From assembly GCA_037447655.1 (NCBI GenBank), contig JBBHKE010000441.1, positions 87,530 to 151,529 of the forward strand: a DNA stretch of 64,000 nucleotides, given 5' to 3'. The notes below the pieces were generated by a model. That model saw nothing but the letters and a program-made list of their open reading frames with translations. It was not told the DNA's origin and made no database searches. This DNA is from Zygnema cylindricum (lineage: Eukaryota; Streptophyta; Zygnematophyceae; Zygnematales; Zygnemataceae). Of this stretch, positions 1 to 64,000 are shown piece by piece (position 1 is the first letter of the stretch; each line of letters opens with the position of its first letter). Made by a program: the position numbers and the translations under genes.

Positions 1-1653
1 CCATTGGTTGAGATACTTTCGTGACCCAATTCCTTCATGATAATTTACAAACAGATCTAGCCCAAGTGGACGACCTTCCTCACCCTCCCGATCCCCAAGT
101 TGTTTTTGCTATGTTAACCAGGTGTTTTCCCCACCGCCCTTCTTACCTCACTCGTACTTCTCCTCCCACCTCGACATTTCTCTCCTCTCTCTCGGCTTTT
201 GACGATCGCCTCATGGACGTCCTCCACTCTCTCTTAGGTCGCGGGGCATTTGATCGCGAGTCTGGGCCATCAGCCCGCATTCTGGCATCCCTCCCCGTCT
301 CTACTGGGGGGTTGGGTCTATTATCGACCGCTCGTGTTGCTCCAGCTGCCTATTTGGGAAGTTGGTGCCTTATTGCCTCTACTCTTGTTTCCCGTTTCTT
401 GGCTGGGGACACCCCCGTTCTAGCTACTGTTATCCCCCGGGTTTCAAACGGTGTGTTCGCCTTCCAGCGATCTCTATTGGACGCGTCACGTTCTCTTCCT
501 CCCCATTCCCTTGTGGATGTGCCGATTTTCTCGACCCTTATTACAAAATCTGTTGAGCGTCTCCAGGAATCGATTTCCGACCGGGTTGTCGCCACCATTA
601 AATCCGAGCTTCTCACGGCGCTTCCTTCCGATTCTTCTCGTGCCCGTCTTCTCTCTTGTGGTGGACCTGGTTGTGGGTCTTGGCTTTTTGCCACACCTAT
701 TTTGTCCACTCTCCGATTCTCACCAGCTCAGTTCACCAGTGCCCTTCGGTTTCGCCTCGGCCTCCCCCATCCTCTTTTACTTAGCTCTCTTGTTTGTGCA
801 TGTGGTCGTGTCTTGGGGCCCGATGGTGTCCATTTGCTTTCTTGCTCCCATGGGGGAGATTTGATCCAGGCGCGCGACACTATTCGAGACATTGTTGCCA
901 CTATTGCTTAAGAGGGGGGCTTTTCTATGCGCCGAGAGGTTTCTCATATTATTCCCTCGCGTCGGATCGATTGTGTTTTGCTTGATGGTGAATGTCGCAT
1001 TTTCGGTGATATTGTTCTGGCGAACCCTACTTCAGCTACAGTTGTTGGTCAGGCGGCTCGACATCTTGGGGTGGCAGCCCGTGATGCTGCTAAGGCGAAG
1101 GAGCGTGATTATGCCCACCGGGACCCTATGGATGACTTTATTCCGATGGCGGTCGAGATCTTTGGTTGTTTGGGTGTTGCACTGGACGAGTTTCTCCGTA
1201 CTTGTGCTCGACGTGCTTTCGAGCGTCGAGGACCTGGGAGCCCTCCTCCTTCGGTCCTTACTTCTTTTTACCGTCAACGCTTATCTGTGGCTCTACAACG
1301 AGTGCAAGCTTCTATTCTCCTCCGATCAGCTGTTACGGTTATTGATCGTCGCCGTGCTCCGGAACTCCCTCAACGTGCTCCCCCGGGCTGGGGGACTTAC
1401 GGGGTTGTTTTTCATAGATATTTAATTGAGTTAGGGTTGGGGTTGGGGTTTGTATTTTTGTTTTTGTGAGTTGCCGTGCTTTTCATTTTGAGTTACGGTG
1501 CTTTTATTTTCCTTGTTGTTGCTTCCTTTTTTTAGGGTGTGTTCTTGTCGCTCTTTTTGTTTTTTATTGTTGTTTTTCAGTGTTGGTTATGCCACCCCTT
1601 TTGTACCCCAAGACTCAGATGGTTTACCATCGTGCTTTTTAATTTATCCTGCA
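1..1653 (+). mobile_element. non-LTR retrotransposon (LINE), copy A, 3' half
   Basis: The 3' portion of a non-LTR element, cut on the left by the window edge. It encodes the post-RT region, a Cys/His knuckle (CACGR...HLLSCSHGG) and a downstream R.D...D-like block (SRRIDCVLLDG...FGDI) resembling the restriction-like endonuclease domain of R2/CRE-type LINEs. The 3' UTR ends in a segment (TGGTTTACCATCGTGC then TTTTTAATTTATCCTGC) shared with the copy at 12165-15480, which fixes the 3' end near 1653. No poly(A) tail is seen. The family assignment rests on motif order read by eye. Confidence 0.85.
21..1469 (+). pseudogene. LINE ORF C-terminal region with one nonsense codon
   Basis: One reading frame runs from 21 to 1469 and is broken only by TAA at 909-911. 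The same protein position reads IAS in the copy at 12.4-13.1 kb and IA-stop here, so a single substitution-sized change disrupts it. Before the stop come the thumb/connection region (SLPVSTGGLGLLS, APAAYLGSW) and the Cys-His knuckle; after it comes the endonuclease-like segment ending near GTYGVVF. The otherwise open frame implies a fairly young insertion. Confidence 0.8.
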
Positions 1654-1683
1654 ATATATAAGTACGAATGGCGGTCTTAAATT

Positions 1684-1790
1684 GAAAATTGGACAAATGT
1701 GTACGGAGATAAGATGTTTTCAGTGGCGAAAAAAATATACACGCTAAATACGATCGACGGTGTACTGTACTGTATTTGTGTAAATTAACG
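1684..1790. mobile_element. MITE fragment (GTGTACGGAGA family)
   Basis: Contains AATTGGACAAATGTGTACGGAGA, AAGATGTTTTCAGTGGCGAAAAAAA and GATCGACGGTGTA. These are the inner and terminal blocks of the roughly 220-bp palindromic element seen complete at 62945-63165 and 50446-50661. Only the right half is recognisable. Confidence 0.55.
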
Positions 1791-1899
1791 TACGGTTCAA
1801 CCCTAAACTGTACGATTTAACATCAAGGCAATTTTTCTCTAAGCAATGTTGTAAATGTTTAGGTTACCCTACCAGGAAACCATGGCAGAAAGTGGTAGA

Positions 1900-2067
1900 G
1901 CCTGCCACGTGGCGAGCATGCCACTTGGCGAAAGTACACTGCCACGTGGCGATGCTTCACTGCCACGTGGCGATGAAGATCAAGAGGAAGAGCTGGGCGG
2001 AGTGGTCGGTGCAGCAGCGGCCCCTGTTGTGATCGCACGTGCGGGATTTCAATCTGGCCACGTGGCA
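1900..2067. promoter_or_regulatory. cluster of G-box palindromes (CCACGTGG)
   Basis: Four copies of GCCACGTGGC or CCACGTGGC (near 1903, 1939, 1960 and 2057) plus one degenerate copy (CCACTTGG) lie within 170 bp. CACGTG flanked by C and G is the classic plant bZIP/bHLH G-box. The cluster sits about 2.6 kb upstream of the first SNAPC3 coding exon found. An open frame also crosses the cluster (1855-2205), so the repeats could instead be coding. The regulatory role is inference. Confidence 0.4.
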
Positions 2068-2283
2068 CTTGCTACAGAGAAAAAGAAGTTTCTGGAGTTG
2101 CTGGAGGTGAGGGAAGTAGATAGGTGCAAAAAAAAGGGGTACAAGGGGGGAAAAAGACGAAATTGGAGGAAATTAAAGAGGAAAATGGGAAAAAGAAGAA
2201 GATAAACTGGAAAATTGGAAAAAAGTGGAAAAAATAGGAAAATTGGTATAGAAAAAAACATGGTCAGGTCATGTGGAAGTAAA

Positions 2284-2512
2284 TGAGAGGGAGAGGGAGA
2301 GGGAGAGGGAGAGGGAGAGGGAGAGGGGGAAAGAGGGAGAGGGGTAGGAGAGGGGTAGGAGAGGGGAGAGGGGGAGAGGGGGAAAGAGGGAGAGGGGTAG
2401 GAGAGAGGCAGGAGAGGGGAGAGGGGGAGAGGGGGGAAGGGGAGGAGGGGGGAGAGGGACAGGTGGAGAGGAGGAGGGGGGGGGGGGAGGAGGGATAGGG
2501 GGAGGGAATTCA
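2284..2512. repeat. GAGAGGG purine microsatellite
   Basis: Roughly 230 bp of (GAGAGG)n grading into GGGGAGA-type purine runs. The frames that cross it are low complexity and are not treated as genes. Confidence 0.95.
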
Positions 2513-2805
2513 AAAAAATAAGGGAGAGAAGAAATTGGTAATGAAATCAATTTGTACCAACTGAAAAACCTCGGATGCCCTAAAGAAAAAATTTAATCGG
2601 TTGTTAACTTTCTCTTTTTTTTTATTAGCCTTCGCTTGTATATTTTTGTTAAAGATTTTTAAAAATTTGATCGTTAGTGAACGATGAGTTACTCTTATGA
2701 GAAGAAAACTAGAGTCTCAAACCTAAGTCAAAGCTATTGTTTTCCATCAGTATCACATTTCTTTCTTTCAATACTACATGTGTTTCCTTCAATATTACAT
2801 TTTTC

Positions 2806-3196
2806 TAGTGTTGTGTATCGGTATCCATTTGCCGATAACCGATATGCCCCCTTTTTTGGCCAGCCGATAATCGATATATTGGCACGATACGATATATCGA
2901 TACTGGTGCTATCGCGATAAAGAACCGATAATATCGATTTTTTATCGCGATAACACCGGTTTGATAACTATCGGCGATAACTCCGTACTCTGGTATGGAA
3001 TGTGATTGTGATTTTTTTTTCAAAAGCGCCCCCTCCCCCCCCTGTCTCGACATCTCCGTACTTATTTCGTACATTTTTCCGTACCATAAATTCCATACTG
3101 TTTGTACGAGTTTATCGGTATCCCTCACCGTTCGATAACCAAAAACTATCGGTATCGGTTTTATCGCGATAAGTTTTTGCCCAGTACACAACACTA
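2806..3196. mobile_element. hAT-like non-autonomous TIR element
   Basis: A 391-bp element bounded by a perfect 12-bp terminal inverted repeat (TAGTGTTGTGTA ... TACACAACACTA). It is flanked on both sides by CATTTTTC, an 8-bp target duplication. The interior is packed with TATCGG, CGATA and ATCGCGAT motifs in both orientations, so it could fold extensively. An 8-bp duplication and a TIR starting TAGTG are typical of hAT elements. No transposase is encoded. Related CGATA-rich sequence ending in CCGATACACAACACT recurs near 40280 and 43130. Confidence 0.8.
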
Positions 3197-4300
3197 CATT
3201 TTTCCTTCAAAATTGATTCAATCTTTCCAAAAATGGTACTTCAGTTAGAAATTTTTCCTTTACCATTTTCTTTCTCCCTCCATTTCAAAGTCCCGTGGTT
3301 CCATAAGATCCATCCCCTCAGACTCAGATTCGGTTCAATAATGAATTTTTTTTCGTAGAAAAAAATAATTTTTAATCATCGGTTTCATGGGATTTGAACT
3401 CGCGTAATCAATGTTTTCAAAAAAATGGAACCATGTGAAAACCAATAGAAAAAACGAATCTGTACTTTCAGCCTTTCGTAGGAAAGAATGAATGTTTTCA
3501 GCCAATTGAATTAGTATGCGACGTATTTATTATTTTCCGGTCTTTTTTGCACCATTATTATCGAACTCATTGAACGCGGCTAGACGCCTATTATTTTCAG
3601 TCCGAGTGGGTGAATCTTGTTAACTCTTGACTCTTAGATAATTCAAAATCTTGACTCTTGAAATATTCAAATGATTTGCTCTTGAACAATTTACATTTTT
3701 GAATCCAGATCACTTGGATTAGTATCACGATAGTTGCCTTGAGATCCCTAAAGTTCCCCTCTATGACCACTTTCATGGCTTTTGGATAAATTAAATGATT
3801 TACTCTTGAACAACTAAAATTTTGAATCTTAAACTATTTAAGTCTTGACTGTTTCAAATGGGTGACTCTTGAATAAGTTAAAGTGTTAACTCTTGAACGA
3901 TTTAAGCTTTGAAACTTGAATTATTTAAATGGTTGACTCTTGATCATCCCTCCACATTTTTTCTATTTTGATTCTCTGTTCAACTTTCATCTGACTTGTC
4001 CAACCTGGGTTTTTTATGTGATTGGTCCATCGAGCAGAAATTAACAAAGGAGTTGACTAATTCGTCTTTGATTTCTCAAACTGTTGACATAAGGTGAGAC
4101 TATGAATTCTTCTCAGTTTTTGAGTCGTTGAACAAGTCAATCTCAACAAGATATTTGTAAGATATCCACAAACAGCCCTTTAAAATTTGAATACTTGCAC
4201 TACAAAGAGTTGATCCATTTAATTGTTTGCTAGTATTTCTTTGTTTTATTTTATTTTTTTCTCGTGCAAGTACTCCACGTATTCGCCATCAAAGCTCAGG
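3197..4300. repeat. intergenic, degenerate TTGACTCTTGAA repeats
   Basis: No gene is seen. From about 3610 to 3945 a 20-30 bp unit containing TTGACTCTTGAA and TTAAATG recurs imperfectly, roughly eight to ten times. At 3385-3440 a segment with GGATTTGAACTCGCG resembles an inverted tRNA B-box and matches related sequence near 55484-55560, so it may be a decayed SINE. Confidence 0.6.
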
Positions 4301-4304
4301 TGAT

Positions 4305-4415
4305 TTGCATATTGTTCGTTTCATTATCTCAGGTCAATTTGTGAACGACACATGGAACTTTCAAGATTTATTTTATGCTCCAAAAATTGGTTTTGGTCTC
4401 CACTTTGTCAATCAG
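4305..4415 (+). other. candidate upstream exon of SNAPC3
   Basis: An open segment encodes GDLHIVRFIISGQFVNDTW followed by NFQDLFYAPK and ends at CAG|GTCAGT, a fair donor. The hydrophobic-F-x-x-x-W pattern loosely resembles the conserved N-terminal block of SNAPC3. However, the donor phase does not match the phase needed at the acceptor before 4627, so it is either not joined directly or not coding. Confidence 0.22.
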
Positions 4416-4642
4416 GTCAGTGAAAGTAAGCTATCTCGGAAAAACAGGAGTGAGTATTTGTTATCCTGTGTTGGATCCTATCTCCACGTACACACAGTTG
4501 CGGTTTGAATTGGAATAAGTAACATTTACCTCCATTCCTCAGCTAATTTGAAAAGTTTGATAAAAACTAACAATAGTTGGCAAAAAACACTGACATTTGC
4601 AACTTCTTTTTTTGATCGCTGTGCAGTGTGGACGATCTTATA

Positions 4643-7600
4643 ATGCCATCCATAGACAAGTTACTGGCTGACACTATTTCCGATCTATGGCCACCTAGAA
4701 GTCTGGATTCGGTTCTTCCTTCTGGACAGCCGGAAACTGTTATTGGCAATCTTGAGATCAAAACTTTTGCAGTACCCTCTTCTGTTCCCGCAAACCTCAC
4801 CACGGCAACTTCCCAGAACCTTCCCTCGGTCACTTCAGATGCCGCCCTCCCGATTTCATCTTCTTCACCTTCACATTCTGCCTTTGATTTGTCTTTTTCG
4901 AGTCAGGTTGATAATGTTGACTCAATTTCTATGCCGGCTCCTGGAATACCTCTACAACACCCACCTTTTTCATCGGATTGTTCCATGGCAGTGGACTCCT
5001 CTCCTCCATTGCCAGTTAACGGGATTGGAAATGGAAACGGAAACGGAAACAAAGAAATGGACATGGAAATGGTTTTGCCCGTTTTTGGCCCTGTTGGAGA
5101 TCTACCCGACTTTATTGAAATTTTAGAAGTGGATTCAAACCTGCCTCTAGAAGCCATGGCTGCTGTTCTGACTGCAGAACTCCCCGAAGCTTCGCAGGAA
5201 GCAGCTGTCAATGCTGTAGCCAATGAAAAGCTGACAGCTGGCGGTACCGAGAACTGGACTTGCTGGCCTCCAGGAGATCCTAACTGTGGCTTGTCTGTTC
5301 CAGTGTTTGAAAACGGATATGAAAATGGACATGAAAACGAAAATGATAACAGAAATGGAAGCGGAAACGGGGACAGAAATGGAAACGGAAACGTAGATGG
5401 TGACGCAGGGATCCTCATAGAAGAGCTGATGAAGGAATTCGGAGAAGAACTCGGGGAAGCTCAAAATTCGGGGCCTATGAAGGAACCAAAGGGTCAGCCT
5501 TTGTGGAATGGTGCTTTGGACAATTTTGAAGACGTTATTGGAACAGAAACTGGAGTGTCGGGTAATTGTCAGATACCGGGCAGTCCTGAAGGTAGAAAAG
5601 GATCGGCATCCGGAGTGGAAAGTTTAGGAGACCCTATTGATCACGGAGTGATCTTGAATGTTGTTGATAAGGTCAATTCCGAAATTTGTAAGGAAGGGGA
5701 AGGAACTATTTCTGTGACAGAAACGGCCAAAACAAAGAGCAAGAAGGGTCGAAAGCGTGACGTTGTGAAGGAGGAAGAGGCAAAGAAGCAGGCTAAAGAC
5801 CGATTTCTGGTATATATGTTCTCTTTCACTAGTGCTTTCTAAGCTCGATCCTCTAAAGTCCACTTTGTTGGGTGGATTATCGGGGGGAATTTGGTTGTCC
5901 TTCTGCATTTCATTGGGGTCCTTAGTTGATGCGTTGGTCTGACGCAGGTCAGTCATAGTTTTTTTTGGATGATGTACCATGATGTTGCAATCATTATGGA
6001 TGATGCTGTGGCAATCATTTGTGAACAATGATGTAGCAACCATTTATGGATGATGATGTAGCGATCATTTATGGATGATGATGTCATTATGGATGACTGT
6101 TGCAGTCATGTTACAAATGATGTGGCGATCATTAATGGATGATGGTGTGACAGGATGAGGGTGAACGTACACGGAGAGTCAACGCTGTTTTGGCGATAGC
6201 CAAGGAGAGGGAGCTGGCACGAGAAAATTCAACTCTTTATTGTATCAGGTTGGTTGTTTGAGCCCTTAAACAGTCTTCATGTAAACCAGAGAATTTGCCG
6301 AGCAAGGTATCAGATTAGATTTCAATTTCCGTTGATGGTTAATTAGATTGCCCAGTTCTCCAACCAGAACTAATCAGTCTTGACAGTGCTTTCATGAACC
6401 TTATCCTTCAGAAAGACCTTGCATTTCTCTCCTCGTAACTTTCTTTAGTGTTTGCAGGGACTTGAAAGAAGCTTCTAAGCTCTCTATTCGAGGACGGAGA
6501 AGGCGATGTGACATGGACGCCGCGTCACGACTTTTGGACGCATCTGTTCGTTCAAACGCCAATCATGTGACTTCGCAGCACAAGGCAAGTTACTGTGGGG
6601 CAGTTTAATTTGATTTGATTTAATTTGATTTAATTTATTTTTTGTTGCTGAAAGACATGGAACTGGAGAGAGAGCGAATTTGGCACTAAGGAGGAGGATT
6701 TAGTATGATTTAAAAAGAAGAAGTTTATGTGGGGCAATCCTGAGAAGCAGAGAAGACGGAGGAAGGAGTAGGTTTGATATCTTTGTTATAAGACAGTTAT
6801 TTTTTAATAACTTTCACGATAGTTGTTCGTGGAGGGAATATCGAAACTAAGATGTTATTACTCTAATGATTTTGGAAAGCAATCCCAGAACCTAGTCATA
6901 AGAAATAGAACGTGAGAGTGAGCAGCTAAGCAAAGATGAAACAGAGGCTCAATAATTCTGATAATTGAGGATACTTTTGGCAACCGATAAAGGAATCCTC
7001 TCACTTTAGTTATTATCCTGACATCATGTGGAAAGTTGCTCGTATTAGAAAATTGATGTTATAAAATTGATTTTTGAGTTTTTAACGCATACTTGACAAT
7101 GATTGTTGCAATCTCGTATTAGAAAATTGATATTATAAAATTGATTTTTGAGTTTTTAAGGCATAGTTGACGATGAGTTTTTACAATTTGACATTTTGAT
7201 TGACAGACAAAGGGCTGTCAGTCTGAGGAGAATGTTCGAGCCATGGATCCTAACGAGCTTCTGATTGTTGTTGAGTTCATGGATCCCGATAGGAGGGACA
7301 CAAAGGTATGTTCAAGTGTTAAATTTTAGACGGTTCAATCAACAAAACCATTCTAACTTCTTTTCTTTAAACCATTTTGTTGTGCAGATCACATTTAAAC
7401 CTCAATCGTTTCAAGTATCTTTAATAGTGCAAATATCCATGTGAACAAAACAACCGAACTGTTCAAACCCTAAAAGTAATAAGGATTTTTTTTCTTTATC
7501 CTGACAGCTTTTCCCTTTCTTTCCGAAAGGTTATTTTCTTTGTTTAAACCAAACTTCCTAAACATCAGATTCACTTTTTTCCGCCGTTGACATTTTTTTT

Positions 7601-9549
7601 TTTTGTCGTTTTCAGTCGCAGGAGTTTATTGTTTGTGCCTCACAACCACTCACGTCTCTTCGAGACGCTGTGTATTGTTTACACGATGTTATCGCCATGG
7701 ACGCCAACCTCTCTCTCCCCTCTGCCTACATTTGCATTGAGGTTTGTTTTCTATTTTTCCCTCCTCTGGTCTTCTCTCCTTCTCCCTCTCCTTATCCCGT
7801 TCCCTCTCTCCCAAGTTATGTTGGACATGTGAAAAAGGGAAATGCGGAAAAACGGAAAGACAGAAAAACCAGTGAAACAGAAAAACAGAAAAATGAAAAA
7901 CTGGAAAAACAGAAAAAACAGAGAAATGGAGAAAACGGAAAAATCTTTGAACGGAACGACTCCGCCTTGAGTCTAAATGTGTCCACAAAATATAATAGAA
8001 ATGCATTGAAATAAATTTGAGAGCCTCTTGTTTCTATCTTGAAAAAGACAAAAAAACTTCCTTTTTACTGCTCACTCTCACTCATGATTTCTGCACTTGT
8101 TTTTTTGTCCCCTATTTTTTTTTTCGGGAATAGGAAGTTTTAAAAATCCTTTTCGTTTTTCCTTCTGGGGTTAGGCTGTTTTCTACCACAATCTTTTTCT
8201 TTTCTTTTTCGGGGATAGGATGTTTTTTCCAAGAATCCTTTTCTTCTTTTTCTTTTCAGGAATAAAATCCTTTTCACTTTTCTTTTTATGTTTTTTACAA
8301 CAATCCTTTTCGTTTTTCTTTTCGGGGATATGATGTGTTTTACAATAATCCTTTTCTTTTCACTTTTCGGGGTAGGATGTTTTTTCCAACAATCCTTCTC
8401 GTGTTTCTTTTCTTTTTTTCGTGGATAGGATGTTTTTTACAACGATATGCGTGACAGGGACGCGAAAGACTACAGTGCGTCGATTTTAGACTGGAACCGA
8501 AGTCAACGGAAAAAATGGAAAGAGGAACACATGGTGGAGGGGATTTTCGACGAGGGGTGTCCTTCGGAATTATTTTCGGCAAAAATGGAGGAGACAACTT
8601 TCTTAGACTTGAATATTCAAATAGGGATGAAATATGTTTATCTTCATCAGGTCTGTTTTCCAACTTCCTCTCTCTCTTTCTCTCCCGCTCCCTCTCTCCC
8701 TCTCCTTCTCCCTTTCCCTCTCCATCTTCCTCTCCCTCTCCCTCTCCCACTCTCTCTCCTTTTCCCTCTCCTCGTATGGGAGGGGAGGAGAGGAGGGAGG
8801 GAGGGAGGGAGGGGCGGAGGGGGGAGGGGACGAGAAGGGAAAGGTGGGAAGGGAGGGAGGGAGGGAAGAAGGGAGTGGAATGGCTTATGCATCACTAAGC
8901 ATTAAATTAATTTTGTTAAACTGATTGATTTTTGGGAAGGATTTTCCAATAGGGCGGTTGCAAACATGTTTTTCAAATAACGGACGCCCGTTTCGTACAT
9001 CCGACCGATGTGCAAAATAAAATTGCCTATCCCGTCACGAAATTTATCGTAAGTTCCTAAGAAATCCATGCGTTATATCCACTTTAGTTATTGTTTTCTG
9101 CTTTATACGATGTTTTATTTTCTGAATTCAGTATAACATAGTATATTGAAGGTTATATGCAGTGAAGATACAGGTTCAGTACTTTAATTTGCGAATTCTT
9201 GGTGAGAATGTTGCCGGTTATATCTGTTTATATCTGTTTTCTCTGTTTGTATCTGTTTTTTATGGCTTTTTTTGCGGGTAGAGAATAATCCTAATGGGTG
9301 TTTCACTTTTTCTTTTCCCGATTTTTTTATGGGTACTTTTGAGTGTTTTTTTTCGGGCAGCAAAAATTTCGGCATCGAAAGTGTATGGCTTGCGGAATTC
9401 TCGCCGCAAAAAAAGTTGTTTATGGGGACGAATTGATGCCGGAATCGCCGTCTTTTTTGTGTCAAGATTGTTATTACAGTGCCCACTATTCGAATGACGG
9501 GAAGCTTTTGTACTCCAATTATTCCGTATTCGATTACTATCACGAATGA
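4643..9549 (+). CDS. SNAPC3: snRNA-activating protein complex subunit 3 (SNAP50/SRD2-like)
   Basis: DNA-binding subunit of SNAPc, which recognises the proximal element of snRNA promoters for Pol II and Pol III. Exons: 4643-5809, 6154-6248, 6458-6584, 7207-7305, 7616-7741, 8429-8650, 8953-9048 and 9361-9549. All junctions keep phase and give 706 residues. Residues 1-389 are acidic with Asn/Gly-rich runs (GNGNGNGN) and not conserved. The family domain occupies about 497-706: DVFYNDMRDRDAKDYS then ILDW, METTFLDL, GGCKHVFQITDARFVHP, and the C-terminal zinc-ribbon-like CMACG...FLCQDCYYSAH. It ends FDYYHE-stop, much like SNAPC3 proteins. Intron 3 uses a GC donor (AAG|GCAAGT). ATG 4643 is chosen because CAG at 4624-4626 precedes it as an acceptor; an upstream exon is possible. 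The C-terminal identity is strong and the N-terminus is tentative. Confidence 0.88.
5980..6153. repeat. GATGATGTAGCAATCATTTAT repeat abutting a 3' splice site
   Basis: SNAPC3 intron 1 contains about seven imperfect 25-30 bp copies of a GGATGATG(A)TGTNGC-AATCATT unit. They run directly into the acceptor GTGTGACAG|GATGAGGG, whose exon start shares the repeat's GATGA core. Confidence 0.75.
7038..7180. repeat. tandem duplication in SNAPC3 intron 3
   Basis: Two adjacent copies of a roughly 70-bp unit (CTCGTATTAGAAAATTGATRTTATAAAATTG... GAGTTTTTAA) about 27 bp upstream of the exon at 7207. Intronic, with no coding content. Confidence 0.85.
8112..8440 (+). repeat. 3'-splice-site array before SNAPC3 exon 6
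   Basis: About seven degenerate copies of a 40-60 bp unit, CTTTTTCGGGGATAGGATGTTTTTTMCAACAATCC, precede the real acceptor GTGGATAG|GATGTTTTTTAC. Each copy carries the polypyrimidine tract, the AG and the first codons of the exon (Asp-Val-Phe-Tyr-Asn). Copies start near 8124, 8168, 8212, 8286, 8322 and 8368. Several keep an intact TAG|GATGTT, so they are potential decoy acceptors. Confidence 0.85.
8655..8880. repeat. CT-rich then GA-rich tract in SNAPC3 intron 6
   Basis: About 110 bp of pyrimidine (CTCTCCCT) followed by about 100 bp of purine (GGGAGGGAGG). The two halves are near complementary and could pair as a long imperfect hairpin. The overlapping frames are low complexity. Confidence 0.85.
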
Positions 9550-10680
9550 AAAACTGGTTTAATATGTTGAAAAAAATATAATAATCGGGGAAGATCGAAT
9601 TGACCTGAATCTCCGTCTTTTTCTTTTGTCAATTCGAATGACAGGAAGCTTTTGTACTACGAAATTACTCTGTGTTCAGTTACTATCATGAATGAAAACC
9701 AAGTTGTTAATACTATCTCGAGCAAAAAACCGGTTTTATATGTTAAAAACGGAGAAGATTTAATTGACTGGAATTGCTAGGCTTTTGTATCGAGATTGTT
9801 ACTACAGTGCAACTATTCGAATGACGGGGAAGTTTTTGTACTTCAATTATTCCGTATTCGATTACTATCACAAACGAAAAACCGGTTTAATATATCGAAT
9901 AAGATTTACGTGATCAAAGCCGTCTTCTTTGTGTCAAACACACTCTTATCTTGTTCTTTTTTTTTTTTCTTTTGTATTCCAATTACTTCGCATTTAATTA
10001 CTGTCGCGAATGAAAAAAGAAAGAATTGATTATTGTCAGTTTATTACCTCGAATACGGGGATGATTGAAGGGACCAAAGTTTAAGTAACTGGGTCTTTTA
10101 GGGTTTTTTTTCTGTTGAGATCGTTATTGCAGAGCCCACTCTTTTAATGACGGGAAGCTTTTCAGTTACTACGTCTTTGATTATTATAATGAATGGAAAA
10201 CCGGTTTTAAGATGTTGAATACATGAAAAAATTTAAGGTGATCGAAATTTAAGTGCCTCAGATCGCCATCTTTTTTGTGTCAAGATTTGTTATTACGGTA
10301 AGCAAATAAAAAAATGGAGAAGCTTCAAAAGGTAGAAGAACAAAACATGAAGCCAAAAAGAAAAAAAATAGTGCTTGTGTTGTTGTTCGAATGGGAAGCC
10401 TTTGTACTAAAATAGTCTAACAAGTTGTCTAAAAAAACAGGTTTATTATGTTGAATTCAGAGAAGGTTTAAATGGTCAAAATTGCCACTTTTTTTGAGTC
10501 TAAGTTATTATCACAGGGGAGACTGTCGGTTTTTGTTGAACAAAGGGCTTCAAAAATACTATCCTCTAAAGAATGATACAATCAGATCCATAAAATATAT
10601 AAAGAGTACACCACGAATGGTTATTAGCGTCAATAAAACTCGATCCTCATTACTACAGCGAAGGAATTATTAGTATAAAT
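9550..10680 (+). repeat. degenerate array of the SNAPC3 last-exon end
   Basis: Downstream of the SNAPC3 stop, the segment from CGTCTTTTTTGTGTCAAGA through TTCGATTACTATCACGAATGA recurs about six times with period near 170 bp (near 9611, 9775, 9925, 10090, 10255 and 10470). Copies contain parts of the coding block (ATTCGAATGACGGGAAGC...TTTTGTACT) plus the following AAAACCGGTTTAATATGTTGAA. Copy 2 (9775-9890) preserves most of the Cys-Tyr-Tyr-Ser stretch. All are frameshifted or stopped. I see no independent gene here. Confidence 0.85.
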
Positions 10681-10719
10681 ACTTCATTAGAATATAGATC
10701 TTGAAGGTGGATTGTAGAC

Positions 10720-12057
10720 TGTCTTTGCAAGAGGTTTGGGTTTTCTATTGACGGCCCGTGTTGCTCCCGCTGCTTATTTGGGAAGTTGGTGCCTTGTTGC
10801 CTCTACTATTGTCTCTCGTTTTTTGGTTGGGGACACTCCTATTCTTGTTACCGTTGTTCTCCGAGTTTCAGACGGTGTGCTCGTCTTCCACCGGTCCCTT
10901 CTAGATGCACCTCGTTCTCTTCCTACGGCTGCTATGGCGAACATCCCGGTTCTTTCCACTCTTGTTATGACATCGGTTGCACTTGTTCAAGAATCCATTT
11001 CTAATCAGGTTGACGTTGCTATTAAGACCAAGCTACTCGAGGTGCTTCATTCCGATTCTTCGTGTGCACGCTTACTCTCTTGTGGCGGACCTGGTTCCAG
11101 AGCATAACTATTGGCTATCCCTATCTTATCTACCCTTCGATTCACCCCAGCTCAGTTCACCACGGCCCTCACGTTTCAGCTTGGCCTCCCTCACCCACCT
11201 TTGCTTGGCTCTCTTGTTTTCTCATGTGACCACGTTCTCGAGCCTGACGACATCCGTTTGCTTTGTTGCTCCCACGTGGGCGAGTTGATTCAGGCGCACG
11301 ACACGATTCGAGACACCATTGCTACTATCGCTTCCGAGAGGGGATATTCTGTTCGTCGGGAGGTTTTCCACATTATTCCTTCGCGTCGTATTGACATTGT
11401 ATTACTCGATGGTGGGCGTCATACTTTTGGTGACGTTACCTTGGATACAAATGTTAGCCAAGCAGTTCGACACGTGGGTGTGGTTGCCCGTGACGCGGCC
11501 ACGCGGCCAGGAGGAAGAAGTGTGATAAAGCCTATCGCGATGCTATGGATGGCTTCATTCAGATGGCCGTCGAGATATTTGTTTGTTTGGGTGTGGCTTT
11601 GGACGAGTTCCTTCGTGCTTGTGGTCGGTGCTCGTTCGAGCGTCGAAGACCTGGAAGCCCTTCTGTTTGTACTTACTTCCTTATATTGTCAATGTTTAGC
11701 TCTGGCTTTACAACTAATGCAGGCTTCAATCCTCCTTGGATCGTCTATTGCAGCTATGGATGTCGACGTGTCCCGTAACTCCTTCGTCATGCTCCTCCAG
11801 GATTCGGGGAGTTGTTTTTTGTAGATTTTTAGTTATGCTGGGGATTTGTTGATAGATGTTGGATCTTTCCTTTGATGTTTCGCTGCTTTTTTTGGCTTCT
11901 TTGGGTGTTTTCGGTTTACTTGTCATCTTTTCATCTTTTTGTTGCTTTTGCCTTGCTTATCATTTTTGTTTCTTCCACCCACATATAGTTTTTCAGTTTT
12001 TGCAATGCTACGTCCCTATGTTCCCATGGTCAGATGATTTACCATCGCGCTTTTTAA
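10720..12057 (+). mobile_element. LINE copy B, 5'-truncated and degenerate
   Basis: Starts abruptly at a position equivalent to about 310 of copy A (GGGTTTTCTATTGACGGCCCGTG), as 5'-truncated LINEs do. It then follows copy A through the Cys-His knuckle (CDHVLEPDDIRLLCCSHVG) and endonuclease-like block (SRRIDIVLLDGGRHTFGDV) to a 3' end reading GATTTACCATCGCGCTTTTT then AATAAAGT. Frames are broken at 11106 (stop) and around 11510. It is more diverged from A and C than they are from each other. Confidence 0.82.
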
Positions 12058-12164
12058 TAAAGTCACTCCCCCCTTTTTTATGTAATTTAAATAATTATTA
12101 TGAACGCTAATTCCGTGCACATTGTTGAGACTTAGATTAGAACAAAGCTCAGAGTCACTTTTTA

Positions 12165-15100
12165 CTGATGGCAGGATAAATTAAAAAGCACGATGGTAAA
12201 CCATCTGAGTCCGGGGGTACAAAAGGGCTGGCATGGCCAAAACTGAAAAACTACAATAAAAAACAAAGAGAGCGATGGGAACACAAAAAAAATGAAACAA
12301 ACAACAAGGAAAATAAAAGCACCCAAACTCAAAACGAAAAGCACGGCAACTCACAAAACAAAAACTACAACCCCAACCCTAAATAAATTAAATTTCTACG
12401 AAAAGCAACCCCGTAAGTCCCCCCAGCTTGGGGGAGCACGTTGAGGGAGTTCCGCAACACGTTGACGATCCATAACCCCAACAGCCGATCGGAGGATAAT
12501 AGAAGCCTGCACTCGGGGGCTCCCAAGTCCTCGGCTCTTAAAATTACGTCGAGCACAAGTACGGAGAAACTCATCCAGTGCAATACCCAAACAACCAAAT
12601 ATCTCGACCGCCACCGGAATAAAGTCATACATAGGGTCCCGGTGGGCATAATCACGCTCCTTTGCCTTAGCGGCATCACGAGCTGCCACCCCAACATGTC
12701 GAGCCACCTGACCAACAACTGTAGCTAAACTAGGGTTCACCATAACAATATCACCGAAGATGCGATGGGCACCATCAAGCAAAACAACATCGATCCAACG
12801 CGAGGGAATAATATGAAAAACCTCTCGACGAAAAAAAAAAACCCCTTCCGAAGCAATAGTCGCAACAGTGTCCCAAATAGTGTCGTGCGCATGGATCAAA
12901 TCTCCCCCATGGGAGCAGCGAAGCAAATGGACACCATCGGGCCCTAAGACACGACCACATGAACAAACAAGAGAGCTAAGTAAAGGAGGATGGGGGAGGC
13001 CAAGGCGAAATCGGAGGGCGGTGGTGAATTGAGCAAGTGAAAATCGGAGAGTGGACAAAATATGAGTGGCGAGAAGCCAAGACCCAGAACCAGGTCCACC
13101 ACATGAGAGAAGATAGGCACGCGAAGAATTGGAGGGAAGCGCCTTGAGAAGCTCGATTTAATGGCGGCGACAACCCGGTCGGAAATCAATTCCTGGACAC
13201 GCTCAACATATTTTGTAACAAGAGTGGAGAAAATCAGCACATCCACTACGGCATGGGGAGGAAGACAACGTGACGCGTCCAATAGAGATCGCTGGAAGGT
13301 GAACACACCGTCTGAAACTCGGGGGAAAACCGTAGCTAGAACGAGGGTGTCCCCAGCTAAGAAATGGCAAACAAGAGTAGATGCAATAAGACACCAACTT
13401 CCCAAATAGGCAGCGGGAGCAACAAGAGCAGTCGATAATAGACCTAACCCCCCAGTAGAGACAGGGAGGGATGCTTAAATGCGGACCGATGACCCAAACT
13501 CGCAATCAAATGCCCCACGACCTAACAGAATGTGGAGGACGTCTAGAGGCGATCGTCAAACGCCGAGAGAGAGGAGACAAATGTCGATGTGGGAGGGGAC
13601 GTACGAGTAAGGTAAGAAGGGCGGTGGGGAAAACACTTGGTTAAGATAGCAAAAGCAACTTGGGGATTTGGAAGGTGAGGAAGGTCGTCCACTTGGGCCA
13701 AGGTTGTCCACTTGGGCCAAATCTGTTTGTAAAGCATCACGAAAGAATTGGGTCACGAAAGTATCCGAACCAAGGGGGCAACCAAGCACGGTTTAAAAAT
13801 TATTAGGGGGGGTAAAGGAAAGTGGAATATCTTGAGGAGACCAAATAACACACTTCGACGGCTGGACTGAAAGGTTGAGTTCGGCTAAACGTTCCCTGAA
13901 AAAAGCATATGCCAACACGACTTGTTTTATCGGCCCAATGATGTGCGTATCATCTGCCACCGAAGGGAAAAGGCAAGAAGGGAAGGGGGTTGCGGAGGCA
14001 CAAAGGGCCCGATAATGGGCGAGGGCGAACAAAGTTCCGCCGAGATGGTCGCATTGGCGAATGCCAGTAGCAGAGGAGAGAGGAATGAGATCACCATCTG
14101 CCGAGATCACCATCTGCCCTCACAAAGGGGAATAATTGGACAATCAAAGATGGAGCCGCCGTAAGCTCTGAAAAAATTCATATTTCGATCCACTGTATTA
14201 AAAGCATTGGAAACGTCGACTTAAAGGACCAACCAATCCGATGTACATCCAACAAAGCCCGAATCCTGTGGACCACGGCCTCACAACCCCCTCTCGTGGC
14301 CACTCCAAACAGATTAGGAGAAAAATAATCATCGAAAGCTGGTTGAGCTGGAGACATATCGCACGAGCCACCAATCTGTATAAAACCTCTCCCACGGCGA
14401 TAGGGCGGATCCCACCATTAGGTTTGGCGACTACCACAAGGCTGGACACCGTGAGAAGATCACAAATCCGAGGGGGAACATCCCCACTAGCAACAAGAGA
14501 ACATACGCGAAAAAAACACATCGAACCCCCAGGCATCTGATTCAGGGGGCAAAACATCGCGAAACAACTCATACATTGTGCCTAAAGGCCCTCCCGCTGA
14601 AAGGTGAGGAGAAGAGCTAAAATCCTTAATGAAAACTTCCCGATCTAAAGTAAAACTATCAGAAGGCTCAAAGGCGTGGATGGAAAGGTGTAAAGGGGAA
14701 GGTACAGGAGGGGTGGAGAGCTCGAAGGACCTCAATAGTGGAAGAAGATCCGGGGGCAGGGGTGAATGGTTGTAGGGCCCGAACCGCTCAAGAAAGCTCA
14801 CCAACACGGCCTTAGTGAATTGCTCGGCGATAAGAGGCCGGGACATCTGATGGCCTAATTGGCCGACGTGGTATGAAAGAGGTGTTCGATACCCGATCCT
14901 CATGCTCCGCGTGGAGGGCCTTCCAGTCACCACGAAGGAATCGGCGACAACGTGCCATAGTTTCTCTACCCCCACTGCCCCCTCTAAGACATAGAAGGAC
15001 CAGCACCACGAGAGAGAACATAAAAAGAAGGTGCCAAGGAGCAATGTCCGTCGGGTTTAAAAAAATGTGGGACAAGGGGAGTTGGAGGCCATCTTGTACT

Positions 15101-15480
15101 ATTGTCTTGACGGCCGTAAGAATACGGGTGTACAATCGGGGGCGAGGGCCCCCAAATCGCTGACGGCAATAGGAATACGTTTGTACAATCGCAGGCGGGG
15201 GGCTCCCGAGTCGTAGGCCCCCAAAACATCTAACTCACGGACGAAATTCCAATCCTCACCAGTGGGGCCGGGGGGGGGAGTGTGATCGACGACGATTGAG
15301 GAGAGGTGATATACAAGTGACCACCCAGGGTTATACAATGTCGACAACTCCGTGTATGAAGGGAAATACCGACCCCAGCGGCAAAAAGGTTGTGGCACCC
15401 AGGACATTCCAAACGCCTAGAAGGTTTACGAGGCTTGGGTGAAGGTGGGGGAGGGAGAAGAGAATAAGCGAAACCGATAA
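12165..15480 (-). mobile_element. LINE copy C, near full length, inverted
   Basis: The longest copy. Reading right to left it has an N-terminal zinc finger (CPGCHNLFAAGVGISLHTRS), a linker, RT finger/palm motifs, the Cys-His knuckle (CSCGRVLGPDGVHLLRC), the endonuclease-like segment (SRWIDVVLLDG) and a 3' UTR nearly identical to copy A. The 3' end is at about 12165 (GGCAGGATAAATTAAAAAGC on the plus strand). It lies tail to tail with copy B, about 110 bp apart. Multiple frameshifts and stops mean it is not autonomous. The 5' end near 15480 is approximate. Confidence 0.83.
12396..15412 (-). pseudogene. LINE reverse transcriptase, frameshifted
   Basis: Coding remnants are spread over several frames. 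The zinc finger is at 15412-15330. The RT block KPNGGIRPIAVGEVLYRLVA is near 14400. The GIRQCDHLGGTLFAL block and catalytic VADD are near 14000-13950; GVRQGDPLGG is the usual form, so Cys and His replace Gly and Pro here. C-terminal domains lie at 13505-12396. The polymerase would copy its own RNA at a nicked target. The changed GDPLGG box and frameshifts argue that it is dead. Confidence 0.75.
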
Positions 15481-15506
15481 GTATCGGTAGTGGGGACTAG
15501 TGGTTT

Positions 15507-15809
15507 TTGGGAAAATTTGGGGGGGGGGACAGGTTTGACATCACTCTTTGGTGTAATGTCGCTTATGAAGATGTGCCTGTAAAAAGGTTATCATCCGGGT
15601 ATACATTGCAGATTGGGGATGGGGCAGACTGTTGGAAATGCAAAAAGGAAAGTGGATTTTGCTTGGATGAAAAAGGGAGGAGGTGGATAAAACCTTTGCT
15701 CAGATTTATGAAAAGTGGCATGCAAAATAAAATGTATGATCAACAAGATGAAATTATTTCGGATCATCTAATACACTTTCTTAAATATGAAGGAAAAAAG
15801 CTTCATTAA
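15507..15809 (+). pseudogene. Ty1/copia RNase H remnant
   Basis: The translated frame contains RLSSGYTLQIGDGADCWKCK followed by KES. This corresponds to the copia RNase H signature (T-S-GY-x-F-x-L-G-x-GA-x-SW-x-S-K-K-Q). The downstream TEAEY and DN motifs are missing or altered, and the frame ends at a stop 145 bp before the LTR-like start at 15952. It is probably a decayed 3' end of a copia element, cut on the left by LINE copy C. Confidence 0.5.
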
Positions 15810-15827
15810 GGAAAAAGGAAAAAAGAA

Positions 15828-15829
15828 GA

Positions 15830-15887
<58 letters not shown>

Positions 15888-15892
15888 ATATG
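15828..15892. repeat. (TA)n microsatellite
   Basis: About 60 bp of alternating TA with one TTTATATTTA interruption, inside the copia remnant. Confidence 0.95.
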
Positions 15893-15939
15893 TATGTATT
15901 TGTTGTTTTTGATGGGAGTTGAAAGAAAAGTAGACTAGA

Positions 15940-17130
15940 AAATAAGGGGAGTGTTGAAATTCAAGTATTTTCTAGGTCTAGAGATTGTAAAATAAAAGGC
16001 AAAAATGAGACAGTGACAACCTGCCTCTAACTCTTCTCTCAAGTCCCCACATTTGTCGCAGTCACTGAAGACTGAAGGAGGAGTTAGGGTCATGGCTGCC
16101 TAGGCTGTCCAAAGAGGACAGGAAGGCCAATCTTGATAGAGTTACAAAAGGGTTTGACGAACCCAGGATTTGATCCTAGTACTTGCTGCCTGTCAAAGTT
16201 GCCGTTAGATTTATCTTATAAGTCTATGACCGGTGTTAGGGTACATAGAGTTTAACAAATATATAAAAAGTTACACGCATACTAGTTCGTTTAACGGTTA
16301 ATAAATACGTAGTGCATAGATACAGTTTTAGATAGTACGGTGTACGGTTTTATGTATTGTATGAAACGAATACCGCGCATTTGTTTCGACCGCGAAACAA
16401 ATACCGCGCGTCTATTTTCAACGGCTAGAAATATAGCCGGTTTTGATCGGACGGCCACGATAGGCGCCGTGATCACGGAATATGTACTATTGGCGTTTTA
16501 CGGTCATCGCCACGTCAAAGGACACGTGGCGCGTCAACATTGGATCGCGGCAACTCCGGAGATTACGAAAACAAATCCGAATATGAAATGTGTCGACATT
16601 TCTGCCATTTCGTACAATGGCTGTACAGAAAGTACACCGACACCTGTACTTTTCTGTACGACACAGTAATGTGATTGGTGTTGTACGTTAGTAGATAGAG
16701 TTTAGAGAGAGATAGGACAAACTTAGAAAATTTAGTAGGTAGCTGCCTCTTTCCGAGAGAGCTCCTGTACAAAAGGTGAACTTTGACCCTCCATAACTTA
16801 CTGCTCAAGGGAGCAAATTCAGAGATTCTTTTTGCTGCGAACTCAAGGGAGTCCAAGCTACACAGGGGTGTAGTCGGTCAGAGTTTTTGCTTGCCAGGGT
16901 GGCTGCATATCTAAGGGAAAGTCAAAGTGGGTGAATGTGTCCAAAAGTCATACACTAACTTTGCATTCTGTGGTGGAACTTAGCACACAGAAAATCTTAT
17001 TTCACAGGGGTGAAGCCATAATGGGGTTCTGATTATCAAGGGGTCAATCGTTTGGGTTTATATAAACTTGGAGTTGGAACTACCTAGATTAGCTTCTTTG
17101 GATCTGCGAATTCTGTGGGACAATGGAGCC
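15940..17130 (+). mobile_element. copia polypurine tract and LTR-like region
   Basis: AATAAGGGGAGTGTTGAAAT matches the usual plant copia junction, a purine tract followed by an LTR beginning TGTTG (15952). Farther right a TATA-like TTTATATAAAC (17058) lies in otherwise unique sequence. I cannot find the LTR end or a second LTR, so the right boundary is arbitrary. A tRNA-like B-box segment (GGATTTGATCC, 16168) and CACGTG/CACGTC motifs near 16510-16530 lie inside. No gene is recognised. Confidence 0.4.
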
Positions 17131-17380
17131 CATAGAGTTTCAGAAGGGCTTTCGGTCATGGTCAATAAGTCAAAGAAGCCATGGGAAATGGGAGGGTGAG
17201 AGGAAGAGAAAACGTGGGAGAGGAAAAGGAACCATGCGCTATAGATGGGGAAATTGGTAGAGGCCTAGAATATAACACAAAGTTTGATGCCGGAAAAGAA
17301 AGGGGGGGAGAGGGGGGGAGGGTGAAGGGAGTTCTAAGTATCGGTTTTGGTGTTAAGGGTATAGGAGAGAGGGAGTAAAG

Positions 17381-17594
17381 TACACCAATCGCTATTAGCG
17401 TTGTCTACGCTAATCTCGTCCCGCTTTTTTTTTTTATTCTCAAATAGAATTGTCCACACTATTTAAAAAAACCCTAATTCCTAATTAGAGCAATCGATTT
17501 CTTCCAAAATTTCCAAATTCCCAATTAGCGTAAACCACGCTAATTATTTGTATACGTTAAAGAAACTTCTATGCTAATAGCGATTGGCGGTGTA
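17381..17594. mobile_element. MITE, CGCTATTAGCG termini
   Basis: About 214 bp, bounded by TACACCAATCGCTATTAGCG and its near-perfect inverse GCTAATAGCGATTGGCGGTGTA. The termini match the family at 62945 and 50446, but the interior differs (AT-rich, with further AATTAGCGT blocks). No coding capacity. Confidence 0.8.
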
Positions 17595-17801
17595 ATGTTT
17601 GTTTGATGTTTTTTTTTTTTTCGAGTGATTGTTTATGTGTATGTGTGTGCGCGTTGGTGCGTATGATTTTTGGAACTCATTATATGGTGGGACGGGGAGT
17701 CAAACGATTCATGGGGAAGGGGGGGGGGGGTCTAGTAATGACCTAGGGGGGTCACACCTGTGGTTTCGCTAATGCGCGTGCGGTTGGCAGCAGCCGCAGG
17801 C

Positions 17802-18080
17802 CAGATCTAGAGGTAGATAATTACGGGGAGTAGATTCTGTTGCGTAGTGAAGGAGGAAAAGACGACATAACGTAGATCCAAAGGTACATGATTACAAGGA
17901 GTAGATCTTGTCGCGTAGTGAAGGAGGAAAAGATGACATAGCGTAGATCCAGAGGTACATGATTACGAGGAGTAGATCCTGTCGCGTAGTGAAGGAGGAA
18001 AAGACGACATAGCGTAGATCCAGAGGAACATGATTACGAGGAGTAGATCCTGTCGCATAGCGAAGGAGGAAAAGACGATG
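17802..18080. repeat. 71-bp minisatellite, four units
   Basis: Units begin GTAGATCC at 17872, 17943 and 18014, with a first diverged unit from 17802; the period is exactly 71 bp. Each contains GATTACGAGGAGTAGATCC, TGTCGCGTAGTG and GAAGGAGGAAAAGACGACAT. The array is joined directly to a LINE-like 3' tail on its right. The last three copies are near identical, suggesting recent expansion. Confidence 0.93.
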
Positions 18081-18082
18081 TA

Positions 18083-18195
18083 AGTACAACTTTATTATGA
18101 AGGCATGGTGGTAAACTATTCGAGTACATGGGAACAAAAAATGAAAGGCAAAAATGAAACTGGAGAACCGGACGCAGGTGCTAAAATAAACCACT
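18083..18195 (-). mobile_element. LINE 3'-tail fragment
   Basis: On the minus strand: TTCCCATGTACTCGAATAG then TTTACCACCATGCCTTCATAATAAAGT. This parallels the 3' UTR end of LINE copy B (TTCCCATGGTCAGATGATTT...AATAAAGT). Only the extreme 3' end is present, as in a severely truncated insertion of a related subfamily. Confidence 0.55.
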
Positions 18196-18518
18196 CTATA
18201 TATATTTCTTAACTACAGCGAAATTCACGGTATACCACACTATGTGCGACGCAATACCAAAGGTGTGTGACGAGCGGTGGTATTTCTATCCGCCTGAAAA
18301 ATGTTCCACACTAATAGAGGTGGGCTGTGTACAGCGCGACCCAATCCACAAATATAGAAATGAATTGAAGAATATATAGCAAAAACAAAAAACGGACAAA
18401 AACAAGTCAAGAAACGCAAGAACAACAAAGGTTGTCGAGACTCAAACGAGAGCTGACGGCCTCTAACAATGTTAAACCTTCACATTCAATACCTCGAAAG
18501 TGCATCATCTATTTATAA

Positions 18519-18524
18519 TATAGA

Positions 18525-18620
<96 letters not shown>
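18519..18620. repeat. (AT)n microsatellite
   Basis: About 100 bp of uninterrupted TA dinucleotide. The Tyr-Ile reading frames across it are artefacts. The surrounding 18200-19200 holds no gene I can recognise. Confidence 0.97.
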
Positions 18621-19201
18621 CGCTTACATGAGAAGACACAAGATACATAGAAATATATTCTTTAAAAATAAAGGAAACAAAGTAGTCGAGGTCGGATGTG
18701 CAATCTGCTGTCACAGTAACAAAAATCCAAAATAAAATAAAAATTCAAAATGAAAAAACCTCCTGTGTTTTCGTTTGCGAAAACCTCGTTTGCCAATTAA
18801 ACTGAAATACAAGGAGATAACATAAACAGTATATCTGGAGCATTTCGACCAAGAATTTGACCAAATCCTCTAAGAATCCTAGCTTTCCTAGACGTTTCCA
18901 CTCTTTGTATCAAGGCCAGGACCTCGAAAAATACAACAAAAATTGAATCAAATCTACTACATTTATTCCTCTCCCTTTCCCTAAGAAATAATCTAAAAGT
19001 TGTTTATCTTACGATTTTCCTCCATCGAGAGAGACTCACTTGTTTCGACCACTTAAATCCTTAGAAATCGTCTGTTGATCCTTATATGACGACTCTTCAT
19101 GGACATCATTAGGACCCTCCTCTCTCTTCTCCTTCTTTTTCTCACCCGCCTTCCTCTCTCGTCTTCTCCTCTTTCTTACCCTCCCCTCTATTCTCCTTCT
19201 C

Positions 19202-22200
19202 TCACTTCTCCTCCTCTCTCTTCTCCTCCTTTTTCTTATCCTCCTCTGCCTTATCCTCCACTCTCTTCTCCTCCTCTTTCTTCTCCTCCTCTTTCTTACC
19301 CTCCTCTCTCTTCTCCTCCTCTCTCTTCTCCTTCTCTTTCTTACCCTCCACACTCTCCTGCCCATGAGCAGTGTCCATGACATCTGCTTCGGTGGACTCA
19401 TTCATAGAACTCGTACTATCCTCTCCATTACCTCCCTCCTCTTCCTCCTCCTCCTCCCCCTTCTCAACTCCTTCCTCCACCTTCTTAGATACTTCTTTTC
19501 CTACAGGAAAGTTTTCTTCACTCGCTCTTTTCCAAAGGAAATAGGAAGCTTCTACCCACCTCGGGTGCACAAGATGACGATCGTTTTTTGTCGCCCAAAC
19601 GGATTTGTCTGTCGTTTTATCAATCGCTACAACGTGAGTTATTTTAGAATTTGAACTTACATGACAAATTGCTCCCATGTCTTTCGCCATTTTCCATAGA
19701 GGATGAGAATCCGGACGAGGGATGTTTCTCGGAAACACCCTACTAAATACAATATGGCAAGTAGACAAGATTTCGGCTCTCACTCCTCGTAAAATCTGTA
19801 CAAAACCCAAAACCCGAAACCCTAATGAGTTAAAATCAATTAGAATCAACTGAAAATTTTAACTGTCGTCAATTTGCAGCCACACGAGGGCCAGATTGAT
19901 ATATAAAAAGGTCACTGACAAACTCGGAAATACATACACAAAAAGAGAGAGAAGAGTCATAAAAAATGCGTGAGAAAGGACGATGAAACTAAAACTCCCA
20001 CCTTTCTTACGTCAGGCGCGTTATTCTGCTTTCCAGATCGCCTTGTTTTCTGCATAGAAACAAGCCCAATTTTGGGATAAAGAGATAAGCCATAAAATAA
20101 CTTACAAGACCCCTTCTCTCTCGTTCCTCTTTCATGCATTAATTTACCTCAGCCTACTCACCAATATCTCTCACTTTCAGGCAACCTCCCTCTCTATTCT
20201 TTTTCTCTCTTTCATTCTCGCATCCTACTGCCTCTCACCCTCCTCTCTCCCCCTCTCGCTCTACCTCTCTCAAGTTACTCCGCTCTTTTTTTGCTTCGCC
20301 TCATTCCCTCCGCATCAGTTCCCGTGTTTTCTCTGACTCTCTCACCCTACCTCCCCTCTCCCAGCTGCGCCTGTAACTCACCATAACTCCCTTCCCACCT
20401 TCCTCCTTCTCTCTCCCTCGCTCTCTTTCTTCCTCTCTCTTTCTCTCTCACTCTTCTTTCCATTTCTCTTTCTCTCTGCCTCTCTCTCTTCTTTTCCTCT
20501 CTCTTTCTCTCTCTCTTCCTCTCTCTCTGTCTCTCTCTCTGCCCCTCTCCCTTCTCCTCTCTCTCTCTCTCATTCTCATTTCTTTTTTTAAAAGAACAAA
20601 CTCATATCTAGTAAGTCAAATAGAGTTCGTCAGCATATAAAACTCACCATGGCTGAAAAAAACTTAGAATGAACTCGCTGTAAAGCCGGTAAGAGAGAGG
20701 CGAGGCTCCCTTCAGTCGCACTTTCGTCTCGTTTTTGTTCACACAACGACGGCCCTCTCAAACCAAACTGTCTTCGACTGTATCCAAAAAAGTGGTACTG
20801 TTCAACTTGTAAGAGGTTGTCTCTGTGACGTGGCCAAACCTGCCCAAAAAAGAAAAAAGGAAAACGAAAGAAAAATCATCAAATCTGTGTCATATCTCTT
20901 TGGGTCACCTATTGTTTTTTTTTTCGATTTGTTTCGATTAGGCTTTTACAACTTTAGGTCCCCTTTTCGTTTTTCTCCGTCCTATTTCAGCGTAGTTTTC
21001 CAAAGGTGAGGTTTCTTTATTGTTTGTCGGTTTTTCCCTTGGTTTTTTATTTGAGGTCATTATATTTGGGTAAAATAATATCAAATCATATGATGCAATC
21101 CAGCATTTACCACTTTATTCCGCCTTTCAACCTTTTTTTTTCTATCACTACCCTCAAGGTTGACATTTCACTCATTGGTTTCTTTAAAAATTTGACTACT
21201 CAATCTGTCATTTCTTCACTAAGACAATTAAGGACTTCTTCACCCCAAATAAAGTCTATTGGGGAAAACTTTAGGGAGAAAGTACACTGTTCATGACTAT
21301 AGACAAACAGAAGTTCTAGCATAAATGCGAAATTGAAAATAACCATAGTAATTTAGGGTTATGGAAAAAAAAACATTTACTGACTGAATGTGTTATCAAC
21401 TCTAGTATTGATGAAATGTGTAGCAAGAAAACACGTGAGAGAAAAGGACGTGAGAAAAACAGGCGACATAAAAACAAAAAATAACAAAACTAGGGATCCA
21501 TTTGCATTTGACAATTACACTCATATAAGTGCTATTTTTTATGAATTTTAACATTAAAATCTCATCCTAGACAAAACTAGTCCATTTGCCAAAGAATGCT
21601 TACGCACGTGTGTCGTGTCATCCAGAATCAGTACTGCAGTATCTGCTCCGAGAACCACATCCAAATCTTTTGTCCCACGCAGTGTACTGTCTCCATGTGA
21701 AATAACTCTCTCCTTAAACAGACGACCAGTGGGATCCAAAAGGTTTGCCATCTCTTTGGCATACCTTTTCTCACCGTTTGTGTAAACTATCATCTCAAAA
21801 AAATTGGAAGCTTCTTTTAAAAAACGATGAACTCCGGGACGAAGTTTGGTCCACATGCCAAGCTGGGGAAGTTCAAAAAGTGTTGTACCCAAAGGTGGAG
21901 CTGTCTACAACCAGTCCCAAATTTCCAAACGAGAGAAAAGACGAGAGAAAAGAATATGAGAGAAATAAGAAGATAAAGAAGAAACCATGAGAATAAAAGG
22001 GAGCAAGACAAGCATGTGAGTGAAAAGAAGGATGTGAGAAAAACAGGAGAGACAAAACGAAGAGAAAGACGGGGTGCAAAAAGATAGAATGAAAAGCAAC
22101 AGGAACAACAGAAAAAGGAGATAAAAAACAAAAAGATAGGAGCAAAAAGTAATTAAAACATGGAATTCATTTGCAAGGGGAGATGACCACTCACAGGAAT

Positions 22201-24457
22201 GCATGCCATCATCTTTATATACACCTTCGCCCCAATGTAATCGAGTCATGGACTTCACATCTTCCAAAGGAACTTCTACAAAACGTGCAGAATTCAGAAG
22301 AGTGTGATCGAGATCGAGAACCAGGTACAGCTTTTCTTGCGCCAATATGCTCTCAAGTTCGTTATTCCGCAATCGAGCAGCTTCTCGCCCCGAAAGCTCA
22401 AGACCCTGTATCGGAAAGTGAGCGGTTTCTTAAATTAAACGAACTGTTTTTTGGCAGAAACATAGTAATAAGGCTCACTTGAAGCTGTCTCTACGTGGTT
22501 CACAACGTCTTCGCTCGAGCCACTATGACGGAAAAATAGAGCTCCACCAGGTCATGTATCAATTTGGACACTCAACCGGATAAGAAGTGCAAAAAGCATT
22601 TGGTGAAAAAAACTTAATGAATCATTCCTCATCATGAGAGAGCGAGAGAATGAGAGAAAAAATAATTACTGTTGCAAAACTTTTGCAAAGTGGATTAAAT
22701 ATGAGAGGGTTTCACTAACCTCGTGAATGTACCGTAAAGCCACATTTGCCGGTTCTGAAGTGGCCTTGACGTCATCATCATGTTCTTTTAAGGAGCCACA
22801 GCGAATACAAACACCCCATATGAAGCCAGGATGGGGGGGACAGATAGTAGTGGTACTCGTAACTGTTTTTTGCTCCACATTCATTTCCCTGGCACCTAAT
22901 TTAAAAGCAGAGTCGGTTGTTCTAACAACTTTCTTCGTCGGTGAGTCTTCTGGAGGCGCAGAACAAAAAAACGTTAAGGGAAGCATGTCACTGACAAATA
23001 ATCGCTTTTACATATGAACCAGAGAATTTGAGGTTTCTGACCTTGCATCACATTAAGCCCTACAGATAATTTCATACAATTGTACTTGCTTTTAGCTTTT
23101 CCCTCCCTCTTTTTTACTTCCATCACTTGTTCACTAAAAAAACCTAAAAGATCTATAGGAGAAAATCTCTATTATGCCTCTCCTTTCTACTGTCTCCCTC
23201 TATTCTTCTCCCAAAATGTTTATCCCATTTCCCTGAGTCTTGCAATGCTTACGGAATAAATAAATGAAGAAATAGATAAAAATAATAACAACAAACCTCT
23301 GATAAACTGCCGACAAAAATTTGACACTTAGACTCATACAACGGTGGACAAAATTTCTTACATTTAAGGTTTTATTACCTTTTCCCGCTTGAATTATAAT
23401 GCAAACAATAATTGAAAGCACTTCTGAATGATTTTGAATCGAACTAAAAAACAACTCGTTCTCCCTGCCATACGAGAAGAAAGCTTTCTTTGTAAACAAG
23501 TGATGATTACCAAAATAAATAAAGCTGAATTTAATTGAGTACTGGACACAAATGGTGACAATATTGACCATGCCTTTCCTTTTGTGCAAAAAAATTGAAA
23601 CCTAATGATATTTTTCCTTTCCTTGTCACAAGCTTCAAATATTGCGCATTCCCTCAAACAGAGAATGAAATTTAACATGACATGAAATGACATGAATATC
23701 GAGATTTGCCATAATTGAATACTTACATCAATCCTTTTGCAAAAGCATGCCCTAGGAATAGGAAACTTACTTCATCCTGTTTAAAAAATTTCTTCCTAGT
23801 ATTTTGGTTTATGAACATCTTCACAGGGAGCCAAACTTTTTCTCAGTTTCTCACAGAATACTTATCTTGTGAATGAATTCCTGAATGTCTTGAAACTGTC
23901 TTTTGTATTTGTGGTCTACAAATGCATTGGTTATATTCAGCAATCACAAACACTTCATAAGTTCTACGCAATAGTGTACCTTCATACGAATTATTCGCCA
24001 GAATTTCCTCGTTCTCTCTTTTTCTTTTCACCTTTAAAGAGACAATAGAAGCATCGTCCTCTCTGCCTCCTCCTCCTCGTCTTCTGTCCCCACCGTCTCT
24101 ACCACTTGCGATTCCAGAAAAAGAGCCAAAAGTCACATCTGCCTCTCCTTCCTTGTTTTCTTCGTCTTCTCCTCCTTCCCCCTCTTCTTCTCCTTCTTGT
24201 TCTTCTTCTTCCACCTCTTCTTCTTCTTGTTCTTCTTCTTCTTCCTCTACTTCTTCTTGTTCCTCTTCTCCCGCTTCTACTTCTTGTTCTCCTCCTCCTT
24301 CTCCTTGACCTTCTTCTACATCTGCTTCTCCTTCTCCTTCTTCTCCATCTGCTTCATCTCCGTCAACTTTAAAAAGCTCTTCGTCAAGAAGAGTGGCCAA
24401 ATCGTCTAAGCTTCCGTTACTCTCACCAGACGTGGCAGGGGATTCAGGAAAAGACAT
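19202..24457 (-). CDS. CTDP1: FCP1-like RNA polymerase II CTD phosphatase (plant CPL4 type)
   Basis: Dephosphorylates the Pol II C-terminal repeat so the enzyme can be recycled; nuclear. Exons from 5' to 3': 24457-23980, 22949-22720, 22405-22195, 21900-21608, 20839-20648, 20049-20002 and 19795-19202. All are GT-AG with continuous phase, giving 681 residues. Residues 1-159 are acidic (Glu runs from GAA/GAG repeats). A Cys-His patch (CPPHPGFIWGVCIRCGS) and RYIHE precede the catalytic DxDxT motif (DLDHT, about 267-271). The second HAD motif ILDDT lies near 398-402, then WPRHRDNLLQVEQYHFF, DVRK, and a BRCT domain (about 485-582; IVFSRVFPRN, HPLWKMAKDMGA, HPRWVEASY). The tail is Lys/Glu rich. The 48-bp exon 6 is fixed by phase and by PDVRK|ILRGVRAEIL. 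Transcription is divergent from RF1. Confidence 0.93.
20160..20580. repeat. CT-rich tract in FCP1 intron 5
   Basis: About 400 bp dominated by CTCTCT and CCTCTC. On the coding (minus) strand this is a GA-rich run lying between the 192-bp and 48-bp exons. Confidence 0.9.
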
Positions 24458-24745
24458 TTTGGTGTCTCGTCTGACACAGTGACACCAGAACCAATACTAA
24501 CCGATAACTTTCATGCAGTAACTTTCAAAATTCTTAAAAAAGAAACAAAAAACGATAAAAGGAACTTGTCCATTGACACAAATTGATTGCGAAGACATTC
24601 CGGTTGTCTCGTCTGACATAGTTAACACTAGAACAAATACGAAAAAAATACGTTCATACAGAACTTAGAAAAATCTTAAAAAAATAAAAAAAGGGTAAAA
24701 GGAAATCAGATTGTCCATTGACACAAATTGATTTCGAAGATTTCG
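24451..24745 (-). repeat. tandem duplication spanning the FCP1 start codon
   Basis: A 141-145 bp unit (plus strand AAGACATTYYGGT-GTCTCGTCTGACA ... CCATTGACACAAATTGATT) starts at 24451 and again at 24592, with a partial third copy at 24736. The first copy holds the real ATG (24457-24455). The second recreates an ATG at 24598-24596, followed by 33 codons and a stop, i.e. a potential upstream ORF if it is transcribed. Confidence 0.88.
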
Positions 24746-25221
24746 GTTTAAAAAATCTACACAGCAAACGTTGCAAATTCAAAATTTCACAACAATAACA
24801 TAACTTTGCTTTGAAGTACGTTTTGTTGATACATAAGAAATAGAAAGGTCCCAAACTAATGAAAACGCCTTCATTGAACTTTTGAATTTCATACGTCTCA
24901 AGAGCATATATCGCCTCAAGAATCTCTTCAAAACTAGTTAGATTTTAGAAACTTAAGTAGAAATAATTATTTCTCAAAAATTGACGGTGAAAGTTCCTAG
25001 TTTACATAATTCAGATTTTGGAAGCTTCAAACTTCCTAACACCTTAAAGCTTGGAAATTTATGAAGTGTCAAACGATAAAATTTCTGTGAACAAAAAGAT
25101 CCTGAGTTGCAAGGTTTAACAAAATACTAAATCAGTACAGGTTGATGATACGATGATATGCCATAATGACTGATTATCAGCCTATGGAAGTTTCCTTTTC
25201 CTTTGAGTAGTTCAGATTACA
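24458..25221. promoter_or_regulatory. shared divergent intergenic region, FCP1/RF1
   Basis: The 764 bp between the two start codons must hold both promoters and 5' UTRs. Its left 290 bp is the start-codon duplication. The rest is AT-rich, with no TATA box I would trust. Confidence 0.5.
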
Positions 25222-28200
25222 ATGGCTTGGCGTTGCATTCTGTCCTCTCTCTCTCTCCTCTCTGGATCTCCTTCAAGTTATGATTTGAAAGCAAAAGCAT
25301 CCAGGCTTGCAGCTCAGAGTTTGGGCAAGAATCTGACCAAAAGCTTAGTGAGGCTTGATAACTTAAATGGAAATGGATTTTTAAAAGATTATTATGGATG
25401 GTCGCAGAGAAGATGGTTTTCTTCAGGTACTACCAGAAAAAAAAGAGAAAAATTTCGCTTTAAGATGTCAACTTTGAAGGATTTTTTTTGAGGAAATCGG
25501 TTATGGTCAATTGCTGACTGGATAATTTTATATATATATTTTTTTTCTTGTCATAGTCTTTTGATTATCCAGTTCAATCTTTTCTTTTTAATTGTTCCAG
25601 ACATGCTAGAGACACAGAGGTTATTCATTTCGTCGTTTTAGTTGTTCTGGTTTTGGAGCAACTATAAAGTGGGAGAAACCTCCTGGTTTACGTTTTTCTC
25701 TACGTCTTTATAATTTCTTTTATGGCAGATTCCCCAAGTTTTTGGAACAACTATAAAGAGGAAGAAACCTTCTGCTTTAACTTTTCTCTACTTCTTTTCA
25801 TTTTAACTGTTTCTTTTATGCTAGACTCCACAATTATTGTAAGCCAAGCGTTGGAACAGAGCATTGAAAAGCGGATGGCTAACATTGAAGCTCGGCATTC
25901 GGAACTTGTCGGTGTATCTGTGGAGGTAAGAAGCATGTTCAATTTTGACACACCATTGATCCTTGTTTCCCCCAAATTTGCCGATGGCGGTTATTTCATG
26001 CCGTGATTATCATTGCATGGCTTTTGGCATATGAACAAACGTAATGTTAAATTGTTAACTTACTAGAATCACTAGCTTCATCGTTGGTTAATCGCTGGTT
26101 ACAGTTGATAAGTTGATATTACCATTTCTTTTCTTCCACAAATCTGTTGCCATTGGTTATAGTGTTATGCTAAGTACACACATGGTATATAGGTACTGTA
26201 TAGCAGTTAAAACCTCTTAGTGACACAGTTAATTTCCCTAAGAAATGTCAGTTGACCTAAGATTCTCCATTGGTGAGGGATGATGGCTCAGCTAAGTACA
26301 CCACAGGAGAGACTCGCAGAGGTGAACAAGGAGTTAAGTTCGTTAGAATCTCCCATGGCTATTATTCGAGCTATAAGGAACAAGGCAAAGGTGTGTAATG
26401 CAGCCTGGTTAAATTCTGAAAGAATGATGTGGATTATTTGTGGGTTTCGATTTTTGAATGCATGGATTTGTTTTGACCTCGTTGATATCCGAGGTAGAGA
26501 GAGATAAGTTTTCATCATACTTACCAATATTTGTTTGTTTTTTTTTTCTTAAATATGCTGAATATTCACATACGTCCAAGTACTTTTCCCGAATGACGAA
26601 CACTCTTTTAACTTTTTAGGGTTTTGTTTGGAGGAAAATAAGCCTCAATTTTTTTTTCATTAAAATTGAGAGACTGTAAAATTAACTTTTTACAAAATGT
26701 TCATACCTTGAAAGAAACAAAAAAATAAATCCTAGTAAACATCTTGTCTTTTTGGTTAAAACAGGTCAACATTTTATGTCAAATATGAGAAGTGAGTTTG
26801 GATTGGTGATATCTGAGAGTATTCTTGCTGTCGGAGAATATTCTTAAAACGACCGCAATGACTATGATGTTTCCCTCAATACTTTTTGGTGGTTAGTTTC
26901 ACCCAAAATGCTCATCATTGACTTCAAGATAATGTGGAATTTGACCTAATTGGAGGTTTATTCGTATGGCTAGGAAATCGATGACTTGCGGTCCATGGCA
27001 CATGACTCTTCTAATGATGTTGAACTAGCGTCGCTAGCAAGAGAGGAGCTTGAAATGGCAAAAGAAGCAAAGCAGCGATTGCAAAGAGAAATGCTACAAA
27101 CACTTCTTCCAAAGGATGAGTCCGAGAGTAGAAATTGCATTTTGGAGGTCCGTGCAGGTAATTTTTTTTGCTACCAGAGAAACTTTGATTATCATTTTTT
27201 TCAAATGTTATTCATTTGCCAGTTGCGGAATTTGTCCATATCATCACTTTTTTGGGCACAAATATTCAAGTCCCTTGACTGAGTTTATGTGCACTAAAAC
27301 CCTGAAAATGATGTGCAAACCCTGAAAATTAGTATTAAAATGGATGTGAACACGTTTCTTAAGATTGCAGATTATTTGTTATTGACTTTGACTTTGCGTT
27401 GTTTATAGGTTCTGGCGGCGAAGAAGCATCCTTGTTCGCCATGGATGTTTTTCGCATGTAAGCTCCTAAAATTTATTTGGTGTTTACCCAGTTTCTTGCG
27501 ATTAATTGAATTTCTAAAAACTCGTCACGAGAGAGCAAATACCGGCACCATTTTTGGGGAATGTTTTTTACGTATAAAAGCAACATTGTGGGGGAACTAT
27601 ACATATGAGAACTTGTGGAATTTGACTTCTTGAACCATAATGAGTACAATCATCCGTTCCACAATTGCATCAAAAATTTATGGTCACTAAAAAGTTGGCT
27701 TCTTTTCATTGTTGGATTGGTGCTTGGTAGTGGAACCGACTCTTCTCTCTCTCTACCACTCTCCCTTCCCCTCTCTCTCTCTCTCTAAAGAATTGCAAGA
27801 CATATCTCTCCTCCCCCGATTCTTTCCTCCTTTATCTCTAACTTTTCCCTTATCTTTCTCTCTTCACACTTCTCCCTTTATACTTTCTTATTCATGAGGT
27901 GTTGCTTGCTAATCAACAGAGGTCAAAACTAATTGTTTAATGAGTGTAGTAATAATAATAATGAAAAAAAAATTGAAATGTCCCTCTTTTAGTAACAGCC
28001 ATGGGGAATTTTTCAGGTATGAGAGATATTCTCAAAACAATAATTGGCGATTTGAGGTGATGGGAGTGGCCTTATCAGGTCATCATGGCTACAAGGTACC
28101 TTCCTAGGTACTTCCCTAAGGCTCTTTTTTCCCATTTAATAATCATTAAACAGTGTTTACCGCCATTTGTATGAATTACACTCGTTCTGACACACACAAA

Positions 28201-28275
<75 letters not shown>

Positions 28276-31200
28276 GCACGCACGCACGCACACATTTCAC
28301 ATCTCACATTTCTTGTGTGGTGGTTCAAGTGAATTTTGTCTTAATCATAAAAGTCAAAAAAGTTGGTGAGGAGGTAACTGCAACTGATTTGAAATATTAT
28401 AATTTGAAACACTGTTGAGATGTTTCGTTCTCCTGTCCATTAATATGAAAAATCAAATACTTAAATTCACACAGTTATTACAGTGGACTTTTTGTCACTG
28501 GCCCTTGCTCTTATGAACTTTTTTTCGACTTAAATACATATTCAACTTCATATTAGAATAACTTAAGAGTTGAGAAATTCATCACATGGATGATTTTTTA
28601 TCACAAGGTTGCTGTTATTTTGTTGGCATATTAGTCATGAAGCCTCTCTCTCCCTCCCTTCCTCCCTCCCTCCCTCCCTCCCTCCCNNNNNNNNNNNNNN
28701 NNNNNNNNNNNNNNNNNNNNNNNNNNNNNNNNNNNNNNNNNNNNNNNNNNNNNNNNNNNNNNNNNNNNNNNNNNNNNNNNNNNNNNNNNNNNNNNNNNNN
28801 NNNNNNNNNNNNNNNNNNNNNNNNNNNNNNNNNNNNNNNNNNNNNNNNNNNNNNNNNNNNNNNNNNNNNNNNNNNNNNNNNNNNNNNNNNNNNNNNNNNN
28901 NNNNNNNNNNNNNNNNNNNNNNNNNNNNNNNNNNNNNNNNNNNNNNNNNNNNNNNNNNNNNNNNNNNNNNNNNNNNNNNNNNNNNNNNNNNNNNNNNNNN
29001 NNNNNNNNNNNNNNNNNNNNNNNNNNNNNNNNNNNNNNNNNNNNNNNNNNNNNNNNNNNNNNNNNNNNNNNNNNNNNNNNNNNNNNNNNNNNNNNNNNNN
29101 NNNNNNNNNNNNNNNNNNNNNNNNNNNNNNNNNNNNNNNNNNNNNNNNNNNNNNNNNNNNNNNNNNNNNNNNNNNNNNNNNNNNNNNNNNNNNNNNNNNN
29201 NNNNNNNNNNNNNNNNNNNNNNNNNNNNNNNNNNNNNNNNNNNNNNNNNNNNNNNNNNNNNNNNNNNNNNNNNNNNNNNNNNNNNNNNNNNNNNNNNNNN
29301 NNNNNNNNNNNNNNNNNNNNNNNNNNNNNNNNNNNNNNNNNNNNNNNNNNNNNNNNNNNNNNNNNNNNNNNNNNNNNNNNNNNNNNNNNNNNNNNNNNNN
29401 NNNNNNNNNNNNNNNNNNNNNNNNNNNNNNNNNNNNNNNNNNNNNNNNNNNNNNNNNNNNNNNNNNNNNNNNNNNNNNNNNNNNNNNNNNNNNNNNNNNN
29501 NNNNNNNNNNNNNNNNNNNNNNNNNNNNNNNNNNNNNNNAAGTTCGTCTGTTTAATGTCTGTTATTTATTTCACTGTAGTCTTGAGGATTTTTCCGAGGA
29601 TTAATCCTCGAAGGGACTTCTGTTTTTGGGATTTACGAAACTTTTCTTGTGTTTAGGAGGTTCTTTTTGCCCAAAATTAATACCCCATATAGAGTGTATG
29701 TAGAAGCCGGTATCTCTCCTAATTAGGAGCCTTTTTAGGAGTTCTGATGTCACTTTATTTATTGTCTGTAATTTGTCTGCTTGAAAATTGTCTGATTCTA
29801 AAATTTTGGCTGCTTGAAATTCTCTTGCTTGCAACTGATCTCCTTGAAATTTGTCTTGCTGAAATGATTAAAATTTGTCTGATTGATATTTGTTTACTTG
29901 AAATGCTTCTGGGTAAAGTTTGTTTGCTTGAAATTTGTCTGCATAACATTTGTCTTCTTCAAACACCTCTTTATGAAATTCGCCATCTTGAGATTCGTCT
30001 TCTTGAATTTTTTCATCTTGACGATTGTCTACTTTAAATGCTATCTGGTTAAAATTTGTCTAACTGGAACCTGTCTGATTGATTTGCTTGAAAAATTGAA
30101 TACGTCAAAGGTCGATGTTCAGATCAGAAGTGGCAAATGTGTCTGATTAAAATTTATCTAATCGACATATGTCTGATTGATTCTCCTGAAATAAATACGT
30201 TACAGGTCCATGTCCAAATCGGAAGTGATGAATCTGTCTGGTCAAACTTTGATTAATCGAAATCTGTCTGATTCGTTGAAATTAATACTTGGCAGGTCGA
30301 TGTTCAAATCCGAAGTGACGATTTAAGAATCGATACTTACCGCTCGGGCGGCGCCGGCGGCCAATCGGTGAACACTACGAGCAGTGCGGTACGGATTACA
30401 CATCTGCCAAGCGGCATAGTGGTGGCCATTCAAGACGAACGCTCCCAACACATGGTCGGTTTGGCTTTTCCTTGTTTTCTTCCCCTTATCTTTTTATTTT
30501 CTTCTACTTTTCTTTGTTTCTTCCCCATTTCATTTTGTTTGTTTGTTTGTTTGTTTATTTTTTTTTTTTTAGTTTTTTTTTTGGTTTTTTTTTTTGTTCG
30601 TGTCTCGTTTTCAATGCCGTTTTTCTTTTAGAGCGTTGGCGACTTGTTCTTTTGATTGTTTGTTTTTAGAGGAGGGGAGGAAAGGGAAGGGGAGGGGAAG
30701 GGAGGTGAGTGCGGAGAGGAGGGGAGGTGAGGGTGGAGAGACGTCCAGTAGGAGCAGGGGAGGGGAGAGAGAGAGAGAGGCATTCATCGGAGATCTCTAT
30801 CATTCCTCTGTCATTCCTTTGCATCACATCTCTACCCCACTCCCTCCCTCTCTCTCCCTGTCCTTGAATTTGAAATTGAAAGATGTTCTTTTTATTTGGA
30901 GGTGAATTTCAGAATAGGAGTAAAGCGATGAAAGTTTTACGAGCGAAACTTTTCGATATGGAACGACAGAAGCAAAGCGCGTCGCGATCGCAACTTCGAC
31001 ACGAACAGGTGATTTTTTTCGTTCAAAAAGAACAGAGTAAAGCATTTAAAAAAAAAAAAAAGTAAAGTCGTTTTCTTCAAATCTTCAAATCTTCAAATCC
31101 TCAAATCTTCAAATTTTCACATCTTCAATGTTTCATATCTTCAACTTCTCCATATTTTTTTTTTTCAATTCTCATTTTCTTTTTAGGGTTTTTTTATAAT

Positions 31201-31405
31201 TGGGATCCAGATTGGTAGCGGAGACCGGTCCGAGAGAATAAGGACGTATAATTTTCCACAAGGAAGAGTTACCGACCATCGAGTAAATTTGACGATACAT
31301 TCTTTAGAGAGGATTTTAGAAGGAGAGGGACTCGACACGTTTATCGACGAGCTTCATTCAAAAAAAGAAATTGAAGATATCGCCGCCTTAACAAAAGATT
31401 CGTGA
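25222..31405 (+). CDS. peptide chain release factor 1, mitochondrial type (gap inside)
   Basis: Class I release factor that decodes UAA/UAG and triggers hydrolysis of peptidyl-tRNA on organellar ribosomes. Exons: 25222-25426, 25825-25925, 26292-26390, 26974-27157, 27409-27457, 28017-28095, [missing], 30296-30454, 30913-31008 and 31211-31405; phases are continuous on each side. Exon 1 is a probable mitochondrial presequence (Arg/Ser/Leu-rich, ending RRWFSS). Family blocks are [58 protein letters not shown] (the catalytic GGQ) and [20 protein letters not shown]. About 50-55 residues, including the PxT anticodon-like motif, are absent because they fall at or near the assembly gap 28687-29539. 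RF1 rather than RF2 is judged from the flanking blocks. A plastid location cannot be excluded. Confidence 0.93.
25590..25824 (+). repeat. 3'-splice-site duplication in RF1 intron 1
   Basis: A unit of about 97 bp is repeated: TTTCTTTTATGGCAG|ATTCCCCAAG at 25714 and TTTCTTTTATGCTAG|ACTCCACAAT at 25811 (real). Between them a TTTTGGARCAACTATAAAG and GAGAAACC block is also duplicated, and a more decayed copy lies near 25600. Each copy carries a pyrimidine tract, an AG and the exon's first bases. Confidence 0.8.
28190..28292. repeat. (CA)n microsatellite
   Basis: About 100 bp of ACACAC with a few CGCA units at the right end, in the RF1 intron after exon 6. Confidence 0.97.
28645..29539. other. (TCCC)n tract running into an 853-base assembly gap
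   Basis: TCCCTCCC repeats up to 28686, then N from 28687 to 29539. The missing RF1 exon (about 150-165 nt) probably lies here. The simple repeat is the likely cause of the gap. Confidence 0.97.
29745..30295 (+). repeat. CTTGAAATTTGTCTG array with 3'-splice-site copies
   Basis: From 29745 to about 30090 a 20-30 bp unit (TTGCTTGAAATTTGTCTGA) recurs many times with decay. It then becomes a unit of about 95 bp ending in AATAC..ACAGGTC-ATGT-CAAATC-GAAGTG. The segment GTCGATGTTCAGATCAGAAGTG at 30107, TCCATGTCCAAATCGGAAGTG at 30207 and the true exon start GTCGATGTTCAAATCCGAAGTG at 30296 are three copies of the same acceptor plus the first seven codons. Confidence 0.85.
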
Positions 31406-31830
31406 TTTTTGAGCCACAATTTTTTTGAAAATAAGGAACTGCGACATTTCAAGAGTTAAATTCCAAAATATATTGCCGTTGTACTATTTTGTGGTTTTAT
31501 TGTTTTTAGTCAGTTTCAGTTTCTGTATTTTTGTATCAGTTTCAGTTTTAGTTCCTGTTTCAGTTTCTGTGTTTTTGTTGCAATTTCAGTTTTAGTTCCT
31601 GTTTTTGAGTTTTCAGTTTAGTTTCAGATAAGTTTGTGCTTCCAGTTTCAGTTTGAGTTACAGTTTTCCTGTTTCTGAGTCTGTTTTTGCTTCAGTTTCA
31701 GTTTCCATTTTAGTGTTTCAGGTTTAAGTTCCTCCGAGTTCAGTTTTCCAGTTTTGGTTTTGCTATCCACTTTTTTTTGTGGTTCCCATGGACTTGGATG
31801 GTTTAAAAATCGCACTTTCTTATCAAGGTT
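31070..31830. repeat. CTTCAAAT and CAGTTTCAGTTTT repeats; possible LINE tail
   Basis: 31077-31145 (final RF1 intron) is (CTTCAAAT)n. 31490-31760, downstream of the RF1 stop, is a degenerate CAGTTTCAGTTTYTGTTT repeat. It is followed by TTCCCATGGACTTGGATGG then TTTAAAAATCGC, which resembles the extreme 3' end of LINE copy B, so this may be a truncated LINE tail inserted after RF1. Confidence 0.6.
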
Positions 31831-33500
31831 TTCAGGTAGGGTTAAACCCTAAAAAAAAAACAAAAAAAAAAAGAAAGTTAAGAAAAATATATAATATTGA
31901 AAACAAAGACCAGAAACATATATGATGTCTATCCTGTTACATGTAGGAAACCCAATTTTTTATTTTTAAATAAATGCCAAATGAAAAAAGCACAAAAAAG
32001 AAAAAAGAACTTCACAAAAAATTGCATGCTTTTTAATTGTCAAAGTACTAAATATAAATTGGGTTTCATTTTTTTTTTTTTTTTTTTTTTTTTTTGCTAC
32101 TATACTTGTAATAACAAGTAAATTGAGAACCAAAGCCATTACCGATAAAAAAAAAATGTTGTGACAGGTATTTTCTTTAGCAAAAAAAAGAAAAACAAAA
32201 GGCTTCGTGACTCCAACTATAATTGATTTATATATAATTGAAATCCAGATTCATTATAAAATACAATTGGCCAGAAATTTTAAAAGAATAATAATAATAA
32301 TAATAAAAAAAAAATAATCAATTTACAAAGCCATAGGTCTTTCAGTTCCGTACTAAACCAAACCCTAAAAGAATAGCAAATATTCTGTTTTTCGGGCAAA
32401 AATACCATAGTTCAAAAGTAGGCGTTTTTATGGTAGGCCTTTGGTAGGCGCACATAACTTGGCACTAAACTCGCGTAGAGTAGGCATACTCTATGTGTGT
32501 TCATTATGCAAACTCTTGTACGGACGTATGAATCTGACGTATGATCATAGTTTAGCACACCCCGACGGAAGAAATTTTTTAGCAAACTAAAACACTCGGA
32601 CGTTCAAAATTGCAGACGCTAATATGACAGAGTCCTATCGTAAGTTGTGTTATGGGCTTTTCATGTGATCTTCTTAGATCGCTACTTTGATCAGCGACCG
32701 TCCGATCGCCTGAATCTGACGGTTTAAATAAGTTTTACCTCAAAACTCACATAAATTATTTATTTTGTCCAATTTTTTTTCAAAATTTAGACATGACGTT
32801 TAATTCTCTATCGATCAATGTGCAACTCAACCCTGTAACTATTTTTTTTCATTTTTCGACCAATACAATATGGGTCTTAAGGGCATATTGTATGGGCCTA
32901 CTTTCACCTACTTTTGAACTATGAAAAATACGCCATATTTTTTTGCAAAAATGAAGAAAAACAATATCTAGTATTTGAAATTAATTCACAAAAAATAAAA
33001 GCTAAAATGACAACGACCTAAATGACAAATTAAACCCAAAAAAAAAACAATTGCAACAATTTTTTGCAAAAATGACAAATATCAGTGACTATGATTTGAA
33101 CTAAGTTAACAAATTCACAAAAGCATCACTAAATTGACAACCATCAAATTACTAAAATGACAGCCACCGAAACAAAAAAAAAAAAAAAAAACCAAAAAAG
33201 GCAAAACCACCGAACAACAACCAACAAGGGAAAAAGTTTTTGTTGAATACGGGAAGTCATTAAAACATGAAAGCTTTTTTATTAAAAGCTTTTGACAAAA
33301 AATCTAGCAAATCTAGCAAAAAATCCCTCGTATAATTTTTACAATTCATTTAAAAAGTTTTAAACACTTAAAAAATTGAATAAACGGAGCCTTTTGACTA
33401 AAAAATTGAAAGGATCTCCTTTGCAACAATATAAAAATGCAAAAAAAAGTGAACAAAAATAAAAAGAAAGGAACAACAAAAAGAATCATAAATATGCCAA
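31831..33500. other. A/T-rich intergenic region, no gene seen
   Basis: Homopolymer runs (a T run at 32070-32095, A runs near 33170-33190) and (AAT)n at 32287-32305. GGCATATTGTATGGGCCTAC and similar segments at 32400-32500 and 32880-32930 suggest fragments of an unidentified dispersed repeat. I see no coding region or RNA gene. Confidence 0.6.
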
Positions 33501-33524
33501 GTGCTAAGATTGCCTAAAAGGGAG

Positions 33525-33655
33525 AGAAGGGGAGAGAGAAGGAAGAGAGAGAGAGAGGAAGAGACAGAGAGGAAGCGCGAGAGAGAGGGAGAGAGAGATA
33601 AACACCGAGAAAGAGAGGAGAGGAAGGCCGAGAGAGAGCGAGAGAGAGAGCAGGT
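33525..33655. repeat. GA-rich microsatellite
   Basis: About 130 bp of GAGAGAGAG/GAGGAAG directly downstream (3') of the MMADHC stop on the minus strand. Confidence 0.9.
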
Positions 33656-33656
33656 G

Positions 33657-36273
33657 CTAAAATGCATTACTTGGAGTCTCGAGAGCATTGATAGTATTCA
33701 ATAAAAGCTCGAGAGGAGCGTTGGTAAACATTGTCGCGGGATAAACCGATGAACCCCATTTAGGGTGTAGAATAACTTTACAGCACCCGGCATTCGCAAA
33801 TGAGTATCCCATGAGAGTTGTGAGGGCGTCCACTTCACTGTACACCGTATTCGTATTGCGGTTTATCATCTGTTAAAACAATTAAACAAAAACAAACAAA
33901 TACGAAAACAAAAACATAAGACAAAGCCGAGAGTGAAAACAAAAACGAAAGCGAAAACCGAAATGAAAATGGAAACGAAAACAAAAACGGAAACCGAAAC
34001 CAAAACCAAGACCAAAACCAAAACCAAAAAGAAAACGGAAAAGAAAACGAAAACGACAACAAAAACATAAAAAAAAATAAAAAAACAAACATAAAAATAA
34101 AAAAAATCATCCCATCAAGTTGCAACACGTCGTAAACTTGTAACACATTGTGGGAGAACCAATACAGTAAAGGAAAGTATGTACTATGCAGAGCATAAAA
34201 GTACAAACCAATGAAAACTTAAAAACCCGTTCAAAAAAAGGGTAAAACATTGCAACAAACTATTTATCGGTATATCAGACCAATACAACAGTAAATTACC
34301 GCGATAACTTTCTAATCGCCAGATCGAACTAATAATCCAATTATCTGTAAGTGAAAAAAAATACATATTGACTATTGGTAAGAGGCTACCAATACACAGC
34401 ACTACCAGCAACATCGAGAGAGTTCCTTAAAAACACTTCAAAAGACTTGTGAACGACCAATACAAAACAAAGAGCAAAAGAAAAAGTCAAGCCACTTTGA
34501 AAGAATACTTACCGACCATTGTTCAAACGTGAGAAAACTGTAAGAAACACTATATGTCGTTGTCCATACTATAAGTGTCTCATATCGTATAACATGAGTA
34601 TAGAGAGAGGAAACAGAATATAACATTTCCAATTCATTTTGAACATTCATTTTGCTCGATGTTACACACCCAGAAATGACGCAAACTATCGCCTCTTCCG
34701 TCTCTCCCTCACTCCCAACACCCCTCCCTCCCTTCCCTCCCTCCCTCCCATCCCTCCCTCCCTCGCTCCCACGATCCCTCCCTCCCTCCTTCACTCCCTC
34801 CCTCCCTCCCTCCCTCCCTCCCTCATTCCCTCACTCCCTCCTTCCATCACTCTCTGTCTCCCTCCCTCCCTCCCTTTGTACCCAAGAAGCATAAATTCTG
34901 GTTCTCACAGGAAGGCCGGAGCATGGGTCGATATAGTCTGCAAAGTGGCCTGCGGATATCAAATTGTCACATATAGTTTTGGCCCACTCAACAAACTGCA
35001 AAACAAAATAAGTCCCTCTTAGTTTTTCTTCCTCTCGTTTTCTCATTTTTTTTTCTCTCTCTTCCTTTCCTCTCCCCCTACCCTCTCACCCTCTCTCTTC
35101 GCTCCCTGGTCCCCTCTCTCCCTCGCAGCCTCCCTGCGCCCCTTTCTCCCGCTCACTTCCCCTCTCTCACTGTCTCCGAGGTCTCTCCCCCTCGCACCCT
35201 CTCCCCCTCTCCAACGCCCCCCCCCTCCTCCCCTCACCCCCTCCCCCTCTCCCCCTCTCCCCTTCTCTCCCTCACCCACCTCACACCTCTCCTCTCTCCT
35301 CTCTCTTCCCCCTCCCCTCTCTCCCCTCCCTCCCCTCTCTCTCTCCCTCCCTCCCTCTCCCTCCCTCCCTCTCCCTCTCTCGCCCTCTCTCCCCTCTCAT
35401 AAACAAGACTTGAATGAAGTATTATCGCTCCCAACGGGCGGCCCTTCTTTTGCTCCACAGCCCTCTCTCTCTCGCTCTTTTTCTCTCTCTCCCTCTCCCT
35501 CCTTCCCTCCCTCTCCCTCTCTCTCCCTCTTTACCCTCTCATGGACAAGACTTGAATGCAGTATTTCCAACAGACGGTCCTTCTCTTGCTCCACAGCATC
35601 TCCCTCCCGCTCTCTCGCGCTCTCTCTCTCTCCCTCCCTCCCTCTCCCTCTCTCCCCTCTCATAAACAAGACTTGAATGCGGTATTACCGCTTCCAACAG
35701 ACGGTCCTTCTCTTGCTCCACAGCATCTCCCTCCCTCTCTCTCTCCCTCCTTCCCTCCCTCCCTCTCACTCTCCCTCTCTCTCCCTCTCTCTCCCTCTCT
35801 CCCCTCATAAACAGGAATTGAATAGTGTATTACCGCTCCCAACAGGCGGTCCTTCTCTTGCTCCACACTGTCTCCCTCTCTCTCTCTCTCCCTCTCTCTC
35901 CCTCTCCCTCCCCTCCCTCTCCCTCCCTCCCCTCTCATAAACAGGAATTGAATGGAGTATTACCGCTTCCAACTGTTGTTCCTTCTCTTGCTCTTCACCG
36001 TCTCCCTCTCTCTCTCTCCCTCTCTCTCCCTCTCCCTCCTTCCCTCCCTCTCCCTCTCCCTCCTTCCCTCCCTCTCCCTTTCTCCCCTCTCATGAACAAG
36101 ACTTGAATGCAGTATTACCGCTTCCAACAGACGGTCCTTCTCTTGCTCCACAGCATCTCCCATTTGAACTAAATCCATGGCTGAGTTTTGACACGTGGGT
36201 ACAATGAGAAGAGACAAAGGATCTTGACCGGGAAATATCACAGCAAGGTCACTCCGATATTGTCGAGGACAGC
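33657..36273 (-). CDS. MMADHC: MMADHC-like cobalamin trafficking protein, 3' exons
   Basis: MMADHC (CblD) partners MMACHC to route processed vitamin B12 to cytosolic methionine synthase and mitochondrial methylmalonyl-CoA mutase. Exons found: 36273-36119, 34995-34909 and 33869-33657, each GT-AG and phase-consistent (the first starts in phase 1). They encode CPRQYRSDLAVIFPG, VEQEKDRLLEA|FVEWAKTICDN, HFADYIDPCSGLP and GCCKVILHPKWGSSVYPAT, then MFTNAPLE. These align in order with the family's CP..L..DF..IFP, ERE.LLE.F...AK.IC, WADFIDPSSG and GCCKVI.H.LWG blocks. The N-terminal exons, including any targeting peptide, were not found upstream to 38 kb. The intron after the first listed exon contains the exon-copy array. 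Confidence 0.87.
34690..34882. repeat. (TCCC)n tract
   Basis: About 190 bp of CCTCCCTCCC in the MMADHC intron between 34909 and 33869 (GGGAGGGAGG on the coding strand). Confidence 0.93.
35080..36118 (-). repeat. 5'-splice-site/exon array in an MMADHC intron
   Basis: Five extra copies of the 3' end of the exon at 36273-36119, each with its donor and then a 60-90 bp CT (coding-strand GA) tract. They lie at about 35935-36003, 35805-35875, 35656-35728, 35535-35610 and 35395-35465. On the minus strand each reads roughly GGAGAYGCTGTGGAGCAAGA then GAAGGACCGTCTGTTGGAAG followed by CGGTAATAC. Four keep the GCGGTAATAC or AGCGGTAATAC type donor; the 35535-35610 copy has lost it by deletion. The translation GDAVEQEKDRLLEA is recognisable in most. 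The remaining span to 35080 is CT tract only. Confidence 0.9.
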
Positions 36274-36364
36274 CTGGAAACATGAAATACACGAAATTTC
36301 GGAAAGGTTCATTTCTTAGTTTAATGGTGCGAAAACAATGCGAACAGGGAAATATTGGAAACTC

Positions 36365-36425
36365 ACATAGTATGGGGTAACTACGTAGAGATTTCCCAAT
36401 TGTTTCCGCATGTTTAATTATTGTT
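36365..36425. mobile_element. half of a small TIR element
   Basis: GTATGGGGTAACTACG ... TTTCCCAATTGTTTCCGCATG matches the right half of the element at 62811-62945. The left half is missing or decayed. Confidence 0.4.
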
Positions 36426-36429
36426 TTTT

Positions 36430-38155
36430 CTGGATTTTAAGCCATTATAGACCTGGTTCTGTTTCTTGCAACATGGAATGACAAAATTTCCACACAGTTT
36501 TTTTCATGAGAACATCCAAACATCAGTTGTTTTGGAAAAATGGAGTTAAATGTATGTTAAACAAACACATGCATTGCTTTGTAAAATTCTAAAGTTTCAT
36601 GAATGAGATAGAACATTCGATCTTGTAGGAATAGAATTCACTTTATATAAACGTAAAAAAGGTAAACATTCCAAAAGAGTGCATAAGTCTATCCACAATG
36701 GTGAATGTCCATCATTCATAATTCAAATAAACAAATATACATTGTCTATCTAAATTATGAATGTTCAAATGTCCCATTTGCTTCAATTGCCATTGTTCAA
36801 TGTATGTGTATCCATTGTTGGCATTATTGTTATTATTATAATTGTTGTTTATTTATTAATATTATTATTATTTTATGTGTCATAGTCCCTACTTATTATT
36901 AATATTATAATTGTTGTTTATTTATTAATATTATTATTATTTTATGTGTCATAGTCCCTACTTACGATTCGTAGTTTGAGTTTTTATGTCCAATTTTGAT
37001 AGGTTTATACCATTCATGTTCAACTGTCTAACACTGCCGATCGCTATTAGAGTTTACAAAACTACAGTGCAGAAATTTTTGAACCAAAAAAATAAATTAG
37101 CAGTAGTAACACTAAATTTTATTAAGTGTCCAATAACGAGCCACGTAAATCCACTTTAACACTAATACATCAGTAACTCTAGCATCAATGCAAGGTGTAG
37201 TTTTCAAGTTAACATCATGGTTCATTCAAGTTTCACTAATGTTCAAATTTCACTGTTCAAAATCCAGCATTTTATCCAAAGTCGTTCTATGTGTCGTAGT
37301 CCCTACTTGCCAATTGTACTTTATGTTTTAAATTCCCATTTGGATGGGTTTATAAGTCACATCCCTGTTCCATCCTCTACTACTGCCCATCGCTATTACA
37401 ATTAATAACACTAATACAATTGCGGGTTCTTTTACCCAAAATCATAAATTAGCGTTAGTAACATCAATTTTGTTAAGTGTCCCACAATGAGCCTCGTGGC
37501 AAAACATGATTTAGTGTAGCTAATACTAAATCCACTTTAACACTAATAACTCACTAGATGTAATAGCGATGTAAGATGGAGTTTCCAAATCAACATCAAG
37601 GCTAATATTAAAGTTTCATTCGTGTTCAATTACTAATGTTCAAAATAAAACATTTTATCCACAGTTCCATGTTCCATGTTGCATATTCCATATTCCATAA
37701 TCCATATTCCACGTTTCATGTTAGTTCATGTCCCAAAATTTCATGTCGATTGTCAAATTTCTTTTCCATTTCTCAGATTTGTGTTCAATCTCTATTTTCA
37801 ATATTCGTTCATGAATTTCATTTTGACAAAATTCTTCTGAATTAATCCGCTTGCCACTAAAATCTGATTTGCAAAATTTGCAGAAATGCAGTGGTGTTCA
37901 AGATTTTTGCAAAATAAAATATTAATTAAATTTTGTTTCCATATTTAGTGCGTTTCTATTTTTTCGTATTATCTTGAAAAGGATACAACAGGACTTTTTC
38001 GTCACTGTTTGAGGTTCCACAGAAGTTAAAACCCTAAAATACATTTTAAAAAACTGCAACATTTAAAAATTTTCAGCAAACACTTGTTTGCCGTAAAGAA
38101 AAAAAAAAACAAGACAAAAAAAGCAAGGGAAAAAAAAAAAAAAAAAAAAAAAGGC

Positions 38156-38187
<32 letters not shown>

Positions 38188-38450
38188 AAAGAAAAAAAAA
38201 AAAAAAAAAAAAACAAGGCCTAAATGAACCAGACAATAAAAAATTGGGAGGAAAATTGCCAACAAACCCTAAAAATAAATGTTAACAAAGTTTTAGGTTT
38301 CCAAGAACTTGTTTTAAACCATGAACTGCCATAGGCTCTCATTTCCTGGAGTACGTTTCACACGTGCAACCACTTTTTCGACCAATGAGGTGGCAAAGTA
38401 CGGAGAAATTTATACGTACTGTGTACGGAGTACTCCATCCCTCCACTTGT
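36430..38450. other. intergenic region with two MITEs and a poly(A)-like tract
   Basis: MITE-like segments at about 37031-37199 (ACTGCCGATCGCTATTAGAG ... GCATCAATGCAAGGTGTA) and 37381-37578 (ACTGCCCATCGCTATTAC ... TAATAGCGATGTAAGATGG) share TIRs with the element at 62317-62524. A 67-bp AT-rich block (TATTATTAATATTATAATTG) is duplicated near 36830-36960. At 38098-38214 a 117-bp, almost pure A tract is broken by AAGGCC and CAAAG. No gene is recognised. Confidence 0.6.
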
Positions 38451-38719
38451 CACCATGACGTCAGTCAGAGCGTACAGCCTCCGCCGTCGAACTTCGTCTC
38501 CCATACTGCCACGTCGCTATGAAGTGAAAGGAAAAAATTACACGTGTCAGATGCTTGTGCTCCGCAAAACTGATGTGAACGTCAGGACGACATTCTTTTC
38601 GATGCCACGTGGATACTTCTGCGATTTACATGTGGAACGTGTCGATACTGTCATACCAAGCCACGCCTGGATTGGATTTTGGTGACTCTATGTGTCAGTT
38701 CTACTGCTTAACTGATTTT

Positions 38720-38871
38720 TTTTCCACTTAAAACACCTTTTAACCGTACACACTTGTCCAATTTTCAATTTGAGACCGCCAATCAGAAGCTGAGAATGTT
38801 ACATTTCAATCGCAACCGTCAGATCCATAATCTGATAGGTGTGTACGGAAAAAATATGTTTTAAGTGGCGA
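38720..38871. mobile_element. MITE copy (GTACACACTTGTCC family), inner part
   Basis: CCGTACACACTTGTCCAATT and ...GTGTGTACGGAAAAAATATG are the inner inverted arms; TTTTAAGTGGCGAAAAAAAT ends it. The outer CGCTATTAG termini are missing. The 8-bp target site of the adjacent TIR element lies in its A-run. Confidence 0.65.
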
Positions 38872-40554
38872 AAAAAATAGGGAATTGCTAATCGCAGAGA
38901 CGATTTTTGCTGCGCGCAGGTACACCGTGAATCGCTATTAGCGTAATAAAAAATATAGCGTAATGAAACAATTAGCGTACTTTACGGTAAATTGTGTTTT
39001 TTCGCGAAAACATGTATTCTCGTGCACACATGTCGGGTCATTTATCTGACGGTTGCGATGGAAAGGTGATCTTTACATTCCGATCGATTGGCGGTCTCCA
39101 AACTGAAATTGGATATGTGTGCACGGAGAAAAGATGTTTGAAGTGCCCAAAAAAAAAATTGACGCAAACAACGATTCACGGTTTAAGGAAACACAATCGC
39201 AGAAAAGATTTTCACTTGGCGCAGGGGATTACGTCAGCACATTCAAAATGTACATAACTCGTACAGATATTGTATGAATTGACGTTGATTCCGTTAACTT
39301 TTGAAAATCTACAGTACTGTACTGCAGAGGTCGCAAACGGTCAACCGAAACCGTGACCGACCGTTAACCGATCGCCCGCGCCGGATCCGGAACGGATTCG
39401 GTTGCCAAATTTTGGGGGGCGGGCGGTTGCGGTCGGTTGATTCACCAGAAAAAAAAAAAGTCGGTTACGGTCGGTTTACCAAAAAACCAAAAAAAATGAA
39501 AATTTTGTACTGTCCATACAATCCAACATTATTGTACTTTGTACTCTTTGGTATCGTGGAAGTACGTGACATCATGATTAGCGTCGCAAATCTGACACTA
39601 TTCATTTCGCAAATCTTAAGGAACGCGACAAATCGTAATTATTGGCTTGTTCATAAGTCGTACATTATTGCAAAGTACATTAACGCTAATAAGAATGAGC
39701 GTTGTAATTTTGTACTTTTTCTGTTACGTGCGGGCACGGTTAGTCGCGAGAAATCGAGTTTAGGTTAACTTTTATTTTCGTAAACGCCGGTCGGTTAACG
39801 GTTAACAATTTAGGAGCGTGACATAACCCGGTCGGGCGTCTGTTACTCAGATTTTGAAAAAAAAAAACGGTCGGTTTCGGTTATCTAAAATTTTGACTTT
39901 TGCGACAAGTGTCGAAAAGTCAGGGGTCCCGATATATCGCTTCGAGACCAGCAAATTCCTTATCGGCGATAGGTGGAAAAAATATAGTACGCTATATAAT
40001 AGTACTTTATAATATACTGTAGTATTGAGTGGCATGCTACATGTAACAATTTACCCCGTCCTCTGTGTAACGGAATAACGGCGGTTCAGTAAGACGGAAT
40101 TAACTGTACATTCATACGGTTTAAACCGCACAATTATCGCCAATGGTTATCGGTACCGGTGCTATCGCGATACAAAACCAATAATATCGGTATTTTTACA
40201 CCGGTGTGGATATATCGTGACAAAATATAGACTATTGGCAAGCCAAAAATGGTACATATCGATTATCGGCAAAACCCTGCCGATACACAACACTGATAAA
40301 TTGATAATAGCGATGGGCAGTTTACAGTTAAAATCAGGACAGTATAACTGAAACCCTAGCAGTTCAACAACATGGATACTTTCTCATTTTGATCGATTTT
40401 GACTTTTTCCATCCGATCTCGGCTTCTCTAGAATCTCACTTCTATCAAAACTAAACACATTCCAATCTTTTCTCTCTCTCTTTCTTTTTCTTTCTTTCTT
40501 TCTTCTTTTTCTTTTTCAACTGTTTTTTCTTTTTTAGTTTTTTTGTCTCTTCTA

Positions 40555-40632
40555 ATGGCTCTCATTTCTGACTTCAAAGCTGTCATTTCCACTTTCCGTA
40601 CAGAGTATAGCAAAACTCCAACTAAACTAAAG
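40555..40632 (+). pseudogene. transduplicated DAD1 exon 1
   Basis: Identical in translation to the functional DAD1 exon 1 at 43395-43472 (26 codons, [12 protein letters not shown]...) and followed by the same donor AAG|GTATCT. No DAD1 exon 2 follows before the next copy. A transcript from here could splice to the captured exon at 41044-41142, or skip to DAD1 exon 2 at 44382, which would give a normal protein. Confidence 0.85.
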
Positions 40633-41043
40633 GTATCTTCTCTTTTTCTTTCCTTTTTCTTTGTCACTACTTTTTTCTTGCATGAATGTACATTTATCAA
40701 AGTGTGGATTTGTATTGAAACCATTTTCTGCTTCTTTTTCTGTTTTTATCTTTCTGCATTTAGGGTTTCATGTATGTTTGCAATACATCACCATCATCAA
40801 AATCATCTTTATTATTTTTAAACATTTTTTTTTTCTGCTTCATGTATTTATTTAAATAATTTCAATACTCTATTGTAGTCTTCAAATGCATACAAATAAA
40901 TAAAATCCTACGATTTCCAAGGACAAAGAAAAGTACATAGTTCGCTATGTTTTGTCCGTTTGCGTTCTAATACGACAAAGACAAGTACACAATTTGTTTG
41001 GATTTGTCCGTTTTCGTCTAGTACGGATATATTTTTTTTGCAG

Positions 41044-41142
41044 GGGTCTTCAAATTCCGATGCCATTTCACGTCGACCGGAAAGGAGACGCGAAGGCAAA
41101 GCGCCTCATCTTCGACCGTGAAATTGCACAGGCTGGAAGGCG
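41044..41142 (+). other. exon-like segment inside the TIR element
   Basis: TTTTTTTTGCAG|GGGTCTTC ... GAAGGCG|GTAAGT: a 99-bp block with good acceptor and donor. It is open in two frames (PFHVDRKGDAKAKR or VFKFRCHFTSTGK), but a stop appears if it is joined in phase 0 to DAD1 exon 1. It is more GC-rich than its surroundings. I do not recognise the source gene. Confidence 0.4.
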
Positions 41143-41820
41143 GTAAGTCTACAATGTCGCGGTAAGACATGCGACGTCACACGCACGTACAAAAAATATC
41201 TTGCGACCAGAGATTGTCGACGTTGACAACCGTCACAGGTATTGTCGACGTATACAATCGTCACAAGCGTAAGTTACGATTTCGTCATTACAGACATAGG
41301 GACTTTTGAAAACCGGGTCCGGCGGATCCGCGCTAAAATACAAAGCAATTTCACTAAGTAACAAGTACATGGGGACACACCCTAAAACGATGTTTTGCGG
41401 CTAAGTCAAATGTCGGTGTGTGCTCTGGAGCTCACGTTCGCGTGATAACTACCTGCGCGCAGCCATTATATTTATATGTGGTTGCCGCAGTTTTGTTAAA
41501 GTAAACCTGCGCCGGCCGTGTTAATTGTTTTTATTTTAATGACGGTCAACGTTCGCAAGCGCGACAATTTTTTAATCGCCGTTACAATATTCCGCCAGTC
41601 AAAGTTGTTCGATGGATTGACCGTCAAATCTTACCTCGAAGGTACGTAGCTTGTACGAAGTTGTACTTCAAATGTACAATTTCTGACAACTACCTGCGCG
41701 CAACAAAAACCGTCTCTGCGATTAGCAATTCCCAAAAAATATTACCGATTTCAACTAAAAGGAACCTGCTAGAAGCCTAGAACCGTTAAAATGTTGAGAT
41801 AAACAAGGTACAGTACAGCA

Positions 41821-43745
41821 CACCGTGGATCGCTAATAGCGTCAATGATTTTTTCTCATAAAACATGTATTCTTGTGCACACATGTCGGGTCATTTATCT
41901 GAAGGTTGCGATGGAAAGGTGATCTTTACATTCCGATCGATTGGCGGTCTCCAAACTGAAATTGGATATGTATGCATGGAGAAAAGATGTTTGAAGTGCC
42001 CAAAAATTTTTTTGACGCAAACAACGATTCACGGTTTAAGGAAATACAATCGCAGAAAAGATTTTCCCTTGGCGTAGGGGATTACGTCAGCACATTCAAA
42101 ATGTACATAACTCCTACAGATATTGTATGAATTGACGTTGATTCCGTTAACTTTTGAAAATCTACAGTACTGTACTGCAGAGGTCGCAAACGGTAAACCG
42201 AAACCGTGATTGACCGTTAACCGACCACCCGCGCCGGATCCGGAACGGATTCGGTTGCCAAATTTTGGGGGGCGGGCGGTTGATTCACCAGAAAAAAAAA
42301 AGTCGGTTACGGTCGGTTTACCAAAAAACCAAAAAAAATGAAAACTTTGTACTGTCCATACAATCCAACATTATTGTACTTTGTACTCTTTGGTATCGTG
42401 GAAGTACGTGACATCATGATTAGCGTCGCAAATCTGACACTATTCTTTTCGCAAATCTTAGGGAACGCGACAAATCGTAATTATTGGCTTGTTCATACGT
42501 CGTAAATAATTGCAAAGTACATTAACGCTAATAAGAATGAGCGTTGTAATTTTGTACTTTTTTTGTTACGGGCGGGCACGGTTAGTCGCGAGAAATCGAG
42601 TTTGGGTTAACTTTTATTTTCGTAAACGCCGGTCGGTTAACGGTTAACAATTTCGGAGCGTGACATAACCCGGTCGGGCGTCTGTTACTCAGATTTTGAA
42701 AAAAAAAACGGTCGGTTTCGGTTATCTAAAATTTTGACTTTTGCGACAAGTGTCGAAAAGTCAGGGGTCCCGATATATCGCTTCGAGACCAGCAAATTCC
42801 TTATCGGCGATAGGTGGAAAAAATATAGTACGCTATATAATAGTACTTTATAATATACTGTAGTATTGAGTGGCATGCCACATGTAACAATTTGCCCCGT
42901 CCTCTGTGTAACGGAATAACGGCGGTTCAGTAAGACGGAATTAACCGTACATTCATACTGTTTAAACCGCACAATTATCGCCAATGGTTATCGGTACCGG
43001 TGCGCTCGCGATACAAAACCAATAATATTGGTATTTTTACACCGGTGTGGATATATCGTGATAAAATATAGACTATTGGCAAGCCAAAAAAGGTACATAT
43101 CGATTATCGGCAAAAACCCTGCCGATACACAACACTGATAAATTGATAATAGCGATGGGCAGTTTACAGTTAAAATCAGGACAGTATAACTGAAACCCTA
43201 GCAGTTCAACAACATGGATACTTTCTCATTTTGATCGATTTTGACTTTTTCCATCCGATCTCGGCTTCTCTAGAATCTCACTTCTATCAAAACTAAACAC
43301 ATTCCAATCTTTTCTCTCTCTTTCTTTTTCTTTCTTTCTTTCTTCTTTTTCTTTTTCAACTTTTTTTTCTTTTTTAGTTTTTTTGTCTCTTCTAATGGCT
43401 CTCATTTCTGACTTCAAAGCTGTCATTTCCACTTTCCGTACAGAGTATAGCAAAACTCCAACTAAACTAAAGGTATCTTCTTTTTTTCTTTCCTTTTTCT
43501 TTGTCACTACTTTTTTCTTGCATGAATGTACATTTATCAAAGTGTGGATTTGTATTGAAACCATTGTCTGCTTCTTTTTCTGTTTTTATCTTTCTGCATT
43601 TAGGGTTTCATGTATGTTTGCAATACATCACCATCATCAAAATCATCTTTATTATTTTTAAACATTTTTTTTTTCTGCTTCATGTATTTATTTAAATAAT
43701 TTCAATACTCTATTGTAGTCTTCAAATGCATACAAATAAATAAAT
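41821..43745 (+). repeat. parental copy of the duplicated DAD1 upstream/exon 1 segment
   Basis: Corresponds to 38921-40906. It contains a MITE (CACCGTGGATCGCTAATAGC..), a block rich in CGGTCGGTT/AACCGACC motifs (42180-42720), a CGATA-rich hAT-like remnant ending ACACAACACTG (43133), a CT-rich leader and exon 1. Similarity to the other copy stops at 43745, where this copy continues into the real intron 1. Confidence 0.88.
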
Positions 43746-46700
43746 GAATAAAATAAGGAAATGAATGCACCTACTTGTTTGCCGGTCTTTCTTACCACAA
43801 AAAAACTACATTTTTTTTTGGACCCTGATTTGTCGTTTGTGTTGATTTCCTTACTTTTTGATGGACATTATGCCCCATTGGCAATTTATAAATGCATCGT
43901 AGGTTATTGATAAATGCATCATATGTTAACTAGAAAATCGGCTGGAAAACATTTTATTTGGTCAAACTTTCATTTTTTCGTGCTTCATTGTTGTAACTTC
44001 CGGGAAATATTGGAATCACAACATTATAAATTTGTATACACAGTTGTAACAATCATCATCTTTTCATTCTACCATCAAAATGTTACAATAGCCATTGGAA
44101 ACCCCTACAAATCCTTGACAATTCTATGTATTATTTGCCCTACAGTAAGTATAAATAGCCTCAAAAGATCCTATGAAAGCCACAAAGAATGTTAGGGTTC
44201 CACATGAGAAAAATGAATGTTATGTTAAACCCCACACTCATCCTGAAATCTTGCATTGCCATGATATTAGCATTGTCAATTATTGCCCTTTCTTTTATAT
44301 TCTCATATGGATTTATTTTTTCAATTTATTCATGTCAATTTTATTTCCTTATCCCGATTTTATTTTCCCACTGTTGGGCAGGCAATTGATCTCTTCCTTG
44401 TTTATGCGATCGCTACAGCTCTGGTTCAGGTACTTTTCTTTGTTTACTAGAGTAAAGGAATTATTAGTGTAAATGCTAAACATTTTTACATTTTTACCCT
44501 GTTATTATGGCTTTTTTATGGTCGAGCCAACAATCCCTATCCATACTAATGTTGGTCTACTTGCCCAAGATTGGTGTGTTTCACATTGACTAGTATCTGA
44601 TTTGACCCAGTTCACCTGAAATAATTCTTAAATACTCTTTGTCCATGAGTAAGCTTGATTATCTTAATGGTGGTTAGTGGAGTACTCGTTATTAGCTTTA
44701 ATGACACTATATTGGCGCCCCTAAATTTGACCCCTCGAACCTAAAATAGTATCAACGACACGGATTGTTCTTTCTTTTCCTGAACGCTAATTCTTTCAAC
44801 AGTTCAGAATAAGCCACGTCATTTGTAACAGAAATAGAACCAATAACACTAATATAAACCCCACGCTTATATTTTATTTGCTCCAATAACAATTCACGGT
44901 GTACACTGCCCATCGCTATTAGAGTAAGTGAATTATTGGTGTAAAGTGGATGTAGTGTTCATTGTTTGAAACATGGCTCATGATGGACCACTTACCTGAT
45001 TAGTGTTCTTTTTAGTATTCGTATTAACACTATTGTCTCTGGGTCGAAAAAAAGGCCCTCACATTAGAGTTAGTAACCCTAATAGCGTTGGCCTGTAAAG
45101 ATTTCTCAGTCCTCTCTCATATTCATGTGTTATGCTCACTTATCAGGTGGTGGCGCAAACTATATACTGATTTTGGGCTTAGAAAATTCCTCATTTTAAC
45201 ATTATAGATGCAAATAGTGGACTTGAACTGCAATTAGTGTGGTCCACAATTATCCCTTGTCCTGTTAATTCTTAATGTTAATTTCCACCTGACAGCTGTC
45301 ATTTCGCTGGTCCGCTGGTTTGACCTGGCTTTATTGGGCGTAAACTGTAGTTGCAACGGTATTCATTTTCTTGAAAATAAATAGTTTTTAAGGGTTTCAT
45401 AATGACTTGATAGCAGATGTCTTTATCCTGAAAGAAGAAAAAAGCTCGATTCCAGTTCCTTATTTTCAGCTTTAAAATATTGACGTTCCATTATCGCACT
45501 AAGTATATTTGCTCGAAACTTCTATTCTTTTTATGTCGAACAAAAGGAGGCGAAGGAAGAAAGAAGGGAGAGGAGGAGAGGTAGGAGAGGAGAGAGAGGG
45601 AGGAGAGGTAGGAGAGGTAGGAAAGAGAGTAGCGATAGGAGGTGAGGAAAGCGAGAGAGGAGAGGAGAGCTGGGAGAGGAGAATTGGCGGGAGAGGAGAA
45701 ATGCGAGAGGGGAGAGGAGGTGAGGGAAGAGAGAGAGAAGGGAGAGGAGAGAGGAGGTAAGGGATGAAAAAGCAAGTGAGAAATAAGAGAGGGAAGAAAG
45801 AAGGGAGGGAGAAGAGATGGGAGAGTATAGAGTTTATGGAGGGAGCTGGGAGAGATATATGAAACCCTAACCCCTTTGTATATGCATGACTACAGTTCGG
45901 GTATATGGCAATGGTGGGCTCCTTCCCTTTCAACGCCTTTTTGGCCGGCCTCTTCTCTTGCATCGGTACCGCTGTTTTGGCAGGTATGGTTTTAGGATTT
46001 TTCAGGGATTTTTTGGGTTTATAAGGTTTTTTAAGTAAAATTATTTATTTATTTCAAGGTTTTTTCAATTTCGTACGGCCGTTAGGGACTGCGGTGTTTT
46101 TTGTCCTTCATTGTTTGGGAGTCAAGAGAACAATGGATGTGCCTTATCAATATTTTTTGTGACTGTTCTTTTCTTGTTTTTTTGAGTTTTATGAAAATCG
46201 AAGGATTTTTTTTACGCATCCCTTTTCGGAATCCTTCACTTTTGAGAATTTTATTCAGGCAGTTGTTTCTTCTTTCTTGGCTCTGTAATTTAAACAAGTC
46301 AATAGATGGGCATATCTACACTACAAATTAAAGAGAATTGACTGTTATACAAATAGAACTTTGTGAAAAACAAAACGAAACAAAGCGATTCAAACAAAAT
46401 AAAACAGAACAACGGTGAAACAAGAGAATGGTGTCTGTCTGGACTCTCTGGACAGAATAGGTTCTTTGTCGATGTCGATTTTTGCTTCTCGATTTAATGA
46501 CTGGTTTAAAAAAAAACCGCGTTGTATATCTGATGTGTGGAGTATTTTCCTCTTATCGGAAAGTGGGGTTTTATTTTTTTTTGCAGTTTGTCTAAGAATG
46601 CAAGCCAACCCTGATAACAAAGAGTTCAAGGTTAGTTCACACTTATGCCCATTTAAACTGCAGGCGGAATCGTTATTAGTGTTAATAACACTAATTCGGT

Positions 46701-48818
46701 TCAGGTTTCTTTTGGCCCTTGAACATAAAATAGCGGTATTACTACTAATTGTTTTTCTTAACGCAATGCAGTCAGCGGTTGATGATCATCAACGGCGCTT
46801 AAACCTTTAAGTATAATCAATACTCTAAACTAAAGCCCATGATATATATATATATATATATATTTCTTTATGCTAATAGTGGATCACTTTGTATTTTTTT
46901 AGCTTTTTTTTTCCTATTGCCACTTTCTTTTTTTCTTATTGTGTCTCTTTTATTGGGAGTGGTCGAAAAACAAATTCTGGTCAATGTTGTCTATTCTAGG
47001 TATCGTCTCGTCGAAGAATGAACCTTTACCGATAGGGTTATTACACTATCGAAGTTTTACCCTCTTTTTTGAGGTTAAATCGCACAATTTGTACAGTTTA
47101 TTGAGTAATTGTATGTAATCGTAGTAATCATCGTTTTACTCATAGAGTGTACAATTTGCTTTCAACATGAGGGTAAAATACTAAATTCCTCTCATGTAAT
47201 TACCCTATGAATATCGAATGCATTTGCTACAAGTCTCGAATCCTCAAATAAAGGGAGAAAGGAGAGAAGAGAGGGAGAGGAGAGGGAGAGGAGGGAGAGG
47301 AGAGGGAGGAAAGGGAGAGGAGAGGTAAAGGAAACTGTTGGTGTCGTAACCTTTTTAACTCCAAGTAATATTATTCTTTTGTTCATTTGTCATATTAAAA
47401 TTTTCCATGGCAATGTATGGCACAAAAGTCCGTTAGACATACTCATAGACCAATTACACTAACGGAGTTTTTTAGTAATTGTATGAGTTGCATAAGAAAC
47501 TATATGCATGCATATAAAGTAGTGTTGTATATCGTATCGAATTATCCTCAATTTATCCTGATGTGATACGTATCGTGTATCGCATCGAGGGCCTCTTGAA
47601 TTTGTATTGCTATACAATATTGTCGTGATATTCTATCTTATAAGCGATGCAAGATACTTGTAGGGTATAGAGTACTGGAGGTACAGTACCTGCCCAAGGA
47701 ACCTAGAACTTGCTGAAGGAAACAAAAAAATATATCCTAAAAAATGTGAAACGGAGGGGCGATCTGAAGGTCATGGTACCGGATATTACGGACAAATTCG
47801 GTAATACTTGAGCACACTCCAACCATCCAATATACATCAAATCCTGCTACAGTGTCCGCAAGCCGAAATGCTTTGTCGTTTTTCTGCGTGAAATAGTTAA
47901 ATAATCTGGAAGGTAGTCGTAATGGATCCAAATGTGCATTGGATTCGAAAAGCTAGGTTTGTATCCTTACATGGTTAGGGTTCGGCTCCATTAGGATTAT
48001 TTTCGGTTCATAAAATGCTCTTTTTGTGTGATGAGCCGATTGATGGTTCCATTCATAGAACAAAAGAGTACACTATCGTACTTTTTGTACATCAGTTCTA
48101 TGGTTCTCACTTTATGAGTCATAATCTTGGCCATTCAAATTTGCTGTGTGGGGAACACAAACAATGCAAAAAAATAGTAGAGGAAGAACAAAAGTATGTG
48201 AAAAATCCTTTTTTTCCGGCTATTTTACGCGTCTCAATCGGTTTTTTAGGGTTCATTAGATTTTTTTAAGGTTTTTAGTTTTCTAGGGTTTTTAGGGGTT
48301 TTCAGGGTTTTTAGGGTTTTTTAGTTTTTTTCGGATCAGCTCACAAATTGGGCAAATCAATTTCCTTTCTGCGACAGCAAAGAATATTTCACGAAATATA
48401 TCATTTTATTGAATATGGTTCTTCAGTTTTTTTATGTTTCTTTTTAAGATAGGGGAGAGGAAGAGGGGAAGAGGACGAGGAAGAGGAAGAGGAAGGGGAA
48501 GAGGTATAGGAAAGGGAAGAGGAAGTGGAAGGGGAAGATGTAAAGGAAGGGGAAGAGGAAGAGGAAGGGGAGGAAGAGGAAGAGGAAGAGGAAGAGGGTG
48601 AGGAAGAGGAAGAGGGTGAGGAAGAGGAAGAGGAAGGGGAGGAAGAGGAAAAAGTCGATGATGAGGATGAGGATGAGGATGAAAGTTTTTTGTTGTATTT
48701 GTTTTTTTAATGATATTTTTTTGGCTTATTGCAGGATTTACCTCCAGAGAGGGCATTTGCAGACTGGGTACTCTGTTCGCTTGTTCTTTATCTTGTGGTT
48801 ATGAACTTTATTGGGTAA
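43395..48818 (+). CDS. DAD1: DAD1, oligosaccharyltransferase subunit
   Basis: DAD1/Ost2 is a small integral ER-membrane subunit of oligosaccharyltransferase, which N-glycosylates nascent proteins; its loss causes cell death. Exons: 43395-43472, 44382-44429, 45896-45983, 46587-46630 and 48735-48818, all GT-AG with continuous phase. They give exactly 113 residues, the standard DAD1 length. Landmarks: [25 protein letters not shown] (TM1), [35 protein letters not shown] (TM2), [20 protein letters not shown] and a final [17 protein letters not shown]-stop. Only exon 1 is duplicated upstream. Introns hold MITEs (44680-45097, 46655-46805) and purine microsatellites. Identity is essentially certain. 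Confidence 0.97.
44680..45097. mobile_element. two abutting MITEs in DAD1 intron 2
   Basis: The first runs from about 44680 (ACTCGTTATTAGC) to 44903 (AATTCACGGTGTA). The second starts in the same GTACACTGCCCATCGCTATT (44901) and ends at 45097 (CCTAATAGCGTTGGCCTGTA). They share the CGCTATTAG-type termini, so one probably inserted at the end of the other. Confidence 0.55.
45545..45835. repeat. GA-rich tract in DAD1 intron 2
   Basis: About 290 bp of GGAGAGGAGAGA-type repeats ending about 60 bp before exon 3. Overlapping frames are low complexity. Confidence 0.9.
47030..48450. other. DAD1 intron 4 interior, no recognised gene
   Basis: Contains a GA tract (47250-47330), a hAT-like start (TAGTGTTGTATATCG at 47522) with CGATA-type content, and a minus-strand open frame at 47737-47931 (64 residues, containing [20 protein letters not shown]). 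I cannot assign that frame; its residue mix looks protein-like, so it may be a fragment of a captured gene or transposon. GGGTTTTTAGGG repeats lie at 48240-48330. Confidence 0.45.
48452..48690. repeat. (GAAGAG)n microsatellite just before DAD1 exon 5
   Basis: About 240 bp of GAGGAAGAGG and GGATGAGGAT. It is purine-rich on the coding strand and ends 45 bp before the acceptor at 48734. The intervening TTTTTTGTTGTATTTG...TTATTGCAG supplies the pyrimidine tract. Confidence 0.93.
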
Positions 48819-50445
48819 AAGAAAAAAAAGAAAGGGGGAGGAGGAGGAGGAGGATGAGGAGGAGGTTGTCTATTTTAATTGCTTTGAGTTAGAATTGTTA
48901 GGTATTGTCTTTATAAGGAGAGTTTGTCAAGATGAGAGAGCCTATTTGAATGGCGTTTTTTCTTTAACTCTTTTATTTTTCGGGTTTTTTTAGGGTTTGG
49001 AAATTGTACTACTGAGAGTCGACATAAGTTTTAGAAAAAAAGCAGTTGACTTTGGACTATATGAAATGGACGTTAATTTTGGGCACAGAAGTTTAATTTC
49101 TCGGTGAAAAAAAGAAAAAAGAAAAAAAAGAAACGGAGAGGAAAGTGGAGCCTGACGGAATTAAAGAAGCATTTATATTTTATATAAAATGCAGTTAAAT
49201 GCTATGTTTTGGAAGGTTTGTTTTTAGTTCCAGCCTCGTAATTTAGTTTTGTGCCCTCTCCATGTTATTTGTTGAAACGTTTTGTACTGTTTAATAAACT
49301 AAATTGTTTATTACAAGTGCAATAATATACTGCGCATTGTTGTCACATAACACATTTCCAACATGTTGCTAACATTTCTCTGATCCTGATTTTTTTTCGG
49401 CCGAAATTGACAAGCGAGTAATAGGTAAGTTGTAAACCGTGTACCACCATTAGTGTTGATGTTTTTTTTTCAGAAATGAACACACAGCAATACAAGCTGG
49501 ATAGTATTGCAATATTTGGTATTTCGTTGATACCTTGATTTTAAAAACCAATTGTTTATTGAGTTATGCTAATGCATGTTGATAACTAATGTTGATGTCT
49601 CAGGGTTTCTATGATTAATTACTGTTGGTAAAAAGTCAATAATAAACTGTTGAAAGTCCTCGGATAACCGTAAGGTAATGCAGGTTAATATTTATCTCAC
49701 GGGACAAATTTTGCGTTAAATCTTCAACGAGCAACTTGATTGGCTAGAAATTCTGCGCACAACCTCTTTAAAATAATAATAAAGGGTACAAAAGTCAAAC
49801 ATCAAGTACAAATTCATTAGGGGGCTCAGTTAGTGGGTCAAATTGAAAAGCGTTTTTCAGCCTCGACGGTATAGGGAGTAAATATCCGAGTGCTTAAATA
49901 ATGGTTCAAATATCGAAGTTATCACGATATTGATATATCGTGGTTATGGCAATATCGATTGGATATGTTGATTGTTGAGATCCCCAGAAGGCTCATATTG
50001 GGTGTGGCAAAACCTGCCTCGATTTACAAATAACAGCACTAAAGGAGTGGACTACAATCAACCGCGCATCCCTATACCAAATTAGTGTTATTATATATTA
50101 CAGTTTCACATTTACACTAATAATTCCGATGGGTAGAATAACTCGGAAGAAATTGATTTGGAAGTCATAAGTGACAAATCCTACCGATGTGCTTTTGCAT
50201 CGATTGCATGGCGGATATTATACTTTTTATTTGAAAAAAAAAAGAATAAAAGAAAACCTACGCATTAGAGTTTCGAGTACAAATGATTTGACTTTTAGTT
50301 TAGTCAACGAGCAAAAAATTTCCAACGGAAACCACTTCGCTCCAAGTGATGTAAAGCAATAGTGTTGGATATGAAATGGATATTTATTTTTTCATCTAAA
50401 TTTTGTTTATTTTGCCTCTTGAATGGTTGTAGCTGAAACCAACAG
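48819..50445. other. intergenic region, no gene seen
   Basis: A GGAGGAGGAGGATGAGG run at 48837-48866 is directly downstream of DAD1. CGATA-type sequence with ATATCGTGGTTATGGCAATATCG lies at 49905-49965. Scattered CACTAATAGCG-like motifs are MITE debris. No credible ORF, tRNA or promoter. Confidence 0.55.
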
Positions 50446-50661
50446 TACACCATGAATAGCCATTAGTGTTAATGATTTTTTGCCAAAACATTTTTTCTCC
50501 GTACACATTTGTCCTTTTCTCAATTTGAGAGCGTCAACCAGAAGCTGATAATCCTACCTTTCAATCGCAACTGTCAGATCCACAATCCGACATGTGTGTA
50601 CGGAGAAAGGATGTTTTAAGTGGCAAAAAAAACATTAACACTAATAGCGATACACGGTGTA
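50446..50661. mobile_element. complete MITE (CGCTATTAG / GTACGGAGA family)
   Basis: 216 bp. Outer arms TACACCATGAATAGCCATTA ... TAATAGCGATACACGGTGTA; inner arms CTCCGTACACATTTGTCC ... CATGTGTGTACGGAGAAAG. The centre is CTTTCAATCGCAACTGTCAG. It would fold into one long hairpin. Confidence 0.85.
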
Positions 50662-50989
50662 GTGTTAGCAACAGTTAAGACGTTGCCTCAATTTCTGAAG
50701 TTAAAAAATAGGAGCGACTCTACACTCCGTACAACCGTACCGGGTGCCAGTTGTATGGCACAGAAGTACAGAAAGTTTCATACATGTACCGGTGCACGAA
50801 ATACAATAAGTTGATACACTTTCAGAACTACGTGTTTGGGCTAAAAACATCTAAGGTTGAATAATAAAAATCAAAAAAGAATATCTCTCGTGCAACTAAG
50901 CAATTTTGGCTCAATGTTGTGAGATAAAAATCAATAACTTAATGTGATAACGAAAAGAGACCTACAATTGATTAAAAATTACCCAAAAA

Positions 50990-51195
50990 ATGAAAGATTT
51001 TTGGCCAATAAAAGAAAGATTTGGCCAATAAAAGAAAGATTTGACCAATAAAAGAAAACTATGGAAGAATAATTTGGCCGATGAAAGAAAACTTTGGCCG
51101 ATGAAAGAAAACTTTGGCCGATGAAAGAAAAATTAGGCCGATGAAAGAAAAATTAGGCCGATGAAAGAAAAATTAGGCCGATGAAAGAAAAATTA
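50990..51195 (-). repeat. 20-bp tandem array containing the tRNA terminator
   Basis: About ten units (plus strand GGCCGATGAAAGAAAAATTA; older units GGCCAATAAAAGAAAGATTT) end exactly at the 3' end of the tRNA-Pro gene. On the minus strand every recent unit reads TAATTTTTCTTTCATCGGCC, i.e. each carries a T5 RNA polymerase III terminator. The units nearest the tRNA are identical and divergence grows with distance. Confidence 0.93.
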
Positions 51196-51267
51196 GGGGC
51201 GTTCCGAGAATTGAACTCAGGACCTCTCGCACCCAAAGCGAGAATCATACCACTAGACCAAACGCCC
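51196..51267 (-). tRNA. tRNA-Pro (anticodon TGG)
   Basis: 72 nt, no intron, no encoded CCA. Acceptor stem GGGCGTT pairs with AACGCCC, with discriminator C. The anticodon stem TCTCGC...GCGAGA encloses loop TTTGGGT (anticodon TGG). T-arm GGTCCTGAGTTCAATTC (B box GTTCAATTC). It closely resembles plant cytosolic tRNA-Pro. Transcription ends in the T5 run immediately 3'. Confidence 0.97.
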
Positions 51268-51378
51268 GGTCAATATGTAGTCTTGCTAAAATTAATTATT
51301 ACAAAAAGCCGTGTTTTTAAAGTAATTTTCGTTTTCTTCGATAAGTTTATGAGAAAAGTAAAATGTTTGGTAGGATGT

Positions 51379-51398
51379 GTCCGGGAAACTTTCCCGGG
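51379..51398. terminator. hairpin 3' of tRNA-Pro(AGG)
   Basis: TCCGGGAAACTTTCCCGGGA is an almost perfect inverted repeat just beyond the 3' end of the AGG tRNA gene. That gene lacks an immediate T-run; TTTT occurs only about 45 bp further on (51353-51356, minus strand). A role in termination or processing is speculative. Confidence 0.35.
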
Positions 51399-51402
51399 AG
51401 AG

Positions 51403-51474
51403 GGGGTGTTCCGAGAATTGAACTCGGGACCTCTCGCACCCTAAGCGAGAATCATACCACTAGACCAAACACCC
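51403..51474 (-). tRNA. tRNA-Pro (anticodon AGG)
   Basis: 72 nt, no intron. Acceptor GGGTGTT/AACACCC, anticodon loop TTAGGGT (AGG, with A34 normally converted to inosine), T-arm GGTCCCGAGTTCAATTC. The body is nearly identical to the TGG gene 135 bp away. Together the AGG and TGG isoacceptors can read all Pro codons. The pair probably arose by local duplication, with anticodon and compensatory acceptor-stem changes. Confidence 0.97.
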
Positions 51475-51795
51475 GCTTGATAAGCAAGTGAACATACGTA
51501 ATTATAATTTCATTTAATTATTTTAAGCTTTGTTTTGGTACATTTTTTTTGTATTGTAAATGAAAGAGGTGACCTGACTTGTAACCCTAATTCTCATCAC
51601 TCTCAATCATTTCAAATTTGGACGACTTCTCTCCATTCCTTAATCACCGCATTTATGGTAAACCCTAAAAATTCCCTCCAGACCTAACTTTTTTGTTGTC
51701 AGGGCCTTGGTCTTTATCCCGTACCTAATTTGATTTCTCAAAAAAAGAGATTTTTTGAGTTTTATGTCACTTTTCTAGCCGGTTCTGGACTTAGG

Positions 51796-54398
51796 ATGAC
51801 GTCAGCATCGTCTAAAACACGCAAAGAGCCCCTGCAAGTATCCCTGCATGACATCACACGTGTAAGCATTCAAAATTACCTTACTTTTAGGGTTTCTAAG
51901 GTTCTTTTGTCGGCCATCTTTTTTTTTGCCTTGCGTTCCACTCATTCATTGGTTCATTATGTAGTTCGAATATACGGTCAAAGTTCGGGAAACACTATTT
52001 ATGGTAACCCCGTACTATACGCGTATAATACGTTTTTTTCTAACACGCGTATAGACTGACTTAAATACTTAATCTATGTTTGCAGGATAGCACTTAATTT
52101 TCAATTTTATTATGGTTGTTTTTATAATGTTTAGGTTTTATTATCGATAGATATTTTGTAAATGTCATGTTAGGGTTTCCATAGGGTTTTTTGAACGTGT
52201 ATTGGAGTTTTTGAATGTGTTGTTAGATTTTTAAAATGTATTCCTAGGGTTACTAAATGTTTATTGGAGTTTTTAAATGTGTTTTTAGAGTTTTATAATG
52301 TATTCCTAAGGTTTCTAAATGTTTATTAGAATTTTTAAATGTGTTGTTAGAGTTCTTGGAACAGCTTTTGGACCATCCTGCCCCTACCGGAGGCGTGACT
52401 GTGACAAGGAGTCAATGGCTGGAAGCTCTCACAAGTCTCAGCAAAGAAGTTGCCAAAGGTGAGCTTAAAGTGACAGCAATATTCTCTCTCTCCTTCTCTC
52501 TCTCACATACACACACTCTCTCTCTGTGTCTGTCTTTCTTTTTGTTTCTCTGTCTCTGTTTCTCTCCCTTTTTCTCTCTCTCTCTCTTTACCTGCTTTTT
52601 TATTTCTCAATTTAATTAGTTTGGATCTTTCTCTCCCTGTCTCTCTCTTAATTGCTATGATTTCATGCAGTCAAGCTAAACCTCTCCCTCACCCTCTCCC
52701 TCTTCCACTACCTCTATCTCTCCCTCTCAGTCGCTGTTTTTTGGAGCAGTAAAATAAAGCCGTCTGAAGGAATGCCTCTTTTGCAAACTTTCCACGACTC
52801 TGTAGCTCATGTTGTCCTCCTCCTCCATGGTAACACACAAGGAGCCGGTCCCTCCCTCCTCTCCTCTCTCAGAACGGCAGCCGTGGCTCTTGTAGAAGAG
52901 AGTATCTCTTTGATCGATGGAGCCATCAAAATGAATTCGAAAGGTTGGTTTTTTTGGGCTATTTTCAGTTTGTTTCATTTTTTTTTCCGTTTTTTTTTTT
53001 TGAGGGATTCTGGGATTTCTTACTATTTGGACTCTGGTCCATACTTTTTGGTGTTCATGTTGAAATCTTCACTAAAGAAATGTAGTTCTGTCTGCACTAA
53101 TTATTATTTAAATTTTGACACCTTGTTGATACTATCCTTTGCTACAATGTGAATCGTTATTATCGTTAAGAAATAATTAGTGTGAAGACTGTTTTAGGGT
53201 TAACAAGGGTATTTCCGGTCGGGCAATTGTTGAAATATTAGCGCTAAGAAAATAATCTTTAGTGTTATTAACGCTAATTTATGGTCAGAGGCCAAAAAAA
53301 ACTGATACCGAATTAGTGTTATTAACGCTAATAGCGATTCACGGCGTAGTGTTATACACTCCTTTGCTTCATTTAAAGAAAGCAAATTGCTTACAACAAT
53401 GAACCTTCTTTTCTGAAATTCATTACTATCTTCTGATATCATTTACAGGTAAATAAATTGTTAAAGGGTGAAATGTTATTGAGAAATCACCCATTTTTTT
53501 AAATTTTATCTTTTTTATTGTTACAGGTTTCGATTCGTCGGAACGGGAAAGGAAAATTCCGTTGTTGGCGAGTCGAGTTTTGGAAGCTTGTGAAGCTCTG
53601 AAAAAGACACCTGGCAGTAATCAAGCTGCGATTGGTCGAAATCTCGCACAGTTAGCGATTTCTGTGAAAGATGTTGTGAGAGAGATTTCTGAAATGCGAG
53701 GATCGGAGGGAGAAGGAGAGGGTGGAGAAGGAGGAGAGAGAGGAGATGGAGACGAATTGAGAGACGCCAAATCGAGAGAGAAAAAACAAGAGGGGGAGAG
53801 GGAGAGTGAGAGGGAGATGGAGAAAGAAGAGAGAAGTTTGAATGGTAATGGAAATGGGAAAGTAGAAAATGGGAAATCAAAAGTAAAAGTTGACAGTGAG
53901 GATGACGATGGGAAAGACCAAGGAGAGGAACAAGAAGGAGAAGACGATGAATTTACATTTGATTTTGAAGGCGATTTTAGTATCGAGGATTTGAAAGTTT
54001 CAAAAAAAGCTTCGGACATATGTGTTTCCGTTCAACGGATTTTTAGGGAAATGATATATGTTGTGGCCCAATGGAAAGAACCAAACTTTTCCACAAATGG
54101 GGGTATAAATGGTATTCAACCGAAAAACGGAGTCGAATCTATGGAAACTATTTTAGAAATTTGTCGAAATATTTCGAGAGAGATAGATGAACTTGGAGCC
54201 TCTTTGTACCCACCACAAGAATTGGAAGGTCTATTAAAAAGGGTAAAGAATATAGAGCGATTACTTGAAAGGTTACAAGAGGGAGTGTTAGAAATTTTGG
54301 ATGACATTCCGAGTAAACTTCTAGATGCGATTAAAGAATTTCAAGTTTCTGCAACAAATTTTAATGTTGTGGTAGACGAAGTGAAAGAAGAGTACTAG
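51796..54398 (+). CDS. CCNDBP1: cyclin-D1-binding protein 1 homologue (GCIP/CCNDBP1-like)
   Basis: CCNDBP1/GCIP proteins are helix-rich regulators that bind cyclin D in animals; the role of the plant homologues is poorly defined. Exons: 51796-51861, 52353-52458, 52731-52943 and 53527-54398, phase-consistent, 418 residues. Family-like blocks: WLEALTSLSKEVAK, GAGPSLLSSLRTAAVALVEE, and VLEACEALKKTPGSNQAAIG followed by RNLAQLAISVKDVVREISE. A Glu/Lys-rich linker (about residues 180-255) precedes a helical C-terminus containing FSIEDLKVSKKASDICVSVQ. The start ATGACGTCAGCATCG is taken as the first ATG of an exon ending in a good donor (CGT|GTAAGC). AATAAA occurs 16 bp after the stop. The family call rests on remembered block similarity. 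Confidence 0.8.
52140..52352 (+). repeat. 3'-splice-site array before CCNDBP1 exon 2
   Basis: A unit of about 63 bp, AATGTGTTGTTAGAGTTYTT...AATGTATTCCTAGGGTTTCT then AAATGTTTATTGGAGTTTTT, starts near 52214, 52277 and 52338; an older copy precedes them. The real exon begins within the third TTAGAG|TTCTTGGAAC. The earlier copies contain TTAGATTTTTA and TTAGAGTTTTA, so the acceptor region itself is the repeated element. Confidence 0.82.
52485..52730. repeat. CT-rich tract in CCNDBP1 intron 2
   Basis: CTCTCTCTC/CCCTCTCC repeats fill the 272-bp intron and run straight into the acceptor CTCTCAG|TCGCTG, acting as its pyrimidine tract. Confidence 0.85.
53146..53348. mobile_element. MITE in CCNDBP1 intron 3
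   Basis: ACAATGTGAATCGTTATTATCGTTAAG ... TTAACGCTAATAGCGATTCACGGCGTA; the termini pair as inverted repeats. The interior has several AACGCTAAT/ATTAGCGTT blocks. Same terminal family as 62317-62524. Confidence 0.65.
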
Positions 54399-54419
54399 AA
54401 AACGACATCTTTCAATAAA

Positions 54420-56122
54420 TGTTTCATATTGCTTCCATTTTTTCGTCTCGTTCCAAGAATATCTCCTCCCCTTTTCTAATATCTCTTCTCTCCTTTCTCT
54501 TCTCTCGTCTCTCCTCTTTCCTCCATTCCTTCTCTCCTTGCTCCTCTCCTATCTCCTCTTTATCACCTTTCTTTCTTTCTTCGTCTCTCTTGTTCTTTGC
54601 CTCGTTCTCTCTTCACTTTTCTTCTTCTCCTTTTGTTTTCCCTTATTCGCTGAAGTTTTTTTGGTATTTGGTGCAACGTTTCTAAAAATCTTCGAGTGTT
54701 ATTTGTTATAATAACGTGTACATTAAATCTCGGTTGTATTTTACAAAATAATAACAGAAATAACAAAACCTTAACGATAAGTCGAAGCCCCCAAATTTTG
54801 ACCCTCTACCCTAAAATAGAATTGATAATTCTGAATGCTTTTTTACTTTAATTAAGGTACTGTGTAATTAGCGTTAATCACTCTAATTTAGGTTCAATTT
54901 TAATAGTGTGGCGTACGGAATTGTCGGGGCATACTATAGTTGTACTTTGTTAAGTAATGAAGTACAAAATAAGGATTAAATTAGCCATGTCGGCACGTGA
55001 AAGTGCCTTAATATTAATGTAAATTTACTCTGTTTAAACATTTCAACAGCAACCTTATTAAAGTAAAGGAACTATAGTAATGTAAATTTACTCTAATTAA
55101 ACAATGAACGGCGCCTTTTAAACGTTAAAAAAACATAAATTACAATTAATGTACCTAAAAGTAAAACTCTAAAATATACACTTATTAGCGCAAAAAGTTG
55201 GTTGTGTTTTGGCAATCCGACGCGAACATACGTCACAATCACGTAAGGGTATACGTTATGCCCGATTTAAAGATTCGTACCTATTAGAGTGTGAAAATTT
55301 CAGTTGCAGCTATACTATGGAAAAAGTGTACTCACTCGAACCCAAATTAAAGTTGTTAACACTAATTACTACACTAATTATTTCTTAACGCTAATAGCGA
55401 TTCACGGGTACATTGTCCATTGCTCTGTCCGTAATGTTCATCTTTTCGGACACAAATTTGGTTCAATAACTACATTAAATTTTTAAAAATATGAGATTTG
55501 AACCCGCGTCATCATGTCTTTTTTCTTAAAGCAAACTTTTTGAAAACCATGAGGAAAACTAAGTGCGGAAGGATGGTGACAAACTTTTGAAATAACCAAT
55601 AGGGAATAATGGAAAATAGCACATACAGGGCAAGTGGGAAAGAAATTCACTATATTGAACAGGAAAAGGAAAAGTTAAAAAATATTTGAATTTGTCGTTC
55701 CACATAATTTGATGAAAAAAACATACGGCTATACAAATTGAGAAAGAAAAAATAACCTAAAGCCTTTTTTGCTACAAATCTTTTCAACAAAATGTTTAAC
55801 ACCTCCTAACTTCCATTTAATTACAAAAACTGAACAAATTCTAATGTCCTTAACATGCAACGACCTAAAAAAAAAAGGGCAAAATTTTCTTCTAGCAGAA
55901 AGCGTTTATGGAAAATTCTTCGAAAAAAGATGTATTTTATTTGAATTGAAGCCTCTATAAAACATTCGAACCTTGATTAAACAGCAAAGATTTTGATTAA
56001 ACATCAAAGCCTTGATTAAACATCAAAGCCTTGATTAAACATCAAAGCCTCGATTAAACATCAAATCCTTGATTAAACAAACGGGATATTCAATCGTTAT
56101 AACATCAATTTGTAAAAAGGAG
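54420..56122. other. intergenic region between convergent genes
   Basis: Contains a CT-rich run (54460-54620), MITE debris (54840-54910, and 55345-55410 with AACGCTAATAGCGATTCACGGG), and a possible SINE fragment (GAGATTTGAACCCGCG, 55492). At 55971-56079 a tandem array of about six 19-20 bp units (CTTGATTAAACATCAAAGCC) lies 44 bp beyond the FkbM stop. No gene seen. Confidence 0.65.
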
Positions 56123-59100
56123 TTAAGTCCTCAAATTTTCACCGATTGCTTGGTTCATAATTTGTTCGGCATACGTTTGACTTTCTTCTACATCGATATT
56201 ATCATTTCTAAAAACCTCGAAATTTTTCGCTTTTTCCGGATTCGCCAATGTTTCCGAAATTTTCGACCATCCTCGTAACTGCCCGAAAAATTCTTTCACA
56301 ACTGTATCCGATTCTGACCGAATATAGGGATGAGTTTCGACAACCACAAGTTTCGATTTTTTTAACCAATCGATTTGATTCGATTTCGAACGAGAAAATA
56401 AATCCTTCTCGCTCCCTTCAATATCAATTTTCACAAAATCAAAGTAAGGAATTCCCAAAAAACGCATCAAAAAGTGAACGGAAACTCCCAAAAGTGACGA
56501 TTCCACGGTCTTCCCAAAAGGTACCTGAAACCCAGAAAACAAAAACATTAGAAAAAAGAACAAAAAAGGGAAGAAAAACAAAATAGGAAAAAAAAGAAGG
56601 GAAAAAGGGAAAACAAAGAAAAAAACATTTTGGGTATTTTTGTTGTAAATGTCAATAGTTTTTGGGACAAAAAGTAAAAACAAAAAATTTAATTTGATCT
56701 CGTGACATTATTCATGTCCGTTTTCCGTTGCCTCGATTCCAGAGAAACAAAGTTGTGCATTTTTTCTTTTTTTGCATTAAGCTGACACAATGTGCAGTTA
56801 TTAGAGTGGATTTTCTTTAAAAAAAAATGAAGAGGGAGGGGAAGAGAGCGCTACTTGGCAGGTGGAATTACTTTCCATCGAAATCGTCGATTAGTGATCC
56901 GACAAGTGTGTACGGCGAAAAGTTAATTAAAATGAAAAAATTAAAAAGTTAATTGCAACGAAAAAAAAATGAACAATAGCAATACAGGGTGAAGTTCCTA
57001 GGGAAAAACGAACTAAAAAAAATAGAAATTAATGAGCCTTTTCGCGAGGAAGAAAGAGGGAAGCAGTGAGGGGGACGTAAGGAGAGAGGAGAGGAGGGTG
57101 AGAAGGGGAGGAGATGATGGGGAGGGGAAGAGGGAGAGGTGTCGGAGGACACGGAGGGAAAGAGGAAGAGAGGGAGGAAATACAGCGTGAAAACAACTCT
57201 AATAGCGATAAGGAGCATAACTTACAGAAGGGCTTTACCTTTGGTGCTCCCGTAACGATGTAACTCTCTCCTTTCCCTCTCCCTCTCCCTTCCTCATAAC
57301 CACATAAAGTTCTCCCTTTCCCTCCTGTCCCATCTCCCACCTCTCGCTTTCCCTCCCTCCTACCTTTTGTACTTTCATAACCACATAAACCTCTCCATTT
57401 CCCTCTCCCTCTCCTCTCCCTCTCCTCTCCCTTCCTCTTTTATTTATTTTGTTTCATAGCCACATGACACTCTCTCGCTCCCTTTCCCTCTCCCTCCCCC
57501 CCCCCTCCTCCCCCCCTTATCCCTCTGTCTCCATCTCCTCTCCCTCCCCCTTATACTTTTTGTGCTTCCATACCATACAACCCTCGTCCTTCCCCTCTCC
57601 ACCTCGTCTCCCTCTTCTTTCCTCTTACCTTTTGTGATTCCATAACCATATATCCCCATTCTGGAGGCAGATCCGGGTTTTTCTCTACTACTAAAGAGAG
57701 AGAGGTCATTCTTTTCCACAACGCCGCATTTACAGAAACTATGTTTGGATAATTCGCTGTATTTAGTCGCAAAACATCGTAATCTTTTTGCAAAGGTTCA
57801 ACACAAATTATTTTCGCTTTAGGAAACCTGCGAGTAAACATAAAAAACAACATCTTAGATAGGCATATATGCATACAAACTATACGTTTTGGATACCCTA
57901 TATACATCTATAAACATGTATAAATGTACATATACATATTTAATATATACAAATATACATTTATGCATGTACATACATTCCATATCTGTTCATATCTACA
58001 TGGAACATTTTCAACACATTAGCACCAAGCCTTTTCTCTTTCCCACTCCTTCTCTTTCTCTCCAAACATCCTAAAACACCAATTTTCTGTTGAATCCAAT
58101 CTTTCTCTTTTTCCCTCTCCATCTCCATCTCCCTCTCCATAAAAAACCCTTTGCATTGAAAGAAAAATCCGATTCACCAAAAAAAAAAAAAGAACAGTGT
58201 CTGCTTATCAAAAAGAGACAAGCAAAACCGTCGGAGATTTCATCAAATGGTTTCTTGACAAAAAAGTTTATAGAATAAAGTAGAAATAAAAGGGAGGGAA
58301 AAAAACGTTTCGAATTTTAAAAATACAAAAACGTACGATGTTGCAAAAATTGTTGCACCAATTCCAATATTTGCTCCAGCGTCCAAAATGCTTCGAACTT
58401 TAAAATTTGGTTTGATGAAGTCATACTCTCCCTCCTCTAACAGATGTTTTAACACAAGGACATCTGCATTTTTTTTCAGACAAAAATGAATAAAGTGACC
58501 TTGTTGACTAATTTTGACTGATTTTGACTCAATTTGAATCAATTTGAAGCACTAATTTGTTTGACTGAGTCGGTTTGACTAACTTTGACAAAGTTTGACT
58601 AACTTGGAATCAGTTTGACTGACAATTTAAGGCAATTCCAATGGCCTTGATGAGTTTTGAAAATAAAAATAGAAAAACGCATCGCCTGTTTGGAGATATT
58701 AGAATAGAGATTTCTGTGTTTACATCAAAATGCCCATTGGTTTTCAGCAAATTTTGTTTGAAAAAAACTTATTGAAGGTAATATACATGAGGAAAGAAAG
58801 AAAGAGAAAAAGAAAGGAAGAGAGAAAAAAGATCGGAAGAGAGAGGCAAAGAACCGAAAAAAGGAAAAGAAAAGGAAGAAAGGAAAAAAGAGGAAAAAGT
58901 AACCCTAAAAAAAAACCCTAAAAAACCAATAAAAGAAAAAAAACCCAATAACCAATGACAGATTTATCACACCTGTCGAATTTCTTCGCAAGTGAAGTGA
59001 TCGAACACACGGGATTTGGTCACAGGGAGCCTGATTGGTACAAAGAATTATACAAACAATTGGGTATTCATTGTTGGCGTCAAAAAGTTCAAACGAAAGG

Positions 59101-59151
59101 AATTGCCAATCCATCCACGCTCCTTTGAAAAAATAACGATTCTCGTACTTT
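56123..59151 (-). CDS. FkbM-family SAM-dependent methyltransferase
   Basis: FkbM enzymes transfer methyl groups from SAM, usually to hydroxyls of sugars or polyketides; the substrate here is unknown. Exons: 59151-58973, 58499-58337, 57827-57629 and 56524-56123, phase-consistent. Class I methyltransferase motifs: ILDAGANIGIGATIFAT (motif I, SAM-binding), FPKAKIICVEPL (acidic end of beta-2), FDFVKIDIEGSE (motif IV, the FkbM hallmark) and LVVVETHPYIR. The first exon listed (KYENRYFFKGAWMD..., ending RRNSTG) is joined on phase and splice sites only. The true start lies upstream and was not found. The protein ends GENLRT-stop. Exon 3 is followed by copies of its own donor, and exon 1 is preceded by copies of its acceptor. 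Confidence 0.85.
56790..56995. mobile_element. MITE in FkbM intron 3, degenerate
   Basis: GTGCAGTTATTAGAGTGGATT on the left, GACAAGTGTGTACGGCGAAAAG in the interior, AACAATAGCAATACAGGGTG on the right. It is a decayed copy of the 62945 family. Confidence 0.5.
57228..57628 (-). repeat. 5'-splice-site array in FkbM intron 3
   Basis: Five degenerate copies of the end of exon 57827-57629, i.e. the sequence that translates as GYMVMESQK followed by GTAAG, each followed by a purine tract on the coding strand. On the plus strand they read TACCTTTTGTGATTCCATAA then CCATAT (real, 57627), CTTTTTGTGCTTCCATACC (57556), TTTGTTTCATAGCCACAT (57447), TACCTTTTGTACTTTCATAA (57361), TCCTCATAACCACATAAAG (57291) and TACCTTTGGTGCTCCCGTAA (57237). 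The TACC (donor GGTA) is kept in at least two copies. Confidence 0.85.
57890..58015. repeat. TATACAT/TACATA microsatellite
   Basis: ATACATATACATATTTAATA-type AT-rich repeat in FkbM intron 2. Confidence 0.85.
58500..58645 (-). repeat. (TTTGACTAA)n array abutting an FkbM acceptor
   Basis: About ten imperfect copies of a 9-17 bp TTTGACT(AA/GA) unit upstream of the exon starting at 58499. The acceptor GTCAACAAG|GTCAC appears to be part of the repeat. Confidence 0.7.
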
Positions 59152-59350
59152 CTGCAATTTTGAGAAACAAAAACAGTTTTAGTAAAAACAACGATTCTCA
59201 TTTTTTCTGGGAGAAACAAAATCAGTTTAGTAAAAATAACAAATCCCGTTTTTTCTGCTATTTTGAGAAACGAAAACAGCTCAGTAAAAATAACGATTCA
59301 CATTTTTTCTGCGAATTTGAGAAACAAAAAGTGTTTAAAAAAAGGAAAAC
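59152..59350 (-). repeat. 3'-splice-site array before FkbM exon 59151-58973
   Basis: Four units of about 55-62 bp. On the minus strand each reads TTTCTCAAAAT(T)GCAG|AAAAAACGGGAWTTGTTATT then TTTACTAAA. The real acceptor is TTGCAG|AAAGTACGAGAATCGTTATT. At least one upstream unit keeps an AGCAG or GCAG acceptor. The repeat therefore covers the intron end plus about 25 nt of exon. Confidence 0.85.
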
Positions 59351-60170
59351 CATTTGTTGTTTTCTGCAACTTCGGGGAAAAAAAACATTTTGGATGAAAC
59401 AAAACGGCTTAGAAAGAACGATTCAAAAGAAACAAACGATAAAGAAGAAAAAAAACGGTTTTGAGAGAACAAAAGAATTAGGATGAAGCAAAGGAGTGAG
59501 AAGGAAATGAAAGGGGAGAGATTCTTGAAAAAAAAAAACCAAAGAATCAGAAGGAGACAAAAGGAGAATGAGAGAAAAGGGGAGACAAAAGAAGAGGAAA
59601 AAGGGAAAACAGAAGGGACTGGATAGGACGAAAAGAGAGAAGACACAGAAAAAGCCAAGAAGGAAATGAGACAAAGTTAAGGGAGAGAAAAGGCACAAAA
59701 AAGAAAGGAAAGAAGAAGACAGGATGAAAGAGAGAGGGAGGAAAAGGAACACGTTCTTTGAAAGTAATAGAAAATGGAATTTCCTGAAAAAAACTGGTTG
59801 TGTTTATCCATTGCAACTAGCGACAGAAAAAATGCATATAATACTCATCTGATTGGATATAAAGTGCGTCAGAAAACTTAACAAATATAACCTCTTCTGG
59901 CTCCCTCAAATCTGGTTTAAATTCCCATTCCTTTTTTTTTTTCTCAAACAGACACTATTTGTCATATCAGAGATATGACAAATGCTCCAGATTTTCCCGA
60001 CATCTCAGATCTCTCCCTTTTCTTTCACTCCCTCCACTCTCAAACTTTTCCTCTTTCCTCTCTCCTTCCCCTTCCACTGTGCAGCCTAAGCTACTTCCAA
60101 AAACCTTTCCCTCTCCCTCTCCTTTTACCTCTACCTCTCCCTCTCCCTCTCCCTCTCCCTCTCCCTCTCC
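59351..60170. other. A/G-rich then CT-rich region, no firm gene
   Basis: 59360-59760 is AGAAAAGG-rich. 60000-60170 is CT-rich, ending in a (CCCTCT)n run. A possible last exon of the coiled-coil gene lies on the minus strand near 59950-60015, where either acceptor option reaches a TGA within 60 nt; I cannot choose between them. Confidence 0.4.
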
Positions 60171-60174
60171 CAAT

Positions 60175-60425
60175 AACCTCACTTGCAGTGCCGCTATGGC
60201 CGAGAGCCAAAATGGCCGTCCAGTTCACCTTGCTGAGAAAATAGAATCCTTCCCCTCTCTGTCTCCCTCATCCGCCCCTCTCCCTTTTCTCCCCTTCCCT
60301 CCCTCTCGCCCTTCCTTCAACTCTCTCCTCCCTCTTGCGCTTCCTGCTTACTCTCTCCTCTCGCCGCTTGCCCTTTCTCTAACTTCCTCCCACCCTCTCT
60401 CCCTCCCCCCTCCCAGTAACCTCAC
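60175..60425 (-). repeat. exon-end copy with donor, coiled-coil gene
   Basis: The segment at 60178-60245 repeats 60412-60480. On the minus strand both contain GGTGAAYTGGACGGC, TTTTGGCTCTCGGCCATAG and TGCAAGTGAGGTTAYTGGGAG, followed by a GA tract. It is one duplicate of an exon 3' end with GTGAGG donor, unit about 235 bp. The intervening DNA is CT-rich. Confidence 0.85.
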
Positions 60426-63400
60426 TTGCAGCTATGGCCGAGAGCCAAAATGCCGTCCAATTCACCTTCGCTGAAAGAACACAATTTCTGCGGACCTCTG
60501 TGACCGTGTCTCACGACAGAGAGATCCTCCAATGAGAGACCGCCACCTGGCGCATTATGGACGGCATCTTCAGTACTGTTAATCATTGACTTTTCCATCA
60601 ATTCGTTGACTTTTAAGCCGACTTCGTTGACTTTCAGGCCAACTTCGTTGACTTTCAGGTCGACTTTGTTTTGTCCTTTCTGGAGAGATTCGAGGATGTT
60701 CACCTGGAAGGGGAGAGGGGAGGGAGGGTGGGAGAGGGAGAGGGAGAGGGAGAGGGAGAGGGAAGAGAAAGAAAATGTGAAACTTTAGAGAGTTTTGTCT
60801 CATCGCTGGAATCATCAGGTTTTGAGGTTTTTAGAGATTTAGGGCATTTGAGGGTTTAAATTGTAGAGGTAATGGAAGGTCTTCTGTAGCTTTCTGCGTG
60901 CTAGTTATGCACACCAATTAGTGTGGCTTTTTCTGGCAGGCCTGTTTTTGTGCTAACTATTTTTATCCACACCAATACTGGTATATTTCTACCAAATGAA
61001 ATGCTTTTTACACTAACTCATGTCTTATGCAAAACAATCCTTTCTCTAACTGACTTTTTAAAATTTTAAAAAACTTTATTCACAAGCTGTTTTGAAAATT
61101 TCCTCTGAATCACTATTAGCGCTAATAACCACAAAAACAAATGTCAAGCACTATTGTGATTCCTTACCTTTTCCTTTTGCCCTTTAACCACAAATAGCGT
61201 TAATAATACTAATTGATATTTTCTTAATGCTAATGCTTTAAGAGGTTCAAAATTGGCAATGCCATTCAGAACTGAATTAAAATTAATAATAATTAAACTC
61301 CATGATAGTAATTTTCTACTCTAATAGCAATTCTTAGTGTACATCTTACATCTCTATTAGAGTTAGTGAAATATTAGCTTTAAAGCGAAATTAGTATTAA
61401 CTACACTAAATCATGTCTAGCCACTTGACTCATTATGGGCCACTTAACTAAATAGTGTTTTTGACATTAATTTATGACTTCGGGTTAAACAAGAACGTTT
61501 ACCATTGCTAATCTACTATAATGCTCACACTTCTCCAAAATAAGGTGAATTCCACAATAAATTGTGTTTTTGTACGACAAAGCTAGCTGATTCTTCTTTA
61601 AAAAACCATACAAACAAAAATGGATCGCACACAAAATTAAATACACCTACTAGAGTTAATTAATCTAATTCGGCTCTAATTCGCAAGTTCTAACAACTCA
61701 AAATTACAAAAAAGTGCTATTAAATATTATTAAAAACACTTATATCAAAGGAGTGGGCCAAAACGAGCCACGCCAACCAACCTAAATTACTGTTATCCAC
61801 TCTTTAACACAAGTGCTTCACTGCCCCTAGTAAACATGGAATGTGTACCTTTCTTTAGGAGTTATCTAGTTTGGACAAAATAATCGCAATGAAATAGACA
61901 GTTTGATCCATGTCTATTGGATATAGCAAATTTTGAATGAATTTTTTGTAAAAAAAAAAATCATTCGAAAGAGACTAGATCCACATCAAATCAAGTTCAC
62001 CTTTCCTTGCAGGTCATCGAGCTTGAACAAAGTCAACTGTAATGAAGTTAACAAAGTCAACTGCAACACATTCATAATTTTGTACTAAACAATTTAGCTG
62101 GTTTAAGTTTTTAAAAAATCAGTCGGCTGTAATGAATTCATGCTCTTCTATGGAGCGACATTAGCTAATTTGTTGTAAAAAGAAACCATATGGTTCGTGC
62201 TATACACACATTATACCTTACAATACGCGTATAGAATGTATAATACGCAACCAGGATGAGGTAACCGCATAAGGCATTTCCAATTGTTTTCGCACATTGA
62301 ACTATGTTCAAAGGAGACACCGCCCATCGCTATTAGAGTTAATCACTCTAATTACAGGTAGTGTTTCTTTGACCACAAATCATAAATGAGTGTTAATAAC
62401 ACTATTTAAGTAAGTGCTAAGCCATATTCCAAAACATAATTTAGTGTAACAAAGTGATTTAGTGTGATTTTAACAAAGTCTTAACGCTCATAATTCACTA
62501 ACTCTCATAGCGATGGACGGTGTAAATCCACACTATTCTTGCAGGTTACCGAGCTTGGAAAAAAAAGTCGACAGCAATCTATTTATTTTCTTGAACTAAG
62601 CAAATTTAGCTAATTTGTTGCAAAAAAAAAAAAAACCATATTTAGTTCATCCGATGTTTAAAAACCCATTCGAAAGAGACTCTATCTGCACTAAATCAAG
62701 TTCACCTTTCATTGCGGGTCATCGATCTTGAACAAAGTCAACTGTAATAAAATTCATGTTCTTGTAATAAGCAAATTTAGCTATATTTCGTTGTAGGAAA
62801 AAAACGCATAGTTCAAATGTGTGAAAACAATTGGAAGCGCTATATGTAGTCTGTGATATACCTTCTAATACACATATAGTATGTATACTACACAAATAGC
62901 ACGGGGTAACCACGGTGTTTCCAATTGTTTCCGCACCTTTGAACTACACCGTGTATCGCTATTAGTGTTAATAATTTTTTCGCCACTTAGAAAAAGAATT
63001 CTCCGTACACACTTGTCCAATTTTCAATTTGAGACCGCCAATCGAAAGGTGATAATCTTGGCTTTCAATCGAAACCGTCAAATCCTTAATCCAACAAGTG
63101 TGTACGGAGAAAAGATGTTTTAAGTGGCGGAAAAAACATTAACATAAAGAGCAATACACGGTGTATGTTAAAGAAGACTAGATCCACAGTAAATTAAGTT
63201 GTACTTTTCTTGCAGGTCATCGAGCTTCGAAAAAGTCAACTGTCATTAATTCATATTCTTGTACTATTTGAGCCACAGTAAATCAAGTTTACCTTTCCTT
63301 GCAGGTCATCGAGCTTGGTCAAAGTCAACTGTAATGACGTCAGCAGCTCTTCCCTGCTGTCTGCCAGTTTCCATAGGGAAGACAAATGCCTCCGTAGCTC

Positions 63401-63523
63401 TCCCTCTCCCCCTCTCGTGAGGAAGTAGAGGTAGAGCCCAGCAGGAAGAGTGCAAAATAATCCCCAAAAGAGAAAGCTTTGAAGCCTTGAGGAGGAGACA
63501 CGTCTGCTTTGGTCGCGATACAT
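60422..63523 (-). CDS. small membrane-anchored coiled-coil protein, unrecognised
   Basis: I do not recognise the family. Exon 1 (63523-63293) starts ATGTATCGCGAC and encodes a basic, Ser-rich N-terminus (SRRVSSSRLQ), one transmembrane segment (SFLFWGLFCTLPAGLYLYFL) and a heptad-like helix (LTSLQLTLTKLDDLQGK). Exon 2 begins at 60703 in matching phase (VNILESLQKGQNKVDLKVNE) and contains the internal repeat DLKVNEV/GLKVNEV/GLKVNEL, continuing the coiled coil, then a Gly/Ser/His tail. It either stops at TGA 60424-60422, giving about 170 residues, or continues through the overlapping donor CAA|GTGAGG. The duplicated donor supports splicing. The single intron of about 2.6 kb is filled with exon-end copies and MITEs. 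Confidence 0.6.
60705..60770. repeat. GAGAGGG tract before exon 2 acceptor
   Basis: Purine run on the plus strand. On the minus strand it is the pyrimidine tract CCTCTCCCTCTCCC leading to CCCTTCCAG|GTGAAC. Confidence 0.85.
61100..61830. mobile_element. cluster of CGCTATTAG-type MITE copies
   Basis: One element spans about 61102-61342 (AATCACTATTAGCGCTAATA ... CTAATAGCAATTCTTAGTGTA). A second starts in the same GTGTACATCTTACATCTCTA (61338) and degenerates by about 61500; further CACTGCCCC-like ends lie near 61818. Non-coding, within the intron of the coiled-coil gene. Confidence 0.5.
62317..62524. mobile_element. MITE (CGCCCATCGCTATTAGAG termini)
   Basis: About 208 bp. ACACCGCCCATCGCTATTAG on the left, CTCTCATAGCGATGGACGG then TGTA on the right; subterminal ACTCTAAT blocks. 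Interior AAGTGCTAAGCCATATTCC differs from the 62945 subfamily. Confidence 0.8.
62811..62945. mobile_element. small palindromic TIR element
   Basis: Arms GTTCAAATGTGTGAAAACA then ATTGGAA, and TTCCAATTGTTTCCGCACC then TTTGAAC, are inverted repeats with three mismatches; the centre is ATATAG-rich. A diverged relative ends near 62303. It abuts the next MITE. Confidence 0.7.
62945..63165. mobile_element. complete MITE (type copy)
   Basis: 221 bp. Outer arms TACACCGTGTATCGCTATTA ... AGAGCAATACACGGTGTA; middle arms CGCCACTTAG... /...TTAAGTGGCGG; inner arms CTCCGTACACACTTGTCC ... CAACAAGTGTGTACGGAG. The centre is ATCTTGGCTTTCAATCG. Nested palindromes would form one long hairpin. No ORF. Confidence 0.88.
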
Positions 63524-63529
63524 GGCTCC

Positions 63530-63635
63530 TCTCTCTCTCTCTTTTTCTATCTCTTTTTCCCTCTCTCTCTTTCTCTCTCTTTCTCCCTCTCTCTCTCTTT
63601 TTCTCCCTCTTTCTCCCTCTCTCTCTCTCTCTCTT

Positions 63636-63684
<49 letters not shown>

Positions 63685-63806
63685 CTCTGTTTCACCCTCA
63701 CTCTGTCTGTGTACCTGTCTCTCTCTCTCTCCCCCTCCCTCTTTTCGTGTCTTAAATCCTATCTCCCTCTCTTATTTCCTCTTGATCCCTGTCAACCAGA
63801 CTGCCA

Positions 63807-63844
<38 letters not shown>

Positions 63845-64000
63845 CCCCCTCTCTGTCCGTCAGAGTGCCTAATCGTTTCTATGTCTTCCTCTCTCTGTTT
63901 CTCTCACTTCTTTTCCCAATTATTCCCCATCCCTCTCTTCTCTCTCCCTTTTTATCTTTCACTCTCTCCCTTGACTCTTCTCTCATCAATGCCTCCCTCC
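63530..64000. repeat. CT-rich microsatellite to the window edge
   Basis: CTCTCTCTCTTTCTCCCTCT repeats with a short non-repetitive island (63760-63815, CTGTCAACCAGACTGCCATGGC). On the minus strand this is a GA-rich 5' flank or leader of the coiled-coil gene. Confidence 0.9.

Follow-up and report, generated by a model that had tools for sequence, protein, structure and literature searches.

Tandem arrays spanning splice sites, a start codon and a stop codon in a 64-kb window of Zygnema cylindricum

Genes of the window and their arrays

The window, that is, the whole 64-kb stretch of Zygnema cylindricum DNA analysed here (contig JBBHKE010000441.1), to which all counts and tests are confined, contains seven genes with 42 exons, modelled from Pfam matches and splice phases. 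The MMADHC model lacks its first exons, that of mtRF1 contains an N gap, and the Pfam scan covered part of the frames, so the set of modelled genes may be incomplete. Junctions of FkbM, of the CPL-type CTD phosphatase and of GCIP exon 3 are backed by related proteins, the comparison placing the GCIP exon 3 acceptor at 52731. A preliminary description of this DNA had named twelve boundaries bearing tandem arrays, and the homology-based models reproduced them: the acceptors at 8429, 25825, 30296, 52353 and 59151, the donors at 36119, 57629, 60426 and 63293, the ATG at 24457 and the stop at 9549; the tRNA-Pro 3' end lies at 51196, as claimed.

Copies were searched by gapped local alignment against control flanks resampled under a first-order Markov model, and a copy was taken as boundary-spanning when it had at least 6 nt on either side of the boundary. 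All 10 arrays aligned (8429, 25825, 30296, 36119, 57629, 59151, 60426, 63293, 9549 and 24457) have at least one spanning copy each; they correspond to eight splice sites, one stop and one start, and their copies hold exon together with intron or flank sequence. The arrays are real, and their repeats go beyond chance. The idea that the boundary falls inside the unit stands for ten of the twelve named arrays and fails for those at 52353 and 51196, which only abut it. That the functional copy sits at one edge was borne out, and the remaining copies are generally decayed, but in MMADHC this decay is not graded by distance.

Among the acceptors, that of SNAPC3 exon 6 (8429-8650) has an array at 8112..8446 (+) whose ~45-bp unit combines TTTTTCGGGGATAG with roughly 14-18 nt from the start of exon 6, and four boundary-spanning copies lie upstream. 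In mtRF1, the 3' splice site of exon 2 (25825-25925) carries a two-copy duplication of ~96 bp at 25651..25834 (+) that includes ~9 nt of exon, and the 3' splice site at 30296 has a ~95-bp unit with ~22 nt of exon (29770..30318, +), preceded by a 15-bp minisatellite. At the 3' splice site of FkbM exon 3 (58973-59151), a 54-bp unit (59129..59391, -) comprises the pyrimidine tract, CAG and ~23 nt of exon, and the AG is present in 3/3 spanning copies.

As for the donors, the 5' splice site of the MMADHC exon 36119-36273 is repeated at 35378..36161 (-), where a 120-145-bp unit occurs in five diverged copies and reads, in order, the last 43 nt of exon, the donor, ~35 nt of intron and a GGGAGA tract; 4/5 copies start at GGGAGA, a motif that this 155-nt exon contains a single time and that exons overall contain about once per kb. 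In FkbM, the 5' splice site of exon 5 (57629-57827) has degenerate copies at 57235..57656 (-) composed of the last 24-28 nt of exon, the donor and a purine tract, two spanning copies exceeding the control and the others being recognised by eye only. The 5' splice site of FkbM exon 2 (60426-60703) is duplicated in two copies with a lag of ~240 (60163..60490, -), the unit including up to ~60 nt of exon, the donor and a GGGAGA tract. Finally, the array of the FkbM exon 1 donor (63293; 61843..63341, -) repeats the last ~43-48 nt of exon plus the donor in copies at 63181, 62689 and 61978, scattered over 1.5 kb of intron 1, and a fourth copy at 61843 is marginal (score 25 against a 99% control of 26).

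The SNAPC3 stop codon (9547-9549) lies in an array at 9444..10471 (+) whose ~145-bp unit holds ~95-106 nt of the last exon and 3' flank, with about 4-5 diverged copies downstream. The start of the CPL-type CTD phosphatase (ATG 24457) is part of a two-copy duplication of ~142 bp (24451..24740, -) with only ATGTCTT (7 nt) of CDS in its unit, and the gapless scan that flagged 9/10 of the aligned arrays missed it. At the tRNA-Pro gene (51196-51267), a 20-bp minisatellite that contains TTTTT on the tRNA strand (51000..51197, -) overlaps the 3' end by only 2 nt and was ruled out as boundary-spanning. The intronic array abutting the GCIP exon 2 acceptor (52353; 52188..52354, +), with a 62-bp (21-bp) unit, overlaps the exon by 1-2 nt and was therefore ruled out as well. 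Another intronic array, with a 25-bp unit (5994..6148, +), approaches the SNAPC3 exon 2 acceptor (6154) and ends 5 nt short of it. Arrays occur in every compartment: intergenic, intron-internal, exon-internal (60602-60670 and 5349-5393) and boundary-spanning, the intergenic array at 17803..18078 (71 bp x 3.9), with no modelled exon at its edge, being an example of the non-boundary majority.

The exon overlap of the ten spanning units goes from ~7 to 106 nt. At the eight splice-site arrays the exon parts measure 9-60 nt, a little less than would be expected if breakpoints fell uniformly (P 0.04, mean test; P 0.02 for all being at most 60 nt), plausibly because longer exon pieces would disturb splicing or coding.

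Frequency of arrays at boundaries

Most arrays of the window lie away from exon edges, 24/33 as flagged and 23/33 after correction by hand, an outcome that the preliminary description had set as speaking against its idea. As for an excess at boundaries over the general array density, it was lacking per position and present per array. Local copies were found at 7/70 junctions (4/35 acceptors and 3/35 donors) compared with 11.1% of intron positions; leaving the straddling arrays out of the introns lowers the latter figure to 3.6%, and the junctions lie above this value. The coverage profile is flat within introns (8-14%) and, in exons, amounts to 9% over the initial 15 nt, 5% at 15-30 nt and ~4% deeper. 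A coverage peak at the boundary was sought in the distance profile of the window, and none was found.

The automated list comprised 33 non-exonic arrays (threshold 22, complexity 17), 9 of which straddle a boundary versus 3.4 expected (P 0.005, window). These nine include the cluster 51015-51475, counted as straddling only through its merger with a tRNA gene pair, and the true straddlers at 57629 and 24457 sit among the other 24; taking the former out and the latter two in gives 10/33 versus 3.3 (P 0.0007). Across thresholds 21-24 the per-array excess is 1.3- to 3.3-fold, nominally significant in the whole window (P 0.0008-0.05) and less marked when the count is confined to genic space (P 0.01-0.24). 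When the whole window is restricted to its most similar arrays (>=25/30), 4-5 straddlers were counted versus 2.8-2.9 expected (P 0.15-0.31), a threshold with little power. A list merged by hand, knowing the answer, gives 10/28 versus 2.2 expected (4.5-fold, P 3e-5), and 10/14 versus 3.2 in genic space (P 7e-5). Both lists exclude dispersed copies with lags >250 and low-complexity stretches, and the boundary pattern had been noticed in this same single window before testing. Once array density is allowed for, the link of repeats to boundaries is uncertain, and a special boundary-anchoring mechanism is not established.

Relations among copies and possible origins

The nearest relative of a copy was another copy in 14/23 cases and the functional copy in 9/23, with mean identities of 0.79 between functional copy and copies (23 comparisons, 6 arrays) and 0.77 between copies (38 comparisons). 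At SNAPC3 8429 (6/6) and FkbM 59151 (3/3) the copies are closest to each other, which suggests that expansion continued inside the intron. At the SNAPC3 stop (4/4, star-like) and mtRF1 30296 (2/2) they are closest to the functional copy. In MMADHC, copies 3 and 4 are 97% identical to the functional copy and the nearest copy 85%; boundary arrays behaving as a graded conveyor were ruled out, as identity does not fall with distance.

Donor arrays are present at 3/5 introns with GA-rich first 150 nt, compared with 1/29 others (Fisher P 0.006, with a cut-off chosen after the table was seen), and this association is partly circular since the GA tract is inside the repeated unit. A motif shared by both unit edges, looked for by eye in the ten arrays, was clear for GGGAGA in MMADHC and for the T run at FkbM 59151, likely for GGGGA at 57629, and not seen in the rest. 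As regards slippage at polypyrimidine tracts, one of the mechanisms initially put forward, a pyrimidine run at the unit edge is clear only at 59151, and the donors are better fitted by GGGAGA tracts.

The preliminary description had also offered two general readings, duplication seeded at boundaries and frequent duplication throughout the genome with selection as a filter, and the data lean to the second. We consider it somewhat probable that ten of the twelve arrays result from high genome-wide, slippage-type duplication between short simple-sequence motifs and not from boundary targeting. The polymerase would slip or switch template between two matching motifs, one at the end of the exon, such as GGGAGA in MMADHC or the T6 run of FkbM exon 3, and the other in an intron tract, and the segment between them would become duplicated. 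The copy nearest the exon body would remain the working splice site, because its use leaves the protein unchanged, and duplications would be tolerated where the outermost splice site is intact. Added copies in intron or UTR would drift, and some may expand further inside the intron like any minisatellite (8429, 59151).

A related and tentative explanation is that duplication is uniform and that boundary arrays stay recognisable up to twice as long, because one copy is held by purifying selection, which would yield the excess. If this bias is set at twofold, the automated excess fails to reach significance in 23/24 settings (thresholds 21-24, P 0.036-0.82), at the strictest threshold there is no significance even without bias, and the star-like stop array of SNAPC3 agrees with it; however, the functional copy is barely closer to the copies than these are to one another, the GA-tract association is left unexplained, and the bias leaves P 0.044 for the hand-corrected 10/33 and P 0.002 (window) and P 0.005 (genic space) for the hand-merged list. 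Rather doubtful, in our view, is that exon edges of transcribed genes start tandem copying, so that introns grow, the candidate seeds being R-loops, purine tracts just downstream of donors that form triplex or G-quadruplex, and pyrimidine tracts upstream of acceptors. The per-array excess in the automated, corrected and hand-merged counts speaks for it, and so do boundary-spanning arrays at 8/71 modelled splice sites in four genes, the company of GA tracts at donor arrays, the rather short exon parts and the copies of the SNAPC3 stop and 30296 arrays; against it stand a per-position frequency equal to the intron average, a distance profile that has no boundary peak, the non-significant excess among the most similar arrays, the mutual closeness of the 8429 and 59151 copies, the ungraded MMADHC identities and a pattern seen before the test in one window. 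The stronger version, in which introns of this lineage grow by budding from exon edges and splice boundaries are true hotspots of tandem duplication, seems unlikely to us. Here GGGAGA tracts just beyond the donor and pyrimidine tracts ahead of the acceptor would stall replication or transcription-replication encounters, and a template switch to a matching motif ~10-60 nt into the exon would copy the splice site repeatedly into the intron.

Selection might instead keep the copies if surplus splice sites were of use to splicing or to its regulation, which we regard as very improbable. The AG or GT is kept in register in 18/22 spanning splice-site copies, as judged by eye, versus 13.6 expected at the mean identity (P 0.04), and in 19/22 when the site at 63181, displaced by one base, is counted too (P 0.012), but only alignments spanning the boundary were accepted, a condition that biases the count toward retained sites. 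Related proteins were inspected for extra residues where FkbM exons 2-3 and 5-6 join, both array-bearing junctions, and none were found. Templating of the copies by spliced RNA, also proposed at the outset, is hardly credible: nothing was found in its favour, and it is contradicted by splice-site copies that pass from exon to intron as contiguous, colinear genomic sequence, with no exon-exon joins, so that spliced RNA was not the template.

Known systems and significance

Minisatellites expand by replication slippage or unequal exchange. The window arrays resemble ordinary minisatellites in unit lengths, variable copy number and imperfect copies, and differ from them in that one edge of some units lies in functional sequence. 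The statement that such a layout had no described name was too strong, as tandem duplication across boundaries (PMC4974935) and, for green algae, an enrichment of repeats toward intron ends (PMC3887541) have both been published. According to the former report, a tandem duplication across an intron-exon boundary of the potato RdRp gene made a new spliced intron. As there, the segment contains intron end, acceptor and exon start, and splice signals gain a second copy; unlike the potato case, the window copies are added within an existing intron, up to ~5 times, and, as judged from DNA alone, no new intron is apparent in the window. Intron gain by tandem duplication of a wholly exonic segment bearing AGGT, as presented in passages of PMC2891723 and PMC3443670, likewise involves a short tandem duplication with splice signals. 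This route was rejected for the window, where units are part exon and part intron and intron lengths, 202-2589 nt among the 34 measured, do not match the unit at array sites. In a survey of 31 plants and algae, repeats were enriched near intron-exon junctions, most strongly in both green algae studied (PMC3887541). The parallel with the window lies in repeats toward junctions, and units containing exon are a feature of its arrays that goes undiscussed in the PMC3887541 passages concerned.

Should duplication across boundaries prove common in this genome, the steps by which introns lengthen would be visible as a series, with splice sites multiplying and cryptic or alternative sites arising. In that case, gene finders that work without homology could be misled here into choosing decoy splice sites for exons. 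Furthermore, if boundary seeding were true genome-wide, the simple-sequence tracts beside splice sites would be tied to the growth of introns.

Gene models and arrays at their boundaries

The analyzed sequence belongs to a eukaryotic nuclear genome and carries two tRNA-Pro genes. Pfam searches of translated stretches, covering part of the frames, matched SNAPC3, a CPL-type CTD phosphatase (NIF and BRCT), mitochondrial RF1 (mtRF1), MMADHC, DAD1, GCIP (cyclin-D-binding) and an FkbM methyltransferase. Scores for MMADHC and FkbM lie slightly below the family cut-offs; homologues confirm the FkbM identification. Among the 120 matches listed of 854, the best for CPL (59% identity) is labelled jgi/Mesen1, presumably Mesotaenium endlicherianum, and the named relatives are mostly land plants, which makes the source likely a streptophyte alga and probably a zygnematophyte. 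We obtained 42 exon models with consistent phases and GT-AG introns, except for one GC-AG intron (SNAPC3 intron 3 in the model, donor AAG/GCAAGT at 6585). FkbM and CPL junctions are consistent with related proteins, and one GCIP acceptor was placed by the related protein P0001. The MMADHC model does not include the first exons, and that of mtRF1 is interrupted by a run of N at 28687-29539 (853 nt), which probably conceals at least one mtRF1 exon in the interval 28095-30296.

The splice sites, start and stop codons where the preliminary description placed tandem arrays coincide with those of the homology-based models. Local alignment found boundary-spanning copies, holding the exon edge plus adjacent non-coding DNA, in all ten arrays tested: acceptors 8429 (SNAPC3), 25825 and 30296 (mtRF1) and 59151 (FkbM), donors 36119 (MMADHC), 57629, 60426 and 63293 (FkbM), the CPL start codon 24457 and the SNAPC3 stop codon 9549. 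The remaining two of the twelve described, at the GCIP acceptor 52353 and the tRNA 3' end 51196, overlap the functional element by only 1-2 nt. The clearest array is that of MMADHC, with five additional copies of the exon's last 43 nt, donor and intron start, at 83-97% identity to the functional copy.

Other duplications and repeats

A direct duplication of about 1.9 kb (38997-40904 and 41849-43744, 97% identity) covers DAD1 from its 5' flank through exon 1 and the donor into intron 1, exon 1 being apparently intact in both copies (ATG 40555 and 43395). In CPL, exon 4 is flanked by a non-adjacent duplication with a lag of 584, one copy in intron 3 and the other in intron 4 (21444-22057; 30 nt at 87%, longer by eye). 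A 15-bp array at 19114-19356 encodes KREEEK/EEK-type repeats of the C-terminus and runs beyond the stop codon (19202-19204). Three related ORF fragments (12-911, 11108-11824 and 12396-13157), variants of CGRVLGPDGVHLLSCSHGG, look like parts of a single dispersed mobile element. Stretches of the AGTGTTATTAACGCTAAT type recur in introns (53259-53332 and, by eye, similar in 62300-62450), possibly constituting a small dispersed element.

Possible excess of arrays at boundaries

Per position, a local copy (at least 22/30 matches, no more than 2 kb away) was found at 4 of 35 acceptors and 3 of 35 donors; the share of positions with such a copy was 11.1% in introns, 7.3% in intergenic DNA and 4.1% in exons, and taking out the straddling arrays lowered intron coverage to 3.6% and intergenic to 6.3%. 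Since intron coverage is 8-14% at all distances from the edge and exon coverage declines from 9% at <15 nt through about 5% at 15-30 nt to about 4% further in, there is no peak at the edge in the window's introns and exons.

Per array, same-length units were placed at random for 15 settings of the detector. With thresholds of 21-24, 8-9 of 22-55 arrays straddled a boundary in the whole window versus 2.6-4.9 expected (P 0.0008-0.05), and 7-8 of 12-33 in genic space versus 3.4-6.0 (P 0.01-0.24); at threshold 25 there were 3-5 versus 2.8-3.9 (P 0.15-0.73). These nominal P values are optimistic, as the pattern was spotted before testing and in a single window. A possible explanation may be retention bias, where straddlers stay recognisable longer because purifying selection holds one copy, and assuming it twofold removes significance in all but one of the 24 settings with thresholds of 21-24. 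However, the automated scan at threshold 22 wrongly counted the tRNA cluster as straddling and missed the true straddlers 57629 and 24457, and the excess persists and becomes firmer when the cluster is dropped and these two are added (10/33 versus 3.3 expected, P 0.0007; 0.044 with twofold bias). A hand-merged list, compiled with the answer known, gave 10/28 versus 2.2 (P 3e-5; 0.002 with bias). Moreover, the conserved-copy advantage is small where measurable (identity 0.79 versus 0.77, six arrays). A real surplus at boundaries is possible. Most arrays lie away from boundaries (24 of 33 as flagged by the scan, 23 after correction by hand).

Origin and growth of the arrays

Spliced RNA, formerly proposed as template, is excluded because the splice-site copies are colinear exon-intron DNA. 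GGGAGA opens four of five MMADHC copies, occurs once in that exon and is also the motif of the tract 3' of the donor. In FkbM exon 3 (59151) the exon part terminates in a T6 run, like the T runs at the opposite unit edge. Of 34 introns measured, donor arrays are present at 3 of the 5 with a GA-rich start versus 1 of the remaining 29 (Fisher P 0.006), with a 10% GA cut-off picked after viewing the table and the tract inside the repeated unit. In the eight arrays at splice sites, the exon portion measures 9-60 nt, somewhat below the uniform-breakpoint prediction (P 0.04); longer exon pieces may have been selected against.

Available text of earlier reports describes a tandem duplication across an intron-exon boundary in potato (PMC4974935), a set of 31 plants and algae in which tandem repeats become commoner close to intron-exon junctions, above all in two green algae (PMC3887541), and intron gain through tandem duplication (PMC2891723, PMC3443670); the accessible portions of PMC2812944 and PMC4201569 hold nothing decisive. 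Our non-exhaustive search found no description of multi-copy splice-site arrays.

Overall, 9 of 23 copies are closest to the functional copy: all four in the SNAPC3 stop array and both at 30296, a minority in MMADHC (2/5) and 63293 (1/3), which are mixed, while at 8429 and 59151 each intronic copy has another intronic copy as its closest match. In this sense, the pattern among the copies fits an origin in which one or a few first duplications would cross the boundary, and ordinary growth of the array would follow.
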